From Gemmatimonadales bacterium (lineage in GTDB: Bacteria; Gemmatimonadota; Glassbacteria; GWA2-58-10): a stretch of 57,791 nt of DNA. A model generated the notes under the pieces. It worked only from the letters and a program-made list of their open reading frames with translations, searched no databases and had not been told where the DNA came from. This document shows, in pieces, positions 1-57,791 of the stretch (positions are counted from its first letter, which is position 1; every line of letters begins with the position of its first letter). A program made the position numbers and the translations under genes. Location: positions 1 to 57,791 of the forward strand of contig JAJRTS010000047.1 in the NCBI GenBank assembly GCA_024278175.1, given 5' to 3'.

Positions 1-193
1 ATCTCCCTATCCGGTAAGGTGTTATACGAAATTGCCAGGTTGGAGCTATTGTGTAAAAGTCAATGATAATATTCCGTAAAACCTCTTTTTAAAAACGTTC
101 GGTGACCAATGATACTGCAAGTTCCTAACCGGACAACGCTGAGTTAAAATGATTCTTTCAGGATTAGATGCCTGTTGCTAATTCCCTGTTAAC
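1..193. other. Left-edge non-coding stretch
   Basis: No reading frame with a start signal and protein-like composition is visible on either strand. The stretch is moderately AT-rich and lies upstream of the korAB promoter. It may be the tail of an intergenic region that begins outside the window. Confidence 0.5.
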
Positions 194-222
194 TTGATAT
201 ACTCGCTTTGGTGTATTATATA
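194..222 (+). promoter_or_regulatory. Putative sigma-70 promoter for korAB
   Basis: TTGATA at 194-199 and TATATA at 217-222 are separated by 17 nt, close to the housekeeping consensus. Transcription would start near 229 and give a leader of about 100 nt carrying a 10-bp hairpin. No gene lies between it and korA at 333. Confidence 0.55.
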
Positions 223-236
223 AGTATAATTTTTTG

Positions 237-260
237 ACGGGCCGGCCTGTGCCGGCCCGT
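237..260 (+). other. 10-bp GC hairpin in the korA leader
   Basis: ACGGGCCGGC and GCCGGCCCGT form a perfect 10-bp stem with a CTGT loop. A T-tract precedes it instead of following it, and there is no A-run that would make it a minus-strand terminator, so it is not a normal intrinsic terminator in either direction. With the promoter at 194-222 it would sit at the 5' end of the korAB mRNA, where it could stabilise the transcript or cause pausing. Confidence 0.5.
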
Positions 261-332
261 TCAGTGCGCATGTTCTTAAGCTTTGAGAAACAAGGTTCTC
301 ACCTCATATATAATTAAGGAGATATACCGCTC

Positions 333-2093
333 ATGGGTGGCGATGAGTTGAATCTGGGAATGGTTGGCAGTGGTGGTGACGGTGTGATGGTTACTGGAGA
401 AACTTTGGTCAACGCCGCGGCCAAAAAAGGGATGAAGTGTCTGATGCTCAAGAGCTTCGGCCCTCAGATCCGGGGCGGCGAGGCCTCCTGCAAGATCAGG
501 ATGAGCAGCAAGAAAGTGTCCGCTCCACCCGACAAGCTCGACGTTCTGCTGGCGTTAAACTGGAACGACTACAAAAGGTTCGGCATCGAGCTCGAGCTCA
601 GCGACGGCGGAGTGGTAATCGAAGATGGCCACGAGGGAGACGAAGAACCAGAACGCTCGATTGTGGGTGCGCAACCGGCCAAAATCTACCGCATCCCGCT
701 CACGGAGATGGCCAAAGAGACCGCCGGCACCAAGCTGGCCAAGAACATGGTGGCCCTGGGCGTGCTCAGCGGCCTGTTCGACTTGCCGGACAAGGAGATG
801 CAAGCGGCGTTACGTAAAACGTTCTCCCGCAAGAGTGTCGAGATAATCGACAATAATATCAAGGCCTACGAGGCCGGTAAGAGCTACGCCGAGGACAACC
901 TGCAAGTCCCCTCGAGCATGAAACTGGTAATCGACGAGAGCATGCTGGACAAACGGGTGGTGATGACCGGCAACGACGCCGCGGCCTACGGCGCACTGCT
1001 GGCCGGTTGCAGCTTTTTCGCCGGCTACCCGATTACCCCCAGCAGCGAAATCATGGAGTGGCTCAGTAACCACATGCCGGCCTACGGCGGTACGATGATC
1101 CAGACCGAGGACGAAATCGCCGCCATGGGGATGGTGATCGGCGCCTCGCTGGCCGGAGCCAAGGCGATGACGGCCACCAGCGGACCGGGTATAAGCCTGA
1201 TGATCGAGTTGATCGGCCTGGCCTCGATCGCCGAGATTCCCTGCGTGATTGTCAATGCCCAGCGCGTGGGCCCCAGCACTGGAATCCCAACCAAAAGTGA
1301 ACAATCGGATCTGCTGCAGGCCTGTTTCGGCACCCACGGCGATGCGCCCAAGGTGGTGATCGCCCCGGCCGATGTGGCCGACTGTTTCGACGTGATGCGC
1401 GAGGCTTTCTTCATCAGCGAAAAATACCAGTTACCGGTGGTCGTGCTCTCCGACGGGTTTATCGCCCAGTGCAAAAGCTCGATACACGAGCCTGATTTAG
1501 ACAAAATAAGGCCCTGGGAACGGGCGCGGCCCAAGGCCGACGAGGTTTCGCCGGCCGACTACAAACGCTACGAAATCACTCCCTCCGGCGTTACCTGGAT
1601 GAGTATCCCGGGCAAGGATCCCCACCTCTACCGCGCCGCCGGAATCGAGCACAACGAGGCCGGCGACCCGACCAGCGATTTCGCCGAGCACGAGCGGATG
1701 AACGAGAAGCGCTACCGCAAGCTGGAAGGCGTGGCCGCCGAGGTGAATTTCATGCGCCACTACGGCCCGGACGACGCTTCGCTGGGCGTTATCGGCTGGG
1801 GCAGCAGCAAGGGACCGATCCGCGAGGCAGTGGAGATTCTCAACGCCCAGGGCCTGGCTGTCAAGGCGCTGATCCCACAAGTACTCTATCCGCTTGACAC
1901 CCGCCAGGTCTATCAGTTTTTCGAGAGCCTCGATAAGCTTCTGGTTGTCGAACTCTCTTACTCCAAACAGTTCCTCAACCTGCTGAAAGCTCAGTTGGAC
2001 CTGCCGGACGGTACGCTGCACTACGGCCGTAGCGGTGGCAGACCGCTGGCGGTTTACGAGATGGTCGAGCAATTTCGCAAGCTGCTTGATTGA
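333..2093 (+). CDS. korA: 2-oxoacid:ferredoxin oxidoreductase, fused gamma-alpha subunit
   Basis: Large subunit of a cytoplasmic 2-oxoacid:ferredoxin oxidoreductase (probably 2-oxoglutarate), which makes acyl-CoA, CO2 and reduced ferredoxin. The 586-residue chain has an N-terminal gamma domain (about 1-190, with GSGGDGVMVTGE near the start and FGPQIRGGEASC) and a C-terminal pyrimidine-binding alpha domain (about 205-586) with GYPITPSSEIMEWL, QTEDEIAAMGMVIGAS and TATSGPGISLM. This gamma-alpha fusion is the usual KorA form. The ATG at 333 follows AAGGAG at 316-321. The beta subunit begins 51 nt downstream, so the two are one operon. The 2-oxoglutarate preference is inferred from overall similarity; pyruvate or a branched-chain 2-oxoacid is possible. 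Confidence 0.93.
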   Translation: MGGDELNLGMVGSGGDGVMVTGETLVNAAAKKGMKCLMLKSFGPQIRGGEASCKIRMSSKKVSAPPDKLDVLLALNWNDYKRFGIELELSDGGVVIEDGHEGDEEPERSIVGAQPAKIYRIPLTEMAKETAGTKLAKNMVALGVLSGLFDLPDKEMQAALRKTFSRKSVEIIDNNIKAYEAGKSYAEDNLQVPSSMKLVIDESMLDKRVVMTGNDAAAYGALLAGCSFFAGYPITPSSEIMEWLSNHMPAYGGTMIQTEDEIAAMGMVIGASLAGAKAMTATSGPGISLMIELIGLASIAEIPCVIVNAQRVGPSTGIPTKSEQSDLLQACFGTHGDAPKVVIAPADVADCFDVMREAFFISEKYQLPVVVLSDGFIAQCKSSIHEPDLDKIRPWERARPKADEVSPADYKRYEITPSGVTWMSIPGKDPHLYRAAGIEHNEAGDPTSDFAEHERMNEKRYRKLEGVAAEVNFMRHYGPDDASLGVIGWGSSKGPIREAVEILNAQGLAVKALIPQVLYPLDTRQVYQFFESLDKLLVVELSYSKQFLNLLKAQLDLPDGTLHYGRSGGRPLAVYEMVEQFRKLLD

Positions 2094-2144
2094 TCACCGG
2101 TAACGCTTTACGACCTGAGAGAATCAGTGGAGGTTCAAGATAAA

Positions 2145-3026
2145 ATGGATACAACTGTACAGGCAGCTCCGAAACCATCAACCCCCAGCGAATACAAAAG
2201 CGGACTGAAACCGGTCTGGTGCCCGGGTTGCGGCGATTTTGGCGTGCTCAACGCCCTCAGCCAGGTCTATCATCGCCTGGAGTTCGACCCGATGAACACG
2301 ATGCTCTTCAGCGGGATTGGCTGCTCGAGCCGCATCCCCGGCTACCTCAAGGGCTACGGCTTCAATGGGGTCCACGGCCGGGTGCTGCCGATCGCAACCG
2401 GAGCCAAGCTGGCCAACCCCGAGCTGACCGTAATCGCCGCCGGCGGTGACGGTGACGGGTTCAGTATCGGCACGGGGCATTTTCCCCATACCTGCCGGCG
2501 CAACGTGGATATTACCTATATCGTAATGGACAACAACATCTACGGGTTGACCAAGGGTCAGCTCTCGCCCACCAGTCCGGGCCAGATGGTGACTACCACG
2601 TCCAGCTACGGCAGCATCGAAAACCCGATCAACCCTATCGGCCTGGCTATCGGCTGCGGCGCTTCGTTTGTCGCGCGCTCTTTCGCCGGCGACATCAAGC
2701 ACATGGTCGATGTGATCTGCCAGGGGATTGAGCACAAGGGTTTCTCCTTTATCCAGATCCTCAGCCCTTGTGTAACATTCGTGGGCAAGGACCAGTTCGG
2801 GATTATTAAAAACCAGGTGCGTTACCTCAACGAAGTAGAGGGCTATGACCCCACCGACCGCAGCCATGCTTTTCAGGTGGCTGACGAAACGGGACAAATC
2901 TCGCTCGGCGTCATTTTCCAGCACCCGTTCCCCGAATACAGACACGGCACGGAAATAGTCCGCCAGCGTCTGATTAAGCGCGGTGTGCCGGAGATGAAAG
3001 ATCTGATCGCCAAGTTCCGTCCCTGA
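2145..3026 (+). CDS. korB: 2-oxoacid:ferredoxin oxidoreductase beta subunit
   Basis: Thiamine-diphosphate and [4Fe-4S]-carrying subunit that pairs with the upstream KorA. Visible are WCPGCGDFGVLNAL (first two cluster cysteines, about residues 25 and 28), GIGCSSRIPGY, the ThDP/Mg motif GGDGDGFSIGTGHF followed by DNNIYGLTKGQ, and a further cysteine in ILSPCVTF. The length of 293 residues is typical of KorB. I chose ATG 2145 and not GTG 2127, because the GGAGGT at 2129-2134 is an ideal ribosome site for 2145 and would fall inside the reading frame if 2127 were used. Confidence 0.93.
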   Translation: MDTTVQAAPKPSTPSEYKSGLKPVWCPGCGDFGVLNALSQVYHRLEFDPMNTMLFSGIGCSSRIPGYLKGYGFNGVHGRVLPIATGAKLANPELTVIAAGGDGDGFSIGTGHFPHTCRRNVDITYIVMDNNIYGLTKGQLSPTSPGQMVTTTSSYGSIENPINPIGLAIGCGASFVARSFAGDIKHMVDVICQGIEHKGFSFIQILSPCVTFVGKDQFGIIKNQVRYLNEVEGYDPTDRSHAFQVADETGQISLGVIFQHPFPEYRHGTEIVRQRLIKRGVPEMKDLIAKFRP

Positions 3027-3052
3027 GCCTCCGCGCATGCAGGGTTGGTTGC

Positions 3053-4960
3053 GTGAAACTGTCGAAAAGGACCATGAAAAAAAACCAGATCATACTTATT
3101 GTCGAGGACGACGAGGCACTTAATGCGCTCTACTGTGAGAGCCTGGCCAGTAAGGGCTATCGTACCGATCGGGCTTTTTCCGCCAAGGAAGCCGCCGGCA
3201 AAATCGAAAGCCACTCCTACGACCTGGCGCTGATCGATATCAGGCTGCCCGACACCAGCGGGTTGGAAGTACTCAAACAGCTCAAGCGCAAGTCCGAGGA
3301 CACGGTGGCGATCATGCTCAGCGGTCATGCCACTATCGAGTTGATCCTGGAGGCGATCAGTCTCGGCGCGTTCGATTTCCTGGTTAAACCGATGCAGTTG
3401 GCCAAGCTGATGCTGACTGTCGATAACGGCCTGGAGCAGCGTGAAATCAGCCTGCAGAACCAGAAGCTGATCAGCGAGCTGAAAATCGCCAAGCGCAACC
3501 TGGAAGCCGGTATCCGCGAGCGCACCAAACAAATTAAGATGAGGGAGCAGAAATTCCGCTCCCTCTACGATAACGCGCCCGATGTCTATTACACTGTCGA
3601 CATCCGTGGACGGATTATCGACTGCAACAAGATGGCCACCCAGTTTTTCGGTGTCACCAAAAAGGAACTCAAAAGCCGTCATCTGCTGGACCTCTACACC
3701 AGCGATAATTTCGATCTGATCAGCAACATGGTGCCCACTCCCGATGGCAAGGGCGGCTCGATCCGTCACCAGGAAGTTTCGGTCAAGAAGGCCGATGGAA
3801 CAATCGCCTGCGTGGAGATCAATTCCAATATTCTTCGCGACGATAACAGGAAAGTAATCGGTGCGCTCACTATCCAGCGCGACATAACCGACCGTAAACG
3901 AGCCGAGGAGCAGTTGCGCGAAAGCGAGGAGCGCTTCCGCACTATCTTCCAGACCGCCGAGGTGGCACTGGTGGAACTGGAATACGATCCGCTCAAGGAC
4001 GCTATCGAGCGAGTCCGCAAGAGCGGGATCAAAAGCTGGAAAAAATACTTCGACGAGAACCCTGATTTTGTCAGGCTGGCGAGCGAACTGGTCAAGACCG
4101 TGGACGTCAACCATGCTGCGGTCAAGCTGTTCGAGGCCCGGCGCAGGGAAGACCTGCTCGGCCCCCTGAAAACATTCCTCTTCGACCCGGAGAGCGATAA
4201 TTTTAAAAAGTTCATGACCGCTATTGCCCGCGGCGAGAAATATTACCAGGGCGAATCCGATCTTCTGACGATCAAGCAGAACCACATCCGCACCATCGTC
4301 AATCTGGCCGTACCGCTCAAGGGCGCGAAATTCAATAACCTGCTGGTCAGTCTGGTCGATATTACCGAGCGCAGCCGCGTGGAACAGGAAAAAGACCTCC
4401 TGCTCAACAAGCTCCACCAGCTCAACCGTCAGTTGGAAACCCTGGCGGTTACCGATGGGCTGACCAGGCTCTACAACCATCGCTTCTTCATGGAATCGCT
4501 CAGCCGGGAATTCAGCCGCGCTGTGCGTCACGGACGCCCGCTTTCGCTGCTGATCGCCGATATCGATGATTTCAAGAAATTCAACGACACTTACGGCCAT
4601 CAGGTCGGCGATGAAATCCTGGTACAGGTGGCAAACCTGCTCAAGGGTAGCCGGCGAGGCGCCGATATTACAGCCCGCTACGGCGGCGAGGAATTCGTCC
4701 TGCTGCTGCCGGACACCACTTTAGAACATGCGCTGGCGGTGGGGGATAAAATATGCAAGAGGGTGGCAAAAAATATCTTTGAATCCGGTGATGGTAAAGA
4801 GTTGCACGTGACAATCAGCATGGGAGCATTCTCCATGGAAGGCAACAACATAGGCGAACCCAAGGAGTTGCTGATCCTGGCCGACAAAGCGCTCTACCGG
4901 GCCAAACGCTCAGGAAAAAACCGCATCTGCACAATCGAGAAAAGCGGTAAAAGCGCATGA
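3053..4960 (+). CDS. Response regulator with PAS domains and GGDEF diguanylate cyclase
   Basis: Predicted cytoplasmic, phosphorylation-responsive cyclase making cyclic di-GMP. Domain order: receiver domain (about 11-130, acidic pocket EDDE, phospho-acceptor Asp near 62 in LIDIRLPD, conserved Lys in FLVKPMQ), a coiled linker, a PAS domain (about 170-285), a second PAS-like segment (about 290-445), a short coiled coil and a GGDEF domain (about 465-630). The active-site signature is GGEEF near residue 544 and the inhibitory I-site RGAD lies five residues before it, so both catalysis and product inhibition look intact. The start is uncertain: GTG 3053 has AGGG 8 nt upstream, ATG 3074 has AAAAGGA only 2 nt upstream. 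It is 26 nt after korB and may be co-transcribed with it. The partner kinase is not visible. Confidence 0.88.
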   Translation: MKLSKRTMKKNQIILIVEDDEALNALYCESLASKGYRTDRAFSAKEAAGKIESHSYDLALIDIRLPDTSGLEVLKQLKRKSEDTVAIMLSGHATIELILEAISLGAFDFLVKPMQLAKLMLTVDNGLEQREISLQNQKLISELKIAKRNLEAGIRERTKQIKMREQKFRSLYDNAPDVYYTVDIRGRIIDCNKMATQFFGVTKKELKSRHLLDLYTSDNFDLISNMVPTPDGKGGSIRHQEVSVKKADGTIACVEINSNILRDDNRKVIGALTIQRDITDRKRAEEQLRESEERFRTIFQTAEVALVELEYDPLKDAIERVRKSGIKSWKKYFDENPDFVRLASELVKTVDVNHAAVKLFEARRREDLLGPLKTFLFDPESDNFKKFMTAIARGEKYYQGESDLLTIKQNHIRTIVNLAVPLKGAKFNNLLVSLVDITERSRVEQEKDLLLNKLHQLNRQLETLAVTDGLTRLYNHRFFMESLSREFSRAVRHGRPLSLLIADIDDFKKFNDTYGHQVGDEILVQVANLLKGSRRGADITARYGGEEFVLLLPDTTLEHALAVGDKICKRVAKNIFESGDGKELHVTISMGAFSMEGNNIGEPKELLILADKALYRAKRSGKNRICTIEKSGKSA

Positions 4961-4990
4961 GCAACGCTAATAACAGCCGACAACGTCAAA

Positions 4991-5017
4991 GGCGGGCCAT
5001 CCGGCCCGCCTTTTTTT
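4991..5017 (+). terminator. Intrinsic terminator after the diguanylate cyclase gene
   Basis: GGCGGGCC and GGCCCGCC pair around an ATCC loop and are followed by TTTTTTT. It ends the korAB-cyclase unit and lies between convergent genes. Confidence 0.9.
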
Positions 5018-5045
5018 ACTTTTGAGCTTATCACAACTCCCGTTT

Positions 5046-5807
5046 CTACTTCCGCAACTGCCGCACAATCTGTGGCAACACCTCGCCACTGGCTCCTTTA
5101 AGCAGAAAATGAGCCGTGGGCGTAATCTCGCTCGGTTCCGGGTTGATCTCGATCACCCGCGCCCCGGCCTCCCGCGCGGCAACCGGCAGCGATGCCGCCG
5201 GCTGCACTTTGCCGCTGGTGCCCACCACCAGCATCACGCCGCAACTGCCGGCAAGAGAAAAACTCTCGACCAACGCCCCTTCGGGCAACTGCTCGCCGAA
5301 CCAGACAACGTCGGGGCGCAACATCTGCCCGCAATGTTCGCACAACGGTGGTAGTTCCCCGCCCCCCGCGTCCTCGTCGTCCCAGTCCGGGTAAACGTGG
5401 CCGCCCTCGAAACATTTAACCCGTGTGATATTGCCGTGCAGCTCGATTACCCTTGCGCTGCCGGCCCGGTGGTGAAGGCCGTCCACGTTCTGGGTTATAA
5501 CCGTCAGTTCGCCGGCCCAGCTCTCCAGCTCAAAGATCGCCGCGTGGCCGGGGTTCGGCTCTTTCTCACGCACCAGCCTGCGACGGTAGGCGTACCACTG
5601 CCACACCAGCCGCGGGTCACGAAGGAACCCGTCCACCGTGGCCAGCCGCATTGGATCGTATTTGGCCCACAGGCCGCTCTGCGCCTGGCGGAAGGTGGGT
5701 ATGCCGCTCTCCGCGCTCACGCCCGCGCCGGTGAACACCACCACCTTATCAGCCTCCCTTATCCACTGCGTCGCCCGTTTCAATAACTCCGGATCGAGCT
5801 CGCTCAT
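5046..5807 (-). CDS. cobB: Sirtuin-type NAD-dependent protein deacylase (CobB-like)
   Basis: Removes acyl groups from lysines using NAD. The 253-residue chain shows the NAD motif VVFTGAGVSAESGIPTFR, TQNVDGLHHRAG, the catalytic His in IELHGNI, and VVGTSGKVQPAASLP. As in E. coli CobB, the first half of the zinc site is reduced (KCFEGG has one Cys, LCEHCG has two). WYAYRRRL contains the Y-x-x-R pair of class III (SIRT5-like) sirtuins, which predicts activity on succinyl or malonyl lysine as well as acetyl lysine. GGAGGAGG precedes two possible starts; ATG 5807 (MSELD) has the better spacing. It is the last gene of a namZ-M50-cobB operon, 19 nt after the protease. It ends in TAG. Confidence 0.92.
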   Translation of the reverse strand: MSELDPELLKRATQWIREADKVVVFTGAGVSAESGIPTFRQAQSGLWAKYDPMRLATVDGFLRDPRLVWQWYAYRRRLVREKEPNPGHAAIFELESWAGELTVITQNVDGLHHRAGSARVIELHGNITRVKCFEGGHVYPDWDDEDAGGGELPPLCEHCGQMLRPDVVWFGEQLPEGALVESFSLAGSCGVMLVVGTSGKVQPAASLPVAAREAGARVIEINPEPSEITPTAHFLLKGASGEVLPQIVRQLRK

Positions 5808-5826
5808 CGCCATCCTCCTCCCCCTC

Positions 5827-6915
5827 TCAGCTCAAAATCGGCTGGGGCATGAATGTCAGCAGCAGGATAATGATCGTCACCACGCCGATCACCACCCGCC
5901 GCCTGTCGAGCGGAATATGCTCATCCAGCACCGGCGGGTGCTTGACCCTGATCAGCAGCAGGATAACCACGCTCCAGAACAGCCAGCCGGGCCAGAGAAA
6001 CGACAGCGCCAGCATCGCCGCGAACGCCGCGAACGCCAGCCGAACATGCTTGCGTCCGAACAGCGCGTAGCTGATATGCCCCCCGTCGAGCTGCCCGATC
6101 GGCATCAGGTTCATCGCGGTCACGAAAAAACCGATCCAGCCGGCGAACGCCAGTGAGCTCATGCTCAGGAACATCCCCTCCGGCTGCGGGCCCACGATCC
6201 AATCGGTCAGCACGCGGAACAACAGCGAATCGCCAAGCACGAAATAGCTGGGCGGAAACGTGGTCCACCCTGAGCTCATCAGCCCGGCCACCAGCACTGG
6301 CACGCTGACCACGAATCCCGCTATCGGTCCGGCCGCGCCCACATCGAGCAGTATCCGCCGGTTGAACATCGGCGAGCGCATCTTGATCAGCGCCCCCATC
6401 GTGCCGAATATCATCGGCGGCGGCATCGGGATGAAAAACGGCAGGGTAACGTCCATCCCGTGATGGCGCGCGGCAAAATAGTGGCCCAGCTCATGCACCA
6501 GCAGAATCGACATGATCGCCACGGAGAACGGGATGCCCAGGCTCAAATCTGCGAGCGAATGCAGCGGATCGCCGCCCTCGCGCAGCGCCCCGGCCAGCAT
6601 CGTGCTCAGCACGGTTGCCGCGAACAACCCCGCGTGCAGCAGCCAGCTTCGCGGGTGCGCTCCGGCCACGGCGCGGCCCACCGATGCGCTGATCGTCAGG
6701 TAGGTTTCATCGCCCACCCGCTCGAAATTGTAGCGGCCGTTGAAACCCTTCAGGTGGCTCTCAACCAGGTGCCGCATCCCGGCGAACCTGGGCTTGAGCA
6801 CTCCGCGGATCACCCATTCGTGCTGCAGGTCCATCATCCGGTAGCGCGCATACAGCACGCCCAGGTAGGCTTCAAGCTCCCGGCCGGCGGCTGAAAATCT
6901 ATGGTAGTTCTCCAA
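5827..6915 (-). CDS. Site-2 protease family (M50) intramembrane metalloprotease
   Basis: Integral-membrane zinc protease of 362 residues. The zinc motif is HELGH at about 141-145 inside a membrane helix, with the third ligand in NLMPIGQLDGGH near 275. FGTMGA also matches the family. About 95 soluble residues precede the first membrane helix, and the C-terminus has further hydrophobic segments. The start is TTG 6915 with GGAG 8 nt upstream. Its substrate is unknown: family members cleave anti-sigma factors or leftover signal peptides, but no anti-sigma gene is adjacent. It follows namZ by 49 nt. Confidence 0.88.
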   Translation of the reverse strand: MENYHRFSAAGRELEAYLGVLYARYRMMDLQHEWVIRGVLKPRFAGMRHLVESHLKGFNGRYNFERVGDETYLTISASVGRAVAGAHPRSWLLHAGLFAATVLSTMLAGALREGGDPLHSLADLSLGIPFSVAIMSILLVHELGHYFAARHHGMDVTLPFFIPMPPPMIFGTMGALIKMRSPMFNRRILLDVGAAGPIAGFVVSVPVLVAGLMSSGWTTFPPSYFVLGDSLLFRVLTDWIVGPQPEGMFLSMSSLAFAGWIGFFVTAMNLMPIGQLDGGHISYALFGRKHVRLAFAAFAAMLALSFLWPGWLFWSVVILLLIRVKHPPVLDEHIPLDRRRVVIGVVTIIILLLTFMPQPILS

Positions 6916-6964
6916 CGCTCACTCTCCGCAATTTAATTCTGATCCAACATTTGCTGTTGCTTTT

Positions 6965-8158
6965 TTAATACAGCAGCAGCCCCCCACACTGTTCCAGCCA
7001 GGCCGCTTCGTCCAGGCGGCAAAGCCCGCGCACCTCGTCGAACCCGCAGCCCTCATCCAGCGCCAGCCGAAAGCGGTCGCTGCCGAAGAGCAGGTCGATC
7101 GCCGGGATCTTATCCACGAACTCGTAGGCCCGCTCCAGCCAGCCGGATTTCTGATCGTCCAGCCTCGATGCCGCCCAGATTACCGCCGCACCGGTCAGGA
7201 ACGGCCGGAATTTTTCCCGGTCTGTCACGTGCAACTGGCAGCCGCCGCACAGCTCCCCCGCGAACTTGTTGAACGTGGGGATGAAGCGCTGGGGCCGGAA
7301 CCGCACTCCCGGCAGCTCCAGCGAGCTGAGCAACCCGGCCGTGCGGAACGGGTCCAGCCACGGCGCGCCGAAAATCTCGAACGGGCGGGTGGTGCCGCGC
7401 CCCTCGCTCAGCAGCGTCCCCTCCAGCAGGCACATCCCCGGATAGACCAGCGCTGTATCCGCCGTGGGCATGTTGGGCGAGGGGAGCACCCACGGGCATT
7501 CGTACCCGAACGCCGTGTCGCCGCGCCGCCAGTTTTTTGCCGCTATTACTTCGGGCCGTTCTCCCACACCATGTGCTTCATGGAACCACATGGCCAACTC
7601 CCCGGCGCTCAGGCCGTGGCGCACCGGAAGCCCCGCGAACCGTCCCACGAAGGATTCAAACCCCGGTTGCAGCGGCGGGCCCTCCACCAGAGAGCCGCCC
7701 AGCGGGTTGGGACGGTCCAGCACGATAACCTTCACGCCCGCCTCGGCCGCGGTTTCCATAACGTATGCCAGCGTATATACATATGTATAGTAGCGACTGC
7801 CCACGTCCTGGATGTCGAACAGCACAGCGTCCAGTGAGGCCATCTCCCCGGTGCCTGGCCGCAGGGACGACGGATCGGCCAGGTACAGGCTCACCACTCG
7901 CGCTCCCAGCGCGCTCTCGGCTGTAGCCGGGCTGGCCACCTGATCCTGCTGCTCCGCCCACAGGCCGTGCTCCGGAGTAAAAATCACTTCCAGCCCGGCT
8001 CCCGTGCGCCGGGCCAGCAGCGCGGGCCAGAACGAATAATCCCGTGTAACGGCGGTGTGGTTGACCACCACGCCCACGCGCTTGCCCCTCAACCGGTCAC
8101 GCAAACGGCTCTCCGTCAGCAGACAGTCCGCGCCGCAGCTTATTTTTATCCGGCCCAT
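6965..8158 (-). CDS. namZ: DUF1343 protein, NamZ-type exo-beta-N-acetylmuramidase
   Basis: The family founder removes N-acetylmuramic acid from the non-reducing ends of peptidoglycan fragments. Diagnostic segments are VVVNHTAVT, FTPEHGLW, VLFDIQDVGSRYYTYVYTLA, VLDRPNPLGG, LPVRHGLSAGELA, LPSPNMPTADTALVYPG and EGRGTTRPFEIFGAPW. At 397 residues it matches the family length. The start ATG 8158 follows CGAGGAAAAT, and the upstream in-frame residues are not conserved-looking. No signal peptide is seen from this start, so the protein may be cytoplasmic and act on imported muropeptides, or use another export route. First gene of the namZ-M50-cobB unit; its promoter region contains repeat R2 copy 1. 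Confidence 0.88.
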   Translation of the reverse strand: MGRIKISCGADCLLTESRLRDRLRGKRVGVVVNHTAVTRDYSFWPALLARRTGAGLEVIFTPEHGLWAEQQDQVASPATAESALGARVVSLYLADPSSLRPGTGEMASLDAVLFDIQDVGSRYYTYVYTLAYVMETAAEAGVKVIVLDRPNPLGGSLVEGPPLQPGFESFVGRFAGLPVRHGLSAGELAMWFHEAHGVGERPEVIAAKNWRRGDTAFGYECPWVLPSPNMPTADTALVYPGMCLLEGTLLSEGRGTTRPFEIFGAPWLDPFRTAGLLSSLELPGVRFRPQRFIPTFNKFAGELCGGCQLHVTDREKFRPFLTGAAVIWAASRLDDQKSGWLERAYEFVDKIPAIDLLFGSDRFRLALDEGCGFDEVRGLCRLDEAAWLEQCGGLLLY

Positions 8159-8237
8159 ATTTTCCTCGTTGCGGTTTCTTTTGCGAACCAAAAAACCAGA
8201 AGAAGCGTATTGGAAAAGCGGTCGCCATGGCAATATA

Positions 8238-8340
8238 GCTGTCAAGGGTCAGCCGAAGGCTGATTCACATGCCCTTGACAGCGAGAAAAATAATAAATTT
8301 GATTTCGGGGCTGTTGAATAGTTTTTATCAACAGCCCTCC
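8238..8340 (+). repeat. Repeat family R2, copy 1 (compact double stem-loop)
   Basis: Stem 1 pairs GCTGTCAAGGG (8238-8248) with CCCTTGACAGC (8272-8282) and encloses a small hairpin TCAGCC-GAA-GGCTGA. Stem 2 pairs GGGCTGTTGA (8308-8317) with TCAACAGCCC (8328-8337). It sits in the divergent promoter region between namZ and the first lyase-like gene. ATTCACATGCCCTTGACAGC (8263-8282) recurs exactly, inverted, at 31044-31063. Confidence 0.8.
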
Positions 8341-8460
8341 TAATATATCCCCGCGAAGCCGCAATCGCCACAGCCCTTGCTCCCGGCGGCGATTGAATTA
8401 AATTCAGAATCAGCTAACCCTCAACCCGGCTTCAGGCCGGCGCCACACAACGGAGATCCC

Positions 8461-10269
8461 ATGAGATATTTTCCTGTCATGATGCTAAGCGCGATCACCC
8501 TGCTGGCCCTCGGCATGCCTTGGGCAAGCCGGGCCGCCACGCTGGAGAACCACCCACACTGGAAATACGGCGACAGCTTGCCGGGCCTGTATTACGAGGT
8601 GCTGGCCGCCAGTTTCGACAAGGCCGAGCGTTTTCAGGCCCCCGACGGCCGCTACCGTCCGCGCGTCCCGGCAACCACGCAGCAGGACGTGAGCGGCTTC
8701 AGCATGTATATCATGCAGTACATCTACGTCCCCGCCCTGCTCTACAGCGTGGAACACGAAGCCAACCCGCTCAAGGGAAGCAGGCGGGCGCTTGAATCGG
8801 CGCTCAGGGCCGGCGACTGGCTGGCCTCGGTAGTCAACGAAGAGGGCCGGTTCGTGCCCGTGGTCGACGGGGTCAAGGCCAATCCGCAGGATTCTCATCG
8901 CGCGCTCTATTGCTGGGCCGAGACTTACGGATTGCTCAAGGAACAACTTGGCCAGCAGCGAGAAAAAACCTGGCGGGAGGGCCTTCAGCGCGGAGGCAGC
9001 CGCTTGTTAAAGGATATGCGCCACCGGATGAACCGTCCGCGGCTCACCGCGCCGTTCCTGGGCACCAGCCCCAACCATTTCGGCCTGTGGTGCACCACTG
9101 TCAACCGGATCGGGATGCTCCTTGGCCTGGACGACTGGGTGAGCGACAGCCGCACGGCCCTGGCCCGGTTTGTGCGCGAAGTGACCCCCGGCGGCTACTG
9201 GGCGGAGCACGACGGTCCGACGATGATCTACGATTACCTCAATACGGCGGTGGCCGCCTACTACTGGCACTATTACAAAGATCCCGAGGCACTGAGAGCG
9301 ATCCGCGCCAACACGGATTTCCACGCCCACTGGACCACTCCCGACGGGATCGATATCGCCACGGTGGATCAGCGCAACCGTAACCATTTCACTGCCCGGG
9401 CGGGGTTCGGCCTGTTCAGTTTCTGCAATTTTCCAGCCGGACGGCGGCTGGCGAGGCTCAAGCTGCTCTCTGCCCTGGGCGATAAGCGCGACCCGTTCGA
9501 GACCCTGGGGCTTTCCGTGCTGGGGCGCCTGGCGCAGAACGCCCATTACCACACCGACGGCCCTGAAGCGACAATCCCGCAGCAGATGCCCTCCTACCGT
9601 CATACGCTCGACCGCCCGGCCGTGGCCCGCAAAAACGGCAACTGGGTCTACTCTATCAGCGCGCTCGTCTCTCCCGACAGCCCGCTCAACCAGTTCTTCC
9701 TAGACCGCACCATGCCTGTCAGTCTCTGGCACCAGCGCACCGGAGCCATTATCGACGGGGGCAACACCAAGCTTCAGCCCGAACTGGCCACGTTCGCCGC
9801 CGTGCGCGACGGCAAACTTGGCGCGCATCCGCTGGACGGCCTGCTGCGCGGAAGCTGGGACGGTGATACGCTCTGCGTGGCCGAGGAAGGGTTCTCCTGC
9901 CGGCTTACTTTCGTCACCGTTGACGACAACACGACCCTGATCCGCGCCAAAGCGGAAAAGACTTACAACTCTCAGAACACGGCCCTGCTTCAGTTACAAT
10001 TTCGCCTTCACGACGGCACTCCGGCCAGCATAAACGGCAAAAGCGCTACGCTCACCGCCAAAAAAATCGAGCATGAGGGCGCGCTGACTCTGGCCCATAA
10101 CGGCTGGAGCGCGGAGCTGCCCGAGGGTAGCAGGTTCGAGTGGCCGTTTTACACTTACTATCCCTACGGTGCGGTGCGTATCCCGGAGAACCTGCACAAC
10201 GCGGTGGGCCGGGCGGCGGTGAGCCTGCCCGAGGGCCAGTGGGTGGAAATTAAAATAACAGTGGACTGA
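8461..10269 (+). CDS. Secreted lyase-like protein A (unknown family, tandem paralogue)
   Basis: I do not recognise a named family. The 602-residue protein has a signal peptide (MRYFPVMMLSAITLLALG..., likely cleavage after SRAA). Residues about 30-420 are helical and rich in aromatic and His/Asn motifs, as in alpha/alpha-toroid polysaccharide lyases: SPNHFGLW, EHDGPTMIYDYLN, DQRNRNHFTARAGFGLF and QQMPSYRHTLDRPA. The last 200 residues look beta-rich, as in lyase C-terminal sandwiches. GGAGATCCC precedes ATG 8461. It is followed 30 nt later by a paralogue of the same length. A nearby GH88 gene, which acts on lyase products, supports a uronic-acid polysaccharide lyase role, but this is inference. 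Confidence 0.7.
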   Translation: MRYFPVMMLSAITLLALGMPWASRAATLENHPHWKYGDSLPGLYYEVLAASFDKAERFQAPDGRYRPRVPATTQQDVSGFSMYIMQYIYVPALLYSVEHEANPLKGSRRALESALRAGDWLASVVNEEGRFVPVVDGVKANPQDSHRALYCWAETYGLLKEQLGQQREKTWREGLQRGGSRLLKDMRHRMNRPRLTAPFLGTSPNHFGLWCTTVNRIGMLLGLDDWVSDSRTALARFVREVTPGGYWAEHDGPTMIYDYLNTAVAAYYWHYYKDPEALRAIRANTDFHAHWTTPDGIDIATVDQRNRNHFTARAGFGLFSFCNFPAGRRLARLKLLSALGDKRDPFETLGLSVLGRLAQNAHYHTDGPEATIPQQMPSYRHTLDRPAVARKNGNWVYSISALVSPDSPLNQFFLDRTMPVSLWHQRTGAIIDGGNTKLQPELATFAAVRDGKLGAHPLDGLLRGSWDGDTLCVAEEGFSCRLTFVTVDDNTTLIRAKAEKTYNSQNTALLQLQFRLHDGTPASINGKSATLTAKKIEHEGALTLAHNGWSAELPEGSRFEWPFYTYYPYGAVRIPENLHNAVGRAAVSLPEGQWVEIKITVD

Positions 10270-10299
10270 GCAGCACTCTATAATTACAGGGAGCAGGCA

Positions 10300-12111
10300 A
10301 TGAAATCGATTTCCTCCGCACTGGCGGCAGTTCTGCTGGCCGCTGGCATGTTACCGGCGGCCAGCCTGGACAACCATCCGCACTGGCGCAGTGAAAAACT
10401 GCCGGACCTTTACTACGAGGTACTCTCCCGCAGCCTGGAGCAGGCCCTGGAGCTCCAGGCCCCCGACGGCCGTTACCGCGTCGGGATGCCCGATCCGGCC
10501 GACCCCGGCGAGACCGGCTGGCGGATTACCTGGATGCAGTATATCTACGCGCCGGCGCTGCTCTATGTGACCGATAACGAGGCCAACAGCTTCCACGGCG
10601 ACAAGCACGCGCTGGCCTCGGCAATCCGCGCCGGAGACTATCTGGCCGGGATTGTGGAAGCCGACGGCAGCGTGCTGCCCCGGGTCAACGGGAAGCCCAC
10701 CAACCCGCTGGACGCCCACCGGACAATCTACTGCTGGACCGAGGCGTACGCCCTGCTTCGCCCACATCTGGACGCCGGGCGCGCCGAGCGTTGGGCGGAT
10801 GCCCTGCGGCGGGCCGGGAAACTGATCGCCGAGAGCGAAGTGTTCGGCAAAATTCACCGTCCCAAGTACACCTCGCCGTTCCTGGGATTCAGCCCCAACC
10901 ACCTCGGCCTGCGGGCCACCACTGTCTGGCGGATGGGGATGGTGCTCGGGATCCCGGAATGGGTTCAGCGGACCGAGCCGGCCCTCAAACGCTTCGTCAA
11001 CCACGTCCAGCCCGGCGGGTACTGGGAGGAGCACGACGGCCCCACCATGATCTACGATTACCTCAACGTGTCGGTGGCGGGTCTGCTCTGGCATTATACC
11101 TCCGACCCGGACGCCATGCGCGCGATGAAGCTCAACACGGATTTCCACACCCACTGGACCACGCCCGACGGGATCGATATCCACACCGTGGACCAGCGCA
11201 ACCGTAACCATTTCCGCCCGCGCGCCTCTTACGGACTGTTCGCGTTCAGCCATTTCCCGGCCGGCCGCCGCTACGCCCGCTTCCGCCTGCTTACCGCCCT
11301 GGGCGAGAGCGACAAACCGCTGCAGGCGATGGGTCTGGAGTCGCTGGCCCGGATCGCCCAGGACGCCTACTACCACTCCGCCGGCGAGGAGGCGACGATC
11401 CCCCAGCAGATGCCTTCCTACCGTCACACGCTCGACCGCCCGGCCGTGGTGCGCAAGCAGGGCGACTGGGTCTATTCGCTGAGCGCACTGGTGAGTCCGG
11501 AGCGGCCGCTGAGCCAGTTCTACCTGGACAGGATCGTGCCGGTAAGTCTCTGGAACAGCGCCACGGGTGCCATTATCGGCGGCGGCAACAGCAAGGGTCA
11601 GCCGCAGTTGGCCACGTTCGCCGTGCATCGCGCCGACGGCTCCTGGAGCTACCTTCCGCTCGACGCGCTGCTGGCCGGCTCAGCCGATGCGGACACGATG
11701 TACGTGGCCCACGAGGGTTTCAGCCTGAGCTTCACGTTCGATATCGAGGACGACTCCCGGGCGACTGTCCGCGCCAGAGCCGAATTTACCTACGAGCGTC
11801 CCGACACGGCCTATCTCCACCTGCCGCTGGTCATCCATGCCGGCGGAACGCTGGATGCGGGCGAGGGCCGCACCGTTACACTGGACAAAAAACCGCTGGA
11901 GCTTACAGGAGCGAGGCGGATAAGCCACAACGGCTGGAGCGTTTTTTTACCGGGCAGTGCCACTGTTACATGGCCAGTCTACACTTACAGTCCTTACGGC
12001 AACGTGCGCGTACCGGAGAATATCCACAACGCCCAGGCGGTGCTGTCCGTGCCGTTGAGTGTCGATGGCCAGTGGGTGGAAGTACGCTTCAGCATCGATG
12101 CAGACGAATAA
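10300..12111 (+). CDS. Secreted lyase-like protein B (tandem paralogue of A)
   Basis: The 603-residue protein is collinear with the upstream gene and more than half identical by eye; for example both contain QQMPSYRHTLDRPAV, EHDGPTMIYDYLN and DQRNRNHF. It has its own signal peptide (MKSISSALAAVLLAAGMLPAASL) and a GGGAGCAGGCA ribosome site. Same architecture: toroid-like helical region (about 25-420) and a beta-rich C-terminus ending WVEVRFSID. Conserved His, Asn, Tyr and Arg in PNHLGLRATT and RNRNHFRPRASYGLF are candidate catalytic residues. Tandem duplication with divergence suggests the two copies cleave different linkages or sulfation patterns. No carbohydrate-binding module is evident. 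A bidirectional terminator ends the unit. Confidence 0.7.
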   Translation: MKSISSALAAVLLAAGMLPAASLDNHPHWRSEKLPDLYYEVLSRSLEQALELQAPDGRYRVGMPDPADPGETGWRITWMQYIYAPALLYVTDNEANSFHGDKHALASAIRAGDYLAGIVEADGSVLPRVNGKPTNPLDAHRTIYCWTEAYALLRPHLDAGRAERWADALRRAGKLIAESEVFGKIHRPKYTSPFLGFSPNHLGLRATTVWRMGMVLGIPEWVQRTEPALKRFVNHVQPGGYWEEHDGPTMIYDYLNVSVAGLLWHYTSDPDAMRAMKLNTDFHTHWTTPDGIDIHTVDQRNRNHFRPRASYGLFAFSHFPAGRRYARFRLLTALGESDKPLQAMGLESLARIAQDAYYHSAGEEATIPQQMPSYRHTLDRPAVVRKQGDWVYSLSALVSPERPLSQFYLDRIVPVSLWNSATGAIIGGGNSKGQPQLATFAVHRADGSWSYLPLDALLAGSADADTMYVAHEGFSLSFTFDIEDDSRATVRARAEFTYERPDTAYLHLPLVIHAGGTLDAGEGRTVTLDKKPLELTGARRISHNGWSVFLPGSATVTWPVYTYSPYGNVRVPENIHNAQAVLSVPLSVDGQWVEVRFSIDADE

Positions 12112-12150
12112 AAAAGGCGCGGGAAGATATGCTCTTCCCGCGCCCTTGTT
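12110..12150. terminator. Bidirectional terminator between lyase-like B and GH88
   Basis: A perfect 12-bp stem (GGCGCGGGAAGA at 12116-12127, TCTTCCCGCGCC at 12133-12144) is flanked by six A residues on the left (a T-run for the minus strand) and CTTGTTTATT on the right. It serves both convergent units. Confidence 0.9.
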
Positions 12151-12175
12151 TATTCCCGTTCTCCGTTTTTACGCC

Positions 12176-13423
12176 TCAGGCCCCGATATCGCGCAGCAGC
12201 AGCAGCGCCTCGATATAATAGTAGTCCGCCCATGAGGTAGAACCCGCCACCCCTTTGCCGTTCCGCTTGCCGTAAACCGCGTCGGTCAGGATTCCGTGGC
12301 CGTCGGTGGTGAGATAGGATTCGCTCAGCGCACTGATAATCTTGAAAGCCGTATCGCGGTAACGCAACCGTTGTGCCGGCGTGGGGGTCAGCTTGGCCAG
12401 CTTGAGCAATCCGGCGGCGGCGATGGCCGCGGCGGCGGTATCTTTGCGATGGTCAGCTCCGGCGGGCAACTCGAAATCCCATACGGGCACACCGTCAGCG
12501 GGCAGGTTATCCACAAAGTAGTCGGCCACCCTGAGCGCCGCGTTGAGGAACAGTGTGTTCTGCTCGTGACTGTAGGCACTGGCCAGGCCGTAGATAGCCC
12601 AGGCCTGTCCCTGTGCCCATACGCTGGAGGCCTTGTAACCCCTGGTGGCGTATTTTTCGTTGTCGGCCAGTTCCGGTGTGCTTTCGCCGTGAATTGCACC
12701 GGTGGCGGGGTCAAAATCGGCCAGCTGCAGAATCCGGCCGTCGCCGCTGATCAGGTGCGCGACAACAAAAGTGGCATGGCTGCCGGCATGACGGGCGTAA
12801 TCGTTTTTACCGCCGGCCTCGCTGGCCCAGTAAAGCAGATCGAGGTCCATCAGGCTCTCGATAGCCAGCCGGCGCCCCAGCACGGTATCTCCGGCCTCGC
12901 CCCAGGCGGGGAAGAACCCTGCCGGTGTGAACCGTAAATTCACCTTCTCGGCCGCATCGAGCGCCACCTGCCGGTAATACTTGTTGCCGGTGATCTGGTA
13001 GGCCCTGACATAAGTGGGATAGAACACCATGCCCAGTCCGAAACGGCCGGCCTCGCCCTTGAGCGGCTCCAGGCCCGCCATCCAGGTAGAGGCCAGCTTG
13101 ACAGCGTCCGCATCCCCCGCGCCCTCGTAAATCAGCCAGAGCATACCGGGATAATAACCTTTCGCCCAGAAAAAATTGTCATCGTCAACCCATTCGTTGC
13201 CGGAAGTATGGGTCGGAAAACCTCCGTTCAGGCCGCCGAAAGCACGGTTGGCCTGCGTACCGGCAAGCTGTATCTGATCGGTGTAGAGCCGTCCTGTTTC
13301 AGTTTCCAGGCGCGTGGGTTTGTATCTTAATACCGAACAGGAAGCAGACACTAGCAGGCAAATAATGACGATGGCCGGCGGGACAAGGACCGATAGCCGT
13401 TGCAGGACTGATGGAAGTTTCAA
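12176..13423 (-). CDS. Glycoside hydrolase family 88, unsaturated glucuronyl hydrolase
   Basis: GH88 enzymes open 4,5-unsaturated uronic acids at the non-reducing end of oligosaccharides produced by polysaccharide lyases. The signature segments are present: AKGYYPGMLWLIYE, RRLAIESLMDLDLLYWA (catalytic Asp region), SVWAQGQAWAIYGLASAY, WDFELPAG...KDTAAAAIAAAGLL and STSWADYYYIEALL. Length is 415 residues from the chosen TTG at 13423, which is preceded by GAGAGGGG; a longer start at TTG 13462 lacks such a site. The N-terminal hydrophobic segment ends in VSASC, an imperfect lipobox, so it may be a periplasmic lipoprotein. It lies 43 nt downstream of a sensor gene on the same strand and converges with the two lyase-like genes. 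Confidence 0.88.
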   Translation of the reverse strand: MKLPSVLQRLSVLVPPAIVIICLLVSASCSVLRYKPTRLETETGRLYTDQIQLAGTQANRAFGGLNGGFPTHTSGNEWVDDDNFFWAKGYYPGMLWLIYEGAGDADAVKLASTWMAGLEPLKGEAGRFGLGMVFYPTYVRAYQITGNKYYRQVALDAAEKVNLRFTPAGFFPAWGEAGDTVLGRRLAIESLMDLDLLYWASEAGGKNDYARHAGSHATFVVAHLISGDGRILQLADFDPATGAIHGESTPELADNEKYATRGYKASSVWAQGQAWAIYGLASAYSHEQNTLFLNAALRVADYFVDNLPADGVPVWDFELPAGADHRKDTAAAAIAAAGLLKLAKLTPTPAQRLRYRDTAFKIISALSESYLTTDGHGILTDAVYGKRNGKGVAGSTSWADYYYIEALLLLRDIGA

Positions 13424-13466
13424 TTTTCCCCTCTCGGCTGGTGTATTGAGATTGGAATACAAGCTG

Positions 13467-14438
13467 TCATTTTATGGTAATAAAAAGCTGGACTGTAGTT
13501 CCCCGTCCCGGTTTGCTGTGCACTTCCATCTTCCCCCCGTGCTTCTTCACTTCCTCACTGGCCAGGGCCAGCCCGATCCCCTTATGCGCACTGTCCTGCA
13601 GCATGAATGTACTTACCCGCGGCAGGCACATAAGTTCAAAAACTTTGTTGTTATGATCCGAGGCGTCGCGCCTGATCTCATCGGCGCGCCTTGGATCGAT
13701 AATATCGTTGACCAGCGCGCTTTTAAGTACTCCGATCCTGTCGATCCCCGGTCCGCTGTCGGCCACGGTGGCCTGCAGTTGCCGGAATTTTTCGAAATAG
13801 CGCGTATAGATGCTGACCGTCCCGTTATCTCCCGCGGCGGTCAGCGCATTGCTGACAAGCTGGTAGAGGGTCAGATAGATTCCGTCCGTGTCACCGATCA
13901 TATGCGGCAGGTTCTCGTCGAGCTTGTCGTTGAACGTCACGCGCACCAGGCGCTCATCACCAGGCGGCAGTAACCCGCTTCGCCAGGGACAGACGGAGAG
14001 CTGGATGTCCCGGAACAGGTAGTTGATATTGAAAGTGGCCGGGTCCGGTTTGCGCGCAATGGTCTTCCGAAAATATACAAGTGAGCGCTGAATGTGGTCA
14101 AGCAGGGCGAGAGCGACCTTCCCGATACCCTTGTAACCCGGAATATAGAGCACCTCAATCATCTGCTCCGCGCTATCGCCCAGGTTCAACGACAACCGGC
14201 TCAGGCCGATGGCGAACCGTTTCGGTCTCATCTCGCCCAGCTCGACAATCAGGCGGCTGATCAGTTGCAACCGCTCCAGCACATCGCTCTCGTAAACCCT
14301 GCGGACCTCGTCCTGCAACTCCCTGCTGGGCCCGAAGCACTTGCCCTTGATTTTCGCCTTGAGCCCCATCACCGACTCGGTCGCCTCGCCGGCCGCCTGG
14401 GCGATCATTCCGTATACCGCCAGGTAATTCTGGGCCAT
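13467..14438 (-). CDS. Sensor kinase-like protein with a C-terminal HATPase domain
   Basis: 323 residues, no membrane segment. The C-terminal third is a GHKL ATPase: N-box YQLVSNALTAA, G1 DSGPGID, and G2 GIGLALASEEVKKHGG with the terminal GRGTTVQLFI. The N-terminal part is helical; no clear H-box with a phospho-accepting His is visible, so it could be an atypical histidine kinase or another GHKL regulator. GGAG lies 4 nt before ATG 14438. The position just upstream of the GH88 gene, same strand, suggests they are co-transcribed; whether it senses the polysaccharide is speculation. No response regulator is adjacent. Confidence 0.78.
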   Translation of the reverse strand: MAQNYLAVYGMIAQAAGEATESVMGLKAKIKGKCFGPSRELQDEVRRVYESDVLERLQLISRLIVELGEMRPKRFAIGLSRLSLNLGDSAEQMIEVLYIPGYKGIGKVALALLDHIQRSLVYFRKTIARKPDPATFNINYLFRDIQLSVCPWRSGLLPPGDERLVRVTFNDKLDENLPHMIGDTDGIYLTLYQLVSNALTAAGDNGTVSIYTRYFEKFRQLQATVADSGPGIDRIGVLKSALVNDIIDPRRADEIRRDASDHNNKVFELMCLPRVSTFMLQDSAHKGIGLALASEEVKKHGGKMEVHSKPGRGTTVQLFITIK

Positions 14439-14768
14439 CTTGCTCCATCCCGCAACCGCCAGGGACGTAAACCGCTACCGGCTGCACCATTGACCCCGGC
14501 GTGCGATGGGGTTAGAATTGGGGTATAACTGACTGTTCAGTCTTAAGATACCTCCGGCAACAACGTGGCGCAAGCGCTTTAGGTATCCCGGCTGAGTGAA
14601 AGCGCACTCCGGACAAACTTTGGAAACATTTTGCCCCAGGAACTGTATTAAACGGGTACGCCGGCGTAAAAGCCGGGCCGGCTGTTGTTACTGAACTAAT
14701 AAAACAGGGGATGTCCGTTGGATAACGGTCCGGTTCCCGGCACTACGATACAGCGAGGGTATCCTGCC
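14439..14768. other. Divergent intergenic region (sensor gene / large fusion gene)
   Basis: About 330 nt separate the two divergent starts, so promoters for both must lie here. I see a short palindrome GACTGTTCAGTC near 14531 and GC-rich inverted motifs near 14660-14690, but no convincing -35/-10 pair. No gene is supported. Confidence 0.4.
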
Positions 14769-17700
14769 ATGAGTAGCCCAGAAGCGTACTCCACAAAGAG
14801 GTGGCGCAAGCCGGACCGGCAAAGGGCAGTCCGGTTGCTGATTGCCCTGTTCGCCCTTTGCGCACTGACCGCCGGCGGAGTTTACGCCCAGTTCGGTAAA
14901 AACAAGGTCCAGTACGACAAGTTCAACTGGACAGTGCTCAAGAGCGAGCATTTCGATATCTATTTCTACGACAAAGAACGGACGATGGTGCTCAATGCCG
15001 CCAGGATGGCCGAGCGGGCCTATACGCGCTACAGCAAGATCCTCAATTTCAAGCCTCAGCGGCGGATTCCGCTGATCCTCTACGCCAGCTTCTCCGATTT
15101 TACCCAGACCAATGTACTGCCCCAGGAAATATCCGAGGGCCTGGGCGGAGTCAACGAATTCTTGAAAAAACGCGTTATCCTGCCCTTTACCGGCAGTTGG
15201 AAGGATTTCGAGCACGTGTTGACCCACGAGCTGGCCCACGCTTTCCAGATCGATATTCTCTGGGGCGAAAGCACGCCGGTTTCCAACCCGTTCGCCTTTA
15301 CACCGCCGCTGTGGTATATCGAGGGCATGGTGGAGCAACTGAGCATCGGTAAGATGACGGTCAACACCGAGATGTGGCTGCGAGACGCCGCGCTCAACGG
15401 CTACCTGATGACCCTGGAAGAACTGAGCTACATGCCCCAGGGGGCCTACACGTTCGGCCACTCGTTCTGGTATTTTATCGCCCAGCGCTACGGGCACCGC
15501 AAGATTGGCGAAATCCTGCAAAAGACCTCGCTGTTCAGCAACCTGGACAACGCTTTCAAGTCGAGTCTGGGCGCGAATATGAAAACGCTGAGCAAGCAGT
15601 GGAACGAGGACATCCGTAAAACCTACCTGCCGCAGATTGTCAACTTCAAGAAGCCGGAGGATGTCGGCCGCCGGCTGACCAACCACGAGCGCGACGGGAG
15701 TAGTTTCAACACCACCCCGGCGCTGACCTCCACCGGCGAGACAATCGCGTTCACCACCAACAAGAGCGGTTATATCGATATCCGCGTGGCCAGCGCAATC
15801 GACGGGAAAAAGGGCCGCACCCTGATCGGCGGCCAGCGCAACCCGGACCTGGAAAACCTGCGCTTCCTCTACACCAGTCTCGACTGGAGCCCGGACGACC
15901 GCTTCCTGACCTACGTGGGTAAGGTCGGCCCCGAGGAAGCCGTGTTTGTTTACAATTACTATAACGAAGAGGTTGTCCACCGTTTCACCACCGGCCTGGA
16001 CGGCGTGCTGACCCCGGACTTCTCGCCCGACGGAGCAAAAATAGTGTTCAGCGGGATCGACGGGGGCAGGAGCAACCTCTACACGATCACACTGGAGACC
16101 GGTGAGATCGAGCAGACCACCAACGACGACTTCACCCAGCGCGACCCGTCCTGGTCCCCGGACGGCAGGCGGATCGCGTTCACCACCGAATACGGCCCGG
16201 GCACGGATATGCAGAAGCTGCTTTTCTCCGACTACCGGATAGCCGTTCTCGAACTGGACACGGGCCGGTACACGGTGCTGCCCAACAGTTTCGGTAACAA
16301 CATCTCGCCCCAGTGGTCGCCCGACGGCAGCAAGCTGGCCTACGTGTCCGACCGCTCGGGAATTACCAATATTTACTACCACGATTTCGAAGACGGCAAG
16401 GACTACCAGGTAACCGACATCCTGACCGGGGTTGCGGGAATTACCGAAAACAGCCCGTGCCTGTCGTGGTCCAGCGGGAGCGGCAGGCTGGCGTTCAGCG
16501 CCTTTTTCAACACCGGCTGGGATATTTATATCGTCAACAACCCGGAGCGTATGTCCAAAGAATGGGTGCCGGATACCGTTCTCGTGTCCGACTACAACAC
16601 CGTGTATCTGGAAGCTTCCCGGCAGCGGAAGAAAAAAATCCGCGGGCAGTTACGCCTGGCCCACGGCGACAGCACCGGCCTGCCGGGATTCGTCGGCAAG
16701 CGGGCCGCTGAGGATCAGCCGGCGCTGCTGGCCGGCATGAGTGCGGCAGCGGAAAAAATGAGCCCGGAGCCGACAGCCACGGAGACGGAGAAAAAACAGG
16801 CTGAAACCACGGATGAGCCGCAGGCAGCCCCACCGGACGCCGTGTTCGACCCGCACCAGGCTCCGGCCAGCGGCAGCGTACCCGAGCTGGACATGGTCGG
16901 CCTGGGTCCGGACAGCACGGGGAAAACAAAACCGGAGCGGCAGCCCCGGGAGCAACGAACCGAGAGCGACAGCTCCGTTACGGTACAGGACACGGCCCCC
17001 CCGGACACGGCCCCCCCTGGCCCTGTGCGTATCGAACCCGACAACCTGGATTCCACTTCGGCAGGCGGCCCGGGAGAGGATTCCGTTGAAGTGCCGGCGG
17101 CGGCGGCGCCATCGCTGCCCCCGGGGACGAACTCGCTGCTGATGCTGAGCAACAAACCCGACTCGCTGCCGGCGATCAGTTTCGAGTTCGAAATGGACAG
17201 GAGCAATATTCCGCTGGTGGACACCGCCGATTTCGAGTATGCCAAGTACAAACCCCGCTTCAGTGTCGACTACGTGTCGGGCTATGGCGGCTACATGGGC
17301 AATATCGGGGCGTCCGGCGGCGTGTTTGTCTCACTGAGCGACCAGCTCGGCAACCACAATATCTCCATAGGCGCAAATATCTACGGCAAAATCCAGGACA
17401 GCGACCTGTTCTTCCAGTACACGAACCTCGAGGGCCGCACGGACAAAAGCTTTTTTATCAGCCAGTTCCGCGACCTCTACTATACCGGTGGATCGCGCAA
17501 CAGCAGCGAGTTTCTGGCCAATATCTGGCGCAGCACAGGAGTGATTTTCAGCCGCCCGTTCAACAAGTTCCGCCGCTTCGAGTACGGCGCCTCCGCCTAC
17601 ATGGTCAGCCAGAAAGCGATCGGCCTTAATTTCGACCCGTACTACTCCTATTACCCGCCCCAGGAACGGACCCTGAAAGAATACGGCACCTATTTTTTCG

Positions 17701-18353
17701 CCGGACCGCAGGCGGCCCTGGTTTACGATAACAGCGCCTACGGGATGACCGGCCCGATTGATGGCGGCCGCTACCGTCTGAGCGTCCAGCAGTATTTCGG
17801 CGAGATCAGCTACACCGAAGTGATGGCTGACTGGCGCAAGTACTGGCTGTTCTGGCGGCGGGTGACAGTCGCCGTGCGGGCGGTGGCGGGCAGCCGTTTC
17901 GGCAACGACCCGCGCCTGTTTTATCTCGGCGGCCCGTACTCTTTTCGCGGTGCCTGGTACGCGGACATGTACGGCCACAACATCGTGTTTACCAACGCGG
18001 AGATCCGCTTTCCGTTTATCGACTTTCTGGCGATGGGCTGGCCGCTGCCGATTGTGCTGCGCGGAATCGGCGGCGTGCTCTTTTTCGACACGGCCAGCGC
18101 GTGGCTAAAAAACGACACGTTCCAGCCGTTCACGAGCACCGGCGCCAAGTGGTTCAAGCTCAAGGACGCGCAGGCGGCCTGGGGATTCGGCATCCGCGCC
18201 AACCTGGGCTACATGGTGCTGCGTTTCGACTCGGCGAAAACTCTGGACCATTACGATACCAACTTCTACCAGACCCCCTTGGGACTGTATAAAACCGATG
18301 AACTGGTGGAGGGACGCAGGCGCAATTTCTTCTCGGTCGGCTACGACTATTGA
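14769..18353 (+). CDS. Fusion: zinc metallopeptidase, TolB-like propeller and Omp85-like barrel
   Basis: A 1194-residue exported protein. After a signal peptide (RAVRLLIALFALCALTAGGVYAQ) comes a peptidase MA-like domain with HELAH at about 153-157 and an upstream FEHVLT context. Residues about 290-640 hold WD40/TolB-like blades with repeated SPDGxKIVFSG and WSPDGRRIAFT motifs. A low-complexity Pro/Thr/Glu/Ser linker (about 650-800) follows. The last 370 residues alternate aromatic beta strands and end RRRNFFSVGYDY, as in surface-antigen/Omp85-type barrels. The ATG at 14769 is preceded by GAGGG 10 nt upstream; a TTG at 14718 would only add a non-signal stretch. This architecture is known in some FCB genomes but is uncharacterised. 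Likely outer-membrane anchored, with the propeller and peptidase in the periplasm. Confidence 0.85.
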   Translation: MSSPEAYSTKRWRKPDRQRAVRLLIALFALCALTAGGVYAQFGKNKVQYDKFNWTVLKSEHFDIYFYDKERTMVLNAARMAERAYTRYSKILNFKPQRRIPLILYASFSDFTQTNVLPQEISEGLGGVNEFLKKRVILPFTGSWKDFEHVLTHELAHAFQIDILWGESTPVSNPFAFTPPLWYIEGMVEQLSIGKMTVNTEMWLRDAALNGYLMTLEELSYMPQGAYTFGHSFWYFIAQRYGHRKIGEILQKTSLFSNLDNAFKSSLGANMKTLSKQWNEDIRKTYLPQIVNFKKPEDVGRRLTNHERDGSSFNTTPALTSTGETIAFTTNKSGYIDIRVASAIDGKKGRTLIGGQRNPDLENLRFLYTSLDWSPDDRFLTYVGKVGPEEAVFVYNYYNEEVVHRFTTGLDGVLTPDFSPDGAKIVFSGIDGGRSNLYTITLETGEIEQTTNDDFTQRDPSWSPDGRRIAFTTEYGPGTDMQKLLFSDYRIAVLELDTGRYTVLPNSFGNNISPQWSPDGSKLAYVSDRSGITNIYYHDFEDGKDYQVTDILTGVAGITENSPCLSWSSGSGRLAFSAFFNTGWDIYIVNNPERMSKEWVPDTVLVSDYNTVYLEASRQRKKKIRGQLRLAHGDSTGLPGFVGKRAAEDQPALLAGMSAAAEKMSPEPTATETEKKQAETTDEPQAAPPDAVFDPHQAPASGSVPELDMVGLGPDSTGKTKPERQPREQRTESDSSVTVQDTAPPDTAPPGPVRIEPDNLDSTSAGGPGEDSVEVPAAAAPSLPPGTNSLLMLSNKPDSLPAISFEFEMDRSNIPLVDTADFEYAKYKPRFSVDYVSGYGGYMGNIGASGGVFVSLSDQLGNHNISIGANIYGKIQDSDLFFQYTNLEGRTDKSFFISQFRDLYYTGGSRNSSEFLANIWRSTGVIFSRPFNKFRRFEYGASAYMVSQKAIGLNFDPYYSYYPPQERTLKEYGTYFFAGPQAALVYDNSAYGMTGPIDGGRYRLSVQQYFGEISYTEVMADWRKYWLFWRRVTVAVRAVAGSRFGNDPRLFYLGGPYSFRGAWYADMYGHNIVFTNAEIRFPFIDFLAMGWPLPIVLRGIGGVLFFDTASAWLKNDTFQPFTSTGAKWFKLKDAQAAWGFGIRANLGYMVLRFDSAKTLDHYDTNFYQTPLGLYKTDELVEGRRRNFFSVGYDY

Positions 18354-18383
18354 TTGCCTCCCGGCAGAGCAGAGCCTGTTATC

Positions 18384-18423
18384 CCCCGGCCCCTTTTAAC
18401 ATGGCGGCCGGGGTTTGTTTTTT
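18384..18423 (+). terminator. Intrinsic terminator after the fusion gene
   Basis: CCCCGGCC (18384-18391) pairs with GGCCGGGG (18406-18413), followed by TTTGTTTTTT. Confidence 0.85.
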
Positions 18424-18562
18424 CGGGCCGCTGCCGTCGATACCTGCTCTGATGCTTGCGAATTGAAAAACGAACGGTTAAAATAAACAATCATCATAAC
18501 CGGCAGAATACCACAGACACTGTTGAGCGATACATTTCACACCAGCCACGGAGGTATCCCCG

Positions 18563-19246
18563 ATGCGTCTGCAACACTCTTATTTTCTCTGCGCCGCCCT
18601 TTGTGCCGCCCTTGCGGCCGGAGTTATGGCCCAGGACAAGGCCGGCCTGCTCAAGGAAGGCAAGGACAGCAACGGCGACGGTAAGCAGGACACCTGGGTC
18701 TACAGCAACAACCAGGCTAAAATCGAGCTGATCGAGGTCGATGAGAACGGCGACGGCACGGTGGACAAGTGGCGCAGGTTCGACAAAAACGGGACCAAGG
18801 TCAAAACCGAGGCCGATACTGATTTCGACGGGGTCCTGGACACCTGGACCATCTTCGAGGACGGCAAGAAAGCCCGGGTCGAAAAAGACAGGGACAACAA
18901 CGGCAGCGTGGACCAGTGGCAGCATTTCAACGCTGAAACCGGCAAGCTGACCAAGGTGGAGATCGCCAGCAAGAGCGACAAGCCAGATCAGATCATTCTC
19001 TACGGCGCCGACGGGAAAAAGACCGAGATGCAGCAGGACTCCAACGGCGACGGTACCATGGATCGCTGGACCGAGTACTATGCCAACGGCAAACCCAAGG
19101 TTGTGGCCTATGACACCAAGGGCGCGGATGGGCAGAAGGGCAGCGACGGCAAACCGGATATCTGGCAGAAATTCAACGAGGACGGCTCCAAGGGCCAGGC
19201 CGGGTTCGACACGGACGGGGACAACCAGCCCGACGTCTGGCAATAG
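18563..19246 (+). CDS. Secreted DxDGD-repeat protein (calcium-binding-like)
   Basis: 227 residues with a signal peptide ending VMA-QDK. The mature part consists of seven units of about 25-35 residues, each with a D-x-[ND]-x-[DN]-G-type acidic loop followed by D-x-W and an aromatic strand: DSNGDGKQDTW, DENGDGTVDKW, DTDFDGVLDTW, DRDNNGSVDQW, DSNGDGTMDRW, GSDGKPDIW and DTDGDNQPDVW. The loops resemble EF-hand or thrombospondin type 3 calcium sites. No enzymatic domain is seen. GGAGGT precedes ATG 18563. A structural or calcium-stabilised surface protein is the likeliest role; the function is unknown. Ends in TAG. Confidence 0.82.
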   Translation: MRLQHSYFLCAALCAALAAGVMAQDKAGLLKEGKDSNGDGKQDTWVYSNNQAKIELIEVDENGDGTVDKWRRFDKNGTKVKTEADTDFDGVLDTWTIFEDGKKARVEKDRDNNGSVDQWQHFNAETGKLTKVEIASKSDKPDQIILYGADGKKTEMQQDSNGDGTMDRWTEYYANGKPKVVAYDTKGADGQKGSDGKPDIWQKFNEDGSKGQAGFDTDGDNQPDVWQ

Positions 19247-19323
19247 ACCCGGCTCACTAACCGGGGCTCTCCGCCCGCCGCACTCTACCCGCGCGGCGGA
19301 CTGCCCGTTCGAGCTTCATCACC

Positions 19324-19359
19324 GGGCCGGCTCCCCCCCGCAGGGAGGCGGCCCTTTTT
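19324..19359 (+). terminator. Terminator or attenuator just before the symporter start
   Basis: GGGCCG and CTCCC (19324-19335) pair with GGGAG and CGGCCC (19343-19354), followed by TTTTT. It ends the repeat-protein gene but stops only 7 nt before the GGAGG of the symporter. A second hairpin (CCGCCGC/GCGGCGG, around 19275-19300) lies upstream. Confidence 0.75.
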
Positions 19360-19376
19360 GTTAGCTGGAGGACACT

Positions 19377-20855
19377 CTGGCCCGGCAAAAGGCGGATAAA
19401 AACGGAGCGGCGACGCGCGAACTGTTCTCCTCGCGCCGGGGCCTTCTGCTTACGGCGATCGGAATCGCGATCGGCACCGGCAATATCTGGCGTTTCCCCA
19501 GGGTAGCCGCGGCCAACGGCGGCGGCGTGTTTATTATCCTCTGGATGGCGTTCCTCTTTCTCTGGTCGATTCCGCTGCTGAGTGTGGAGAGCGTGCTGGG
19601 CCGCGGCACGCGCCACGGCACCGTGGGCTCTTTTGTCGCGCTGCTCGGTGCGCGCCATGCCTGGATGGGCGCTTTCGTGGCTATCACCACCACGGGGATT
19701 CTCTGCTACTACGCGGTTGTTACCGGCTGGTGCATGAAATATTTTACCGGTTCCCTGCTGGGCGCTATCGGCGGAGATACGGGTGTTGAGTACTGGCACG
19801 CATTCGCCGGCAGCGGCCAGGCCGTGCTGTTCCACCTGGCTGCGGTGGCCCTCTGCTGCGTTATCGTGCTGGCCGGTGTGCGCGCTGGAATCGAGGCGAG
19901 TGCGAAGGTGTTTATCCCGGCGCTGGGGTTGATCCTGCTCTACTGTGCGGCGAAAGCCCTGACCCTTCCCGGCGCGGGTGCGGGAGTGAGCTACCTGTTC
20001 GGTTTCGACCCGGCGGATTTCCTGCGTCCCCGGGTATATCTGGAGGCGCTGAGCCAGAGCGCGTGGAGCACGGGAGCCGGCTGGGGCCTTCTGCTGACCT
20101 ACTCGGTTTACGCCCGCCCGCGCGAGCACGTGGTTGAGAACGCGTTTATCATGGGCCTGGCCAACAACACGGCCAGCCTGCTGGCCGCCCTGGCGGTGAT
20201 TCCAACCGTGTTCGCCCTGCTGCCGGTCGAGACCGCCGTGGAGGTGGCGACCACGGCCGGGGAGAACAGCACGGGGATGACATTTATCTGGATCCCCCGT
20301 CTGCTGGGCGAGGGCGAGGGCGGACGGGTAATGCTGACGCTGTTTTTCCTGGCGCTGGTGCTGGCCGCGCTGAGCAGCATGATCTCGATGGTGGAGATGG
20401 CCGTGCGCAACCTGCTCGATATCGGGATGGGGCGAACCGCCGCCACGCTGGCGGTGAGTGCTTTTATCGGCGTGGTGGGGATTCCCAGCGCGTTGCGGCC
20501 CGGCTTTTTCGACAACCAGGACTGGGTCTGGGGACTGGGGCTGATAGTCAACGGCCTGCTGTTCTGCGTGGCGGTGAGTATCTACGGGTTCGAGAAGTTC
20601 AGGAAAGAGATGGTGGAGGAGCGCGGCAGCGGCGACATGCATCTGCCCCGCTGGTTCGGTACGTTGATCAGGTACGTGGTTCCTGCACAGTTCGCGCTGC
20701 TGATCGGCTGGTGGTTCTGGCGTTCATCGGGCTGGGCTGAGAGGTGGTGGGACCCGCTGGGTACGTTCAGTATCGGCAGCGTGCTGGCCCAATGGGGCGC
20801 GGCGCTGCTGCTGGCCCTGTGGCTGGGCCCCAAACTGGCGCGGCGGCTACGCTAG
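19377..20855 (+). CDS. Sodium:neurotransmitter symporter family (LeuT fold) transporter
   Basis: Sodium-coupled amino-acid or amine importer with about 11-12 membrane helices. The frame contains GLLLTAIGIAIGTGNIWRFP, the TM1 signature with the sodium and substrate sites, which lies upstream of the first ATG/GTG/TTG codon in frame (GTG 19527). An in-frame TAG is at 19362-19364 and the only initiation candidates before TM1 are CTG codons. CTG 19377 has GGAGG at 19367-19371, ideal spacing, so I call it the start, giving 492 residues (MARQKADKNGAATRELFSSR...). Length fits the bacterial SNF family. The stop overlaps that of the convergent gene. Confidence 0.88.
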   Translation: MARQKADKNGAATRELFSSRRGLLLTAIGIAIGTGNIWRFPRVAAANGGGVFIILWMAFLFLWSIPLLSVESVLGRGTRHGTVGSFVALLGARHAWMGAFVAITTTGILCYYAVVTGWCMKYFTGSLLGAIGGDTGVEYWHAFAGSGQAVLFHLAAVALCCVIVLAGVRAGIEASAKVFIPALGLILLYCAAKALTLPGAGAGVSYLFGFDPADFLRPRVYLEALSQSAWSTGAGWGLLLTYSVYARPREHVVENAFIMGLANNTASLLAALAVIPTVFALLPVETAVEVATTAGENSTGMTFIWIPRLLGEGEGGRVMLTLFFLALVLAALSSMISMVEMAVRNLLDIGMGRTAATLAVSAFIGVVGIPSALRPGFFDNQDWVWGLGLIVNGLLFCVAVSIYGFEKFRKEMVEERGSGDMHLPRWFGTLIRYVVPAQFALLIGWWFWRSSGWAERWWDPLGTFSIGSVLAQWGAALLLALWLGPKLARRLR

Positions 20856-21826
20856 TTTTGCTGATAGTAAAACAACTCTGCTTTATCGCCCGTTATTCTT
20901 GCCCACACGGGGCGGCCGTCGCGGAAACCGACGAGATCGTTGATCGGGTCTATGTCCGGGGAGGGAGGGGTGACCTTGTACATCCGACCCGTGGCGCAAT
21001 CAACGTATTCCAAGTCCATAAATCTTACATAAGCTATTGTTTTTCCATCAAGTTTACCCCATTCCAACAATTGGGCATAAATGTCTCCTGTTCCGTAACC
21101 CCAATCCTCATCGGGATCCAGTTTTATCTTCTTTCTGCTTTCGAGATCAAACAAATACGCTTCATCATCTATCGTATCTCGAAATCCATATTTGCCATCG
21201 GGGGAAACTTTCAGAAACCAACCCCATGATTCCGCTACTTCGCCTGTTGTTGAGTTATAAAATTTATCTGGCCCATGATAAGCACAAGTTATGTACAACT
21301 TATCTTCAAACTCAGACCAATATATTCCATAATATCCATCATCGCATGCGGCTATTTCAGTTTTAGCTCGGCTTTCAGGATTATATAACCACACTGATAC
21401 CCCTTCCATGTATTTTCCAGAGGGAAAATCATTTGAAGGTAACAAATCATAAGCAATGTAGGCCAGTTGGTCACTATTTGGAGACCAATCATAATTCATA
21501 ACATGGCAAATCGTATCAGTGATACCCGTTTGAAGGTCCATCACAATAAGTACGTTAGGCGGCCAACCCTTATCCTCGCAAACGCAAGTATCTGGCTTTA
21601 ACCATTTAGCCCGCCATGATAAATACCTTTCCGATGGTGATATCGCTAACAGTGTCAGATTACTAACATCTGTAATAGAAATATTACTATATGCCAAATT
21701 ATCAGTGTTTATAACTGTTATCAGGGTATCTCTATCCAATGGGTACAACGTTTTTTCTGCTAACATATCAAAAGGCAATATAAGCAAAAAACTAAAGCAC
21801 AAATACAACATTAGTGTTTTATGCAC
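20852..21826 (-). CDS. Exported AT-rich propeller-like protein, possible immunity partner
   Basis: 324 residues, starting at GTG 21826 with GGAGG 9 nt upstream. A signal peptide (MLYLCFSFLLILPFDMLAEK) is followed by repeated short beta motifs such as LLAISPSERYLSW, YDWSPNSDQLAYIAY, IYWSEFEDKLYIT and LKVSPDGKYGF, typical of TolB/WD40-like blades. No enzyme motif is seen. The gene is clearly more AT-rich than its surroundings and starts 18 nt after the peptidase-like gene on the same strand, so both are co-transcribed. A periplasmic immunity protein against the neighbouring peptidoglycan-hydrolase-like domain is one reading; an ordinary secreted propeller protein is the alternative. Confidence 0.7.
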   Translation of the reverse strand: MHKTLMLYLCFSFLLILPFDMLAEKTLYPLDRDTLITVINTDNLAYSNISITDVSNLTLLAISPSERYLSWRAKWLKPDTCVCEDKGWPPNVLIVMDLQTGITDTICHVMNYDWSPNSDQLAYIAYDLLPSNDFPSGKYMEGVSVWLYNPESRAKTEIAACDDGYYGIYWSEFEDKLYITCAYHGPDKFYNSTTGEVAESWGWFLKVSPDGKYGFRDTIDDEAYLFDLESRKKIKLDPDEDWGYGTGDIYAQLLEWGKLDGKTIAYVRFMDLEYVDCATGRMYKVTPPSPDIDPINDLVGFRDGRPVWARITGDKAELFYYQQN

Positions 21827-21844
21827 TTCTACTTCCCTCCGCTA

Positions 21845-23137
21845 TTATTTCGGAGAGTTTACATGATCGTGATCATCGTGCCCACCACTACCGTCATACT
21901 TGACTTCATCTCCATATTTATCCGCAATCTTTTTATTCCCAATATAAACAAATGGGGCTCCACAGTTCAAATACCTCTGAATTTGCTTTTTGTGCTCCTT
22001 CTCTTTGTACCCTTTTCCATTGACTATTGCGCTACCACAAGTCCGGCCAAAATCAATATCCACGCCATAACCCTTAGCATGACTCTTGCCTTTATGTGAG
22101 CCGTATTTAACACCATCCTGCACTGCTTTATTACCAATATATGGCTTTTTGCCTGTCTCCTGCAAATGCTTGGCGGCAAACTTATCCATAAAAACCTTTA
22201 GTTCAGGCAATCCCCAACTGGCCTCTTTCCTCCCATAGCCCGTGTAGCTATTGCCGTCGTAAGGAATTTTGATAAACCCGTAAGCCGTAAAAGTAATATC
22301 CAGACAAAAGAATGCATGTGGCCGGTCGTCCAGGTCAACCCAAAAGAAATATTTAGCGCTCAGGCCTTGTGTCTGGAATTTTACTTTCAAATTTTCACCT
22401 TCCATCGGTAACGCGGCTTTCAAATCTCTCATTGCGCTAATTTTATCAAGCCCGCGCAACAGTTTCGCCATTTCTGTTTCTGGCACAATATCATTGTCCG
22501 TCCCACTTTTAATCACTCTTTTGTTCATCCTGTCCTTGTTCCAGTTAATAGCTTTTGATTCCGGAGTCTCGGCAAAGCTTATCCTGACGCTCATCCCCCC
22601 TCCCGGCCCCTTAAGCAAAATTTCCACGTTCGGCTCGTCTTTCGCACCGGCGGCCCGGTAATCCACCTTGATCACTTTACCCCTGAATTTAACTTCCTCC
22701 CCGTTAACCGTCAGCACCACCTCCCCGGCATCCTGCGGTCCAGCCGCAACCGATTCCTTTCCCGCCGACTGCATCACGCGCTTGTTGGCGGGAAGATCCC
22801 GCTCAATCCGCCGTAACTCCTTCTGCACCAGTTTTAGCCCGGGGTGAGGGTATTTCACCCGCGCCCGCACCCAGGCCATACGCCGCACTTCGGGCATCAA
22901 CCTGTCCGCCAGTGCTATCAACTTGTTGCCGTCACTTGTCAGCGCCCGCGCCCGCCGCTCCCCGGCTGCGTGGCCCTTGCTGAGCAGCGCCAGCGCCTCG
23001 CGCTCCATCCCGGCGTACAGCTTACGGGCTTTCGCTCCCACTCCGGGGTCGCAGTCCCACAGCATCATCGTGCTCGCTTCGGCGCGGTTCATGTAGCTCA
23101 CCAGTGCCTCCTGCCAGGATTTTTTGTCCATCTCCAT
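21845..23137 (-). CDS. Modular protein with C-terminal LAS-type (M15/M74-like) peptidase domain
   Basis: 430 residues, no signal peptide; GGGGAG lies 8 nt before ATG 23137. The N-terminal 130 residues are helical and charged, followed by a beta-rich segment (about 135-190). The C-terminal domain has SHAKGYGVDIDFG near residue 353, matching the H-x2-G-x-[AG]-x-D zinc motif of D-Ala-D-Ala peptidases and murein endopeptidases, and ends HDDHDHVNSPK, matching the H-x-H third-ligand motif. Base composition changes inside the gene: the 5' part (to about residue 190) is GC-rich like the chromosome, the 3' part is AT-rich like the next gene. This mosaic, with no signal peptide, resembles polymorphic toxins in which a C-terminal domain and its immunity gene are exchanged together. 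Function is inferred only from the motifs. Confidence 0.72.
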   Translation of the reverse strand: MEMDKKSWQEALVSYMNRAEASTMMLWDCDPGVGAKARKLYAGMEREALALLSKGHAAGERRARALTSDGNKLIALADRLMPEVRRMAWVRARVKYPHPGLKLVQKELRRIERDLPANKRVMQSAGKESVAAGPQDAGEVVLTVNGEEVKFRGKVIKVDYRAAGAKDEPNVEILLKGPGGGMSVRISFAETPESKAINWNKDRMNKRVIKSGTDNDIVPETEMAKLLRGLDKISAMRDLKAALPMEGENLKVKFQTQGLSAKYFFWVDLDDRPHAFFCLDITFTAYGFIKIPYDGNSYTGYGRKEASWGLPELKVFMDKFAAKHLQETGKKPYIGNKAVQDGVKYGSHKGKSHAKGYGVDIDFGRTCGSAIVNGKGYKEKEHKKQIQRYLNCGAPFVYIGNKKIADKYGDEVKYDGSGGHDDHDHVNSPK

Positions 23138-23295
23138 CGTTCACTCCCCGCTCGCTTAAGGAATGATTATCCATTAGTCACGGGGGTAAGATTAACAAGC
23201 CATCCGCCTTGCGTCCAGCGAACTCTGTGCGTTTAGGTGCGTTTGCACAGTTCTGCGCTAAAATATTTTACAGTTCTCGATTTAGCTTACAGCAC

Positions 23296-23327
23296 AAAAA
23301 AAGCCGCTCCCCCTTGCGGGAAGCGGC
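23296..23327 (-). terminator. Intrinsic terminator downstream of pepA
   Basis: On the minus strand, GCCGCT...AGCGGC pair around a C-rich/G-rich inner stem and are followed by seven T residues. It ends the leftward transcript carrying pepA. Confidence 0.85.
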
Positions 23328-23363
23328 CTTCAATCTCGCTTTTCTTATTTTCTTATCCGTGCT

Positions 23364-23669
23364 TTATTTTTCCGCCGCCAGGTCCCCGGCCAGCCGGACC
23401 AGCAGGCGCACGCCGTAGCCCGTGCCACCCGGACTGTCGTAATGGCGTTTCTTGTCAGCCCAGGCCGGCCCGGCGATATCGATGTGCACCCACGGCGTCT
23501 TGCCGGCGAACTTCTGCAGGAACAGCGCGGCGGTGATCGCCCCGCCCCAGCGCGTGGTCCCGATATTCTTCACGTCGGCGAACTCACTCTTGATATCCTC
23601 GCGCATGTCCTCGTCCAGCGGAAGGCGGCAGAGCTTTTCCCCGGCCTGTACCGCCGCCGCGCTGACCAT
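23364..23669 (-). CDS. pepA: Leucyl aminopeptidase, C-terminal part after an in-frame TAG
   Basis: This is the continuation, in the same frame, of the pepA reading frame that stops at TAG 23682-23684. It encodes the C-terminal part of the M17 catalytic domain: EKLCRLPLDEDM, FADVKNIGTTRWGGAITAALFLQKF, WVHIDIAGPAW and GTGYGVRLLVRL. The ATG at 23669 lacks a ribosome site, so separate translation is unlikely. No further stop or frameshift occurs in the 105 codons, so either the mutation is recent, the base is an error, or the TAG is read through. Confidence 0.75.
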   Translation of the reverse strand: MVSAAAVQAGEKLCRLPLDEDMREDIKSEFADVKNIGTTRWGGAITAALFLQKFAGKTPWVHIDIAGPAWADKKRHYDSPGGTGYGVRLLVRLAGDLAAEK

Positions 23670-23681
23670 ACCCGTCCAGCG

Positions 23682-24917
23682 CTAGTCGTTGCCGAACAGC
23701 CCGGCGGTGGAGGGTCCCAGGGCCACGACGCAGGCCCCGGTCAACGTGGCCAGGTCCACCACCCGGCTCGCCCCCAGCTTGCCCGTGGCCCAGGCCAGTG
23801 CGTCCGCCAGGGTCAGCCTGCCCTCGGCGTCCGTGTTGCCGATCTCGATAGTGGTGCCGTCCAGCGCGCGCACGATGTCGTCGGGCTTGTAGCTGCGCCC
23901 GCCCGGCATGTTTTCCACCGCCGCCACCACCGCGCTCACCCGCAGGGGCAGCTTCAGCGCTGCGATCACCTCCATCGCTCCCAGCACCGCCGCCGCGCCC
24001 GCCATGTCCATCTTCATCCCGGCCATGTGCTCACCCGGCTTGATATTCAGCCCGCCGCTGTCGAAACACACGCCCTTGCCCACCAGCACCAGCAGCTCAT
24101 CGTTAACCGGCTTGCCCGGCGGCTCCCAGCTCAGCTCGATAAAGCGCGGCGCATTGGCGCTGCCACGGGCCACCGCCAGCGTGGCGCCCATCTTCTCCCG
24201 CTCCATCTCCCGCTCGTCCAGCACCCGGCAACTGAGTCCCTCGTGGCTCTTCGCCAGCCTCACGGCCACCGAGGCCAGCCGTTCCGGCGTCAGTTCGGCG
24301 GGGATCTCATTGACCAGCTCACGGGCGGAGATTACACCCCCGGCCACGGTGAGCGCGTGCGAGGCCGCCGTTTTCAGCGCAGCGGCGTCCTGCTTGAGCG
24401 ACGCTCCGCGGCCACCGTAGAAAAACAGCTCCAGCTCGTCCAGACCGGCATAGGCGGGGCTGCTCTCGTCGATGCTCTTATACTTCTCGAACCTGTAGAG
24501 TCCCAGGCTCATGCCCTCGGCCAGCGCACCGCAAATCTCGACTGCCGTAACACCGCCCGCACGCGCGGGGACCCGGCAGGCCAGCGCGGCCCTGGTCACG
24601 TTCCAGGCGCGGAAACAACCGGCGGCGGCCCCCGCCGCCCGGCGGTATTTTTCGCTGCTCAGGCTCGAGGGTTCGCCCAGACCGACAAGGCACAACCTGC
24701 GCGGCAATTTTCCGCCCGACATGTTGAACGTGAAGCTCTGGCCCGCTTTACCCTTGAACCGCTCCTGGACCGCCGCTTCCAGGATCCGCCCGCCCGCGCG
24801 GCGATCCAGCCTGGCGACCAGCGGATCATCGTCCAGAGCTCTCTGGAACACCGGCACAACCAGCGCCGGCGCCTCTTGCCCCAACTCCAGCTTATGCACA
24901 ACAGTGATCTTCACCAT
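23682..24917 (-). CDS. pepA: Leucyl aminopeptidase (M17), N-terminal and most of the catalytic domain
   Basis: Cytosolic di-metal aminopeptidase. From ATG 24917, with AGGAGGGT directly upstream, the frame runs 411 codons to TAG. The metal and substrate motifs are present: KGVCFDSGGLNIKP, GMKMDMAGAAAV and NTDAEGRLTLADAL. The frame then meets TAG after GPSTAGLFGND, in a surface segment that is variable in the family, and continues in the same frame for 105 codons. Without the last segment the catalytic domain and hexamer contacts are incomplete, so a 411-residue product should be inactive. With the TAG decoded the protein would be about 517 residues, normal for PepA. Confidence 0.82.
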   Translation of the reverse strand: MVKITVVHKLELGQEAPALVVPVFQRALDDDPLVARLDRRAGGRILEAAVQERFKGKAGQSFTFNMSGGKLPRRLCLVGLGEPSSLSSEKYRRAAGAAAGCFRAWNVTRAALACRVPARAGGVTAVEICGALAEGMSLGLYRFEKYKSIDESSPAYAGLDELELFFYGGRGASLKQDAAALKTAASHALTVAGGVISARELVNEIPAELTPERLASVAVRLAKSHEGLSCRVLDEREMEREKMGATLAVARGSANAPRFIELSWEPPGKPVNDELLVLVGKGVCFDSGGLNIKPGEHMAGMKMDMAGAAAVLGAMEVIAALKLPLRVSAVVAAVENMPGGRSYKPDDIVRALDGTTIEIGNTDAEGRLTLADALAWATGKLGASRVVDLATLTGACVVALGPSTAGLFGND

Positions 24918-24941
24918 ACCCTCCTGTGCTACCTGATGCAA

Positions 24942-25272
24942 AACGCCCCCTGGCCGATGGCCCGGAGGCGCTGCGAAAAAACGAATCGAACCCCACTTGC
25001 CACGTGGTATCGCGCTTAGCCCGCATTATTCATAAAAAATATCGCCTACTTTCTATAACTTTTGGCAATGAAGCGAGTTAACGCAGAATCACTTTGTCCT
25101 GCAAAAACGGATATTATTTATTGCCAAAGAAAAACAAGCTGGCGAAATTTTACCTTCGGCTCGCCTGCTTTGTCAGATTAGCTGCGCCATCAGTGGATTG
25201 CGGTATTGAGCAGTACAGCGGCGCCACTGCTTCCTTGCTCTCGAACAAATCAGGCTTCGTGAATAATCCGGG
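24942..25272. other. Intergenic region upstream of pepA
   Basis: No gene is supported. It contains a long-range inverted pair TTTGGCAAT...ATTGCCAAA (near 25062 and 25118) and AT-rich tracts. It should hold the pepA promoter, but no clear -35/-10 pair is seen on the minus strand. Confidence 0.4.
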
Positions 25273-25785
25273 TTAGGGAAATCTTGAAATGATCTCTCTC
25301 TTCTTCCTGTTGGCCTCTTCGGACTGCTCGCTCTTGCGGTCCGCCAGGTCGGTAAAAGCCTGCTTCTCGTTCTCGTAGAAAATATTGTCGGCGCTGGTGG
25401 TGTAAAACTCAGCCTGCTCCTTCAACGCGGCGGACAGAAAATCGAGCACCTGGATAGGGTTGAAAAAGCTCTCGAACAAGTCCTTCAACTTATCGGCGGG
25501 ATAGAACTTTTCATTGCGTGCGGCCTGCATTTCCCTGATATAGTCGTCCAGGGATTTTTCTTCGATCTCCGCGGCGGACTGCTCGTCCTCCAGACCGGTC
25601 AGCAAAGCCTCCAGCTTGTCCAGGTCCTCGCCGACCATCTCCTGCAACTGGATGATAAACTTCTTGAGGTCACTCTCTTCCTTTTCGATCTTGCCGGAGA
25701 ACTGCTCCAGAAAACTCTGTCCGTCCTTCTCAACCTGGATCGCAAGCTTGATGAACTGGATGTCCTGATGCCTATTCTCGCTCAT
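25273..25785 (-). CDS. Ferritin-like (rubrerythrin-fold) protein lacking iron ligands
   Basis: 170 residues, almost wholly helical and acidic. IQFIKLAIQVEKDGQSFLEQF and LSAALKEQAEFYTTSADNIF resemble helices 1 and 3 of the rubrerythrin ferritin-like fold, and AFTDLADRKSEQ sits where EE-x-x-H would be. The expected His is absent and the Glu pattern is incomplete, so a di-iron centre is unlikely. A structural or degenerate ferritin-like role is inferred. Repeat R2 copy 3 lies upstream, between this gene and the VWA gene. Confidence 0.6.
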   Translation of the reverse strand: MSENRHQDIQFIKLAIQVEKDGQSFLEQFSGKIEKEESDLKKFIIQLQEMVGEDLDKLEALLTGLEDEQSAAEIEEKSLDDYIREMQAARNEKFYPADKLKDLFESFFNPIQVLDFLSAALKEQAEFYTTSADNIFYENEKQAFTDLADRKSEQSEEANRKKREIISRFP

Positions 25786-25963
25786 ATCTCGATCTGCTCC
25801 GCTTCTGAAAGTCCGACGGTTTATGCTGCTGCAGCAAACGTACCCGGCGTCGCAAGGGAGCGCCGCCTTTCCCCGGGTCCAAGCTTCGGCCTGCCGGAGA
25901 ACTTACAAGATACCCGGCTTAAAAGGCTTTGTCAACAACCCTTGCGTGAGTTAGGCCTGGAGA

Positions 25964-26132
25964 GGCGCTGAAATAAAACGTTCAACGCCCTTAAATTAAT
26001 AATTTCGCTCGGTTGGTTGTCAATGGCAAGCCAAGCCGTTCTTTTTGCCGATTCTGCTATTCGTTTTATTTCAGGCAGTTAGATTACCCGGCACCTGTTT
26101 CGGCCAGCAACAGCGGGGAACGGCCCTTGACA
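25964..26132 (-). repeat. Repeat family R2, copy 3 (inverted orientation)
   Basis: Outer arms GCCCTTGACA (26123-26132) and TGTCAATGGC (26018-26027) pair at 9 of 10 positions. Inner arms CCGTTC (26036-26041) and GAACGG (26118-26123) extend them. Stem 2 is GGCGCTGAA (25964-25972) with TTCAACGCC (25981-25989), one G-U pair when read on the minus strand. It shares GGGCGTTGAACGTTTTATT with copy 2, inverted. Confidence 0.8.
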
Positions 26133-26169
26133 ACCTTTATTCCCATTCTGCGTATATGTCAACACGCTT

Positions 26170-28386
26170 CTATGCCAGCGCCTTTCGCCGGCGAAGAGTC
26201 CACTCGGCGGCCAGCAGCGCCACGATCATCCAGTAAATCCAGCTCTCCCGCGCCAGGCCGATCTGCCGGGTAACCATCTCCCGCACCTCGCCGACGGGTT
26301 GCAGCTCTTCCGCCAGTTCCCCGGGGCTAATAATCCTGCCATCAGTGGAGGCCGCCAGGGCGACCAGCCCGAGGCTATCGGGCCGGACCTCCGCCAGCTC
26401 CGGGCTGAACTGCTCCACCGCCAACTCGCCTCCGGCCCAAAGCGTGTCCGCGCCTGAGCTCGCAAGCGCTCCGTAAAAATATACTCCCGGCGGCAGAACG
26501 CCGAAATCGAGCGCGAAACCATCCCGCTCGCCCGCCGCCGCCCGCGTGGTTCGCAATGTCGCCACCGTGTCGCGCACCGTGGCGCTGCCGGCTCTCCACA
26601 GCGAGGCCTCGATAACGATCTCACCGTCGTCCAGCCCGTCGCGGATCTCCCCGGATAAGCTCACCGGCTCTCCCCTGCCGAACACTTCCCGTCCTGGCTC
26701 CAGCACCAGCGGCGATCTCCGCTCGGCCGCGGTCAACCATCCGGCCAGCTCCCGCCACATGTTGAAATACAGCGCCGCGTCTTCGGGGTCACCCAGTTGC
26801 CGCTGCATGTGCCAGCGCCAGAGGCCCTGGGCCGTGATCAGCGCGCTGCGCACCCCGGCCGAGGGCCGCACCGCAAGCACCGGCGCTCCCTCGCCGGCCA
26901 GCGGGCCACGGCTGCCCGCGTGAGCCAGGATTTCCGCGGAACGCACCGGCTTCAGACCACGATAAACAGTTGTAACCGGCGGCAGATCGTCGATAACTCC
27001 ACCGCCGCCCAGCGCCCCGAGCACACCGTAACGTCCGTTGGTATACAGGCGGCAGGCCGTGGCGGGAGCCTCCAGCGGTATAATGGCCCCGGAGGAGACG
27101 GGCAACACTCCGGCCAGCTCCGGGGGCAAAACGGCAGGATCGAACCGTACCGTGGGCCAGAGGACCAGCCCCAGAGCACCCGCAGCGGCCCTTTGCGCCA
27201 GCCGCCCGAGGAACCGCCGGCCCAGTTTCGCGATATTCCCGTGGAGCAACACCAGCGCGGCGTCCTCAAGCTCCGCCGCTGCCGGAAGGCTGCCCGCGCT
27301 GAACACCCCTTGCCGGACGCGCCTGTGAAGCGTGCTTCCGTTCTCTCCCTCCAGTATCAGCAGCGTGCTGACATCCCAGTCGTCCACGGCGGACAGGGCA
27401 CGGCCGGTGAACGTCAGGTCCCAGTCCGGCGAGTTGCTGATCAGCAGAAACGTGCGGCGGCTCTGTCGCACGTGCAGGCGGTGCAGGCGGCGGTTGTTGA
27501 GTTCACTGAATTCCCCGGCCAGCGGGCGCAGCGAGGCCTCCAGCCAGTAGCTGCCGGCCGCGGGCGCGTCAAAGCTGATCCGCTCCGCGCTCAGCGATGC
27601 TCCGCCGGAGGGCGGCTGCAGCCTGCGCTCCGCCACCTTGCGGCCATCGAGAAAAATATCCACCGCAAGCGTCGCACGGGCCTCGCCGGAGAGAGTGAGC
27701 TCCAACTCAACCTGCCCGTCCTCGTAAGCGGGACTGATTTGCTCGATACCGGTCAGCGCCGGATCGCTCCCATCGGGACTGCCGCCGAGCGGCACAACGT
27801 CGACAGCAACGCCGCTATCCGGTAACGCGGCCAGCACGCTGCCACCCGCGTTGACCCGCCCGTCGCTGACCAGCACAACCCTGTCCCATCCCGGTCCCGG
27901 CGCACTCAGCAGCTTCTCCAGCGCACCCGCCAGGTCGGTGCGGTCCTCCAGCAGCCCGGCGGCCAGGCCATCGATACTCTCCAGTCGGGCCAGCTCCCTG
28001 CCGAACGTATATATTGCCGCCACATCCCGGCCCGAGATCCATTGCTCCACCAGCGCCCGCGCCGCTTCCAGTCTGTCGGGACCGCCGGGCGAACCGGTTT
28101 GCGGCAGCAGCATGCTGGCAGAGCGGTCGACCAGCAGCGCCACCCGCTCGGGGCGGCTGCGCCCACTGCCGAGGGCCAGCAGCGGCTCCAGCGCCAGCAT
28201 GCCGAGCAGGACAACCACCAGGGAACGCAGAGTGGCGAGCAGGATTTTATAGCCAGTGGGCAGGGGGGGACTGGTGCGACGGTAGGTCCACCAGACCACG
28301 AGCAGCACGACTGAGGCCAGTATGACCACGGGCCACATGGTAAAGCGCTGAAAGCTCAGTACGATCTCACTCAAACGTGTCTCCAT
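26170..28386 (-). CDS. Membrane-anchored VWA domain protein (BatA-like, with class I GATase-like region)
   Basis: 738 residues. Two N-terminal membrane helices (about 17-34 and 48-72) precede a von Willebrand factor A domain with the MIDAS motif VALLVDRSASM (first Asp near 87) and VVLVSDGRVN. Beta-rich linker domains and a region resembling the glutamine-amidotransferase fold (about 310-480) follow, then a last membrane helix (ESWIYWMIVALLAAEWTL). This architecture is seen in FCB and planctomycete genomes, often near MoxR ATPases, but none is present here. Function is unknown; a periplasmic sensor or chaperone-like role is a guess. No clear ribosome site precedes ATG 28386. Gap to folC is 14 nt, consistent with an operon. 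Ends in TAG. Confidence 0.75.
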   Translation of the reverse strand: METRLSEIVLSFQRFTMWPVVILASVVLLVVWWTYRRTSPPLPTGYKILLATLRSLVVVLLGMLALEPLLALGSGRSRPERVALLVDRSASMLLPQTGSPGGPDRLEAARALVEQWISGRDVAAIYTFGRELARLESIDGLAAGLLEDRTDLAGALEKLLSAPGPGWDRVVLVSDGRVNAGGSVLAALPDSGVAVDVVPLGGSPDGSDPALTGIEQISPAYEDGQVELELTLSGEARATLAVDIFLDGRKVAERRLQPPSGGASLSAERISFDAPAAGSYWLEASLRPLAGEFSELNNRRLHRLHVRQSRRTFLLISNSPDWDLTFTGRALSAVDDWDVSTLLILEGENGSTLHRRVRQGVFSAGSLPAAAELEDAALVLLHGNIAKLGRRFLGRLAQRAAAGALGLVLWPTVRFDPAVLPPELAGVLPVSSGAIIPLEAPATACRLYTNGRYGVLGALGGGGVIDDLPPVTTVYRGLKPVRSAEILAHAGSRGPLAGEGAPVLAVRPSAGVRSALITAQGLWRWHMQRQLGDPEDAALYFNMWRELAGWLTAAERRSPLVLEPGREVFGRGEPVSLSGEIRDGLDDGEIVIEASLWRAGSATVRDTVATLRTTRAAAGERDGFALDFGVLPPGVYFYGALASSGADTLWAGGELAVEQFSPELAEVRPDSLGLVALAASTDGRIISPGELAEELQPVGEVREMVTRQIGLARESWIYWMIVALLAAEWTLRRRKALA

Positions 28387-28400
28387 TCGGGGGGGACGTC

Positions 28401-29711
28401 TTACGGTTCGATCCCAAGCTCGTTCATCGCCGCACCGACAGTATGGAACGAGCCGGTGATCACCACCGGTCTGTCTTCGCCGCGGACCAGTTGCAAAGCC
28501 GCCGCGATACCGGCGCAGACCTGGACCTTTAGCTCACCGCCGGACAGCTCGTCGGCCACGGCCGCCAGGATTTCGGGAGCCGCCGCACCGCTGCGGGTAT
28601 CGCCGTGGCCGAAATCCACCGCGGGAAAGATAAACCCGCCGGCCACCGGCAGCAAATGCTCCAGAAAATACGTGTAATCCTTGTCCCCGGCCAGCGCCAC
28701 AACGAAAAGCGCTTTACGTCCGGGATAAATTTGCTCGATATTCTGGCGCAGACTGGACGCCGCCGCCGGATTGTGAGCCACTTCCAACACCAGTTCTGCC
28801 CCGCCGGGGCCGGTTATGCGCTGGAACCTTCCCGGCCAGCAAAGATCAGCCAAGGCGGCGACTGTTTTCTCCGGCTGCGCTGTGATACCCATGCCCTCCA
28901 GAGTAAGTTCGGCAACGCGAATCCCGAGGCAGCAGTTCCGCGCCGACTGGTCTCCAATCAGCGGCAGGCGCGCATCCTCAAGCAGCAGCCCCGGCGACTG
29001 GTAGCTAAGCCTGCTGCCAAGCGCATCCATGGCCAGCGTCTGCCAGCGCACCTCATCGTCGAACAGGCGCAACTGCGCGCCGGCCCGCCGCGCCTGGGCG
29101 CGGATAGCTGCCAGCGCCTCGCTCCTGTTCTCCCCGCAGACAAGCGGCACGCCCGCCTTTGCGATCCCTCCCTTTTCGGCGGCGATCTCTGCCAGTGTAC
29201 CTCCCAGGAATCTGGTATGCTCCAGGGAGATCGAGGTGATCAGGCAGGCGGCGGGAGCCAGCACGTTGGTGGCGTCGAGCCGGCCGCCCATACCCACTTC
29301 CACAACCGCCGCCCGCGCTCCGGCCTGCTTGAACCAGTCGAACGCCAGCGCGGTGATCACCTCGAAAAATGTGACCCGCTCTTGCTCCACATAGTCCCGG
29401 TGGCGCCGCACCCAACCCGTGACGAACCGCTCCGGCACTTTGGCGCCGTCCAGCCGCGCCCGCTCGCGCAGCGTGACCAGGTGCGGACTGGTGAACAGTC
29501 CGCAGCGCACTCCATGGGCGCGGATGACCGCATCGGCGGCGGCGGCGGCAGTGCCCTTGCCGTTGGTGCCGGCTATGTGGCATGAAACGAACGAGCGGTG
29601 GGGATCGTCCAGCACAGCCAGCAGGTGGCTGATTTTCTCCAGGCCCAGCTTGACGCCGAAACGCTGGAGGCCGAACAGCCAGTCGGACGCCTGCTGGAAA
29701 GAGGGCGGCAT
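28401..29711 (-). CDS. folC: Folylpolyglutamate synthase / dihydrofolate synthase
   Basis: Adds glutamate to dihydropteroate and folates with ATP. The 436-residue protein has the P-loop GTNGKGTAAAAADA (about 48-60), FTSPHLVTLRERARLDG, FEVITALAFDWF, VVEVGMGGRLDATN with the catalytic Glu region, HTRFLGGTLAEIAAEKGGI (conserved carbamylated Lys region) and LVLEVAHNPAA. All match FolC. It starts 9 nt after the DegT gene's TAG, without a strong ribosome site, so translational coupling is likely. Confidence 0.93.
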   Translation of the reverse strand: MPPSFQQASDWLFGLQRFGVKLGLEKISHLLAVLDDPHRSFVSCHIAGTNGKGTAAAAADAVIRAHGVRCGLFTSPHLVTLRERARLDGAKVPERFVTGWVRRHRDYVEQERVTFFEVITALAFDWFKQAGARAAVVEVGMGGRLDATNVLAPAACLITSISLEHTRFLGGTLAEIAAEKGGIAKAGVPLVCGENRSEALAAIRAQARRAGAQLRLFDDEVRWQTLAMDALGSRLSYQSPGLLLEDARLPLIGDQSARNCCLGIRVAELTLEGMGITAQPEKTVAALADLCWPGRFQRITGPGGAELVLEVAHNPAAASSLRQNIEQIYPGRKALFVVALAGDKDYTYFLEHLLPVAGGFIFPAVDFGHGDTRSGAAAPEILAAVADELSGGELKVQVCAGIAAALQLVRGEDRPVVITGSFHTVGAAMNELGIEP

Positions 29712-29720
29712 GGTTTGGCT

Positions 29721-30968
29721 CTAGTCGAGAAGTTCGCTGAAATTCAGGCTGATCTTGCGTACGGCTTCCACGATCTGCTCCAGACCCCGATGATCGGACA
29801 GTAAAAGATTCTGCAGCAGCCAGACCGCTTCGCTGGCGGTGGCGCGCTCGGCCACGGGACAGTGAAAATCGGCGTAGTCGATCAGCTTGCCCTGGAACTC
29901 GTGACGGGTAATCTGATCAAAAGGCCCGGTGTTTTTCTCCAGCAGCACGGGCTGACGGTAAGCCGGTGTGAAATAACCGCCGTGTGCCGGACGGATACCC
30001 TCCGCGTTGAGCGCCTTGACAAACTTATTCTTGGGCAGACCGCCGAACGAGTCAGGGTGGTAGCGGAAGATAAAAAGGTGGCAACTGGAGGCGCTAACGT
30101 AGTCCGGCACGGCCAGCGGCTCGATCCCATCGATATCGGCCAGCTCCTGCCTGAGGTAAGCGGCGCTCTGCTGGCGGCGCTCCAGCATGGAGCCGTAGCG
30201 CGCCAGTTGGGCCAGGATCACGGCGGCCTGGATCTCACTCAGACGGTAGTTGCCGCCCAGCAGGTGATGTTCGTGCCAGGCGCCGCCCTCCACCCGGCCG
30301 CAGTTGACCATGCCGCTGCAGCGTGCGGCCAGTTCCTCGTCGTCCGTGACAATCATCCCGCCCTCACCGGCGGTGATATGCTTGCTGCTCTGAAAACTGA
30401 ACGTACCCAGCTGGCCGATAGCGCCCACCTTGCGGCCGCGGTACTCGCTGCCCCAGGCTTGGCAGGCATCCTCGACCACCGTCAGAGCGTGTTTTTTGGC
30501 GATAGCGCCGATAGCGTCCATATCGCAGGGCAAGCCCGCGATATGCACCGGCATCACAGCCCCCGTGCGCCCGGTGATCACCCGCTCCACGCAGGCCGGG
30601 TCGAGGGTGTAGGTATCGGGGTCGATATCGGCGAACACCGGCACCATGTTGGCTTCCAGCACGGCCGTGGCGCTGGCCACGAACGTGTAGGGCGGAACGA
30701 TCACCTCCGTGCCGGCCGCCAGACCCGCGGCCAGCAGGGCGGCTCTGATGGCGGTGGTGCCGCTGGTGGCCGCAATCCCGAATGCGGCGTCCTGATAAGC
30801 GGCGAACTGCTCCTGCAGGGCCAGTACCTTGTCGCCGTTGGACATGCCCCACCTGCCGCTGGTGATCACACCGTGCGCGGCTTCGAGTTCGCTCTCGTCC
30901 CACACCGGCCAGCTCGGGAACTCTTCCACCCGGACCGGCCTGCCGCCGGAAATCGCCAACCGCGCCAT
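29721..30968 (-). CDS. DegT/DnrJ/EryC1/StrS family PLP aminotransferase
   Basis: Sugar aminotransferase or dehydratase-type PLP enzyme, 415 residues. Seen: SGRWGMSNG, ATSGTTAIRAAL, VIVPPYTFVASATAVLEAN, PVHIAGLPCDMDAI, VVEDACQAWGS and the PLP lysine in FSFQSSKHITAGEGG (about residue 195). ATG 30968 follows GGAGGCGCG. Typical substrates are nucleotide-linked keto sugars or scyllo-inosose-type ketones; no sugar-pathway genes are nearby, so the substrate is unknown. It is the first of the DegT-folC-VWA run; repeat R2 copy 4 sits upstream. Ends in TAG. Confidence 0.9.
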   Translation of the reverse strand: MARLAISGGRPVRVEEFPSWPVWDESELEAAHGVITSGRWGMSNGDKVLALQEQFAAYQDAAFGIAATSGTTAIRAALLAAGLAAGTEVIVPPYTFVASATAVLEANMVPVFADIDPDTYTLDPACVERVITGRTGAVMPVHIAGLPCDMDAIGAIAKKHALTVVEDACQAWGSEYRGRKVGAIGQLGTFSFQSSKHITAGEGGMIVTDDEELAARCSGMVNCGRVEGGAWHEHHLLGGNYRLSEIQAAVILAQLARYGSMLERRQQSAAYLRQELADIDGIEPLAVPDYVSASSCHLFIFRYHPDSFGGLPKNKFVKALNAEGIRPAHGGYFTPAYRQPVLLEKNTGPFDQITRHEFQGKLIDYADFHCPVAERATASEAVWLLQNLLLSDHRGLEQIVEAVRKISLNFSELLD

Positions 30969-31009
30969 CGCGCCTCCAAAAAACTCGTACAATTTATGAT
31001 TATTTTACA

Positions 31010-31063
31010 GGGGCGTTGAAAAAAATGTCGTCATGAGAATTTGGCTGTCAAGGGCATGTGAAT
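31010..31063 (-). repeat. Repeat family R2, copy 4 (partial)
   Basis: GCTGTCAAGGGCATGTGAAT at 31044-31063 is the exact reverse complement of 8263-8282 in copy 1. GGGGCGTTGA at 31011-31020 is one arm of stem 2. The matching arm of stem 2 and the left half of stem 1 are missing. It lies between the radical SAM gene and the DegT gene. Confidence 0.7.
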
Positions 31064-31079
31064 ATTTTGGGCCCTGTTA

Positions 31080-31868
31080 CTATGGCAAAAAAACCCGCAC
31101 GTCCGCCTCGGGAAGCTGCCTGCGTACCAGCGCGGCAATCTCTTCCAGGCGCCCAGCGCCCAGCGCCACAAGCGTGCTCTCGGCCGGTACGCGCTCGAAT
31201 GTATAGAGCTGCACGGCCCGCGGTTTGAGCGCCCGGAGGTGGCTCAGCCAGGCCCGGACCTCCTGTTCGCTGGAATTGTCCACCGGCCCGGTGACGAACA
31301 GGGTCTGGATTTCCAGGTTTTCTAATTCACTCAACCCCTCGATGATCCGATCCAGGCTTGCACCGGAACGCGAACCGTTGAGCGACTCAAACGTCTGCTG
31401 GGTGCCCGCGTCCAGCTTCATGATCGGCCGCTCCAGCAGCTTCAGCCCCGCGCGCACCTCTGGGCTGCCCACAGTGGAGCTGTTCGAGAGGATGCAGACC
31501 GGCAGACCGGGGCGGTACGCGTTGCGCCGGCGGACCACCACCTCGCAGATTTCGCGAAAGCGCGGGTGCAGGGTCGGCTCGCCGTTGCCGGCCAGCGTCA
31601 GCACATCGAGATCCCCGTGGGCCGGCAACGCCTCGCTCAGCGCGGCCGCCACCTGGCCGGGAGTGGGCAGGCCCTCGCCGCCCACGTGCCGGCGCTCTTG
31701 CGGCGCAGACGTAAAACCATACTGGCAGTACAGGCAGTCGAACGAACAGACCTTGTTTTCCGTGGGCAGAATATTGACTCCAAGCGACTTGCCCAGCCGC
31801 CGGCTGTCGATGGGGCCGTAAATGATTTTCCGCTGTAAAAGTCTTTCTTCCATCGCCGGATCAGTCAT
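31080..31868 (-). CDS. Radical SAM protein (COG0731-like Fe-S oxidoreductase)
   Basis: 262 residues. The [4Fe-4S]/SAM motif is C-x3-C-x2-C in [12 protein letters not shown] (Cys 41, 45, 48), preceded by [18 protein letters not shown], which is characteristic of this group. Other conserved stretches are [15 protein letters not shown] and [15 protein letters not shown]. The reaction is unknown; relatives are loosely annotated as wybutosine-like, without support here. The start ATG 31868 overlaps the end of tyrS by 8 nt, so the genes are translationally coupled. It ends in tandem stops TAG-TAA. Confidence 0.85.
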
Positions 31869-33087
31869 CGGTAAATATCACCCTGGCAAAACGCCGTTTG
31901 CCCACCCGGATAAACACCGAACCCTCGGGTTGCAGTTTAAAGTCGGTGCTTTCCACCTTCACGTCGTCCACGCTCACGGCCTTCTGCTTGATCATCCGGT
32001 TGGCCTCGCTGGTGCTGGTCACCAGGCCGATATCGCGCAGCAGGCCCGGCAGCCAGACCGGCTCGCCACCGCTGTTCACCCGGTGTTCTGGCACGTCTTG
32101 GGGACGGTCCTTTTTGACGAACACGCGCTCGAAATGCGCCCGTGCGTCGGCGGCCCCCGTGTGGCCGTGGTAGAGCGATGTAACTTCCAGGGCCAGCTCG
32201 TGCTTCAGGTCGCGTGGATTGGCGGCGCCGCCCTCCAGCTCCTGCCTGATCAGTGCCAAGCGCTCCAGGCCAACCCGGCTGACCAGCTCGAAATAGGTCA
32301 GGATCAGCTCGTCGGGAATCGAGAGTATTTTACCGTACATATCAACGGCGGATTCGTCAATGCCCACATAATTGCCGTAGCTCTTACTCATCTTCATCGT
32401 ACCGTCGGTGCCCACCAGCAGCGGCACGGTCATCACCACCTGCGGCTCCTGTTTCCAGTGACGCTGAAGTTCGCGGCCCACCAGCAGGTTGAACTTCTGG
32501 TCCGTACCGCCGAACTCGACATCGGCCCTGAGCGCCACCGAGTCGTAGCCCTGGAACAGCGGGTAGAGGAACTCCAGGATCGAGATCGGCCGGCCGTCGG
32601 CATAACGCTTGGCGAAATCGTCGCGCTCGAGCATCCGGGCCACCGTGTGCATGCCGCACAACTCCAGCACGCCCTCCACGCCCAGCTCTCCCAGCCAGCG
32701 GCTGTTGAAATCCACCACCGTGGCCTGGGGGTCGAGAATCTTGAACACCTGGTCCTTGTAGGTTTCGGCGTTAGCCAGCACCTGCTCGCGGGTCATCCGC
32801 TTGCGGGTCTCGTTGCGGCCGGTGGGGTCGCCGATCATGGCCGTGAAATCGCCGATCAGGAACACCACCCGGTGGCCGAGTTGCTGGAAATCACGAAGTT
32901 TCTGAATGCTTACCGTGTGTCCGAGGTGGATATCCGGCGCAGTGGGATCGAAACCCTGTTTGACTGTCAGCGGCTGGCCCGTTTTCAGCGAGCGGGCCAG
33001 TTTCCGCTCCAGCTCCTGTTCGCTGATTATTTCCGCCAGCCCACGGCGGATAACATCCATCTGTTCGTTCAGCGCTGGAAAACCCAT
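31861..33087 (-). CDS. tyrS: Tyrosyl-tRNA synthetase (TyrZ type)
   Basis: Charges tRNA-Tyr. 408 residues from ATG 33087, chosen because GGACAGGATTTGAG precedes it and the upstream extension is not family-like. Class I signatures are [10 protein letters not shown] (HIGH, about residue 54) and MKMSKSYGN (KMSKS, about residue 232). [13 protein letters not shown] binds tyrosine and tRNA, and the C-terminal 70 residues form an S4 RNA-binding domain ([19 protein letters not shown]). It forms a unit with the overlapping radical SAM gene. I see no T-box in the leader. Confidence 0.94.
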
Positions 33088-33234
33088 CTCAAATCCTGTC
33101 CTTGTCCGGTTTACCAAATTACCCGCCAAAAGATGCTAATACACTATAATAGAAACAGTTAAATAACACCAGGCCCGCCGGAACGCAAGTCATTTCTGCC
33201 CCGTACGGGCCAGCCTGACGAGCGCCGGCGGTCC

Positions 33235-33264
33235 TTAAGAGCTTGCCTGCGGGAGGCTTATAAT
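33235..33264 (+). promoter_or_regulatory. Putative promoter for the class A PBP gene
   Basis: TTAAGA at 33235-33240 and a perfect TATAAT at 33259-33264 are separated by 18 nt. The -35 is weak. The ribosome site AGGA is far (16 nt) from ATG 33323. Confidence 0.4.
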
Positions 33265-33322
33265 TTATCTTGCCGACTGGTCTATTTCTTAACCAATACC
33301 CTTTAGGATAAAAAAACAACCA

Positions 33323-34342
33323 ATGGCGGATAACACAAACGAACAGCAAGACGCCGTCCCCAGGTCCGGCAACCTGTTCAAGGTCGTGATGCTGGTGGTG
33401 ATCAGCACGATCTTTTTCGGGCTGGGCATGGGCTACCAGTTCTTCCGGTATTTCAAGTCCGAGTTGCCCTCGATCGCCAAGATGGAACTGGAGCCGCCGA
33501 ACCTGGTCACCCGCGTACTGGCCAGGGACTCCACGCTGCTGGCGGAGCTCTATACGGAGCGGCGCACGCCGGTATCGCTATCCGCTATTCCGGCCGAGCT
33601 CAAGCAGGCGCTGATCGCCGTGGAGGACCGCAAGTTTTACAGCCATTGGGGTATCGACGTCTGGGGCATCATCCGCGCGCTGTATATCAACCAGGTCTCC
33701 GGCTCGATCCGCCAGGGCGGCAGCACGATTACCCAGCAGCTTGCCCGCGAGCTGTTCCTGACCCGCGAACGGACCTACACGCGCAAAATCCGCGAGGCGA
33801 TCCTCTCCTGGCAGATCGAGCGCACCTACACCAAGGACGAGATCCTCGAGCGTTATTTCAACCAGATCTATTTCGGCAGCGGAGCCTGGGGAATAGCCGA
33901 GGCGGCGCGAACCTACTATAACAAGAATATCAGCGACCTGGACCTGGCCCAGTGCGCGCTGCTGGCCGGGCTGCCCAACGCGCCCAGCCGCTACAGCCCG
34001 CTCAACAGCCCGGAAAACGCCACCGAGAGACGCAACTGGGTGCTGGTCTGCATGGCAGAAACCGGCGCAATCACGCAAGAGCAGGCCGATTCGGTCAGCA
34101 AGCTCCCGGTCAAAGTCAACCCGATCAGCCGGGAGAGCTGGAAAGCTCCCTATTTTGTCGATTACGTACGCAACCAGTTGCTGGGCGACTACAGCGAGGA
34201 CGAACTCTATCACCTGGGCCTGCAAATCTACACCACGCTGGACCCGAAGATGCAGCAGTTCGCCGAGCAATACCTCGAGGAGCATCTGCAGCTGGTCGAA
34301 AGCGGCCAGCTCAGGCCATTCAACCATCGCACGCGGCGGTAG
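33323..34342 (+). CDS. mrcA: Class A PBP1A, N-terminal glycosyltransferase half (ends at in-frame TAG)
   Basis: Peptidoglycan synthase. The frame has a single N-terminal membrane anchor (about 19-41) and a GT51 glycosyltransferase domain (about 65-240): ALIAVEDRKFYSHWGID with the catalytic Glu, RQGGSTITQQLARELFL and RKIREAILSWQIERTYTKDEILERYFNQIYFGSGAWGI. It stops at TAG (codon 340, 34340-34342) in the linker, and the transpeptidase domain continues in the same frame. As it stands the product would be a membrane-anchored monofunctional glycosyltransferase plus linker. Read through, it gives a normal bifunctional PBP of 701 residues. Followed 56 nt later by a D-aminoacylase gene. Confidence 0.85.
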   Translation: MADNTNEQQDAVPRSGNLFKVVMLVVISTIFFGLGMGYQFFRYFKSELPSIAKMELEPPNLVTRVLARDSTLLAELYTERRTPVSLSAIPAELKQALIAVEDRKFYSHWGIDVWGIIRALYINQVSGSIRQGGSTITQQLARELFLTRERTYTRKIREAILSWQIERTYTKDEILERYFNQIYFGSGAWGIAEAARTYYNKNISDLDLAQCALLAGLPNAPSRYSPLNSPENATERRNWVLVCMAETGAITQEQADSVSKLPVKVNPISRESWKAPYFVDYVRNQLLGDYSEDELYHLGLQIYTTLDPKMQQFAEQYLEEHLQLVESGQLRPFNHRTRR

Positions 34343-34366
34343 ATTATCGGCGAGGACAGCCTCTCG

Positions 34367-35428
34367 GTGCACGAACTGACCAACACGGACTACCTGCAGG
34401 GCGCGCTGCTGGCGATGGACCCCGCCGACGGGGGCATCCGGGCGATGGTGGGCGGGAGAAATTTCTGGGAAAGCAAGTTCAACCGCGCCGTCCAGGCCCT
34501 TCGCCAGCCGGGCAGCGCGTTCAAGCCATTCGTCTACAGCGCGGCAATCGACAACGGCATCCCCGCCTGCCAGGTGGTCGAGGACAGCCCGATCGCTATC
34601 GAACAGGCCGACGGCACCCTGTGGCGGCCCTCGAACTACAGCGGTAAATTCCGCGGCTCGATCACCATGCGCGCCGGGATGGTCAGCTCGATCAACCTGG
34701 TGGCGATCAAGACCCTGATGACCGTGGGCGCTGAAACGGTGGCCGCCTACGCCCGCAAAATGGGAATCACCACCAAAATCCCGGCCGTGGAGTCGATAGC
34801 CGTCGGCAGCGCGGACGTGTACCCGATTGAGCTGGTGAGCGCCTACACCACCTTTGCCAACCTGGGAGTCCGGGTTGCGCCGATGGCGATTACCGCTATC
34901 ACCGACCGCAACGGCAACCTGGTGCGCCGCTACCGCCCGGTGCGCGAGGAAGTCCTGAGCAAACAGTCGGCCTATATCGTGCTGGACATGATGCGAAACG
35001 TGGTGGATTTCGGCACCGGCGCGGGCACCAGAAAGCTGGGATTCACCCTTCCCGCCGGCGGAAAAACCGGCACCACCAACGATTATACCGACGCCTGGTT
35101 CGTGGGCTACACCGCCGATCTGGTCTGCGGCGTCTGGGTCGGGTTCGACCAGCCCCAGCGGATTACCAACAGAGGCACCGGCAGTGTGCTGGCCGTGCCG
35201 ATCTGGGCCAATTTCATGCGTGACGCCCACGAGACACTGGCCGAAATCCACGAGTTTCCCGCACCACCAGAGGGCCTCACCACCCGGCTGATCTGCAAAA
35301 ACTCCGGACTGCTGGCCACCCGTTTCTGCCCCGAGGAGAGGGTTTACACCGAGATATTCAAGGTGGGCACTGAACCCGCCGACTACGAGCAGTGCTACGT
35401 GCATAAACCTTCGATCTACTCCCGCTGA
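34367..35428 (+). CDS. mrcA: Class A PBP1A, C-terminal transpeptidase half
   Basis: Same frame as the upstream half, with no further stop. It contains all three penicillin-binding motifs: SAFK in PGSAFKPFVYSAAID (active-site Ser), SIN in VSSINLVAIK, and KTGT in GGKTGTTNDYTDAWFVGYT. GTG 34367 has a GAGG about 11 nt upstream, so weak internal initiation is possible, but the product would be cytoplasmic and useless as a PBP. It is more likely the second half of one protein interrupted by TAG 34340-34342. Ends in TGA. Confidence 0.8.
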   Translation: MHELTNTDYLQGALLAMDPADGGIRAMVGGRNFWESKFNRAVQALRQPGSAFKPFVYSAAIDNGIPACQVVEDSPIAIEQADGTLWRPSNYSGKFRGSITMRAGMVSSINLVAIKTLMTVGAETVAAYARKMGITTKIPAVESIAVGSADVYPIELVSAYTTFANLGVRVAPMAITAITDRNGNLVRRYRPVREEVLSKQSAYIVLDMMRNVVDFGTGAGTRKLGFTLPAGGKTGTTNDYTDAWFVGYTADLVCGVWVGFDQPQRITNRGTGSVLAVPIWANFMRDAHETLAEIHEFPAPPEGLTTRLICKNSGLLATRFCPEERVYTEIFKVGTEPADYEQCYVHKPSIYSR

Positions 35429-35484
35429 GCAAGCGCACGGAGCGGGACAAACAGTAAGCTCACCAGTGGAGAAAGGAACACCCG

Positions 35485-37161
35485 ATGCCCCGCCTCCCGC
35501 TACTTGCAATTATGATCGTCGGCCTCTGGGCCGCCTGCTCCAAACCACCCCACTATGACGTTATCGTCCGCGGAGGCACTATCTACGACGGCAGCGGAGA
35601 GCCAGGCTACGTCGGAGACCTCGCTGTCTCCGGAGACAAAGTGGTAGCGGTGGGGGAGTTGCCTGCCGACGCCACGGCCGGGTTGGAGATCGATGCGGCG
35701 GGGATGGCGGTCAGTCCGGGTTTTGTCAACCTGATGAGCTGGGCCAACGAGTCGCTGATCGAGGACGGCCGCAGCATGAGCGACATCCTGCAGGGGGTTA
35801 CGCTGGAAGTGACCGGCGAGGGCGAGTCGATGGGGCCGCTCACCGATGAGATGAAGCGTGAGCTGAAGGCTCGCCAGCGAGACATCCAGTACGATATCGA
35901 ATGGACGTCTCTGGCCGGCTACCTTCAGTTCCTCGAGGACAAGGGCGTCTCCTGCAACGTGGGCTCCTTTATCGGCGCGGCCACCCCGCGGATCAACGTG
36001 CTGGGCTACGAGGACCGCGCGCCCACGCCCGCGGAGCTCAAGCGGATGTGCGAGATCGTGGAACAGGCCATGCGCGAGGGCGCCATGGGCCTGGCCAGCT
36101 CGTTGATCTACGCCCCCGGCTTCTACGCCGAAACCGATGAATTGATCGCCCTGGCCCGCGCGGCCGCTAAACACAACGGGCTTTACTCCTCGCACATGCG
36201 CAGCGAAAGCTACGGCCTGCTCGAGGCGCTCGACGAGTTCCTGACAATCGTGCGCGAGGCCGGTATCCGCGGTGAGATCTACCATCTCAAGGCTGCGGGC
36301 GAGGCCAACTGGCCAAAAATGAAAACCGCTGTCGAGAAAATCCAGCAGGCGCGCGACGAGGGCCTGAAAGTTACGGCGGATATCTACACCTACACCGCCG
36401 CCAGCACCGGGCTTAACGCCGCCATGCCCCCCTGGGTGCAGGAAGGTGGCCATGGCCAGTGGGTGAAAAACCTCCAGGACCCTGCTATCCGTAAAAAAGT
36501 GATGGAGGAGATGAACGACCGCGGCGAAAACTGGGAGAATTACTTCGAACTGGCGGGGCCGGACGGTTGCCTGGTGGTGGGCCTCAAGCAGGACTCGCTC
36601 AAACCGCTCACCGGCAAGACGATCAGCGAGATCGCCGAAATCTGGGGAGTCAGCCCGGCCGAGGCGGTACTGGACCTGGTGATCAAGGACGACAGCCGGG
36701 TGCAGATGGTCTATTTCGTGATGAGCGAGGACAATATCCGCTTCAAGCTCTCCCAGCCCTGGTTAGGAATCTGCAGCGACAATGAGTCCAGCGCGCCGGA
36801 GGGCGTGTTCCTCAAGAGCAGCACACATCCGCGCGCCTACGGCTCGTTCGCCCGCTTCCTGGGCCGCTATGTCCGTGATGAGAAAATCGTCCCGCTGGAG
36901 CAGGCGATCCACAGGATGAGCGGCATGCCCTGCCAAGCCCTGGGCCTTACTGACCGCGGTCTGCTGATCCCCGGTTACTACGCCGACGTGGTGGTGTTCG
37001 ACCCGGCCACGATCCGCGACAACGCCACCTACGAGCAGCCGATGCAGTTCGCCACGGGAGTGCAGTACGTGCTGGTCAACGGCACGCCCGTTGTCGCCGA
37101 CGGCGAGCATACCGGCGCCACCCCCGGCCGGTTCGTGCGCGGGCCTGGTTATCAACCATAA
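35485..37161 (+). CDS. N-acyl-D-amino-acid deacylase-like amidohydrolase (lipoprotein-like)
   Basis: 558 residues of the amidohydrolase superfamily. A hydrophobic N-terminus ends GLWAACSK, which resembles a lipobox, so a periplasmic lipoprotein is possible. YDVIVRGGTIYDGSGEPGYVGD and AAGMAVSPGFVN mark the beta-sandwich and barrel entry. The usual metal motif H-x-H after PGF is replaced by NLMSW, followed by ANESLIEDGRSMSDILQGVTLEVTGEGESMGPL. Later His residues (SSHMRSE, IYHLKAAG) and SDNESSAPEG remain. The loss appears to be shared by a subfamily annotated as D-aminoacylases, so the activity may differ. GTGGAGAAAGGAA precedes ATG 35485. Neighbouring PBP suggests cell-wall or D-amino-acid turnover, as inference. 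Confidence 0.83.
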   Translation: MPRLPLLAIMIVGLWAACSKPPHYDVIVRGGTIYDGSGEPGYVGDLAVSGDKVVAVGELPADATAGLEIDAAGMAVSPGFVNLMSWANESLIEDGRSMSDILQGVTLEVTGEGESMGPLTDEMKRELKARQRDIQYDIEWTSLAGYLQFLEDKGVSCNVGSFIGAATPRINVLGYEDRAPTPAELKRMCEIVEQAMREGAMGLASSLIYAPGFYAETDELIALARAAAKHNGLYSSHMRSESYGLLEALDEFLTIVREAGIRGEIYHLKAAGEANWPKMKTAVEKIQQARDEGLKVTADIYTYTAASTGLNAAMPPWVQEGGHGQWVKNLQDPAIRKKVMEEMNDRGENWENYFELAGPDGCLVVGLKQDSLKPLTGKTISEIAEIWGVSPAEAVLDLVIKDDSRVQMVYFVMSEDNIRFKLSQPWLGICSDNESSAPEGVFLKSSTHPRAYGSFARFLGRYVRDEKIVPLEQAIHRMSGMPCQALGLTDRGLLIPGYYADVVVFDPATIRDNATYEQPMQFATGVQYVLVNGTPVVADGEHTGATPGRFVRGPGYQP

Positions 37162-37190
37162 CGGACATCAACGGAGATTAAGGAATTTCG

Positions 37191-37979
37191 ATGACTCACA
37201 AACCGAACAAGCTGCGTAAAATCCTGGCTGATGGCGGCCTGGCGGTGGGCACGGCAGTGCACTCCTGGAGCCCGAATATCGTGGAGATAGCCGGGCACGC
37301 CGGGCTGGATTTTATCCGGATCGACGGGGAGCACTCGTGGCGGCGTGATTTTACGGCCGAGAACCTGATCCGCGCGGCCGTGATCGCCGATATCTGCCCC
37401 GTGCTACGCGTGGACAAGGGCGACCCTTACCTGGTGCGCAAGGCCCTGGAGATCGGGGCCGGGGCCGTGCTGGTGCCCACGATCAACACCGCCGCCGAGT
37501 GCGAGGCGGTGGTGGCCGCCGCAAAATTCCCGCCCCGGGGCATGCGCGGCTACTGCGGCGACTGTTTCTCCGCCGATTGGGGCACCGCCGCGGACAAGCC
37601 GTGGGTAAGCTGGAGCGACACGGAACCGCTGATCGGGGTGATGATCGAGCACGTGGACGCCATGGGGCACCTGGACGAGATACTGGCCGTGGACGGGCTG
37701 GACTGGGTGATGTTCGGCGCGGCGGACTACAGCATGTCAATCGGGCTGGGGGGGCCGCAGCGCTACAACGACAAGGTCCTGGAAGCCACGGACGAGGTTA
37801 TCGCCGCCGCCAACAGGGCCGGTGTGCCGCTGGCGTTGCCCTGCGAGATCGAGAACGCACAGCGCTATTACAAGATGGGCGTACAGATGTTCGAGATCCT
37901 GAGCGACCTGCTGACCCTGCACGAAACCTGGGTGGAGCAGGGTAAACAAGTGCGTGCGCTGAAGAAGAAAAATTTCTAA
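37191..37979 (+). CDS. HpcH/HpaI family aldolase
   Basis: 262 residues, class II pyruvate aldolase type, cleaving 2-keto-3-deoxy-type acids to pyruvate and an aldehyde. Seen: GTAVHSWSPNIVEIAGHAGLDFIRIDGEHS, VLRVDKGDPYLVRKALEIGAGAVLVPTINTA, the metal Glu in IGVMIEHVDAM and the metal Asp in WVMFGAADYSMSIG. The substrate is unknown. ATG 37191 lies 30 nt after the deacylase gene, so the two are in one operon. A terminator follows. Confidence 0.9.
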   Translation: MTHKPNKLRKILADGGLAVGTAVHSWSPNIVEIAGHAGLDFIRIDGEHSWRRDFTAENLIRAAVIADICPVLRVDKGDPYLVRKALEIGAGAVLVPTINTAAECEAVVAAAKFPPRGMRGYCGDCFSADWGTAADKPWVSWSDTEPLIGVMIEHVDAMGHLDEILAVDGLDWVMFGAADYSMSIGLGGPQRYNDKVLEATDEVIAAANRAGVPLALPCEIENAQRYYKMGVQMFEILSDLLTLHETWVEQGKQVRALKKKNF

Positions 37980-38006
37980 AGCAAACTGAAGGGATATGTT
38001 GCGAAG

Positions 38007-38034
38007 AAAGGGTGCCTTGAGGCACCCTTTCCTT
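38007..38034. terminator. Terminator hairpin after the aldolase gene
   Basis: AAAGGGTGCC and GGCACCCTTT form a perfect 10-bp stem with a TTGA loop. Flanking A and T runs are short, so it may work for both the aldolase gene and the converging cassette. Confidence 0.75.
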
Positions 38035-38088
38035 ACATACAAATAACAACAAATACGGAATTTATGTAAAAGAAAATAATAAGCGGCC

Positions 38089-38868
38089 TTATAGTAACGA
38101 CAACTGACTAACTTTTTTACAATTGTAAATCCCTCCAATCATCCATCTAGGGAACCTAAAGTGAGTTGTTAGCAACAAATAAATTTCAAATTTTGATTCA
38201 TTCAAACGGAGCTTTTTATGCCGATCAATAACTTCTTCCACGGGGTTTTGATATTTAGGATCAACCATTAGTTTGCGCAGTGTCTCGTAGGGGTCCCAAG
38301 CTAAATATATCTGATTATGTTTTCTTTTTTTACATTTGTCTGAATAACAATTGTATTTCAAATGAAAAGAATACGGAACATTTTTTAAAGGGTTAATACT
38401 TTTCAGAAAGAAATCTAACTGATTATCAACGGTATCTTCTTCTTTTTTATCATTTAGCTTTGCATATATTTCGGCATTTCTAATCTGTATCATTGCCAGC
38501 GATTTTTTGCCAGATTTTAGCAGGCCTTCAATATCTTCAATAGAGTCTGATTGTACTTTTTTAATGATATTACGCTTTTCTTTAGAGCTAGTAATTTTTC
38601 CTATTATCTCGAAAGAATCCTCATTCTTTAGCTTAAAACTTTCAGGCCGTGTACTGTCTGTACTTTTAGACCACGCTACCTGTAAAATATCCCATCGCTC
38701 AAATTGCTTTTCTTTCTCTAAATATCTAAAAGGTACTGGATATATTCTCCTTAATTCGCCATCCATTGTTACTGCACCAGTACAGACGGTTTCCTTGTAT
38801 TTTTTACTACCATGTGGATTTGCTTTACCAATTATTACTACTTCCTCTTTAAGGAACTTAGTCATCAT
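38089..38868 (-). CDS. Unknown AT-rich protein with zinc-knuckle motif, DUF488 partner
   Basis: 259 residues. I recognise no named domain. It starts FLKEEVVIIGKANPHGSKKYKETVCTGAVT, has a charged helical middle, and near residue 170-195 has KYNCYSDKCKKRKHNQIYLA followed by WDPYETLRKL, a Cys-x4-Cys-x4-His-like cluster that could bind zinc. No membrane segment or signal peptide. ATG 38868 overlaps the TGA of the DUF488 gene (ATGA), so the two are translationally coupled. Roughly 33 percent GC against about 60 percent around it, which indicates recent acquisition. A nucleic-acid-binding defence component is a guess. Confidence 0.7.
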   Translation of the reverse strand: MMTKFLKEEVVIIGKANPHGSKKYKETVCTGAVTMDGELRRIYPVPFRYLEKEKQFERWDILQVAWSKSTDSTRPESFKLKNEDSFEIIGKITSSKEKRNIIKKVQSDSIEDIEGLLKSGKKSLAMIQIRNAEIYAKLNDKKEEDTVDNQLDFFLKSINPLKNVPYSFHLKYNCYSDKCKKRKHNQIYLAWDPYETLRKLMVDPKYQNPVEEVIDRHKKLRLNESKFEIYLLLTTHFRFPRWMIGGIYNCKKVSQLSLL

Positions 38869-39296
38869 AAGTTTACTATGCTGAATTTGTCGGAAGTAAT
38901 TTCTTGGAGCTTAGCAGTAATGATGTTCCTATGACACTTTTCTACATCTTGCTCAAAACACATAAGACATACTACTTCTTCTTGAATCTTGCTAACTAAC
39001 AAATCCATCTCTTCTTTTCTACTATCAAATATATCTTCAAAATAATCATACAAGAGTGAGAAGTCTTGTTTTTCTAACACTTCATATCTTAAATGCTTAG
39101 GTGTGCCCAGTTCCCTAATATGATGATATACAATACCGTGCTCTTTGCATTGTTCGGATAATTTGGTTTTTGAAAATCCTTTTTTTCTGCTAATGGGCTT
39201 GTCTCTAATATCTATTAAATAGTTCACCCCATTTGTCAAGAGACAATTTATAAATTCTACAATATTTTTCCCTTCATACCCTATAGTATAAACCAT
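38865..39296 (-). CDS. DUF488 family protein
   Basis: 143 residues matching DUF488: the start MVYTIGYEGKNIVEFINCLL, LIDIRDKPISRKKGFSKTKL, HHIRELGTPKHLRY, and CFEQDVEKCHRNIITAKL with the conserved C-x(n)-CHR signature. Family function is unknown; members sit in mobile or accessory regions. Upstream are TTTCCTCC/AGGAGGAAA sequences giving a strong ribosome site. AT-rich like its partner. The pair is bounded by the terminator at 38007-38034 on one side and the terminator at 39311-39336 on the other, so it must carry its own promoter in only about 40-80 nt or rely on read-through. Confidence 0.82.
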   Translation of the reverse strand: MVYTIGYEGKNIVEFINCLLTNGVNYLIDIRDKPISRKKGFSKTKLSEQCKEHGIVYHHIRELGTPKHLRYEVLEKQDFSLLYDYFEDIFDSRKEEMDLLVSKIQEEVVCLMCFEQDVEKCHRNIITAKLQEITSDKFSIVNL

Positions 39297-39310
39297 TTGT
39301 TTCCTCCTAT

Positions 39311-39336
39311 AAAAAAGGGACCCCTCTCGGTCCCTT
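39311..39336 (-). terminator. Intrinsic terminator on the minus strand
   Basis: GGGACC...GGTCCC stem with six A residues on the left (T-run on the minus strand). It ends the rightmost minus-strand unit carrying the 141-residue membrane protein. Confidence 0.85.
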
Positions 39337-39372
39337 AATAATAAAACTCTGACTTAATAATTCAAAGCTATA

Positions 39373-39798
39373 CTATTCCTCGAACTGCCGCAGTGTGCTG
39401 GCCAGTTCCAGTTCCTCGGCGCTGAGCTCGTCCACATAACTGCCCCCGCCCCCCGAGCCTCCGCTACTCTTGTCCGGACTACCGCCGGAGCGCTGCTGCT
39501 CCTCTTCCATTTCCTGAATAGCGCGCATCACCTCGGTGATCTCGTGCACCAGCCGCGCGGTGTACTGCGAGCTCTGGGTCAGGTACTGCACATGGCGCAG
39601 AATCTGGCCGAACACGCTCACCTTGTCGATCAGCGCGGCCAGCAGCAGGATGATCATGCCGGCGGCCAGCGCCACCAGGGCGGTTGTCCGCACGGCCAGA
39701 TCGTCGCTGGTCACCATCACCACCACGGCCACGGCCGCTGTCGCCAGGCCCACGGCCAGCACCAGCACCCGGCCGATTGCAGCCAGTTTTTCCTTCAT
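39373..39798 (-). CDS. Small two-helix membrane protein
   Basis: 141 residues from ATG 39798 with GGGGG about 8 nt upstream (alternatives ATG 39804 and GTG 39807). Two membrane helices (about 8-30 and 38-58), then an amphipathic helical region (DKVSVFGQILRHVQYL...LVHEITEVMRAIQEMEEE), a Gly/Ser linker and an acidic C-terminal helix. No family recognised. It follows the PorV-like gene by 117 nt on the same strand. Ends in TAG. Confidence 0.6.
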   Translation of the reverse strand: MKEKLAAIGRVLVLAVGLATAAVAVVVMVTSDDLAVRTTALVALAAGMIILLLAALIDKVSVFGQILRHVQYLTQSSQYTARLVHEITEVMRAIQEMEEEQQRSGGSPDKSSGGSGGGGSYVDELSAEELELASTLRQFEE

Positions 39799-39924
39799 TG
39801 CCATCACCCCCGGTTGAGGCCTCGCTCCCTACCGCTGGCAAAGCCTTTCTGCTTCATCCTGATTCGATGGACACCTGTATTTTACCAGAATACCGGGAGT
39901 TAAGTCAACTATCTTTTTTTACGG

Positions 39925-40839
39925 CTAAAAATCAACGCTCATGCCCAGGCGGTGGGTGGTACCCAAGCCGTTGCCGCCCGCGTCGATCTCGGCGGCGTAG
40001 TCGATATGGAACGCGCCGGGCGTGAACCCCAGGCCGAAACTGGGATAGGTGCGGTCGAACCTGCGGGTAAACCCGCCGCGGCCGGTGACCACCCCGGGCA
40101 ACAGCACGTACTCCGCGCCGATGGCGAAGGAGTTGTAGTTACCGCGCTCGAACCGCAACTCCGCGGCCGCCAGCAGCCCGTCGATTATCAGGTAACTGAC
40201 CCCGCCCTCGATCTCCACGGGCAGGTTGTCGCCCAGGCCGGTGTCCCATTCCACCCGGCTGATCGCGTTACGCACCACCAGGCTCACGGTAGTCCACGGG
40301 TCCGGCCGGATGAACAGGGCCAGGTCCAGACCGCCACCCTTACCCCCGGCATCGGTAATATCAGTGGAAATAAAGTATCCCTTGACCGCCACACCCACGG
40401 CCACATACTCACCGATCCGCTTGCCCAGGGCATAGCTCAGGGTATTTTCCGCATAACCCAGCTCGCCCACACCCCCCGGCCCCTCCACCTCGGTGCCGCG
40501 CCAGTTCCAGTACATCCCGGCCGCGCCATAACCCCTGTCCGGCTGGACATACTCCAGGTAGACATTGCGCACCAGACCCAGACCGCTCATGTCCGCGTAG
40601 CTGATTCCCCCGGCGCGCGTGTCCACAAACCCCAGGCGGGCCGGGTTATGGTACGCGCCGCCCAGGTTTTCCACCACCGGGCCGTACACTCCACCCATCC
40701 CGGCCCCGCGCACGCTCACCGGGTAGCTGGCAAAAGCTCCGGCCGTGACCGAACTGCCGGCGGCGTGGCCGATGCCAGCGCCCGCGGCCAGCAGCGAAAC
40801 GGCCAGCAATGCCGCATATGTGGCTACTCTATTTGTCAT
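39925..40839 (-). CDS. PorV/PorQ-like outer-membrane beta-barrel protein
   Basis: 304 residues with a signal peptide (MTNRVATYAALLAVSLLAAGAGIGHA). The mature protein begins with SSVTAGAFASYPVSVRGAGMGGVYGPVVENLGGAYHNPA, the typical FadL-like start of PorV/PorQ and UPF0164 proteins, and continues with alternating aromatic strands to the end (THRLGMSVDF). ATG 40839 has GGAG 12 nt upstream; ATG 40857, adjacent to the previous stop, is an alternative. It directly follows the giant exoprotein gene, and PorV proteins help export or anchor proteins with FlgD/CTD-type C-termini, so the pair likely works together. Ends in TAG. Confidence 0.75.
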   Translation of the reverse strand: MTNRVATYAALLAVSLLAAGAGIGHAAGSSVTAGAFASYPVSVRGAGMGGVYGPVVENLGGAYHNPARLGFVDTRAGGISYADMSGLGLVRNVYLEYVQPDRGYGAAGMYWNWRGTEVEGPGGVGELGYAENTLSYALGKRIGEYVAVGVAVKGYFISTDITDAGGKGGGLDLALFIRPDPWTTVSLVVRNAISRVEWDTGLGDNLPVEIEGGVSYLIIDGLLAAAELRFERGNYNSFAIGAEYVLLPGVVTGRGGFTRRFDRTYPSFGLGFTPGAFHIDYAAEIDAGGNGLGTTHRLGMSVDF

Positions 40840-40858
40840 CCGGTAAAAAATCTCCATG

Positions 40859-43800
40859 CTATCTGCGCGCCACGGCCAGGGTTTTACGGATTCGCTCAAT
40901 GCGGCCGTCGCTGAAAGTCACTTCCCAGTAGTAGATAAACACGCCGTTGTTCACGTACTCGCCACCGTCGTTGGCCAGCAGCCACTGTGCGCTCACCTGG
41001 CTGCCGTTGGAGCCGATCCGGCCGGAGACGTCGATCCTGCGCACCAGGTCGCCGCGGAGGTTGAAGATGCGCAGCACGGCCCGCGTGATAGTGGCTCCCG
41101 CGCGACCGGAGACAAAAGAGATATTAGCGCTGGTGCGGGCCGGGACCTCCTCGACAAACGCGGTGCTCGCTCCCTGGCCGGCCCCCTCGTTGTTGACCAC
41201 CGTGATATTGAACGTGGCGACCAGTCCCGCCCTGTCGACAGCGGAGAGGCGCAGGCGGTTAAGCCCGCCCCGGCTGAACGGGGCCAGGCTGAACTCCACA
41301 CTCGACCCATCGAGCCAGCGCTTGCTCAGCGGAGCGGTCTCGCGGCCGCCCTGATCGACCACCACCGCCGTGGTGGCGTCCCGGTCGATCCCGGCCACCT
41401 GCGGGTAATCGCCGCCGTCGGAAAGTTCCACGGTTACCAGCGTGCCCCCGGAGGAGATATCAATTCTCACACCCACGGTGTCCGGTGGCTTGTTATCTAA
41501 CGTGAACAGCGTGTTCACCTGCCGGACCGGTCCCAGCGAAAGTGCGTCGAACACTCCCGCAATCCGGTACAACCCATCGTCGACGCCATCGGAGCGAAGC
41601 GTGTCGCCCAGGACGAATACCATGCTGTCACCGAGCAGGCTCAGCGTACCGCTCACGTTGATCCCATCGCGGGTAACAGTGAGCGCGCTGGCCGCGCCCG
41701 CGCTCTCGCCGTCGGGCAGTCCCTGGGCTTTAAGCACTATCGCGGCCAGTTCTCCGGTCACCACCGAACTGTCGGGCGGGCACACACTGAGCACACTGGT
41801 GACATTAAGCGAGAATGGGATGGTTACGTTACGGCTGTTGCCGGCCGCGTCAGGGATGGCAACCAGCAGGTTATATGTTCCGGCGGTCTGGGGTTTGCCG
41901 CCCTCAATAGTAACGATCATAGTGTTGATACCGTCGTGGGTGGTGGTGGTGGCAAGCTGCTGGTCGCCGGGACCGATTATCGTCGCCACGGCCCCCAGGA
42001 GCAGCGCGCCGGAGGAGTCCACACCCGCCACCGCCGGGCGGTCGGTGATACTGATCCGGATCGTGCTGCTGTCGCCGACGAACACCAGGGCCGAGGTGTC
42101 GGGCGGCAGGTTGTCGAGCACGAAATCGAGCGTGCTGTCGAGCACGCCCCCGGCCCTGTTGACCGCGTGGACCTGCAACGTGTAACGGCCGTCGTCCTGG
42201 CCGCTGTTACTGAGCAGACCGTCGAGAGACAATTGCAGCGTGTCCGTTGCATTGGAAACAGTTCCGGCCAGCGCCACGGAGTCGGGGCCGAGCAGGGACA
42301 CGCCGGTAATGTCCCAGTCAATGCCTACTCCCGCGATATCATCGAGCAACACCCACACGCTCAGCGGTTGAGTCAGTGACTGGGTCCGCACCGGGCCGCC
42401 GAACGGCTGGGAAACCGCGGTTATCCGCGGCAGTACCTGCACGCTGCCCACGGTGAACTGGCTGGTGACCAGCCGCTGGTTGCCCGCCCGGTCGATAACC
42501 GAGACGTCCACCGAGTAAATCCCCGGCTCGCTCAGCGGCGGGTCGAACTCGACAAACAGGGTACTGTCGCCATCGTTGGTGGATGACATCTCCGGCAGGG
42601 TTACCCCGGTGGGCGGGCGGACAGTGAGGCTGCTGCGCAGCAGGCTGATTCCGGAGCCCGGCGCCAAATCCCGCAGGGTAACGCCAAGGCGCGCGGTATC
42701 GGCGGAGACGGAGAGCGTGTCCGGACGGCGGGTGTCGTTGAACAGCGAGTCGGAAGTGACCAGCGTGGCGGTGGCCGGGTCGTTGTCGTTAACAATGAGC
42801 AGCATCACGTACCAGCCGTCCATCGAGCCGTCGGTGGCGATATTCTGCCCCACGGTGTAGACGATATTCCCGCCGGTAATTGTCCAGCTCCCCTCGATAA
42901 TATCCTGGGCCGCGCGGTTTAACAACTGCACCGTGCTGGTTGCGCTGTCCAGACCGGTGCCGCTGTAGTCGCGGATATGGGCGGTGAATACCCACTGGCT
43001 GCCCTGCTGGGTCAGGTCGAGCCGGCTGTTGAGGTAACCGCCACGCGAAAGGTTTACACTTACGCTGTCAAGATTCGGAGCCGGCTGGGCCGCGCCCACG
43101 CTGAAAACCGCGACCAGCGAATCCCTGTTCCCCAGGCTGTCGGCGAACGAGGCGAACAGAGAGTAGGTGCCGCTGTCGCTGTAGGTGGCTAGGGGGACAA
43201 ACCGGGCCGTGTCGGGATCGGCCAGGCTGAGCGTGCCGCTGATCTCATCGCTGCCGGGCCCGAATACCCGCATGTTAACCGTGGGCAGCTCCAGGCCGCT
43301 CACGTTGGCGCCGCCCTCGGAGAGCACAATTTCCAGCGTGTCGCCGGGGCCGAACTCAGTGAGCACCAGCCCTTTCAGGCCGGGCCGCGAGCCGCCGCTG
43401 CGCATAACCGTATCCACCGCCACGGGGGGCCGTGTATCGAGCAGCACCTGCTGGGTGTCGCTGACAGTGGGGCCGTTGCCAACCTCGTCGAACGCGTGGG
43501 CGAAAATCTGCTTCAGCCCGTCGCCGCCAAGCTCAACCACGCTCTGGAACGTGCCTATCGCGTTGAGTTCAGGAACGGCGGCCAGCTCACCGTTGCGGTA
43601 GAGACGGACAAGCGCTCCGGCGTCGGCGCGGCCTCGAACCTCCAGGCTGGCTTGGTTTGTACGCCTGTCCAGCGGCGAAATCGTCAGCACTTCAGGCTTC
43701 TGATTATCGACCGTCAGCGCAATGCTGGAGACACTCGTTTGAGTGGTAATCGGGTCATAGACCGAAAGAACAACAATGTAGTTTTGCTCTGTTCCCAAGC

Positions 43801-45313
43801 TGACATAGTTGCCGGAACTATCGATACCTCCCCAGGTTTCCGTATGCGGTTCGTCCTGCTTGGCTACGCCGTCAAGGATGGTCCGAACCAGCGTGTTGGC
43901 GCTCTGGCCGCCTTCATCGCGGAACACCTGCATTGTTACGTTACCGATGCGGTTAAGAGTATAGCTGATAGTTGTAAAGTCCGCCTCGTTATCCAGATTA
44001 GCGGGACTGATTATCAGAGGCTCTACCGATAAACCGGTGATCTTAATCGGCTCACTGATCGCCGAAACCTGACGGCTGACCCATGCCAGGTTCCCGCTCT
44101 CATCGACCGCCGTAATCTCGAACCTGTATGTGTCGTCCGGCAAAACCGTCGACAGGGTGGCCTCATAAACCCCGTTGCCAATGAACGGAGGATCGAGCGC
44201 CAGTCCTGACGCCACGTTGACATTGGAACTGTTGTAGACCTCAACCAGCACGTTTCCGGCAAACGTGCGGACTTCGACCAGATTGGTAGTGTTATCGTTT
44301 TTGCTGCCAGCGACATTTGTTACCTGCGTTATGAAACTGAACTTAGCTGTGGATGTCTTGTTACGGTCTACAGGGTTATTCGTATTGTAGGCGTCGATTA
44401 TCACGCTGGCCGAGACAGCGACAGTATCGCCTGAATCAAGGACCCGCCCCCCCTGAATCAGAAAACTGATCTGGTTAGTATTAAGGCTTTTAGGAATGAA
44501 CTGCAGCCGGATAGGACTATTTATCGGAGGATTGATTTCGAGAGAATCATTAAAAAACAACGTATCATTGCTGGAGAACTTTGGATGGCTCTTGGGGTCA
44601 TCCATCACCAGATCAACAGGATTGTTATCGATATCGTAGGTCAACTTGAACGCGATATCTCCCACTTTATCGTTCTGCGGCAAGCCGGTAAGCCTGAATG
44701 ATATAATGGCCTCGTCATTGATCCCGTTGCCGTCCGGGCTGAACGGGTTGGGCGTAATCCCCACCGAGCTGATCACCGGCGGGTTGCTGTCGATCTTGAA
44801 AGTACCCGTAATGGGCTGGGTAGAGAACTGGTCGTCGCTGTCCAGGTCCTCGGCGCGGACCATGTAGGTCCAAGTGGAGTCAGGCAACAGCAAACTACCC
44901 AGTTTCCCGTCCCAGACATACTCGTTCAGCCCCGAGACAGCCGCATTGTTCAGGTAGATCGTATCCGAGGCAAATCCATATGTGGTATCACCCAGTAGAA
45001 GCGTGTCGTTGAGCGCTCCGCTGTGGAGGGTGTCGCCACCAACAATCACCAAGGTATCAAACCAGACTATCTCGATCGTAACTGCCGAGGCTTCGCTGAG
45101 GGAGAAACTGAACTTGGCGGTCTCGTTGACCCCGTCGTTGTTGGGGCTGAACGGGTTGGGCTCCACCTTGACGTTGGAGACCACAACGGGCTGATCCTGG
45201 GCATTGGCGGAAACGGCGAAAACAGCGGAGAGCAGACAGAATAGCGACACGATAGCAAAAAGCGCTATGGCGAACGCGGAGGCTGACCTGTCTTGAGATT
45301 TTTTTATCGGCAT
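40859..45313 (-). CDS. Giant secreted Ig-repeat protein with FlgD/T9SS-like C-terminal domain
   Basis: 1484 residues. Signal peptide (FAIALFAIVSLFCLLSAVFAVSANAQ) after a basic N-terminus. Two early repeats have the motif VEPNPFSPNNDGVNE and ITPNPFSPDGNGIND, as in FlgD-like and CHU-type ends. Ten or more Ig/cadherin-like beta modules follow, with recurring DNxPPD or TDNQKPEV linkers and DxAGN motifs (VIDRAGNQR, IPDAAGNS). The last 80 residues (AVLRIFNLRGDLVRRIDVSG... ending YYWEVTFSDGRIERIRKTLAV) match the FlgD-like/T9SS type A sorting domain. The start at ATG 45313 has only a weak ribosome site. A surface adhesin or fibre is likely. The PorV-like gene follows immediately. Confidence 0.8.
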   Translation of the reverse strand: MPIKKSQDRSASAFAIALFAIVSLFCLLSAVFAVSANAQDQPVVVSNVKVEPNPFSPNNDGVNETAKFSFSLSEASAVTIEIVWFDTLVIVGGDTLHSGALNDTLLLGDTTYGFASDTIYLNNAAVSGLNEYVWDGKLGSLLLPDSTWTYMVRAEDLDSDDQFSTQPITGTFKIDSNPPVISSVGITPNPFSPDGNGINDEAIISFRLTGLPQNDKVGDIAFKLTYDIDNNPVDLVMDDPKSHPKFSSNDTLFFNDSLEINPPINSPIRLQFIPKSLNTNQISFLIQGGRVLDSGDTVAVSASVIIDAYNTNNPVDRNKTSTAKFSFITQVTNVAGSKNDNTTNLVEVRTFAGNVLVEVYNSSNVNVASGLALDPPFIGNGVYEATLSTVLPDDTYRFEITAVDESGNLAWVSRQVSAISEPIKITGLSVEPLIISPANLDNEADFTTISYTLNRIGNVTMQVFRDEGGQSANTLVRTILDGVAKQDEPHTETWGGIDSSGNYVSLGTEQNYIVVLSVYDPITTQTSVSSIALTVDNQKPEVLTISPLDRRTNQASLEVRGRADAGALVRLYRNGELAAVPELNAIGTFQSVVELGGDGLKQIFAHAFDEVGNGPTVSDTQQVLLDTRPPVAVDTVMRSGGSRPGLKGLVLTEFGPGDTLEIVLSEGGANVSGLELPTVNMRVFGPGSDEISGTLSLADPDTARFVPLATYSDSGTYSLFASFADSLGNRDSLVAVFSVGAAQPAPNLDSVSVNLSRGGYLNSRLDLTQQGSQWVFTAHIRDYSGTGLDSATSTVQLLNRAAQDIIEGSWTITGGNIVYTVGQNIATDGSMDGWYVMLLIVNDNDPATATLVTSDSLFNDTRRPDTLSVSADTARLGVTLRDLAPGSGISLLRSSLTVRPPTGVTLPEMSSTNDGDSTLFVEFDPPLSEPGIYSVDVSVIDRAGNQRLVTSQFTVGSVQVLPRITAVSQPFGGPVRTQSLTQPLSVWVLLDDIAGVGIDWDITGVSLLGPDSVALAGTVSNATDTLQLSLDGLLSNSGQDDGRYTLQVHAVNRAGGVLDSTLDFVLDNLPPDTSALVFVGDSSTIRISITDRPAVAGVDSSGALLLGAVATIIGPGDQQLATTTTHDGINTMIVTIEGGKPQTAGTYNLLVAIPDAAGNSRNVTIPFSLNVTSVLSVCPPDSSVVTGELAAIVLKAQGLPDGESAGAASALTVTRDGINVSGTLSLLGDSMVFVLGDTLRSDGVDDGLYRIAGVFDALSLGPVRQVNTLFTLDNKPPDTVGVRIDISSGGTLVTVELSDGGDYPQVAGIDRDATTAVVVDQGGRETAPLSKRWLDGSSVEFSLAPFSRGGLNRLRLSAVDRAGLVATFNITVVNNEGAGQGASTAFVEEVPARTSANISFVSGRAGATITRAVLRIFNLRGDLVRRIDVSGRIGSNGSQVSAQWLLANDGGEYVNNGVFIYYWEVTFSDGRIERIRKTLAVARR

Positions 45314-45438
45314 GACCGGCCCGTAAAGATGTGAAATTGCCTCTGGCGGCGTGCCCGAAAAAAACACGCTGTTAAAGGGGTGCCTGAAAAACGGTGCGCC
45401 GGTGATTATTCTAATCACCCGGCGGCAAAAAAACAACC

Positions 45439-45614
45439 CGAGACCTTTGATTTAATCGAAAGAATTGAAAGAATAGTGAGGGGGAGAGACAAAACCTTTT
45501 AAAAAAGGTTCTTTTCTCTCCCCCTCACGCTCCCCCTCACTTTTTCCAAAATTTTTTATCAAGGGGCACCTCTTTCGGTCAGATCATGTGGTTACAATTA
45601 ACAACCCCTGAATT
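45439..45614 (+). repeat. Dispersed structured repeat R1, copy A
   Basis: About 176 nt, roughly 80 percent identical to 57509-57672. The core is GTGAGGGGGAGAGA (45476-45489) paired with TCTCTCCCCCTCAC (45515-45528), with an inner AACCTTTT/AAAAGGTT stem. A third, partial copy of the right arm follows. Conserved flanks include GAGACCTTTGATTTAA and TTTCGGTCAGATCATGT. It lies between rimO and the giant exoprotein gene. Confidence 0.85.
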
Positions 45615-45735
45615 GCCTTTTGATACACAAAAATGAGTGCGCTGAAAAACTTCCTCATCACAATTCAGTCGGCCAATTTTTCAAAGGTCTCAACCCGTAA
45701 AACCGTGGCGGCGGCCCTCCGGGTGCTTACCGCCG

Positions 45736-47082
45736 TTACGGCTCACCGAACAGGTCGTAGTCCCCGCTTTCGGTGATCGAGACGGGGATTATCCGCCCCG
45801 GAGAGATTGAAGCTGCTCCGTGGGCCGGATCGGTAAAAAAAACCTGGCCGTCCACGTCCGGCGCATGGGCCCGGCCCCGGCCCACCCAGACGTACCGCCC
45901 GCCGAAGGATTCGTCCCGGTCAGCGGGCCGCTCGACCAGCACCGGCACGGTCTGGCCTACCCGGGCCGCGTTGAGCTCGGCGGAAATCCGGCACTGAAGC
46001 TCCATCACTTCTTCCAGGCGCCGCTCCTTCTCGCGCCGTGGGACGCTGTCGCCGCGGCCGGCCGCGGCAGTCCCTTCCTCCACGGAATAACTGAACGCGC
46101 CCAGGCGGTCGAACCGCACCGTGGCGATAAACTCCAGCAATTGCTCAAAATCCCGCTCGCTCTCGCCGGGAAAACCGACCATCACGGTGGTGCGCAGCAC
46201 GGGCGAGTCGATCAGCCTGCGCGCCAGTTCGATTTTTTCCAACAACTGCCTTCGGCTCACTCCCCGGCCCATCTCCTTCAGCACCCGGTCGGAGGCGTGC
46301 TGCACGGGCATGTCCAGGTATGGGACAATCCTGCTCTCGCCGCCGATCAGCGTCAGCAGGTCCTCATCCAGATGGGCCGGGTGGGTATAGAGCAACCTGA
46401 TCCACGGGACGGCGGTACCGGCCAGCAGGCTCTCCAGCAGCGAGACAATCCCGCCTGATCTTTTGCCCTTGCCCTTGCCCGTGTCAGCGCCCCAGGCTGT
46501 AACGTCCTGGGCGATCAGCACCAGTTCTTGCGCTCCCTGCTCTTCCAGAAAACGCGCCTCCCGCAGGATCGAGTCAGCCGGGCGGCTGGCCAACGCGCCC
46601 CGGATCAGCGGGATCGCACAGTAACTGCACCGGTTGTCGCAGCCCTCGGAGATTTTGAGATACGCCCAACCCTGACGGGTCGTCTCCACCACGCGCGGCA
46701 ACGGCGGGATATCGCAGGGTACCGGCGCGGTCAGGCCCAGGCAGCGGCGAAGTTGCTCCGGGAGCGAGCGCTGCTGCTGGCCCACGCCGATAAAGAGATC
46801 GACCTCGGGCAGGCTTGCGGCCAGTTCCACACGGTAGCGCTGGGCCATGCAGCCCACCACGGCCAGCACCCGGCAAGCTCCGCTCTTTTTCAGTTCGGCG
46901 GCTTCGAGAATAGTCTCCACCGCCTCCTCGCGGGCAGGCTCGACAAAACAACAGGTGTTGACCACCACGGCCTCGGCCGAAGCCAGCTCGCTCACCGGCA
47001 TAAAACCCTCGCGCCTGAGGTCGGCCAGCATGTACTCGCTGTCAACCTCGTTCTTGGCGCAGCCGAGCGTGATCAGGCCCAC
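45736..47082 (-). CDS. rimO: Ribosomal protein S12 methylthiotransferase
   Basis: Radical SAM enzyme that methylthiolates an aspartate of ribosomal protein S12. 448 residues. N-terminal UPF0004 domain: GLITLGCAKNEVDSEYML, VVVNTCCFVEPAREE and VVGCMAQRY carry the auxiliary-cluster cysteines. The radical SAM motif is C-x3-C-x2-C in ISEGCDNRCSYCAIP (about 147-154), followed by SRPADSILREA and YLDMPVQHASDRVLKEMGRG. A TRAM domain ends the protein. RimO is preferred over MiaB because of the GLITLGCAKN start and YLDMPVQHAS. The GTG 47082 start lacks a clear ribosome site; the upstream frame has no ATG, GTG or TTG before the TAA. Confidence 0.92.
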   Translation of the reverse strand: MGLITLGCAKNEVDSEYMLADLRREGFMPVSELASAEAVVVNTCCFVEPAREEAVETILEAAELKKSGACRVLAVVGCMAQRYRVELAASLPEVDLFIGVGQQQRSLPEQLRRCLGLTAPVPCDIPPLPRVVETTRQGWAYLKISEGCDNRCSYCAIPLIRGALASRPADSILREARFLEEQGAQELVLIAQDVTAWGADTGKGKGKRSGGIVSLLESLLAGTAVPWIRLLYTHPAHLDEDLLTLIGGESRIVPYLDMPVQHASDRVLKEMGRGVSRRQLLEKIELARRLIDSPVLRTTVMVGFPGESERDFEQLLEFIATVRFDRLGAFSYSVEEGTAAAGRGDSVPRREKERRLEEVMELQCRISAELNAARVGQTVPVLVERPADRDESFGGRYVWVGRGRAHAPDVDGQVFFTDPAHGAASISPGRIIPVSITESGDYDLFGEP

Positions 47083-47203
47083 ACGGGCGGAAGCACGTTC
47101 ATCTATAATTATGCTACTCTCTTTCTCTATCCCGAATTATTCACCAAGCAGGTAAGCCGAAAGTAACGATAGCGACGGCTTGTTTTTTTGGCAAAATTCA
47201 ACC

Positions 47204-48127
47204 TCAACGATTGTCCACAAACAGCGCCACCAGCGCACACTTGAGCCAGAGATCGAGGAAAATGCCCAGCACGGCCCCCAGCGGCACGCCTACAATCTGC
47301 ATCGCCAAGCCCAGCGGGGCGTTCCAGCCCTGGACAAACTTACCGCCCAGCGAGAACGGCGCGGCCACACTCCAGCTCAGTACGCCCAGCAGCAGCGATG
47401 CCGCCAGGTAGCAGACAACCAGCCTCCAGCGCTCTTTAAAAAACCGCCAGGCCCGCCACAGCGCCGCTCTCCCGTGATGGCCCTCCACTCTGGCCGCCGC
47501 CAGCGAGAACCGGTACCAGAGCATCGCGATCCAGCAGCAGAACACCGTAAGCACCCCGCTGACAACGGCCAGCGCAAGGCAGAGCAGCACCCACGGCGTA
47601 AGGAAACTCAGCTCACCGGTAACCAGCCCGGCCAGATTGAAAGAGAGCACGATAACCGGCAACAGCAGGATAACCATCGGCAGCAGCGGCAGCAGCGATA
47701 CCAGAGTGGTGATAGTCACTCCGGGGACGAACATCCTGCCGCCCTCCTCGAAAAACGACGAGGCGCTCACTTTGCCTACGCCGCCGTTTCCGGCCGCCAG
47801 CCCCCTGACAGCCACTCCGGTCAGCGCGCCGTGGTAGAACAGCAGCACCAGCAGGAAAATCCCGCAGCCGACAGTAAACCCGGCCAGCGAGAACAGGATC
47901 AGCGGAGCATGGCCCAGGATAAACGCCGACGGATCGCTGAACAGCAATCCCGGCTCGAAATAGCGCCCGCTCAGCCACCAGAACAACACCGGCAGGCCCG
48001 TGCCGCCCAACAGCAAAACCGGGGCGGTGGACGAGTAAAGAAACGCCCATCCCAGCAGCCAGATGTTTTTTCCGATCAACACCGCGGAGCGGCGCAGGGA
48101 TGCGACAACAAGTTCCACCGTGTTCAT
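47204..48127 (-). CDS. Polytopic membrane protein of unknown function
   Basis: 307 residues with about six membrane helices and small soluble loops (RGLAAGNGGVGKVSASSFFEEGGR; ARVEGHHGRAALWRAWRFFKERWR). The layout resembles DUF975/DUF4013-like membrane families, but no diagnostic motif is seen. The ATG 48127 overlaps the TGA of the alkD-like gene (ATGA), so they are translationally coupled. Confidence 0.7.
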   Translation of the reverse strand: MNTVELVVASLRRSAVLIGKNIWLLGWAFLYSSTAPVLLLGGTGLPVLFWWLSGRYFEPGLLFSDPSAFILGHAPLILFSLAGFTVGCGIFLLVLLFYHGALTGVAVRGLAAGNGGVGKVSASSFFEEGGRMFVPGVTITTLVSLLPLLPMVILLLPVIVLSFNLAGLVTGELSFLTPWVLLCLALAVVSGVLTVFCCWIAMLWYRFSLAAARVEGHHGRAALWRAWRFFKERWRLVVCYLAASLLLGVLSWSVAAPFSLGGKFVQGWNAPLGLAMQIVGVPLGAVLGIFLDLWLKCALVALFVDNR

Positions 48128-48816
48128 TTGCGACTCCCGGACAGGATCAGCCGTTGCTGCACCTTGCCTCCCGTCAACTCGCGAAGAGCGCCGTTGGCCA
48201 CCCAGCGTTCGGATTTTCCGCCGGTTTCGGCCAGGGCAACCGCCAGTTCGATAGCCCGGGCGTTGAGTTCCATGTTACGTTTGCCGATCTGCCGCAACGC
48301 CCAGTTGACAGCCTTGCTGACCAGCGGGCGCTCATCGGCGGCCCCGCGGCGGACCAGGGTCAGCAGCTTGTAAAATTCGGCGTCGGAGGCATTCTTGTCG
48401 TGGACCGCCAGCCAGGCTGTCATCGCGAACCCCGCCCGCTTGATATAGAGTTCCTCGCGGCCGCACCACTGCCTGGTTTTCTCCCAGGCCGGCCCGGCCT
48501 TGCGAAACAAACTGCCGCAGGTGGTATCGCAGAGCGCCCAACTGTCGAACTGGGCGGCCCAGCGTTCCATCAGCGGCCCGTCCACCCGCCGCGGGTCGGC
48601 CAGCAGGGCGGCCAGCAGACGGCTCTCGTGAATCCCGGCGTCCCAAAGCTCCAGCGCCAGTTCGTGGCTGATGCCAAGCTGACGGGCCAGGGTTCTGAGG
48701 GCGGCCATCGAAACACCCAGCGCGCGCTCCGGCCTGATCCCGTAGCGGGCCATGCCCTCGACATTTGCCGCGCTGCCCATCGTTTCCAGCTTGCGGAGAA
48801 TCTGCCGGCAGTTCAA
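48124..48816 (-). CDS. AlkD-like DNA alkylation repair protein
   Basis: 230 residues of helical HEAT-like repeats. VSMAALRTLARQLG, ALELWDAGIHESRLLAALL, WAAQFDSWALCDTTCGSLF and IKRAGFAMTAWLAV are typical of COG4912 (AlkD family) enzymes, which excise N3- and N7-alkylpurines without base flipping. The Asp and Trp of FDSWALCD correspond to the catalytic-site region. Overlaps the following membrane-protein gene by 4 nt and follows the lolA gene by 56 nt. Confidence 0.85.
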   Translation of the reverse strand: MNCRQILRKLETMGSAANVEGMARYGIRPERALGVSMAALRTLARQLGISHELALELWDAGIHESRLLAALLADPRRVDGPLMERWAAQFDSWALCDTTCGSLFRKAGPAWEKTRQWCGREELYIKRAGFAMTAWLAVHDKNASDAEFYKLLTLVRRGAADERPLVSKAVNWALRQIGKRNMELNARAIELAVALAETGGKSERWVANGALRELTGGKVQQRLILSGSRK

Positions 48817-48872
48817 ATGCGCTCCCGGTTAAGTTTCCCTTATTCAGTTGCCGTTGATAATCCTCTGCACTC

Positions 48873-49523
48873 TCATGGGCCGGTGCTCCCGGCCGGAGAG
48901 TCGGCCTCCAGCACCTGGGCGTTGGCCGGCGGCGTAAAGCTGAACAACTCCGGGGCCGGTGAGGTATCCGTGCTCGCCACGCCCAGGTCGAAAGTGTTGA
49001 AATTCCCCGTCTCGTCCAGGTAGCGCACGGCGCGGGTGGCGAACGTGAGTCTGTCCACCCAGGCGCGCAGGGAACGATAATAGGCGTTACGGTTTTTGGG
49101 TTCCAGCTCAAGCACGTAACACTCGGCCCCACCCCGGCTTGCCGTTCCCAGCAGGCGGCCGCCGAACCGCTCGGCCATCCTGCCGCCCAGCACGTAGACC
49201 GGCACATCGCCCCCACCGCCCTGCATCGATGCGCGAAGAACCTGGGGAATTTCCTGCCGGGGCATGTAGAACCACCAGTCGGTCCCGTCGGCGACCAGCA
49301 ACTGACCCGCCGGCTTGCGGTATTCCAACCTGATCAGGTTCGGCTTGAGAAAATAGAGCGTGCCACTGAAGGTTTCGCTCTTTTCCAGGGCGGGGACCTC
49401 GACCACCTGGGTAAAAGAAGCGCGCAGGCTGCCGATAGACTCATAGTAGCGGTCGATCCCGGCCAGCACGGACTGGAAATCAGCGGCCCGCCCGGTGGCG
49501 GGAAACAGCAGGGCCGGAACCAT
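48873..49523 (-). CDS. lolA: LolA-like outer-membrane lipoprotein carrier, apparent N-terminal frameshift
   Basis: Periplasmic chaperone that moves lipoproteins from the inner to the outer membrane. 216 residues in this frame, with FQSVLAGIDRYYESIGSLRASFTQVVEV, GTLYFLKPNLIRLEYRKPAGQLLVADGTDWWFY and a C-terminal beta-rich lobe. The frame begins MVPALLFPATGRAADF, which is only the end of a signal peptide. The missing start (MNFLTVYGHKLLTAF) lies in another frame from ATG 49570 and would join at a run of six T residues (A6 on the plus strand, 49524-49529). One extra T would give a perfect signal peptide. Sequencing error, slippage or a real mutation are the options. 128 nt separate it from ftsK. 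Confidence 0.82.
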   Translation of the reverse strand: MVPALLFPATGRAADFQSVLAGIDRYYESIGSLRASFTQVVEVPALEKSETFSGTLYFLKPNLIRLEYRKPAGQLLVADGTDWWFYMPRQEIPQVLRASMQGGGGDVPVYVLGGRMAERFGGRLLGTASRGGAECYVLELEPKNRNAYYRSLRAWVDRLTFATRAVRYLDETGNFNTFDLGVASTDTSPAPELFSFTPPANAQVLEADSPAGSTGP

Positions 49524-49651
49524 AAAAAAGCCGTTAAAAGCTTATGGCCGTAAACGGTAAGAAAATTCATCGGCAGAGGATGTCCGGCAAGTAGAGTTGT
49601 GGTAACATGTCCTGAATCTCTCCAACCGGTTTGTCGCCCGGAGGGAGCGGT

Positions 49652-52015
49652 TTATTCGATGCCAAAACCGGCCAGGTCCTCAGCGGCGATCAGCACCTCG
49701 CGCGGCTTGCTGCCATCGGGCGGGCCGACTATCCCGGCGCGCTCGAGCTGATCGACAATCCGGCCGGCGCGGGCGTAGCCCACCTTGAGCCTGCGCTGGA
49801 TCAGCGAGGTCGATCCCTGGTCGTGGCGCACCACCAGCCTGGCCGCCTCGCCGAACAACTCGTCACGGTCCTCGGCCTCTTCCATGTCCTCCAGCAGTTG
49901 CGGGGTCAGGCTGTCGAGAATACCGTTGCGCGGCCCCGGGCCGCCGTCCTCGTCATCTTCAGCCTCCCCGTCGGCGAACCACGGTTGTTCGCGCCAATGG
50001 GCGGCCAGTCCTTCAGCTTCATCGCTGGAGAGGTACGCGCCCTGGATCCGCACCGGGTCGCTCTGGCCGGCCGGGACAAACAGCATGTCGCCGTTGCGCA
50101 GCAATTGCTCGGCCCCGCTGACATCGAGAATCGTGCGGCTGTCGATTTTGGAGTAGACCTGGAAGCTGAGGCGGCTGGGGAAATTGGCCTTGATCAGCCC
50201 GGTGATGACATCGACCGAGGGCCGCTGGGTGGCTACCACCAGATGGATCCCCACCGCGCGGGCCATTTGCGCCAGCCGCACCAGCCCGGCCTCGATCTCG
50301 TTCTTGACGTCGCTGCACATCAGGTCACTGAGCTCATCGACCAGGATGACGATATAAGGCATCGGGTCCAGCTCATCCTGCAGCACGCCGTCCGGTCCCT
50401 TGACCGGCTTGCCCGAGGCCAGCTTTACGTTGAAGTCCTCGATGTTGCGCACGCTGTTACGCGAGAGCAGGCGGTAGCGGCGCTCCATCTCGGCGGTGGC
50501 CCACTTGAGGATGCCGGCTGCCTCGCGGGCCTCTGTCACCACCGGGTGCAGCAGGTGGGGGATGTCGTTGTAGAGGTTGAGCTCGATCATTTTCGGGTCG
50601 ATCATCAGCATCCGCACCTGGTCCGGCCCGAAATTGAACAGGATGCTGGCGATAATCATGTTCATGCAGACGCTCTTGCCGCTGCCGGTGGTACCGGCGA
50701 TCAGCAGGTGCGGCATCCGGGTCAGGTCGGCCACCCTGATCCGTCCCTCCAGGTCCTTGCCCAGGCCGATGGGCACGTGCTGGCTGCTGCGGCGGAAATC
50801 GTCGGTGGAGAACACATCGAGGGCCGAGACCATCTCCAGCACGGGATTCGGCAGCTCGACGCCCACCACTCCCTTGCCGGGGATCGGAGCCATGATCCGC
50901 ACTTTTTTGGCCCGCATGGCCATCGCCAGATCATCGGCCAGCGCGGCGATCCGGTTCACTTTCACTCCGGGCGCGGGCTTGATTTCGAACGTACTCACCT
51001 GGGGGCCGCGGGTGATATTGCCCAACTCGCCCTCCACATTGAAATCGGCCAGCTTGCTCATCAGCACGCGGCCTATCCGCTCCAGCTCCTCGCGGCTGAC
51101 CACGGCGCCGGAGCCGCTCCTGTCCTCCAGGATATCCAGCGGCGGCAGTTCGTAGCCGCCCTCGCCGGTGGCGCCGGACATGCGCGGTTCCGCCTGGCCG
51201 CCCGCTGGTTCAGGACGGTTATTTTCCGCATCATCGTGCCCCGTTTCTTCCACGGAGGGCGGCTCCTCGTCCATAATCCCCAGGTCGAACTGGAAGTCCT
51301 CGACCGGCTGCTCGGCCGGCATTTCGTAGCGCGGCTCCGGCCCGGCGTCATCTGGCTCCTCGGGTTCGTGGATTTCCCCGGCTGTTTTTTTCTTCCCGCG
51401 TTCAGTTTTTTTCTTCTTCTCCGGACGGTCCGAAACAGCCTTGAGGGCCGAGGCCGCCAGTGCGGCCATCAGCGACGCGGCTTTGGCTCCCCAGTCGGCG
51501 AGAGTGCGGAACGAGAGGCCGGAGTAAAAAGAAAGAAACAGCAGCAGCGCCGCCGCCACGGCCACGTAGGCACCCACCGGTCCCAGGCCCACGCTCAGCA
51601 ACCCCGCCAGCCAGTTGCCCAGCCGGCCCGCGCTCCAGTCCAGCGAACCGGCGGCAGGCTCACCGCCCAGACCGATCAGGATCACGGCCCCCAGGCCCAG
51701 CACCAGGGTGTAAACAGTGATTCGCAGATAGACTCTGGAACCACGGCCGCTGAACAGACGCCAGCCCCAGCACACCAGCATGACCGGCAACGCATAGGCC
51801 AGCACACCTGCCAGGTCTTTGAGCGATTCGTTGATAAACTGGCCCAGCAGGCCCACCAGGTTACGGTAGCCCTGGTCCGTCTGAGAACTGAATCCGGCGA
51901 GCAGCGCGGCGGGCAGCATACTGATTGCGCAGAGCAGACTCAGCGCAATCAGCAGGATTCCCAGTGCTTCCTCGCGCAGATCGCCTTTTCTCCCTGTTGA
52001 TGACTTACGGGCCAA
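49652..52015 (-). CDS. ftsK: DNA translocase FtsK/SpoIIIE
   Basis: 787 residues. Four N-terminal membrane helices (about 19-180) anchor it at the septum, then an acidic linker (about 195-300), and the motor from about 330. The Walker A is GTTGSGKSVCMN near residue 440, Walker B is in MLMIDPKMIELN and VILVDELSDLM. The C-terminal gamma domain (LIQRRLKVGYARAGRIVDQLERAGIVGPPDGSKPREVL) recognises KOPS DNA. It drives chromosome segregation. It begins the ftsK-lolA-alkD-membrane unit. Confidence 0.95.
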   Translation of the reverse strand: MARKSSTGRKGDLREEALGILLIALSLLCAISMLPAALLAGFSSQTDQGYRNLVGLLGQFINESLKDLAGVLAYALPVMLVCWGWRLFSGRGSRVYLRITVYTLVLGLGAVILIGLGGEPAAGSLDWSAGRLGNWLAGLLSVGLGPVGAYVAVAAALLLFLSFYSGLSFRTLADWGAKAASLMAALAASALKAVSDRPEKKKKTERGKKKTAGEIHEPEEPDDAGPEPRYEMPAEQPVEDFQFDLGIMDEEPPSVEETGHDDAENNRPEPAGGQAEPRMSGATGEGGYELPPLDILEDRSGSGAVVSREELERIGRVLMSKLADFNVEGELGNITRGPQVSTFEIKPAPGVKVNRIAALADDLAMAMRAKKVRIMAPIPGKGVVGVELPNPVLEMVSALDVFSTDDFRRSSQHVPIGLGKDLEGRIRVADLTRMPHLLIAGTTGSGKSVCMNMIIASILFNFGPDQVRMLMIDPKMIELNLYNDIPHLLHPVVTEAREAAGILKWATAEMERRYRLLSRNSVRNIEDFNVKLASGKPVKGPDGVLQDELDPMPYIVILVDELSDLMCSDVKNEIEAGLVRLAQMARAVGIHLVVATQRPSVDVITGLIKANFPSRLSFQVYSKIDSRTILDVSGAEQLLRNGDMLFVPAGQSDPVRIQGAYLSSDEAEGLAAHWREQPWFADGEAEDDEDGGPGPRNGILDSLTPQLLEDMEEAEDRDELFGEAARLVVRHDQGSTSLIQRRLKVGYARAGRIVDQLERAGIVGPPDGSKPREVLIAAEDLAGFGIE

Positions 52016-52478
52016 TCTTCGCGTCTCCGCTTAAGCTTTGCAAAAGAACGTCAAGAGAACAAGCCAGACCTGGCACCCGGCATGACTCAAGATAAAGCCG
52101 CGCATATGCCTTGTCAATCCGGCGCTTAGCAGCCGACTACCGCCACGACTGAACCAGGGGCGGGGCAAAATGGCCATTGTGTTACCCGGCGGGTCACAAC
52201 AAGCAACCGTCGTGACTGTACGATTAACAGATTTTTGACAGACGATGATGGATTTTGCGCACTCCGCCTGCTCGAATCCGAACAACGGGCAAGCTGCTTG
52301 TCATCCGGCAAAAGCAAGCCACACAGGGATTCAAAAAAATATTGACATTATCCGCCAAGAACTTGCGCCGCGGAGCGGCCGCCGCCGGTAGCCGCGCAAC
52401 AATTTTGAGCACGTTTCTTGCATTTATGCCGTTACTGATACCAAAGAGAGGAAATGCTTCTTTCAGGGAGAAAGTGAT
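52016..52478. other. Intergenic region between ftsK and the small plus-strand gene
   Basis: About 460 nt without a supported gene; weak frames on the minus strand lack start signals and protein-like composition. It must hold the ftsK promoter and that of the small gene. TTGACATTATCC near 52344 is a possible -35 element but has no good -10 partner. Confidence 0.4.
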
Positions 52479-52643
52479 ATGGGCAACACTCTACTGTCTA
52501 AAGAGCAGATCAGCCAACTCGTCAATTCGTGGCACAGCGCCCCGGCCGGCTCGCAGGAGCAGAAACTGATCGAGGACCTGTTCCTGATCACGGAAACTCC
52601 GATGCCGGTTCGCCAGGAAAAGCGAGACGTGGTGGCTGCCTGA
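52479..52643 (+). CDS. Small 54-residue protein of unknown function
   Basis: ATG 52479 is preceded by CAGGGAG with 8-nt spacing. The product starts MGNTLLSKEQISQLV and ends with RDVVAA, helical and charged with no membrane segment. It stands alone on the plus strand and converges with the coiled-coil gene, whose stop is 17 nt away. No family recognised. The good ribosome site and codon use suggest it is real. Confidence 0.5.
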   Translation: MGNTLLSKEQISQLVNSWHSAPAGSQEQKLIEDLFLITETPMPVRQEKRDVVAA

Positions 52644-52660
52644 ACCGTGGCCGGCGCCGC

Positions 52661-52981
52661 TCAGCCGGCCTGCTCAATCATCGTCCGCACCTCGTCCAGC
52701 CTTTCGGTCAAGCCCGGAATATCGAACACCGCCTCGTAACGTTCCAGCACATCGGCCAGATCCAACAGCACAACCGCGCCACCGAGCAGCTCGACCTTGC
52801 CCTCGGAAGCCTCAATGTTCCGTACCAGACGGGACACCAGCGATTTGATACTACCGGCCAACTCGCATTTTTCAGCCGCCTCGGCGCTGTCGGCTCCCTC
52901 AATCCGGATTTTTTCCAGGCAATGCTCCGCCTGCTCCAGCTCGTCGAGGATTTGCTCGTTTTCCTCGAACAGACTTGTCAT
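52661..52981 (-). CDS. Small coiled-coil protein of unknown function
   Basis: 106 residues, acidic and helical: MTSLFEENEQILDELEQAEHC, a central LVSRLVRNIEASEGKVELLGG, and DVLERYEAVFDIPGLTERLDEV. The ATG 52981 follows AGGGAGAAGAGGC. A longer reading up to 53155 is not accepted because those codons fall within repeat R2 copy 2. No signal peptide or membrane segment. No family recognised. Confidence 0.62.
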   Translation of the reverse strand: MTSLFEENEQILDELEQAEHCLEKIRIEGADSAEAAEKCELAGSIKSLVSRLVRNIEASEGKVELLGGAVVLLDLADVLERYEAVFDIPGLTERLDEVRTMIEQAG

Positions 52982-53041
52982 GCCTCTTCTCCCTGCCGCT
53001 TCTAGAAGCGTGTTAAAAATACGAAGAATGGGAGTAACGGG

Positions 53042-53210
53042 TGTCAAGGGCCGTTTCCCGCCAGGCCGGCCCAACACGGTGCAAGCGATGCAACTGCCGG
53101 GTATAAGATAAGTAACAGGATCAGCAAAAGAAACGGCTTGCCTTGCCCTTGACAACCCGACCAGACGAAATATTTCATTCGTGGGCGTTGAACGTTTTAT
53201 TGCAACGCCC
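53042..53210 (+). repeat. Repeat family R2, copy 2 (full-length)
   Basis: Outer arms TGTCAAGGGC (53042-53051) and GCCCTTGACA (53145-53154) are a perfect 10-bp pair, extended by CGTTTC (53052-53057) with GAAACG (53130-53135). Stem 2 is GGGCGTTG (53183-53190) with CAACGCCC (53203-53210). GGGCGTTGAACGTTTTATT is shared with copy 3. It lies upstream of the coiled-coil gene. Confidence 0.82.
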
Positions 53211-53271
53211 CGCTAATCAAACAGCCTGTTAAATCCTTGAGAACCCCTCTAATATAGCACAACCGGGAGAC

Positions 53272-53303
53272 AAAAAAAAAGGGACCGTTTCCGGTCCCTT
53301 TTT
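53272..53303. terminator. Bidirectional terminator downstream of the HTH gene
   Basis: GGGACC (53281-53286) and GGTCCC (53293-53298) flanked by nine A residues on the left and five T residues on the right. It closes the minus-strand HTH gene. Confidence 0.9.
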
Positions 53304-53331
53304 ATGCCGCAGGGCACCACACCACACCACC

Positions 53332-53688
53332 CTATATTCCCTGCTGCAGTATCTGTCTCACCCTCTCGCGCGAGACGCCGATCATGCGACCGATCTCGGC
53401 CTTGCTCAATCCCTTCTTTGCCAACAGGAAAATTTTCCTGCGCGTTTCGGGTGTCATCTTGCGCCACTTGGGCCTGCGGGCGCCGAACTCGGTCAAAACC
53501 TGCGAGATCCTGTTCTCGGTCAGGCTGTATTTATCAGCAAGCCGGCCAATCGTATAGCCCTGCTTGAAATCGCGGACTATTTTTTCATTGCGCCTTTCCA
53601 GTGTTTCCCTGTCATCCGGCCTGATCTGAAAACCGATCCTCAGCTTGTGCCCCAGCAACCCCAGCGCCATGTTCATCGCCTTTCTCAT
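53332..53688 (-). CDS. Small DNA-binding protein with two helix-turn-helix motifs
   Basis: 118 residues from ATG 53688 (MRKAMNMALG), with GAGGTGGTGGCA upstream. Two HTH motifs are visible: TIGRLADKYSLTENRISQVL (about 47-66) and SKAEIGRMIGVSRERVRQIL (about 95-114); the second resembles the region 4 recognition helix of sigma-70. Basic overall. A transcriptional regulator, but its targets are unknown; direct repeats TGACAGTGA upstream of its own start suggest autoregulation. Ends in TAG. Confidence 0.75.
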   Translation of the reverse strand: MRKAMNMALGLLGHKLRIGFQIRPDDRETLERRNEKIVRDFKQGYTIGRLADKYSLTENRISQVLTEFGARRPKWRKMTPETRRKIFLLAKKGLSKAEIGRMIGVSRERVRQILQQGI

Positions 53689-53841
53689 TGCCACCACCTC
53701 GCTTCCTTTAAGGCCTGTTAAGCTGCGGCTGTTGCTCCTGCTTATGTTTACAGCACGATCTATGCCAATGTTCCCTTTTTTATGGACAGATAAGCAGAAT
53801 CAAGCTTGGCAAGTCTTTAGTCAAAGTGACAGTGAGTATCC

Positions 53842-53870
53842 TTTATCAACAAAGAGAAAACACCGGTCAA
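53842..53870 (-). promoter_or_regulatory. Putative promoter of the HTH gene
   Basis: On the minus strand TTGACC (53870-53865) and GATAAA (53847-53842) are 17 nt apart. TGACAGTGA occurs at 53827-53835 and 53876-53884, bracketing it, and could be operator sites. Confidence 0.35.
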
Positions 53871-53996
53871 TAAATTGACAGTGAATACGATAAAATTGAC
53901 GTGTGGGCAGCCACTGCCGAAAAGGCAGTATGGAAAAAAGCGTGGGGGATCCGGTGAGACAGATGATGGCAGAGGGGGCGGATCAGTTGGTGGAAC

Positions 53997-56900
53997 TCAG
54001 CGGCCGTGAGGCTCCCCGGTCGGCGCCGCGCTCTCTTCCAGGTAGCGTTGCGGTTCGGCTGCCATCGCGGCCAGCGCCGCGGTGATCGACTCCAGCGCGG
54101 CGCGGCAATCCGGGGTGTCGAGCACCAGGGCCAGCGGCTGGATGCTGACCACTTTTTTCTCACCCGGCACCCGCTCCAGCACGGAGCTGACCTGCACCAG
54201 GCGGTAACGGATTTCCCGCCCGAAATCGAGCTTGCAGTAGCCCTCTCCGATAAACACACTCTCCATCGCCAGGCGCGAGGCGTGCACGCGAAGCCGGGTC
54301 TTGGCCAGCAGGTTGGCCGCCTCCGCGGGCAACTCGCCGTAACGGTCCGCCAGTTCGGCGGCCACCTCGTCCAGCTCCGCCGGTTCGGTAATCCGGCTGA
54401 TCCTTCGGTAATGAGCCAGTTTCTGCTTGCTGTCCGGCACGTAGTGATCGGGAAGGAACGCGGGCAGATCAAGATTAATCTTGGCCGTCCGGGCCGTTTC
54501 CGCCGGCGAGAGATCGGTCTGTACGGTGGCGATAGCTTCCTTGAGCAGCTTGAGATAGGTGTCGAATCCCACGGCGTTGATAAACCCGTGCTGCTGGCTG
54601 CCCAGGATATTACCCGTACCGCGAAGTTCCAGGTCGCGCATGGCGATCTCGTAGCCGCTGCCAAGCTCGGTGTACTCTTCCAGCACCCGCAGCCGTTTGA
54701 CCGCCTCGTCGGTGATCATCCGCCGCGGCGGCACCAGCAGGTAGGCGTAGGCCCTGTGGTAGCTGCGTCCCACTCGTCCGCGCAACTGGTAAAGCTGGCT
54801 GAGCCCTGAACGGTCGGCGCGGTTGACGATGATCGTGTTGGCGTTGGGAAAATCCAGCCCGTTCTCGATAATCATCGTACTGAGCAGGATGTCGATTTCC
54901 CGCTCCTGGAACCGTCGCATGGCTCTTTCCAGTTCCCGCTCGGGCATCTGGCCGTGGGCCACCGCGATCCTGGCCTCGGGCACGATCCGGCGCAGCATGT
55001 CGTAGACCGCATAGATCGAGCCGATCCGGTTGTGGACGAAAAACACCTGCCCGTCGCGGGCCAGCTCGCGATGGATGGCCTCGATAATAACGCCCTCGCC
55101 GAACGGGCAGACCTGGGTGACAATCGGCAGGCGGTCCTGGGGCGGGGTGGTGATCAGCGACAGGTCGCGCACGCTCATCAGGCTCATGTGCAACGTGCGC
55201 GGGATTGGCGTGGCGGTCATCGCCAACGTGTCCACGGTACGCTTGAAGCGCTTGAGTTTATCTTTCTGACGCACTCCGAAGCGCTGCTCCTCGTCGATAA
55301 CGAGCAGGCCGAGATCGCGGAATTTCACGTCCTTGCTGATCAGCCGGTGGGTGCCGATAATCACGTCCACCTTGCCCTCGGCCAGGCGCTTGAGAATTTC
55401 TTTCTGCTCGGCGGGGCTCTTGAAGCGGCTGAGCGTTTCCACGCAGACCGGGAAATCGGCCAGGCGCTGGCTGAACGTGATATTGTGCTGCTGGGCCAGC
55501 ACGGTGGTGGGCACAAGCACGGCCACCTGCTTGTTGTCCTGGATGGTTTTGAACGCCGCGCGCACGGCCACCTCCGTTTTGCCGAACCCAACGTCGCCGC
55601 AGAGCAGACGGTCCATGCAGGCGGAGCTTTCCATGTCGTTCTTGATATCGTCGATAGCGCGCAACTGATCGTAGGTTTCCTCGTAGATGAACGCCTGCTC
55701 CAGCTCACGCTGCCACTGGGTGTCGGCCGAGAACGCATGGCCGCCGCGGACCTTGCGCTCGGCGTAGATCTCGATCAGCTCGGCGGTCATGTCCTCGATA
55801 GCCTTGACCGTTTTGCTCTTGACCTTTTCCCAGGCGTTGCCACCGATTTTGTGGATGGCGGGCACCGCGCCGTCCTCGGCGGTGTAGCGCTCCACCAGTC
55901 CCAACTGGTCCACCGGAACGTAGAGGAAATCGCCGTCCGCGTACTCGAGCCACAGACACTCGACCACGGCGCTTTCGGTGGTGATTTTTTTAATCCCCCG
56001 GTAACGGCCGATCCCGTAGTCGATATGGACCACGTAGTCGCCCTCGCCCAGGCTGGAGAAACTTTCCAGGGCCGGGGCGCGCTTGTAGCGGCGGCGGGTG
56101 CGAAGGTGGCGGAAACGATGGAAAATCTCGTGGTCGGTATAGACCGCCAGCGCCGCCTCACCCAGCACGAACCCTGTCTCCAGGCTGCCGATAGCGAGTT
56201 CTGCACAACAGGCCGCATCGCCCAGCAACTCCTCCAGCCGGTTCAACTGGCCCTTGTTGTCGCAGACTATCAGGTTGGAGCGACCCTCGTCGCGGTCGGC
56301 GCGGATGCGGCCGCGCAGCAGGTCGATGTTGCGGTTGACCGCCGGCGGCTCACGGGTGTCGAAGCGGACCGGGACCACGGGGCTTGCGGCGCGCTGATGC
56401 AGACTACGGATATCGGCGCGGATGAAGTTCTTCAGGCGGGCGGCAAGCTGCTCACCGGTCAGGTACAGCTCAGCGGGAGTGCGCACCAGCGATCCCCTGC
56501 GCTCGAACGCGGTGCGGTAGTAACCCTCCACCTCGTCCTCGAACCTGACTGTCTCTTCCAGCACGGCCTCGTAGTCGTCGAACAGCACCACGCTGTCGTT
56601 GTCGAGATAGGTCAGGATATCGATCAGCTTTTCGTCATCGCCCTGCTTTTTCTCCCAGCCGAAACTTTCGGTCACCGGCAGCAGCACGGTTTCGTTCAGC
56701 CTGGCCACCGAGCGCTGGTCGGCAATTTCAAACGAGCGGATTTCCTCGATAATGTCGCCGAACAGCTCGATCCGCACGGGGTTTTCCATGCCGTAGCCGT
56801 AGATGTCGAGAATGCCGCCGCGCAGGCTGAAGCTGCCCACCTCCTCGACCATCGCCTCACGACGGAAACCCATTTCCACCAGGTCGGAGAGCAACTGCTC

Positions 56901-57374
56901 CAGGTCGAGATCCTCCTCCACCCTGAGCGTGCGGACCCGGTCGCAGAACTCCTCGGGGGCGCTCACTTTCTGCAGCAACGCGCGTACGGGGGTAACCGTG
57001 ATCCCCGGCGCACGGTCCATCAGCGCCAGGAACACCTCCACCCGTGATCCGGCGATACCGGGTTCGGGGCGGGCGTCCTCGTAGGGCAGGATTTCCCACT
57101 GCGGGAAATTGCGCACCCTGGCGGAGGGTAGAAAATTGAGCAGGTCGGCCTCGATTTTCTCGGCCTGACGGGAGCCACGGGTGACATAAATCAGCCCTTT
57201 ATTCAGCTTATGGGCCAGACCGGCCGCGACCAGATTTTTGGTGGAGCCGTAGAGGTTACCCAGGCGCAGTTCGAGAGGAACTTTCCGCTGCACGGCGCCT
57301 TGCACGTGCTCGAGAGTCTGGTTGAATGGTTCGGAACGCTCCAGCAGGTCCAGCAGTTTCTTCAGCGTGTTCAT
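53997..57374 (-). CDS. mfd: Transcription-repair coupling factor Mfd
   Basis: 1125 residues, full length. Displaces stalled RNA polymerase and recruits UvrA. Domains: UvrB-homology region (about 1-330), CarD-like RNA-polymerase-interacting domain (about 440-510, GDYVVHIDYGIGRYRGIKKI), superfamily 2 translocase (Walker A GDVGFGKTEVA near 595, DEEQ in VIDEEQRFGVRQ near 695, MSATPIP-like AMTATPIPRTL, QLRGRVGRS), and the C-terminal D7 domain that binds UvrA/autoinhibits. All helicase motifs are intact. The start MNTLKKLLDLLERS is ATG 57374. Its upstream region holds two hairpins and repeat R1 copy B. Confidence 0.95.
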   Translation of the reverse strand: MNTLKKLLDLLERSEPFNQTLEHVQGAVQRKVPLELRLGNLYGSTKNLVAAGLAHKLNKGLIYVTRGSRQAEKIEADLLNFLPSARVRNFPQWEILPYEDARPEPGIAGSRVEVFLALMDRAPGITVTPVRALLQKVSAPEEFCDRVRTLRVEEDLDLEQLLSDLVEMGFRREAMVEEVGSFSLRGGILDIYGYGMENPVRIELFGDIIEEIRSFEIADQRSVARLNETVLLPVTESFGWEKKQGDDEKLIDILTYLDNDSVVLFDDYEAVLEETVRFEDEVEGYYRTAFERRGSLVRTPAELYLTGEQLAARLKNFIRADIRSLHQRAASPVVPVRFDTREPPAVNRNIDLLRGRIRADRDEGRSNLIVCDNKGQLNRLEELLGDAACCAELAIGSLETGFVLGEAALAVYTDHEIFHRFRHLRTRRRYKRAPALESFSSLGEGDYVVHIDYGIGRYRGIKKITTESAVVECLWLEYADGDFLYVPVDQLGLVERYTAEDGAVPAIHKIGGNAWEKVKSKTVKAIEDMTAELIEIYAERKVRGGHAFSADTQWQRELEQAFIYEETYDQLRAIDDIKNDMESSACMDRLLCGDVGFGKTEVAVRAAFKTIQDNKQVAVLVPTTVLAQQHNITFSQRLADFPVCVETLSRFKSPAEQKEILKRLAEGKVDVIIGTHRLISKDVKFRDLGLLVIDEEQRFGVRQKDKLKRFKRTVDTLAMTATPIPRTLHMSLMSVRDLSLITTPPQDRLPIVTQVCPFGEGVIIEAIHRELARDGQVFFVHNRIGSIYAVYDMLRRIVPEARIAVAHGQMPERELERAMRRFQEREIDILLSTMIIENGLDFPNANTIIVNRADRSGLSQLYQLRGRVGRSYHRAYAYLLVPPRRMITDEAVKRLRVLEEYTELGSGYEIAMRDLELRGTGNILGSQQHGFINAVGFDTYLKLLKEAIATVQTDLSPAETARTAKINLDLPAFLPDHYVPDSKQKLAHYRRISRITEPAELDEVAAELADRYGELPAEAANLLAKTRLRVHASRLAMESVFIGEGYCKLDFGREIRYRLVQVSSVLERVPGEKKVVSIQPLALVLDTPDCRAALESITAALAAMAAEPQRYLEESAAPTGEPHGR

Positions 57375-57414
57375 GTATATTCAGTCATCTAATGTTTTGC
57401 AGTCCCATTCGCAG

Positions 57415-57455
57415 GGGCGAACCTTGTGTTCGCCCGCGAGAAGCATACGCTTCTC
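57415..57455. other. Tandem hairpins upstream of mfd
   Basis: GGGCGAA/TTCGCCC (57415-57435) and GAGAAGC/GCTTCTC (57438-57455, loop ATAC) lie back to back. The phrase GGGGCGAACCTTGTGTTCGC resembles short hairpin repeats common in many genomes. Neither is followed by a T-run. Confidence 0.55.
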
Positions 57456-57508
57456 ACTCGGCCGATTGGGTTGCAGGTTAAGCATCGAGAAATTAAGAAG
57501 TTTTTATT

Positions 57509-57672
57509 CGAGACCTTTGATTTAAACAAAGAATTGTGAGGGGGAGAGACAAAACTTTTTTAAAAAGGTCCTGTCTCTCCCCCTCACACTCCCCCACTCT
57601 TTTTCCAAAACTTCTTATCAAGGGGCATATCTTTCGGTCAGATCATGTAGTTACAATTAACTGGCCTGAATT
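57509..57672 (+). repeat. Dispersed structured repeat R1, copy B
   Basis: The second copy of R1. GTGAGGGGGAGAGAC (57536-57550) pairs perfectly with GTCTCTCCCCCTCAC (57573-57587). The inner stem changes AACCTTTT to AACTTTTT, which keeps pairing through a G-U wobble on the plus strand. Flanks GAGACCTTTGATTTAA and TTTCGGTCAGATCATGT are identical to copy A. Confidence 0.85.
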
Positions 57673-57691
57673 TTATTGTCCCCGTTTGGGA

Positions 57692-57718
57692 GGGTTAAAA
57701 CCCCCACCTTTCAGGTGG
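57692..57718. other. Two short hairpins at the window edge
   Basis: GGGTT-AA-AACCC (57692-57703) is followed directly by CCACCT-TTC-AGGTGG (57704-57718) and GCAGCTTTAGC. The pattern resembles the subterminal hairpins of IS200/IS605-type elements, but no transposase or TnpB is visible in the window. Confidence 0.3.
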
Positions 57719-57791
57719 CAGCTTTAGCATGAGATGGCTAAATTGTAATGTATGAGCAGCTATCAACATGGTTCCCACACATCATTTTCGA

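Follow-up and report, generated by a model that had tools for sequence, protein, structure and literature searches.

A probable MITE-like mobile repeat with YTAR insertion sites in an uncultured bacterial family including Candidatus Glassbacteria

The Correia/NEMIS, ERIC and RUP sequences are short palindromic mobile repeats, present in high copy number in their bacterial hosts and duplicating a TA dinucleotide. The repeats analysed here are likewise high-copy, short, palindromic and mobile, but they differ from these families in the target duplication and in the hosts. Prokaryotic MITEs, such as QMITE2 of Coxiella, are characterized in a review as intergenic elements of <500 bp, with terminal repeats, predicted stable stem-loops and a duplication that wanes with age (PMC10969869). 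Our element matches this general description and is likened to QMITE2 by description, not by sequence; compared with MITEs such as QMITE2, it is distinguished by a nested inverted repeat, whose one-sided bulge is conserved, and by a hairpin at just one of its ends. YTAR is the duplication motif of IS5 (PMC10359306), and the insertion sequences and MITEs of the IS5 group, which depend on a DDE transposase, are like our element in the 4-bp YTAR duplication, the imperfect short terminal repeats and the gene-less intergenic copies. In contrast with that group, no transposase or insertion sequence with the element's ends was found, and the inner inverted repeats of about 19 bp are conserved at least as much as the outer ends.

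We conclude that the repeats very probably represent a DNA transposon of the MITE-like, non-autonomous kind, about 208 bp long, with two-part ends, inserted at YTAR by a transposase acting in trans, because they carry a 4-bp YTAR target duplication and because empty sites exist in a related species (G001). The element is of an ordinary kind, apart from its unusually well preserved inner hairpin arms. A literature search, with most subscription papers outside its coverage, found no published description of the family and, judging from the ranking of the results, apparently nothing combining 'Glassbacteria' with 'miniature inverted-repeat'.

Repeat unit and copies in the window

The window, that is the whole stretch of 57,791 nucleotides that was analysed, belongs to a genome of 4.18 Mb (G000); G001 is another species of the same genus. 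Alignments of 19 and 30 rows, made of copies from the whole G000 genome, define a unit of about 208 bp between 4-bp flanks. In left-to-right order it has the left end MAGCGTGTTGAAAWAT and, beyond a spacer, the arm GGYTGTCAAGGGCCGTTTC and a loop of about 72 nt, followed by GAAACGG, CTTGYCTT and GCCCTTGACARCC, a second spacer in which TTTCA is fairly well kept, and the terminal hairpin GGGCGTTGAA...TTCAACGCCCCT. The inner inverted repeat, GGYTGTCAAGGGCCGTTTC...GAAACGGCTTGYCTTGCCCTTGACARCC, thus flanks a drifting loop, and the 3' side of hairpin 1 has a bulge, CTTGCCTT, which is one-sided and conserved; TTGACA lies within both arms, facing outwards. The left end, MAGCGTGTTGAAA, forms imperfect terminal inverted repeats with AGGGGCGTTGAAA, and the terminal hairpin ends in TTTCAACGCCCCT. 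Lengths are uniform, mostly 214-219 end to end with the two duplications included, and the 58 long-type copies of G000, at about 208 bp, are below 500 bp and too short for a transposase gene. A short subtype has the same kind of ends and a smaller hairpin 1, and it is also found at two loci of another genome, G002 (L063 and L072). A 331-nt variant with both arms placed further inward exists, as do solo palindromes of 36-41 nt built of right ends.

A covariance model was built on 46 copies, both full window copies included. The features of the window are the following.

53002..53216, + strand: full-length copy (covariance model E 1.2e-43, among the 46 model rows; alignments)
CTAG / CTAA, flanks of the 53002-53216 copy: YTAR-type 4-bp duplication with one mismatch
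53040..53157, + strand: inner inverted repeat (hairpin 1) of the 53002-53216 copy, with bulge CTTGCCTT
53183..53210, + strand: hairpin 2 (terminal), GGGCGTTG...CAACGCCC; its 3' arm serves as right terminal repeat
25957..26173, - strand: full-length copy (model E 1.6e-45, among the 46 model rows)
26170..28386, - strand: open reading frame of 738 aa, with its stop codon inside the left-hand YTAR of the copy at 25957-26173
8199..8342, + strand: short-type copy (model E 1.9e-17, not a model row)
31006..31063, - strand: fragment of a short-type copy, comprising its right end (3' arm, spacer and right terminal repeat)

The preliminary description had reported four copies, one of them partial, of a double stem-loop in this region. 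Its arms and second stems do lie where it placed them: pairing is perfect in the 53002-53216 copy (53042-53051 with 53145-53154, and 53183-53190 with 53203-53210), and the 8199-8342 copy has stems at 8240-8249/8271-8280 and 8308-8316/8329-8337, its 41-nt hairpin 1 being TGTCAAGGGTCAGCC GAA GGCTGATTCACATGCCCTTGACA. The extent and the types of the copies need correction, however, as the unit is longer, with a left end that had been overlooked, and the four stretches are two full copies, one short-type copy and one right-end fragment with a single arm (31046-31055). The shared stretches are real, namely 20 identical nt at 8263-8282 and 31044-31063, and GGGCGTTGAACGTTTTATT in the copies at 25964 and 53042. 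The earlier numbering of the copies is ambiguous for a G-U pair ascribed to one of them: such a pair is present at T8249/G8271 of the 8240-8280 hairpin, whereas in the 25957-26173 copy the pairing of 26018-26027 with 26123-26132 has a mismatch (T26024/C26126). The 31006-31063 fragment is missed by the covariance model at E<=1, and a fourth model match in the window, at E 0.06, comes from reading the palindrome of the 8199-8342 copy on the opposite strand.

Insertion, gene context and spread

Of 125 full copies collected, 118 entered the duplication test (five without a readable end and two failing a flank-length test were dropped). Left positions -6 to -3 equal right positions +1 to +4 in 35 of the 118 copies, against 8.5 expected, a result seen in 0 of 20,000 permutations, and the duplication is therefore 4 bp, with the consensus YTAR. 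Matched pairs include CTAA/CTAA (13), TTAG/TTAG (7), TTAA/TTAA (5) and CTAG/CTAG (4); these are direct and not inverted repeats. The flanking Y and R positions, too, agree between the two sides more than composition would give (z 3.9 and 4.8). The duplication is mismatched in the other 83 of 118 copies. Mismatches per position amount to 0.42 in G000 and 0.36 in another genome, G003, shifts of the boundary adding mismatches to both values. The mismatched pair CTAG/CTAA (7) is as frequent as TTAG/TTAG. At four places (L051 = L124, L059, L105 and L122) head-to-tail neighbours have one YTAR in common.

Nine loci of G000 were compared with G001, the comparison of syntenic loci that the preliminary description had proposed. 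Homology runs uninterrupted across the site at L123 2364-2580 (G001:C27) and L123 7022-7240 (G001:C6), and at L108 8773-8987 there are 20 unaligned nt in G001:C35 against 230 in G000. Two more sites are empty by interval length: the homologous flanks of the window copy at 25957-26173 are 212 nt closer in G001:C9, and the interval at L108 11940-12153 is 209 nt shorter in G001. Three of nine loci are therefore empty directly and two by length, and the remaining four are not clean; G001 is shorter at three of these (L123 3656-3873 by 138 nt, window 8199-8342 by 84 nt and window 31006-31063 by 79 nt), and at window 53002-53216 its interval is longer. Base-level alignments are untidy at three of six loci, where BLAST coordinates provide the stronger evidence. 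A blastn search (E<=0.05) of the 72 kb of G001:C9 collinear with the window found no copy. Insertion polymorphism, with empty sites, thus exists between two species of one genus. The repeats are short and non-coding, with terminal inverted repeats, a duplication of fixed length and empty sites, as are MITEs.

By a rough codon-usage gene prediction for 67 G000 copies, the overlap of a copy with a gene never exceeds 45 nt. Copies occur in both orientations and in all four arrangements of the neighbouring genes (-- 26, ++ 18, -+ 11, +- 6, and 6 unresolved). In 12 of the 67, the neighbouring gene ends on the TAA or TAG that lies within the YTAR. The 25957-26173 copy belongs to this group: its left YTAR position reads ATAG on the - strand and holds the TAG stop of the 738-aa frame. 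The earlier statement that all copies are intergenic is thus right for the three larger copies, within this rough prediction, except for that stop codon. Landing on a stop codon is possible because YTAR contains TAA or TAG, and it would leave the gene intact.

That the family is real, as first proposed, is seen from the arm TGTCAAGGGC, which has 210 exact matches in G000 (105 forward, 105 reverse) against 12 for the reversed control (9 and 3). The 100 arm matches listed fall into 34 pairs, with a spacing of about 103 nt, and 32 single matches; these make 66 loci, which scales to about 140 loci for the 210 matches. A consensus search gave at least 40 copies and one piece (with 40 of 188 candidates scored), and the right end TTTCAACGCCCCTYTA, with at most one mismatch, has 89 matches against 1 in the control. 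Roughly a hundred sites or more in G000 are thus occupied by the element, and further copies are plentiful genome-wide. It is present in four of 61 genomes (its own and 60 relatives), and the covariance-model search of relatives that had been suggested found it in four of 200 genomes of the phylum, all within the six of the same family, under stricter filters by which weak matches are lost. Within the genomes searched, all carriers of the element thus belong to a single bacterial family. A pattern scan of species genomes, from which the window's own genome was possibly excluded, returned at least 60 stretches, all from the MAG Candidatus Glassbacteria Zod_Metabat.976, and the same pattern had no match in viral contigs. 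G003 is this MAG, since for 10 of 15 G003 loci a 300-nt probe has an exact match within the MAG's stretches. G002 carries mostly the short type (six of seven model matches are 135-147 nt).

Conservation, covariation and decay of the arms

RNAalifold predicts 26 pairs, six of them with paired changes. Double-sided changes occupy 29 cells in these six pairs, against 9.8 after shuffling (0 of 500 shuffles reach 29; slid controls give 1-7). The 29 cells are not independent, as 18 of them reflect a single C-G/U-A difference, for the most part between G000 and the other genomes. In another count, double changes are paired in 18 cases and unpaired in 4. Neither outcome by which the preliminary description would have been refuted, an absence of further copies or stems without covariation, was thus observed.

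An earlier G003 set had been picked by the arm itself, and copies found by their right end were therefore used to compare rates. Of 22 such right ends in G003, 15 have both arms (14 after L229 was dropped as badly fitting), two are cut on the left with both arms, two are too short, two are the 331-nt variant and one is armless; 'both arms' means at most 6/19 and 9/28 substitutions, so that heavily decayed copies would escape, and some of the 14 are also in the arm-found set. In these 14 copies the arms have changed at 2/531 positions, the loop and spacers at 273/1664 and the left end at 22/144, the last being nearly as variable as the loop (180/1020). In 24 right-end-found copies of G000, private changes number 25/807 in the arms against 137/1621 in loop and spacers (p 1.6e-7). 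Arm-to-arm gene conversion was considered as a cause of the low arm rate; the absence of private paired double changes from the lists of these G000 copies argues against it, unpaired ones being present in one badly aligned copy, L056 2061-2285.

The state of the duplication provides an age scale. Of 50 G000 copies, 12, 15 and 20 have 0, 1 and at least 2 duplication mismatches, and 3 have no value. The 12 copies with an exact duplication have 10/455 changes in the arms, 4/132 in the left end and 252/1420 in loop and spacers; the 20 with at least two mismatches have 48/752, 18/220 and 562/2354. Change thus rises with age from 2.2% to 6.4% in the arms, from 3.0% to 8.2% in the left end and from 17.7% to 23.9% in loop and spacers. 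With one badly aligned copy removed, the arms go from 2.2 to 5.7% (p 0.003), the left end to 7.2% (p 0.15) and loop and spacers to 23.2%. Arm decay is significant in both versions (p 0.003 to 0.0008), and the left-end rise is not significant alone (p 0.07, or 0.15 without that copy). Because the arms and the left end start low and loop and spacers start high, most loop divergence is older than insertion, and the arms have been constrained in the lineages that jump. In young G000 copies the constraint on the inner arms equals that on the left end, and it is lost after insertion. The arm rise (3.5-4.2 points) is somewhat below that of loop and spacers (5.5-6.2 points), and partial constraint may persist after insertion. 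In the G003 set picked by an exact 3' arm, the arms are flat with age (0.7 to 0.4%; 5' arm 0.7 to 0.9%) and the divergence of the loop goes only from 16.3 to 18.4%.

The age-dependent decay suggests that mobility probably depends on the inner arms, and we read them as the inner parts of two-part transposon ends. In G003, the variable left end and the nearly invariant arms can be reconciled with a mobility role of the arms only if recognition of the left end is loose.

Explanations of the repeat family

The preliminary description had left open a mobile non-autonomous element, a structured RNA and a regulatory leader. The first is borne out by the terminal inverted repeats, the 4-bp duplication and the empty sites. 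A transposase supplied in trans would act on the element, recognising the short outer terminal repeat together with the inner inverted subterminal repeat of about 19 bp; insertion would take place at a YTAR tetranucleotide, which would then be duplicated. Because the arms stay paired through paired changes while the G003 left end drifts, the arms and the bulge could instead be the main recognition site of the transposase, read folded (as a cruciform or single-stranded) and not as a duplex; we regard this variant as unlikely, and if it were true, this would be a target-duplicating element with mobility dependent on an internal hairpin.

A domesticated structured RNA, with copies selected since the hairpin acts on transcripts as a terminator, as protection of mRNA 3' ends or as a small RNA, seemed strong at first from the near-invariant arms. 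It is favoured by the low arm rates of the right-end-found copies in G003 and G000, by paired double changes beyond shuffles, by a G003 5' arm at 0.9% even where the duplication has decayed, and by the smaller arm rise in G000. The decay of the G000 arms after insertion weakened it, and other properties argue in the same direction: wobble-compatible changes show no strand preference (41 plus versus 47 minus, some copies being counted twice through an overlap of the two G003 sets), folding of the 53002 copy is weak (z -0.92 on the + strand, no better than shuffles, and -2.49 on the - strand), both orientations and all four gene arrangements occur, and the window has no Rfam match at the gathering score. 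What stands of the RNA proposal is that the arms co-vary and are strongly conserved; a selected or strand-specific RNA role is not supported, and we consider this explanation distinctly improbable. The regulatory leader, or an outward promoter, finds an argument in the outward TTGACA of each arm, which conflicts with the occurrence of copies in all orientations and arrangements, with gene starts that are in no fixed relation to them, and with the lack of a sigma-70-like site around the 53002 copy, the one copy scanned and the one promoter type searched; its probability is close to negligible. A MITE of an IS630/Tc1-mariner element duplicating TA alone was first favoured from the TA present at both ends in most copies, to which a degenerate PF13358 match in G000 (L084) could be added; it was abandoned once the flanking Y and R proved to be duplicated as well, in the 4-mer test and position by position, and the element's ends are at none of the PF13358 loci, which makes it very unlikely. 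Palindromes of the REP/BIME or IS200/IS605 type, mobilised by a Y1 transposase that acts on single strands, would account for the terminal hairpin and the solo right-end palindromes, but such systems, REP/RAYT among them, are not known to make a target duplication, and the 4-bp direct duplication found here leaves this origin hardly credible.

For the MITE-like transposon, the duplication taken by itself points to a cognate transposase of IS5 type, other families that duplicate 4 bp being possible. The YTAR of the IS5 group is present in our element; ends shared with a transposase-encoding IS5-group element were not found. PF13358 has three matches in six genomes (G000-G005), none with the element's ends, PF01609 has 15 in four genomes (G000-G003), none bounded by them, and PF05598 has five in the same four genomes, four of which are PF01609 elements, none with such ends; G000-G003 are incomplete MAGs, so that the absence of a partner is weak evidence. 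An IS5-family element of G000 (L205/L242) was rejected as partner, its ends, GAGACCTTTGAAATA, being only partly similar and its transposase split. In G003 a PF01609 gene (L200) has a full repeat copy about 0.5 kb away, on one side only, in a 2.3-kb locus. The 38 listed pairs of ends, several of which are the same place twice, include no recognisable long element bounded on both sides, and inspection by eye of the open reading frames in 14 of the intervals (709-2610 nt) showed none that is transposase-like.

In conclusion, a high-copy mobile repeat family is now identified in the uncultured bacterial family that includes Candidatus Glassbacteria, and several otherwise puzzling intergenic stem-loops are accounted for. 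The family also carries a warning, as mobility, and not an RNA, can be the source of covariation and strongly conserved arms in dispersed repeats, and the comparison of arm decay with target-duplication decay is a usable test for similar repeats.

Repeats and other features of the window

A second repeat family, of about 110-135 nt, has two copies in the window (45468-45602 and 57528-57661), which are 86-91% alike in the self-comparison of the window and contain the palindrome GTGAGGGGGAGAGAC... The same self-comparison revealed two paralogous stretches in tandem at 8520-12080, with a start-to-start distance of about 1824. Another intergenic repeat lies at about 25016-25276, near the element copy at 25957-26173, and yields more than 20 match rows (query positions 9017-9276) in Candidatus Glassbacteria MAG Zod_Metabat.976 (G003). 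Shortly past the element copy at 53002-53216 is a terminator-like hairpin, AAAAAGGGACCGGAAACGGTCCCTTTTT (53276-53303).

Repeats at other loci

At about 58 kb in contig C76 of the window's own genome, G000 (loci L205 and L242), we observed an IS5-family element with a split transposase, whose ends, GAGACCTTTGAAATA, partially resemble those of the repeat. A further high-copy repeat (locus L108, 13759-14024) has dozens of matches in G001, a genome of the same genus.

Longer and solo forms

G003 carries a variant of the element of about 331 nt (locus L241, 154-484, and also L240), in which an additional piece of about 110 nt, itself containing further palindromes, precedes the terminal hairpin. 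Solo palindromes of 36-41 nt, which resemble two right ends of the element and have YTAR-like flanks, were found at five loci:

L087, 214-253, solo palindrome
L097, 2384-2419, solo palindrome
L106, 2243-2283, solo palindrome
L122, 7998-8038, solo palindrome
L229, 2634-2671, solo palindrome

These palindromes are possibly minimal mobile units.

What the first reader, a model, noticed from the sequence alone, without database searches (positions are those of the whole stretch)
20852..23137. Candidate polymorphic toxin and periplasmic immunity cassette marked by a composition break
The 430-residue gene is GC-rich up to about residue 190 and AT-rich after that; the AT-rich 3' part encodes a LAS-type peptidase domain (SHAKGYGVDIDF; terminal HDDHDH), and the AT-rich region continues through the next gene, an exported propeller-like protein 18 nt downstream. 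No signal peptide on the peptidase, signal peptide on the partner: the expected layout for a secreted peptidoglycan-cleaving effector and its periplasmic immunity protein, exchanged as one unit.
Basis: partly seen in the sequence, partly recalled or inferred. Interest (0 to 1): 0.66.

Follow-up and report, generated by a model that had tools for sequence, protein, structure and literature searches.

The report
Swappable cell-wall toxin and immunity cassette
This gene pair looks like an antibacterial toxin that cuts the cell wall plus a secreted protein that protects its owner, and a sister species keeps spare copies of the variable part side by side, flanked by matching DNA that would let the weapon and its antidote be swapped together; how the toxin leaves the cell is not known.

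Summary
The 430-aa ORF (21845-23137, -) changes from 63% to 43% GC at codon 185, the second-strongest break of 32 ORFs in the window. Its partner starts 18 nt downstream and stays AT-rich only to codon 276. The last 48 codons are GC-rich and nearly constant among relatives. The C-terminal domain has the MepA (M74) metal-site pattern; the partner is an exported beta-propeller.

The same-genus genome G001 holds the pair at the same site (pepA / transporter), followed by a spare toxin-tail plus immunity cassette, and a second array elsewhere. Variable cassettes are bracketed by constant blocks: about 105 bp in the toxin linker (96% identical) and about 120 bp at the 3' end of the immunity gene (93%). 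Immunity bodies are down to 13-30% identical while tails are 90-100%. A sister genus has the site empty. A second set of M74-tailed toxins with convergent lipoprotein partners occurs in the same bacterial family, twice more in this genome.

I conclude: a polymorphic toxin/immunity system exchanged by two-arm recombination. Type VI and contractile injection genes were not found, so that delivery route is not supported. Activity and immunity remain untested.

The parts
21845..23137 (-). 430-aa toxin-like protein: helical N-terminal part, 'GPGG' beta module, AT-rich linker, M74/LAS-like peptidase C-terminus; no signal peptide
22583..23137 (-). GC-rich N-terminal part, codons 1-185 (putative delivery module; no Pfam match)
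   Evidence: change point; no Pfam match; 42% identical in G001
22295..22390 (-). linker segment (residues 250-281) equivalent to the constant 5' arm shared by full-length and orphan toxins of G001
   Evidence: alignment; 105 bp at 96% identity between G001 T1 and orphan T4; only about 41-44% aa identity to the window copy
21848..22282 (-). M74/LAS-like peptidase domain
   Evidence: Pfam PF03411 E 0.0015, below cut-off; Foldseek MepA 1u10/1tzp
22052..22084 (-). SHAKGYGVDID metal-site motif (H353, D360), invariant in all homologues
   Evidence: same pattern in MepA 1tzp aligned to the sister toxins
21863..21880 (-). HDDHDH metal-site motif (H420, H423, H425), invariant in all homologues
20852..21826 (-). 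324-aa exported beta-propeller, presumed periplasmic immunity protein; stop codon overlaps the stop of the convergent transporter gene
21758..21826 (-). Sec-type signal peptide of the partner (residues 1-23)
   Evidence: hydropathy; present in 5 of 5 homologues
20855..20998 (-). GC-rich constant tail of the immunity gene (codons 277-324), 3' recombination arm, last strands of the propeller
   Evidence: strands 298-320
23299..23331 (-). terminator of pepA upstream of the cassette; a similar terminator sits between the cassettes in G001

Best explanation
A chromosomal polymorphic toxin/immunity locus. The long protein has a GC-rich N-terminal part that I infer to be the delivery part and an AT-rich C-terminal M74-type (LAS, MepA-like) metallopeptidase that I infer cleaves peptidoglycan cross-links in the periplasm of a competitor. 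The downstream exported propeller is inferred to sit in the producer's periplasm and block the peptidase. Spare toxin-tail/immunity cassettes are stored in tandem. The tail and the body of the immunity gene are replaced together by recombination between two constant arms, one in the toxin linker and one at the 3' end of the immunity gene. Shown here: anatomy, motifs, orphan cassettes, arms, mosaic immunity genes, purifying selection on the catalytic core, empty site in another genus. Inferred: peptidoglycan cleavage, neutralisation by the propeller, delivery to other cells.
For: Orphan cassettes with their own exported partner in G001, two arrays. Constant arms: 105 bp at 96% identity in the toxin and 122 bp at 93% in the immunity tail. 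Immunity tails are 90-100% identical while bodies are 13-30% identical (I3-I4). I1-I3 mosaic: dS 0.027 in codons 80-200 against 0.68 and 0.92 on either side. Catalytic core dN/dS about 0.05-0.12 among G001 copies. Metal-ligand motifs invariant in 5 of 5. M74 match in 4 of 5 members and MepA in the fold search. Signal peptide on every partner and none on the toxins. Site empty in G002. Sister toxin family with M74-like tails and convergent lipoprotein partners, including a lone toxin tail and a locus with two partner genes, in G000, G001 and G004. Known parallel: Tsi1, a DPP IV-like partial propeller, blocks the peptidoglycan peptidase Tse1 (PMC3391265); our partner's only Pfam lead is DPPIV_N.
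Against: M74 scores stay below the curated cut-off, and the structure model of the toxin is poor. No delivery system was identified. In the two full-length window-type genes the C-terminal domain is of one kind, so no unrelated toxin was seen on the same N-terminus. Only two genomes carry the propeller type, and both are draft assemblies. One orphan copy has a broken frame.
Confidence: 0.72

Rival explanations
1. A colicin-like bacteriocin: the same toxin and immunity logic, but the protein has no dedicated secretion machine and is released by lysis, with the N-terminal part binding and crossing the target envelope.
For: No signal peptide; no type VI sheath, phage-type sheath or spike gene found in this genome; no WXG100 protein over cut-off.
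Against: No lysis gene or receptor-binding domain recognised nearby; no Pfam match to a bacteriocin.
Confidence: 0.13
2. An effector of a type VI or other contractile injection system.
For: Layout matches such pairs; MepA-like and M15-like domains are known on type VI effectors (WHIX, PMC12135965).
Against: VipB and Phage_sheath_1 not found in G000; spike family PF04717 not found in G000 or G001 (97% and 99% complete) while control genomes ring.
Confidence: 0.05
3. A housekeeping cell-wall hydrolase with an exported regulator, not a weapon.
For: Catalytic core under purifying selection.
Against: No signal peptide on the hydrolase, found in only 2 of 249 relatives examined, tandem spare tails without the N-terminus, rapidly diverging partners, empty site in G002.
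Confidence: 0.06
4. A lysis remnant of a phage (endolysin plus periplasmic inhibitor) left at an insertion hotspot.
For: AT-rich composition; another genus carries a HigB/HigA-like pair after pepA.
Against: No PHROGs match, no relative in IMG/VR by pattern scan, no phage genes around, and the N-terminal part is not an endolysin layout.
Confidence: 0.04

Closest known systems
MafB/MafI islands of Neisseria (PMC4287609)
   Same: Genus-restricted toxins with downstream toxin-tail/immunity cassettes, some without a usable start
   Different: MafB has a signal peptide and DUF1020, neither present here; no constant 3' arm inside the immunity gene is described in the passages read
Rhs main/orphan loci (Salmonella, PMC3967940) and CDI
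   Same: Orphan tail plus immunity next to the full gene, with DNA identity that allows a swap
   Different: The proposed Rhs recombination uses one 522-bp shared region in the toxin and deletes the main immunity gene; here a second arm lies in the immunity gene. No RHS or CDI domain matched in Pfam
Tse1/Tsi1 of Pseudomonas aeruginosa (PMC3391265)
   Same: Peptidoglycan peptidase neutralised in the periplasm by a protein related in fold to the DPP IV propeller
   Different: Tse1 is an NlpC/P60 cysteine enzyme sent by type VI secretion; Tsi1 is a partial propeller; no sequence relationship shown
WHIX type VI effectors with MepA-like or M15-like domains (PMC12135965)
   Same: MepA-like peptidase used as an antibacterial effector with periplasmic immunity proteins
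   Different: No type VI system found here; no Pfam match in the N-terminal part
MepA, peptidase family M74 (1u10, 1tzp)
   Same: SHxxGxxVDI motif and terminal histidine cluster; fold match
   Different: MepA is a secreted housekeeping enzyme without partner (own knowledge); scores here are below the family cut-off

Membership tests
Polymorphic toxin system | Orphan toxin-tail cassettes with their own immunity gene near the full-length gene | tested here: met
   G001:C9 and G001:C64
Polymorphic toxin system | Same N-terminal part joined to different toxin tails | tested here: inconclusive
   Window-type N-terminus occurs twice, both with M74-like tails. Profile match to the N-terminal part of the sister family P 4.6e-5 and 0.0018, control 0.95; HMMER ranks weak
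Polymorphic toxin system | Adjacent gene neutralises the toxin | not testable with these tools
   Layout only: exported partner in every window-type case; lipoprotein-like partner in the sister family
Polymorphic toxin system | Recognisable trafficking route | tested here: not met
   No Pfam match in the N-terminal part; no type VI, contractile or WXG100 candidates over cut-off
Peptidase family M74 (MepA) | Match above curated score | tested here: not met
   16.7-18.7 bits against 25; sister family 24.8 against 25 for its first member
Peptidase family M74 (MepA) | H-x6-D and terminal H cluster of the zinc site | tested here: met
   Invariant in 5 of 5; MepA aligned over the first motif of the sister family; role of the terminal cluster in MepA from my own knowledge
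LAS fold | Predicted fold | tested here: inconclusive
   Model pLDDT 48.6, yet MepA ranks 5 in Foldseek
Type VI secretion effector | Secretion machinery in the genome | tested here: not met
MafB, Rhs, CDI | DUF1020, RHS repeats or two-partner secretion domain | tested here: not met
   No such Pfam match in the toxin

The most novel reading that the evidence does not exclude
A previously undescribed class of polymorphic toxins in one bacterial family: a new helical plus 'GPxG' beta N-terminal module carries M74-like peptidases that leave the cell by a route other than contractile injection, and exchange works through a fixed last blade of the immunity propeller that doubles as a recombination arm, so immunity and toxin specificity always change together.
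Probability: 0.35. Interest if true: 0.7.

Novelty: new variant of a known kind. Interest (0 to 1): 0.55.

Why it matters
It places cell-wall-cutting competition toxins in a lineage where no known delivery machine was found. It also gives a clear genetic layout for joint exchange of toxin and immunity: both constant arms lie inside coding sequence, one in each gene. If the N-terminal module is a secretion signal, it would be a marker for finding an unknown export route.

Tried and rejected
Pattern scans with the full protein and with the C-terminal alignment found no relatives in GTDB 220 contigs or in IMG/VR (C-terminal alignment); tblastn found none in plasmids. Weak N-terminal hits in G083 and G123 vanish with the alignment and were taken as chance. 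Weak propeller hits in other genomes lie in frames of 750-1185 aa and were taken as unrelated propellers. PDB sequence search with the C-terminal profile gave nothing. The UNC119-like fold hits come from a low-confidence model and were disregarded. Mapping of toxin/immunity covariation was left out: five pairs are too few. The WXG100-like hit in G000:C60 is below cut-off.

Full report
Setting. The window is a whole contig (G000:C34) of a 4.18-Mb draft genome, 97% complete. The order pepA - toxin - propeller - transporter is kept in the same-genus genome G001, so the locus is not a stray contaminant.

Observation. The toxin ORF (21845-23137, -) changes from 63% to 43% GC at codon 185; the break ranks second among 32 long ORFs. 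The partner (20852-21826, -) starts 18 nt downstream. It is AT-rich up to codon 276, then 58% GC.

Toxin. No signal peptide or strong hydrophobic stretch. Pfam gives only Peptidase_M74, below cut-off, but in 4 of 5 homologues. All five C-terminal copies keep the SH-x2-G-x2-VDI motif (one copy has SHMRGRGVDI) and the terminal H-x2-H-x-H. The AlphaFold model is poor (pLDDT 48.6). Even so, MepA (1u10, 1tzp) is among the best fold matches. The catalytic core of three G001 copies evolves under strong purifying selection (dN 0.016-0.023, dS 0.20-0.32), so the enzyme site is maintained.

Partner. Five homologues all start with a Sec-like hydrophobic signal. The model (pLDDT 74) is a beta-propeller, matched to WD40, acylaminoacyl-peptidase and TolB propellers. 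Its only Pfam lead is DPPIV_N. Tsi1, which blocks the peptidoglycan peptidase Tse1, is itself closest to the DPP IV propeller (PMC3391265). The function is therefore plausible, by analogy only.

Cassettes. In G001 the full-length gene (49% identical overall) and its partner are followed by a spare toxin tail and another partner. A second array on contig C64 holds two more tail/partner pairs. Between cassettes lies a constant block: end of the immunity gene, a terminator, a start codon and the toxin linker. Across loci the linker arm is 105 bp at 96% identity and the immunity tail 122 bp at 93%. In contrast the immunity bodies are as low as 13-30% identical. I1 and I3 share codons 80-200 with dS 0.027 but differ on both sides with dS 0.68 and 0.92. 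That pattern is best explained by recombination. One orphan tail has a broken frame, so at least part of the array may be a silent store. Between species the tail is conserved in protein (85-91%) but not in silent sites (14-17 of about 30 codons). So the tail is both under selection and kept uniform within the genome. The exchange itself was not observed; it is inferred from the arms and the mosaic genes.

Distribution. The pair occurs in 2 of 249 genomes searched by profile. In G002, another genus of the family, pepA and the transporter face each other with no gene of this kind between them. In G005 a HigB/HigA-like pair follows pepA.

A wider family. A search with the M74 model led to a second gene in this genome, G000:C29, with helical N-terminus, a 'GPAG' beta module, an M74-like tail and a convergent lipoprotein-like gene. 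A profile search of 395 genomes found strong relatives only in G000, G001 and G004: full-length copies, one frame-broken copy in G000:C105, a lone toxin tail in G004:C199, and one locus with two lipoprotein genes in G001:C16. MepA is their best PDB match by sequence, at a weak E of 0.053. Whether their N-terminal part is homologous to that of the window toxin is suggestive (P 4.6e-5 and 0.0018 against a control of 0.95) but not proven.

Delivery. Type VI sheath, phage-type sheath and spike families were not detected, while control genomes rang. WXG100 gave nothing over cut-off. The route is open; release by lysis is the main alternative.

Verdict. Orphan tails and paired exported partners define a polymorphic toxin system at the level of layout. 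The new points are the lineage, the M74-like tail with propeller immunity, and the second recombination arm inside the immunity gene. Toxicity, immunity and secretion are not shown.

Noticed in passing
window 38089-39296 (-): A second AT-rich island (32-40% GC) holds two genes matching the PADLOC candidate defence system PDC-M19A/M19B (E 2e-39 and 1e-28).
   Followed up: partly
window 23364-24941 (-): The pepA gene next to the cassette has an in-frame TAG; intact in five relatives. Mutation or assembly error.
   Followed up: no
L036 1857-2421 (G005): A HigB/HigA-like toxin-antitoxin pair lies after pepA in another genus, so this spot may attract insertions.
   Followed up: no
L070 1981-4828 (G001:C16): One M74-tailed toxin faces two related lipoprotein genes in a row, like an immunity array.
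   Followed up: partly
L072 3207-4938 (G004:C199): An orphan M74-like toxin tail (42% GC) with a lipoprotein gene (61% GC), next to what looks like a small toxin-antitoxin pair.
   Followed up: no
L073 2632-4645 (G000:C105): A third toxin locus of the own genome, with the toxin frame broken and the exported partner intact.
   Followed up: no
window 40862-45436 (-): A 1525-aa ORF has the strongest GC change of the window (52% to 65% at codon 586).
   Followed up: no
window 20852-20855: The stop codons of the immunity gene and the convergent transporter overlap (CTAG); the same overlap occurs in G001.
   Followed up: yes
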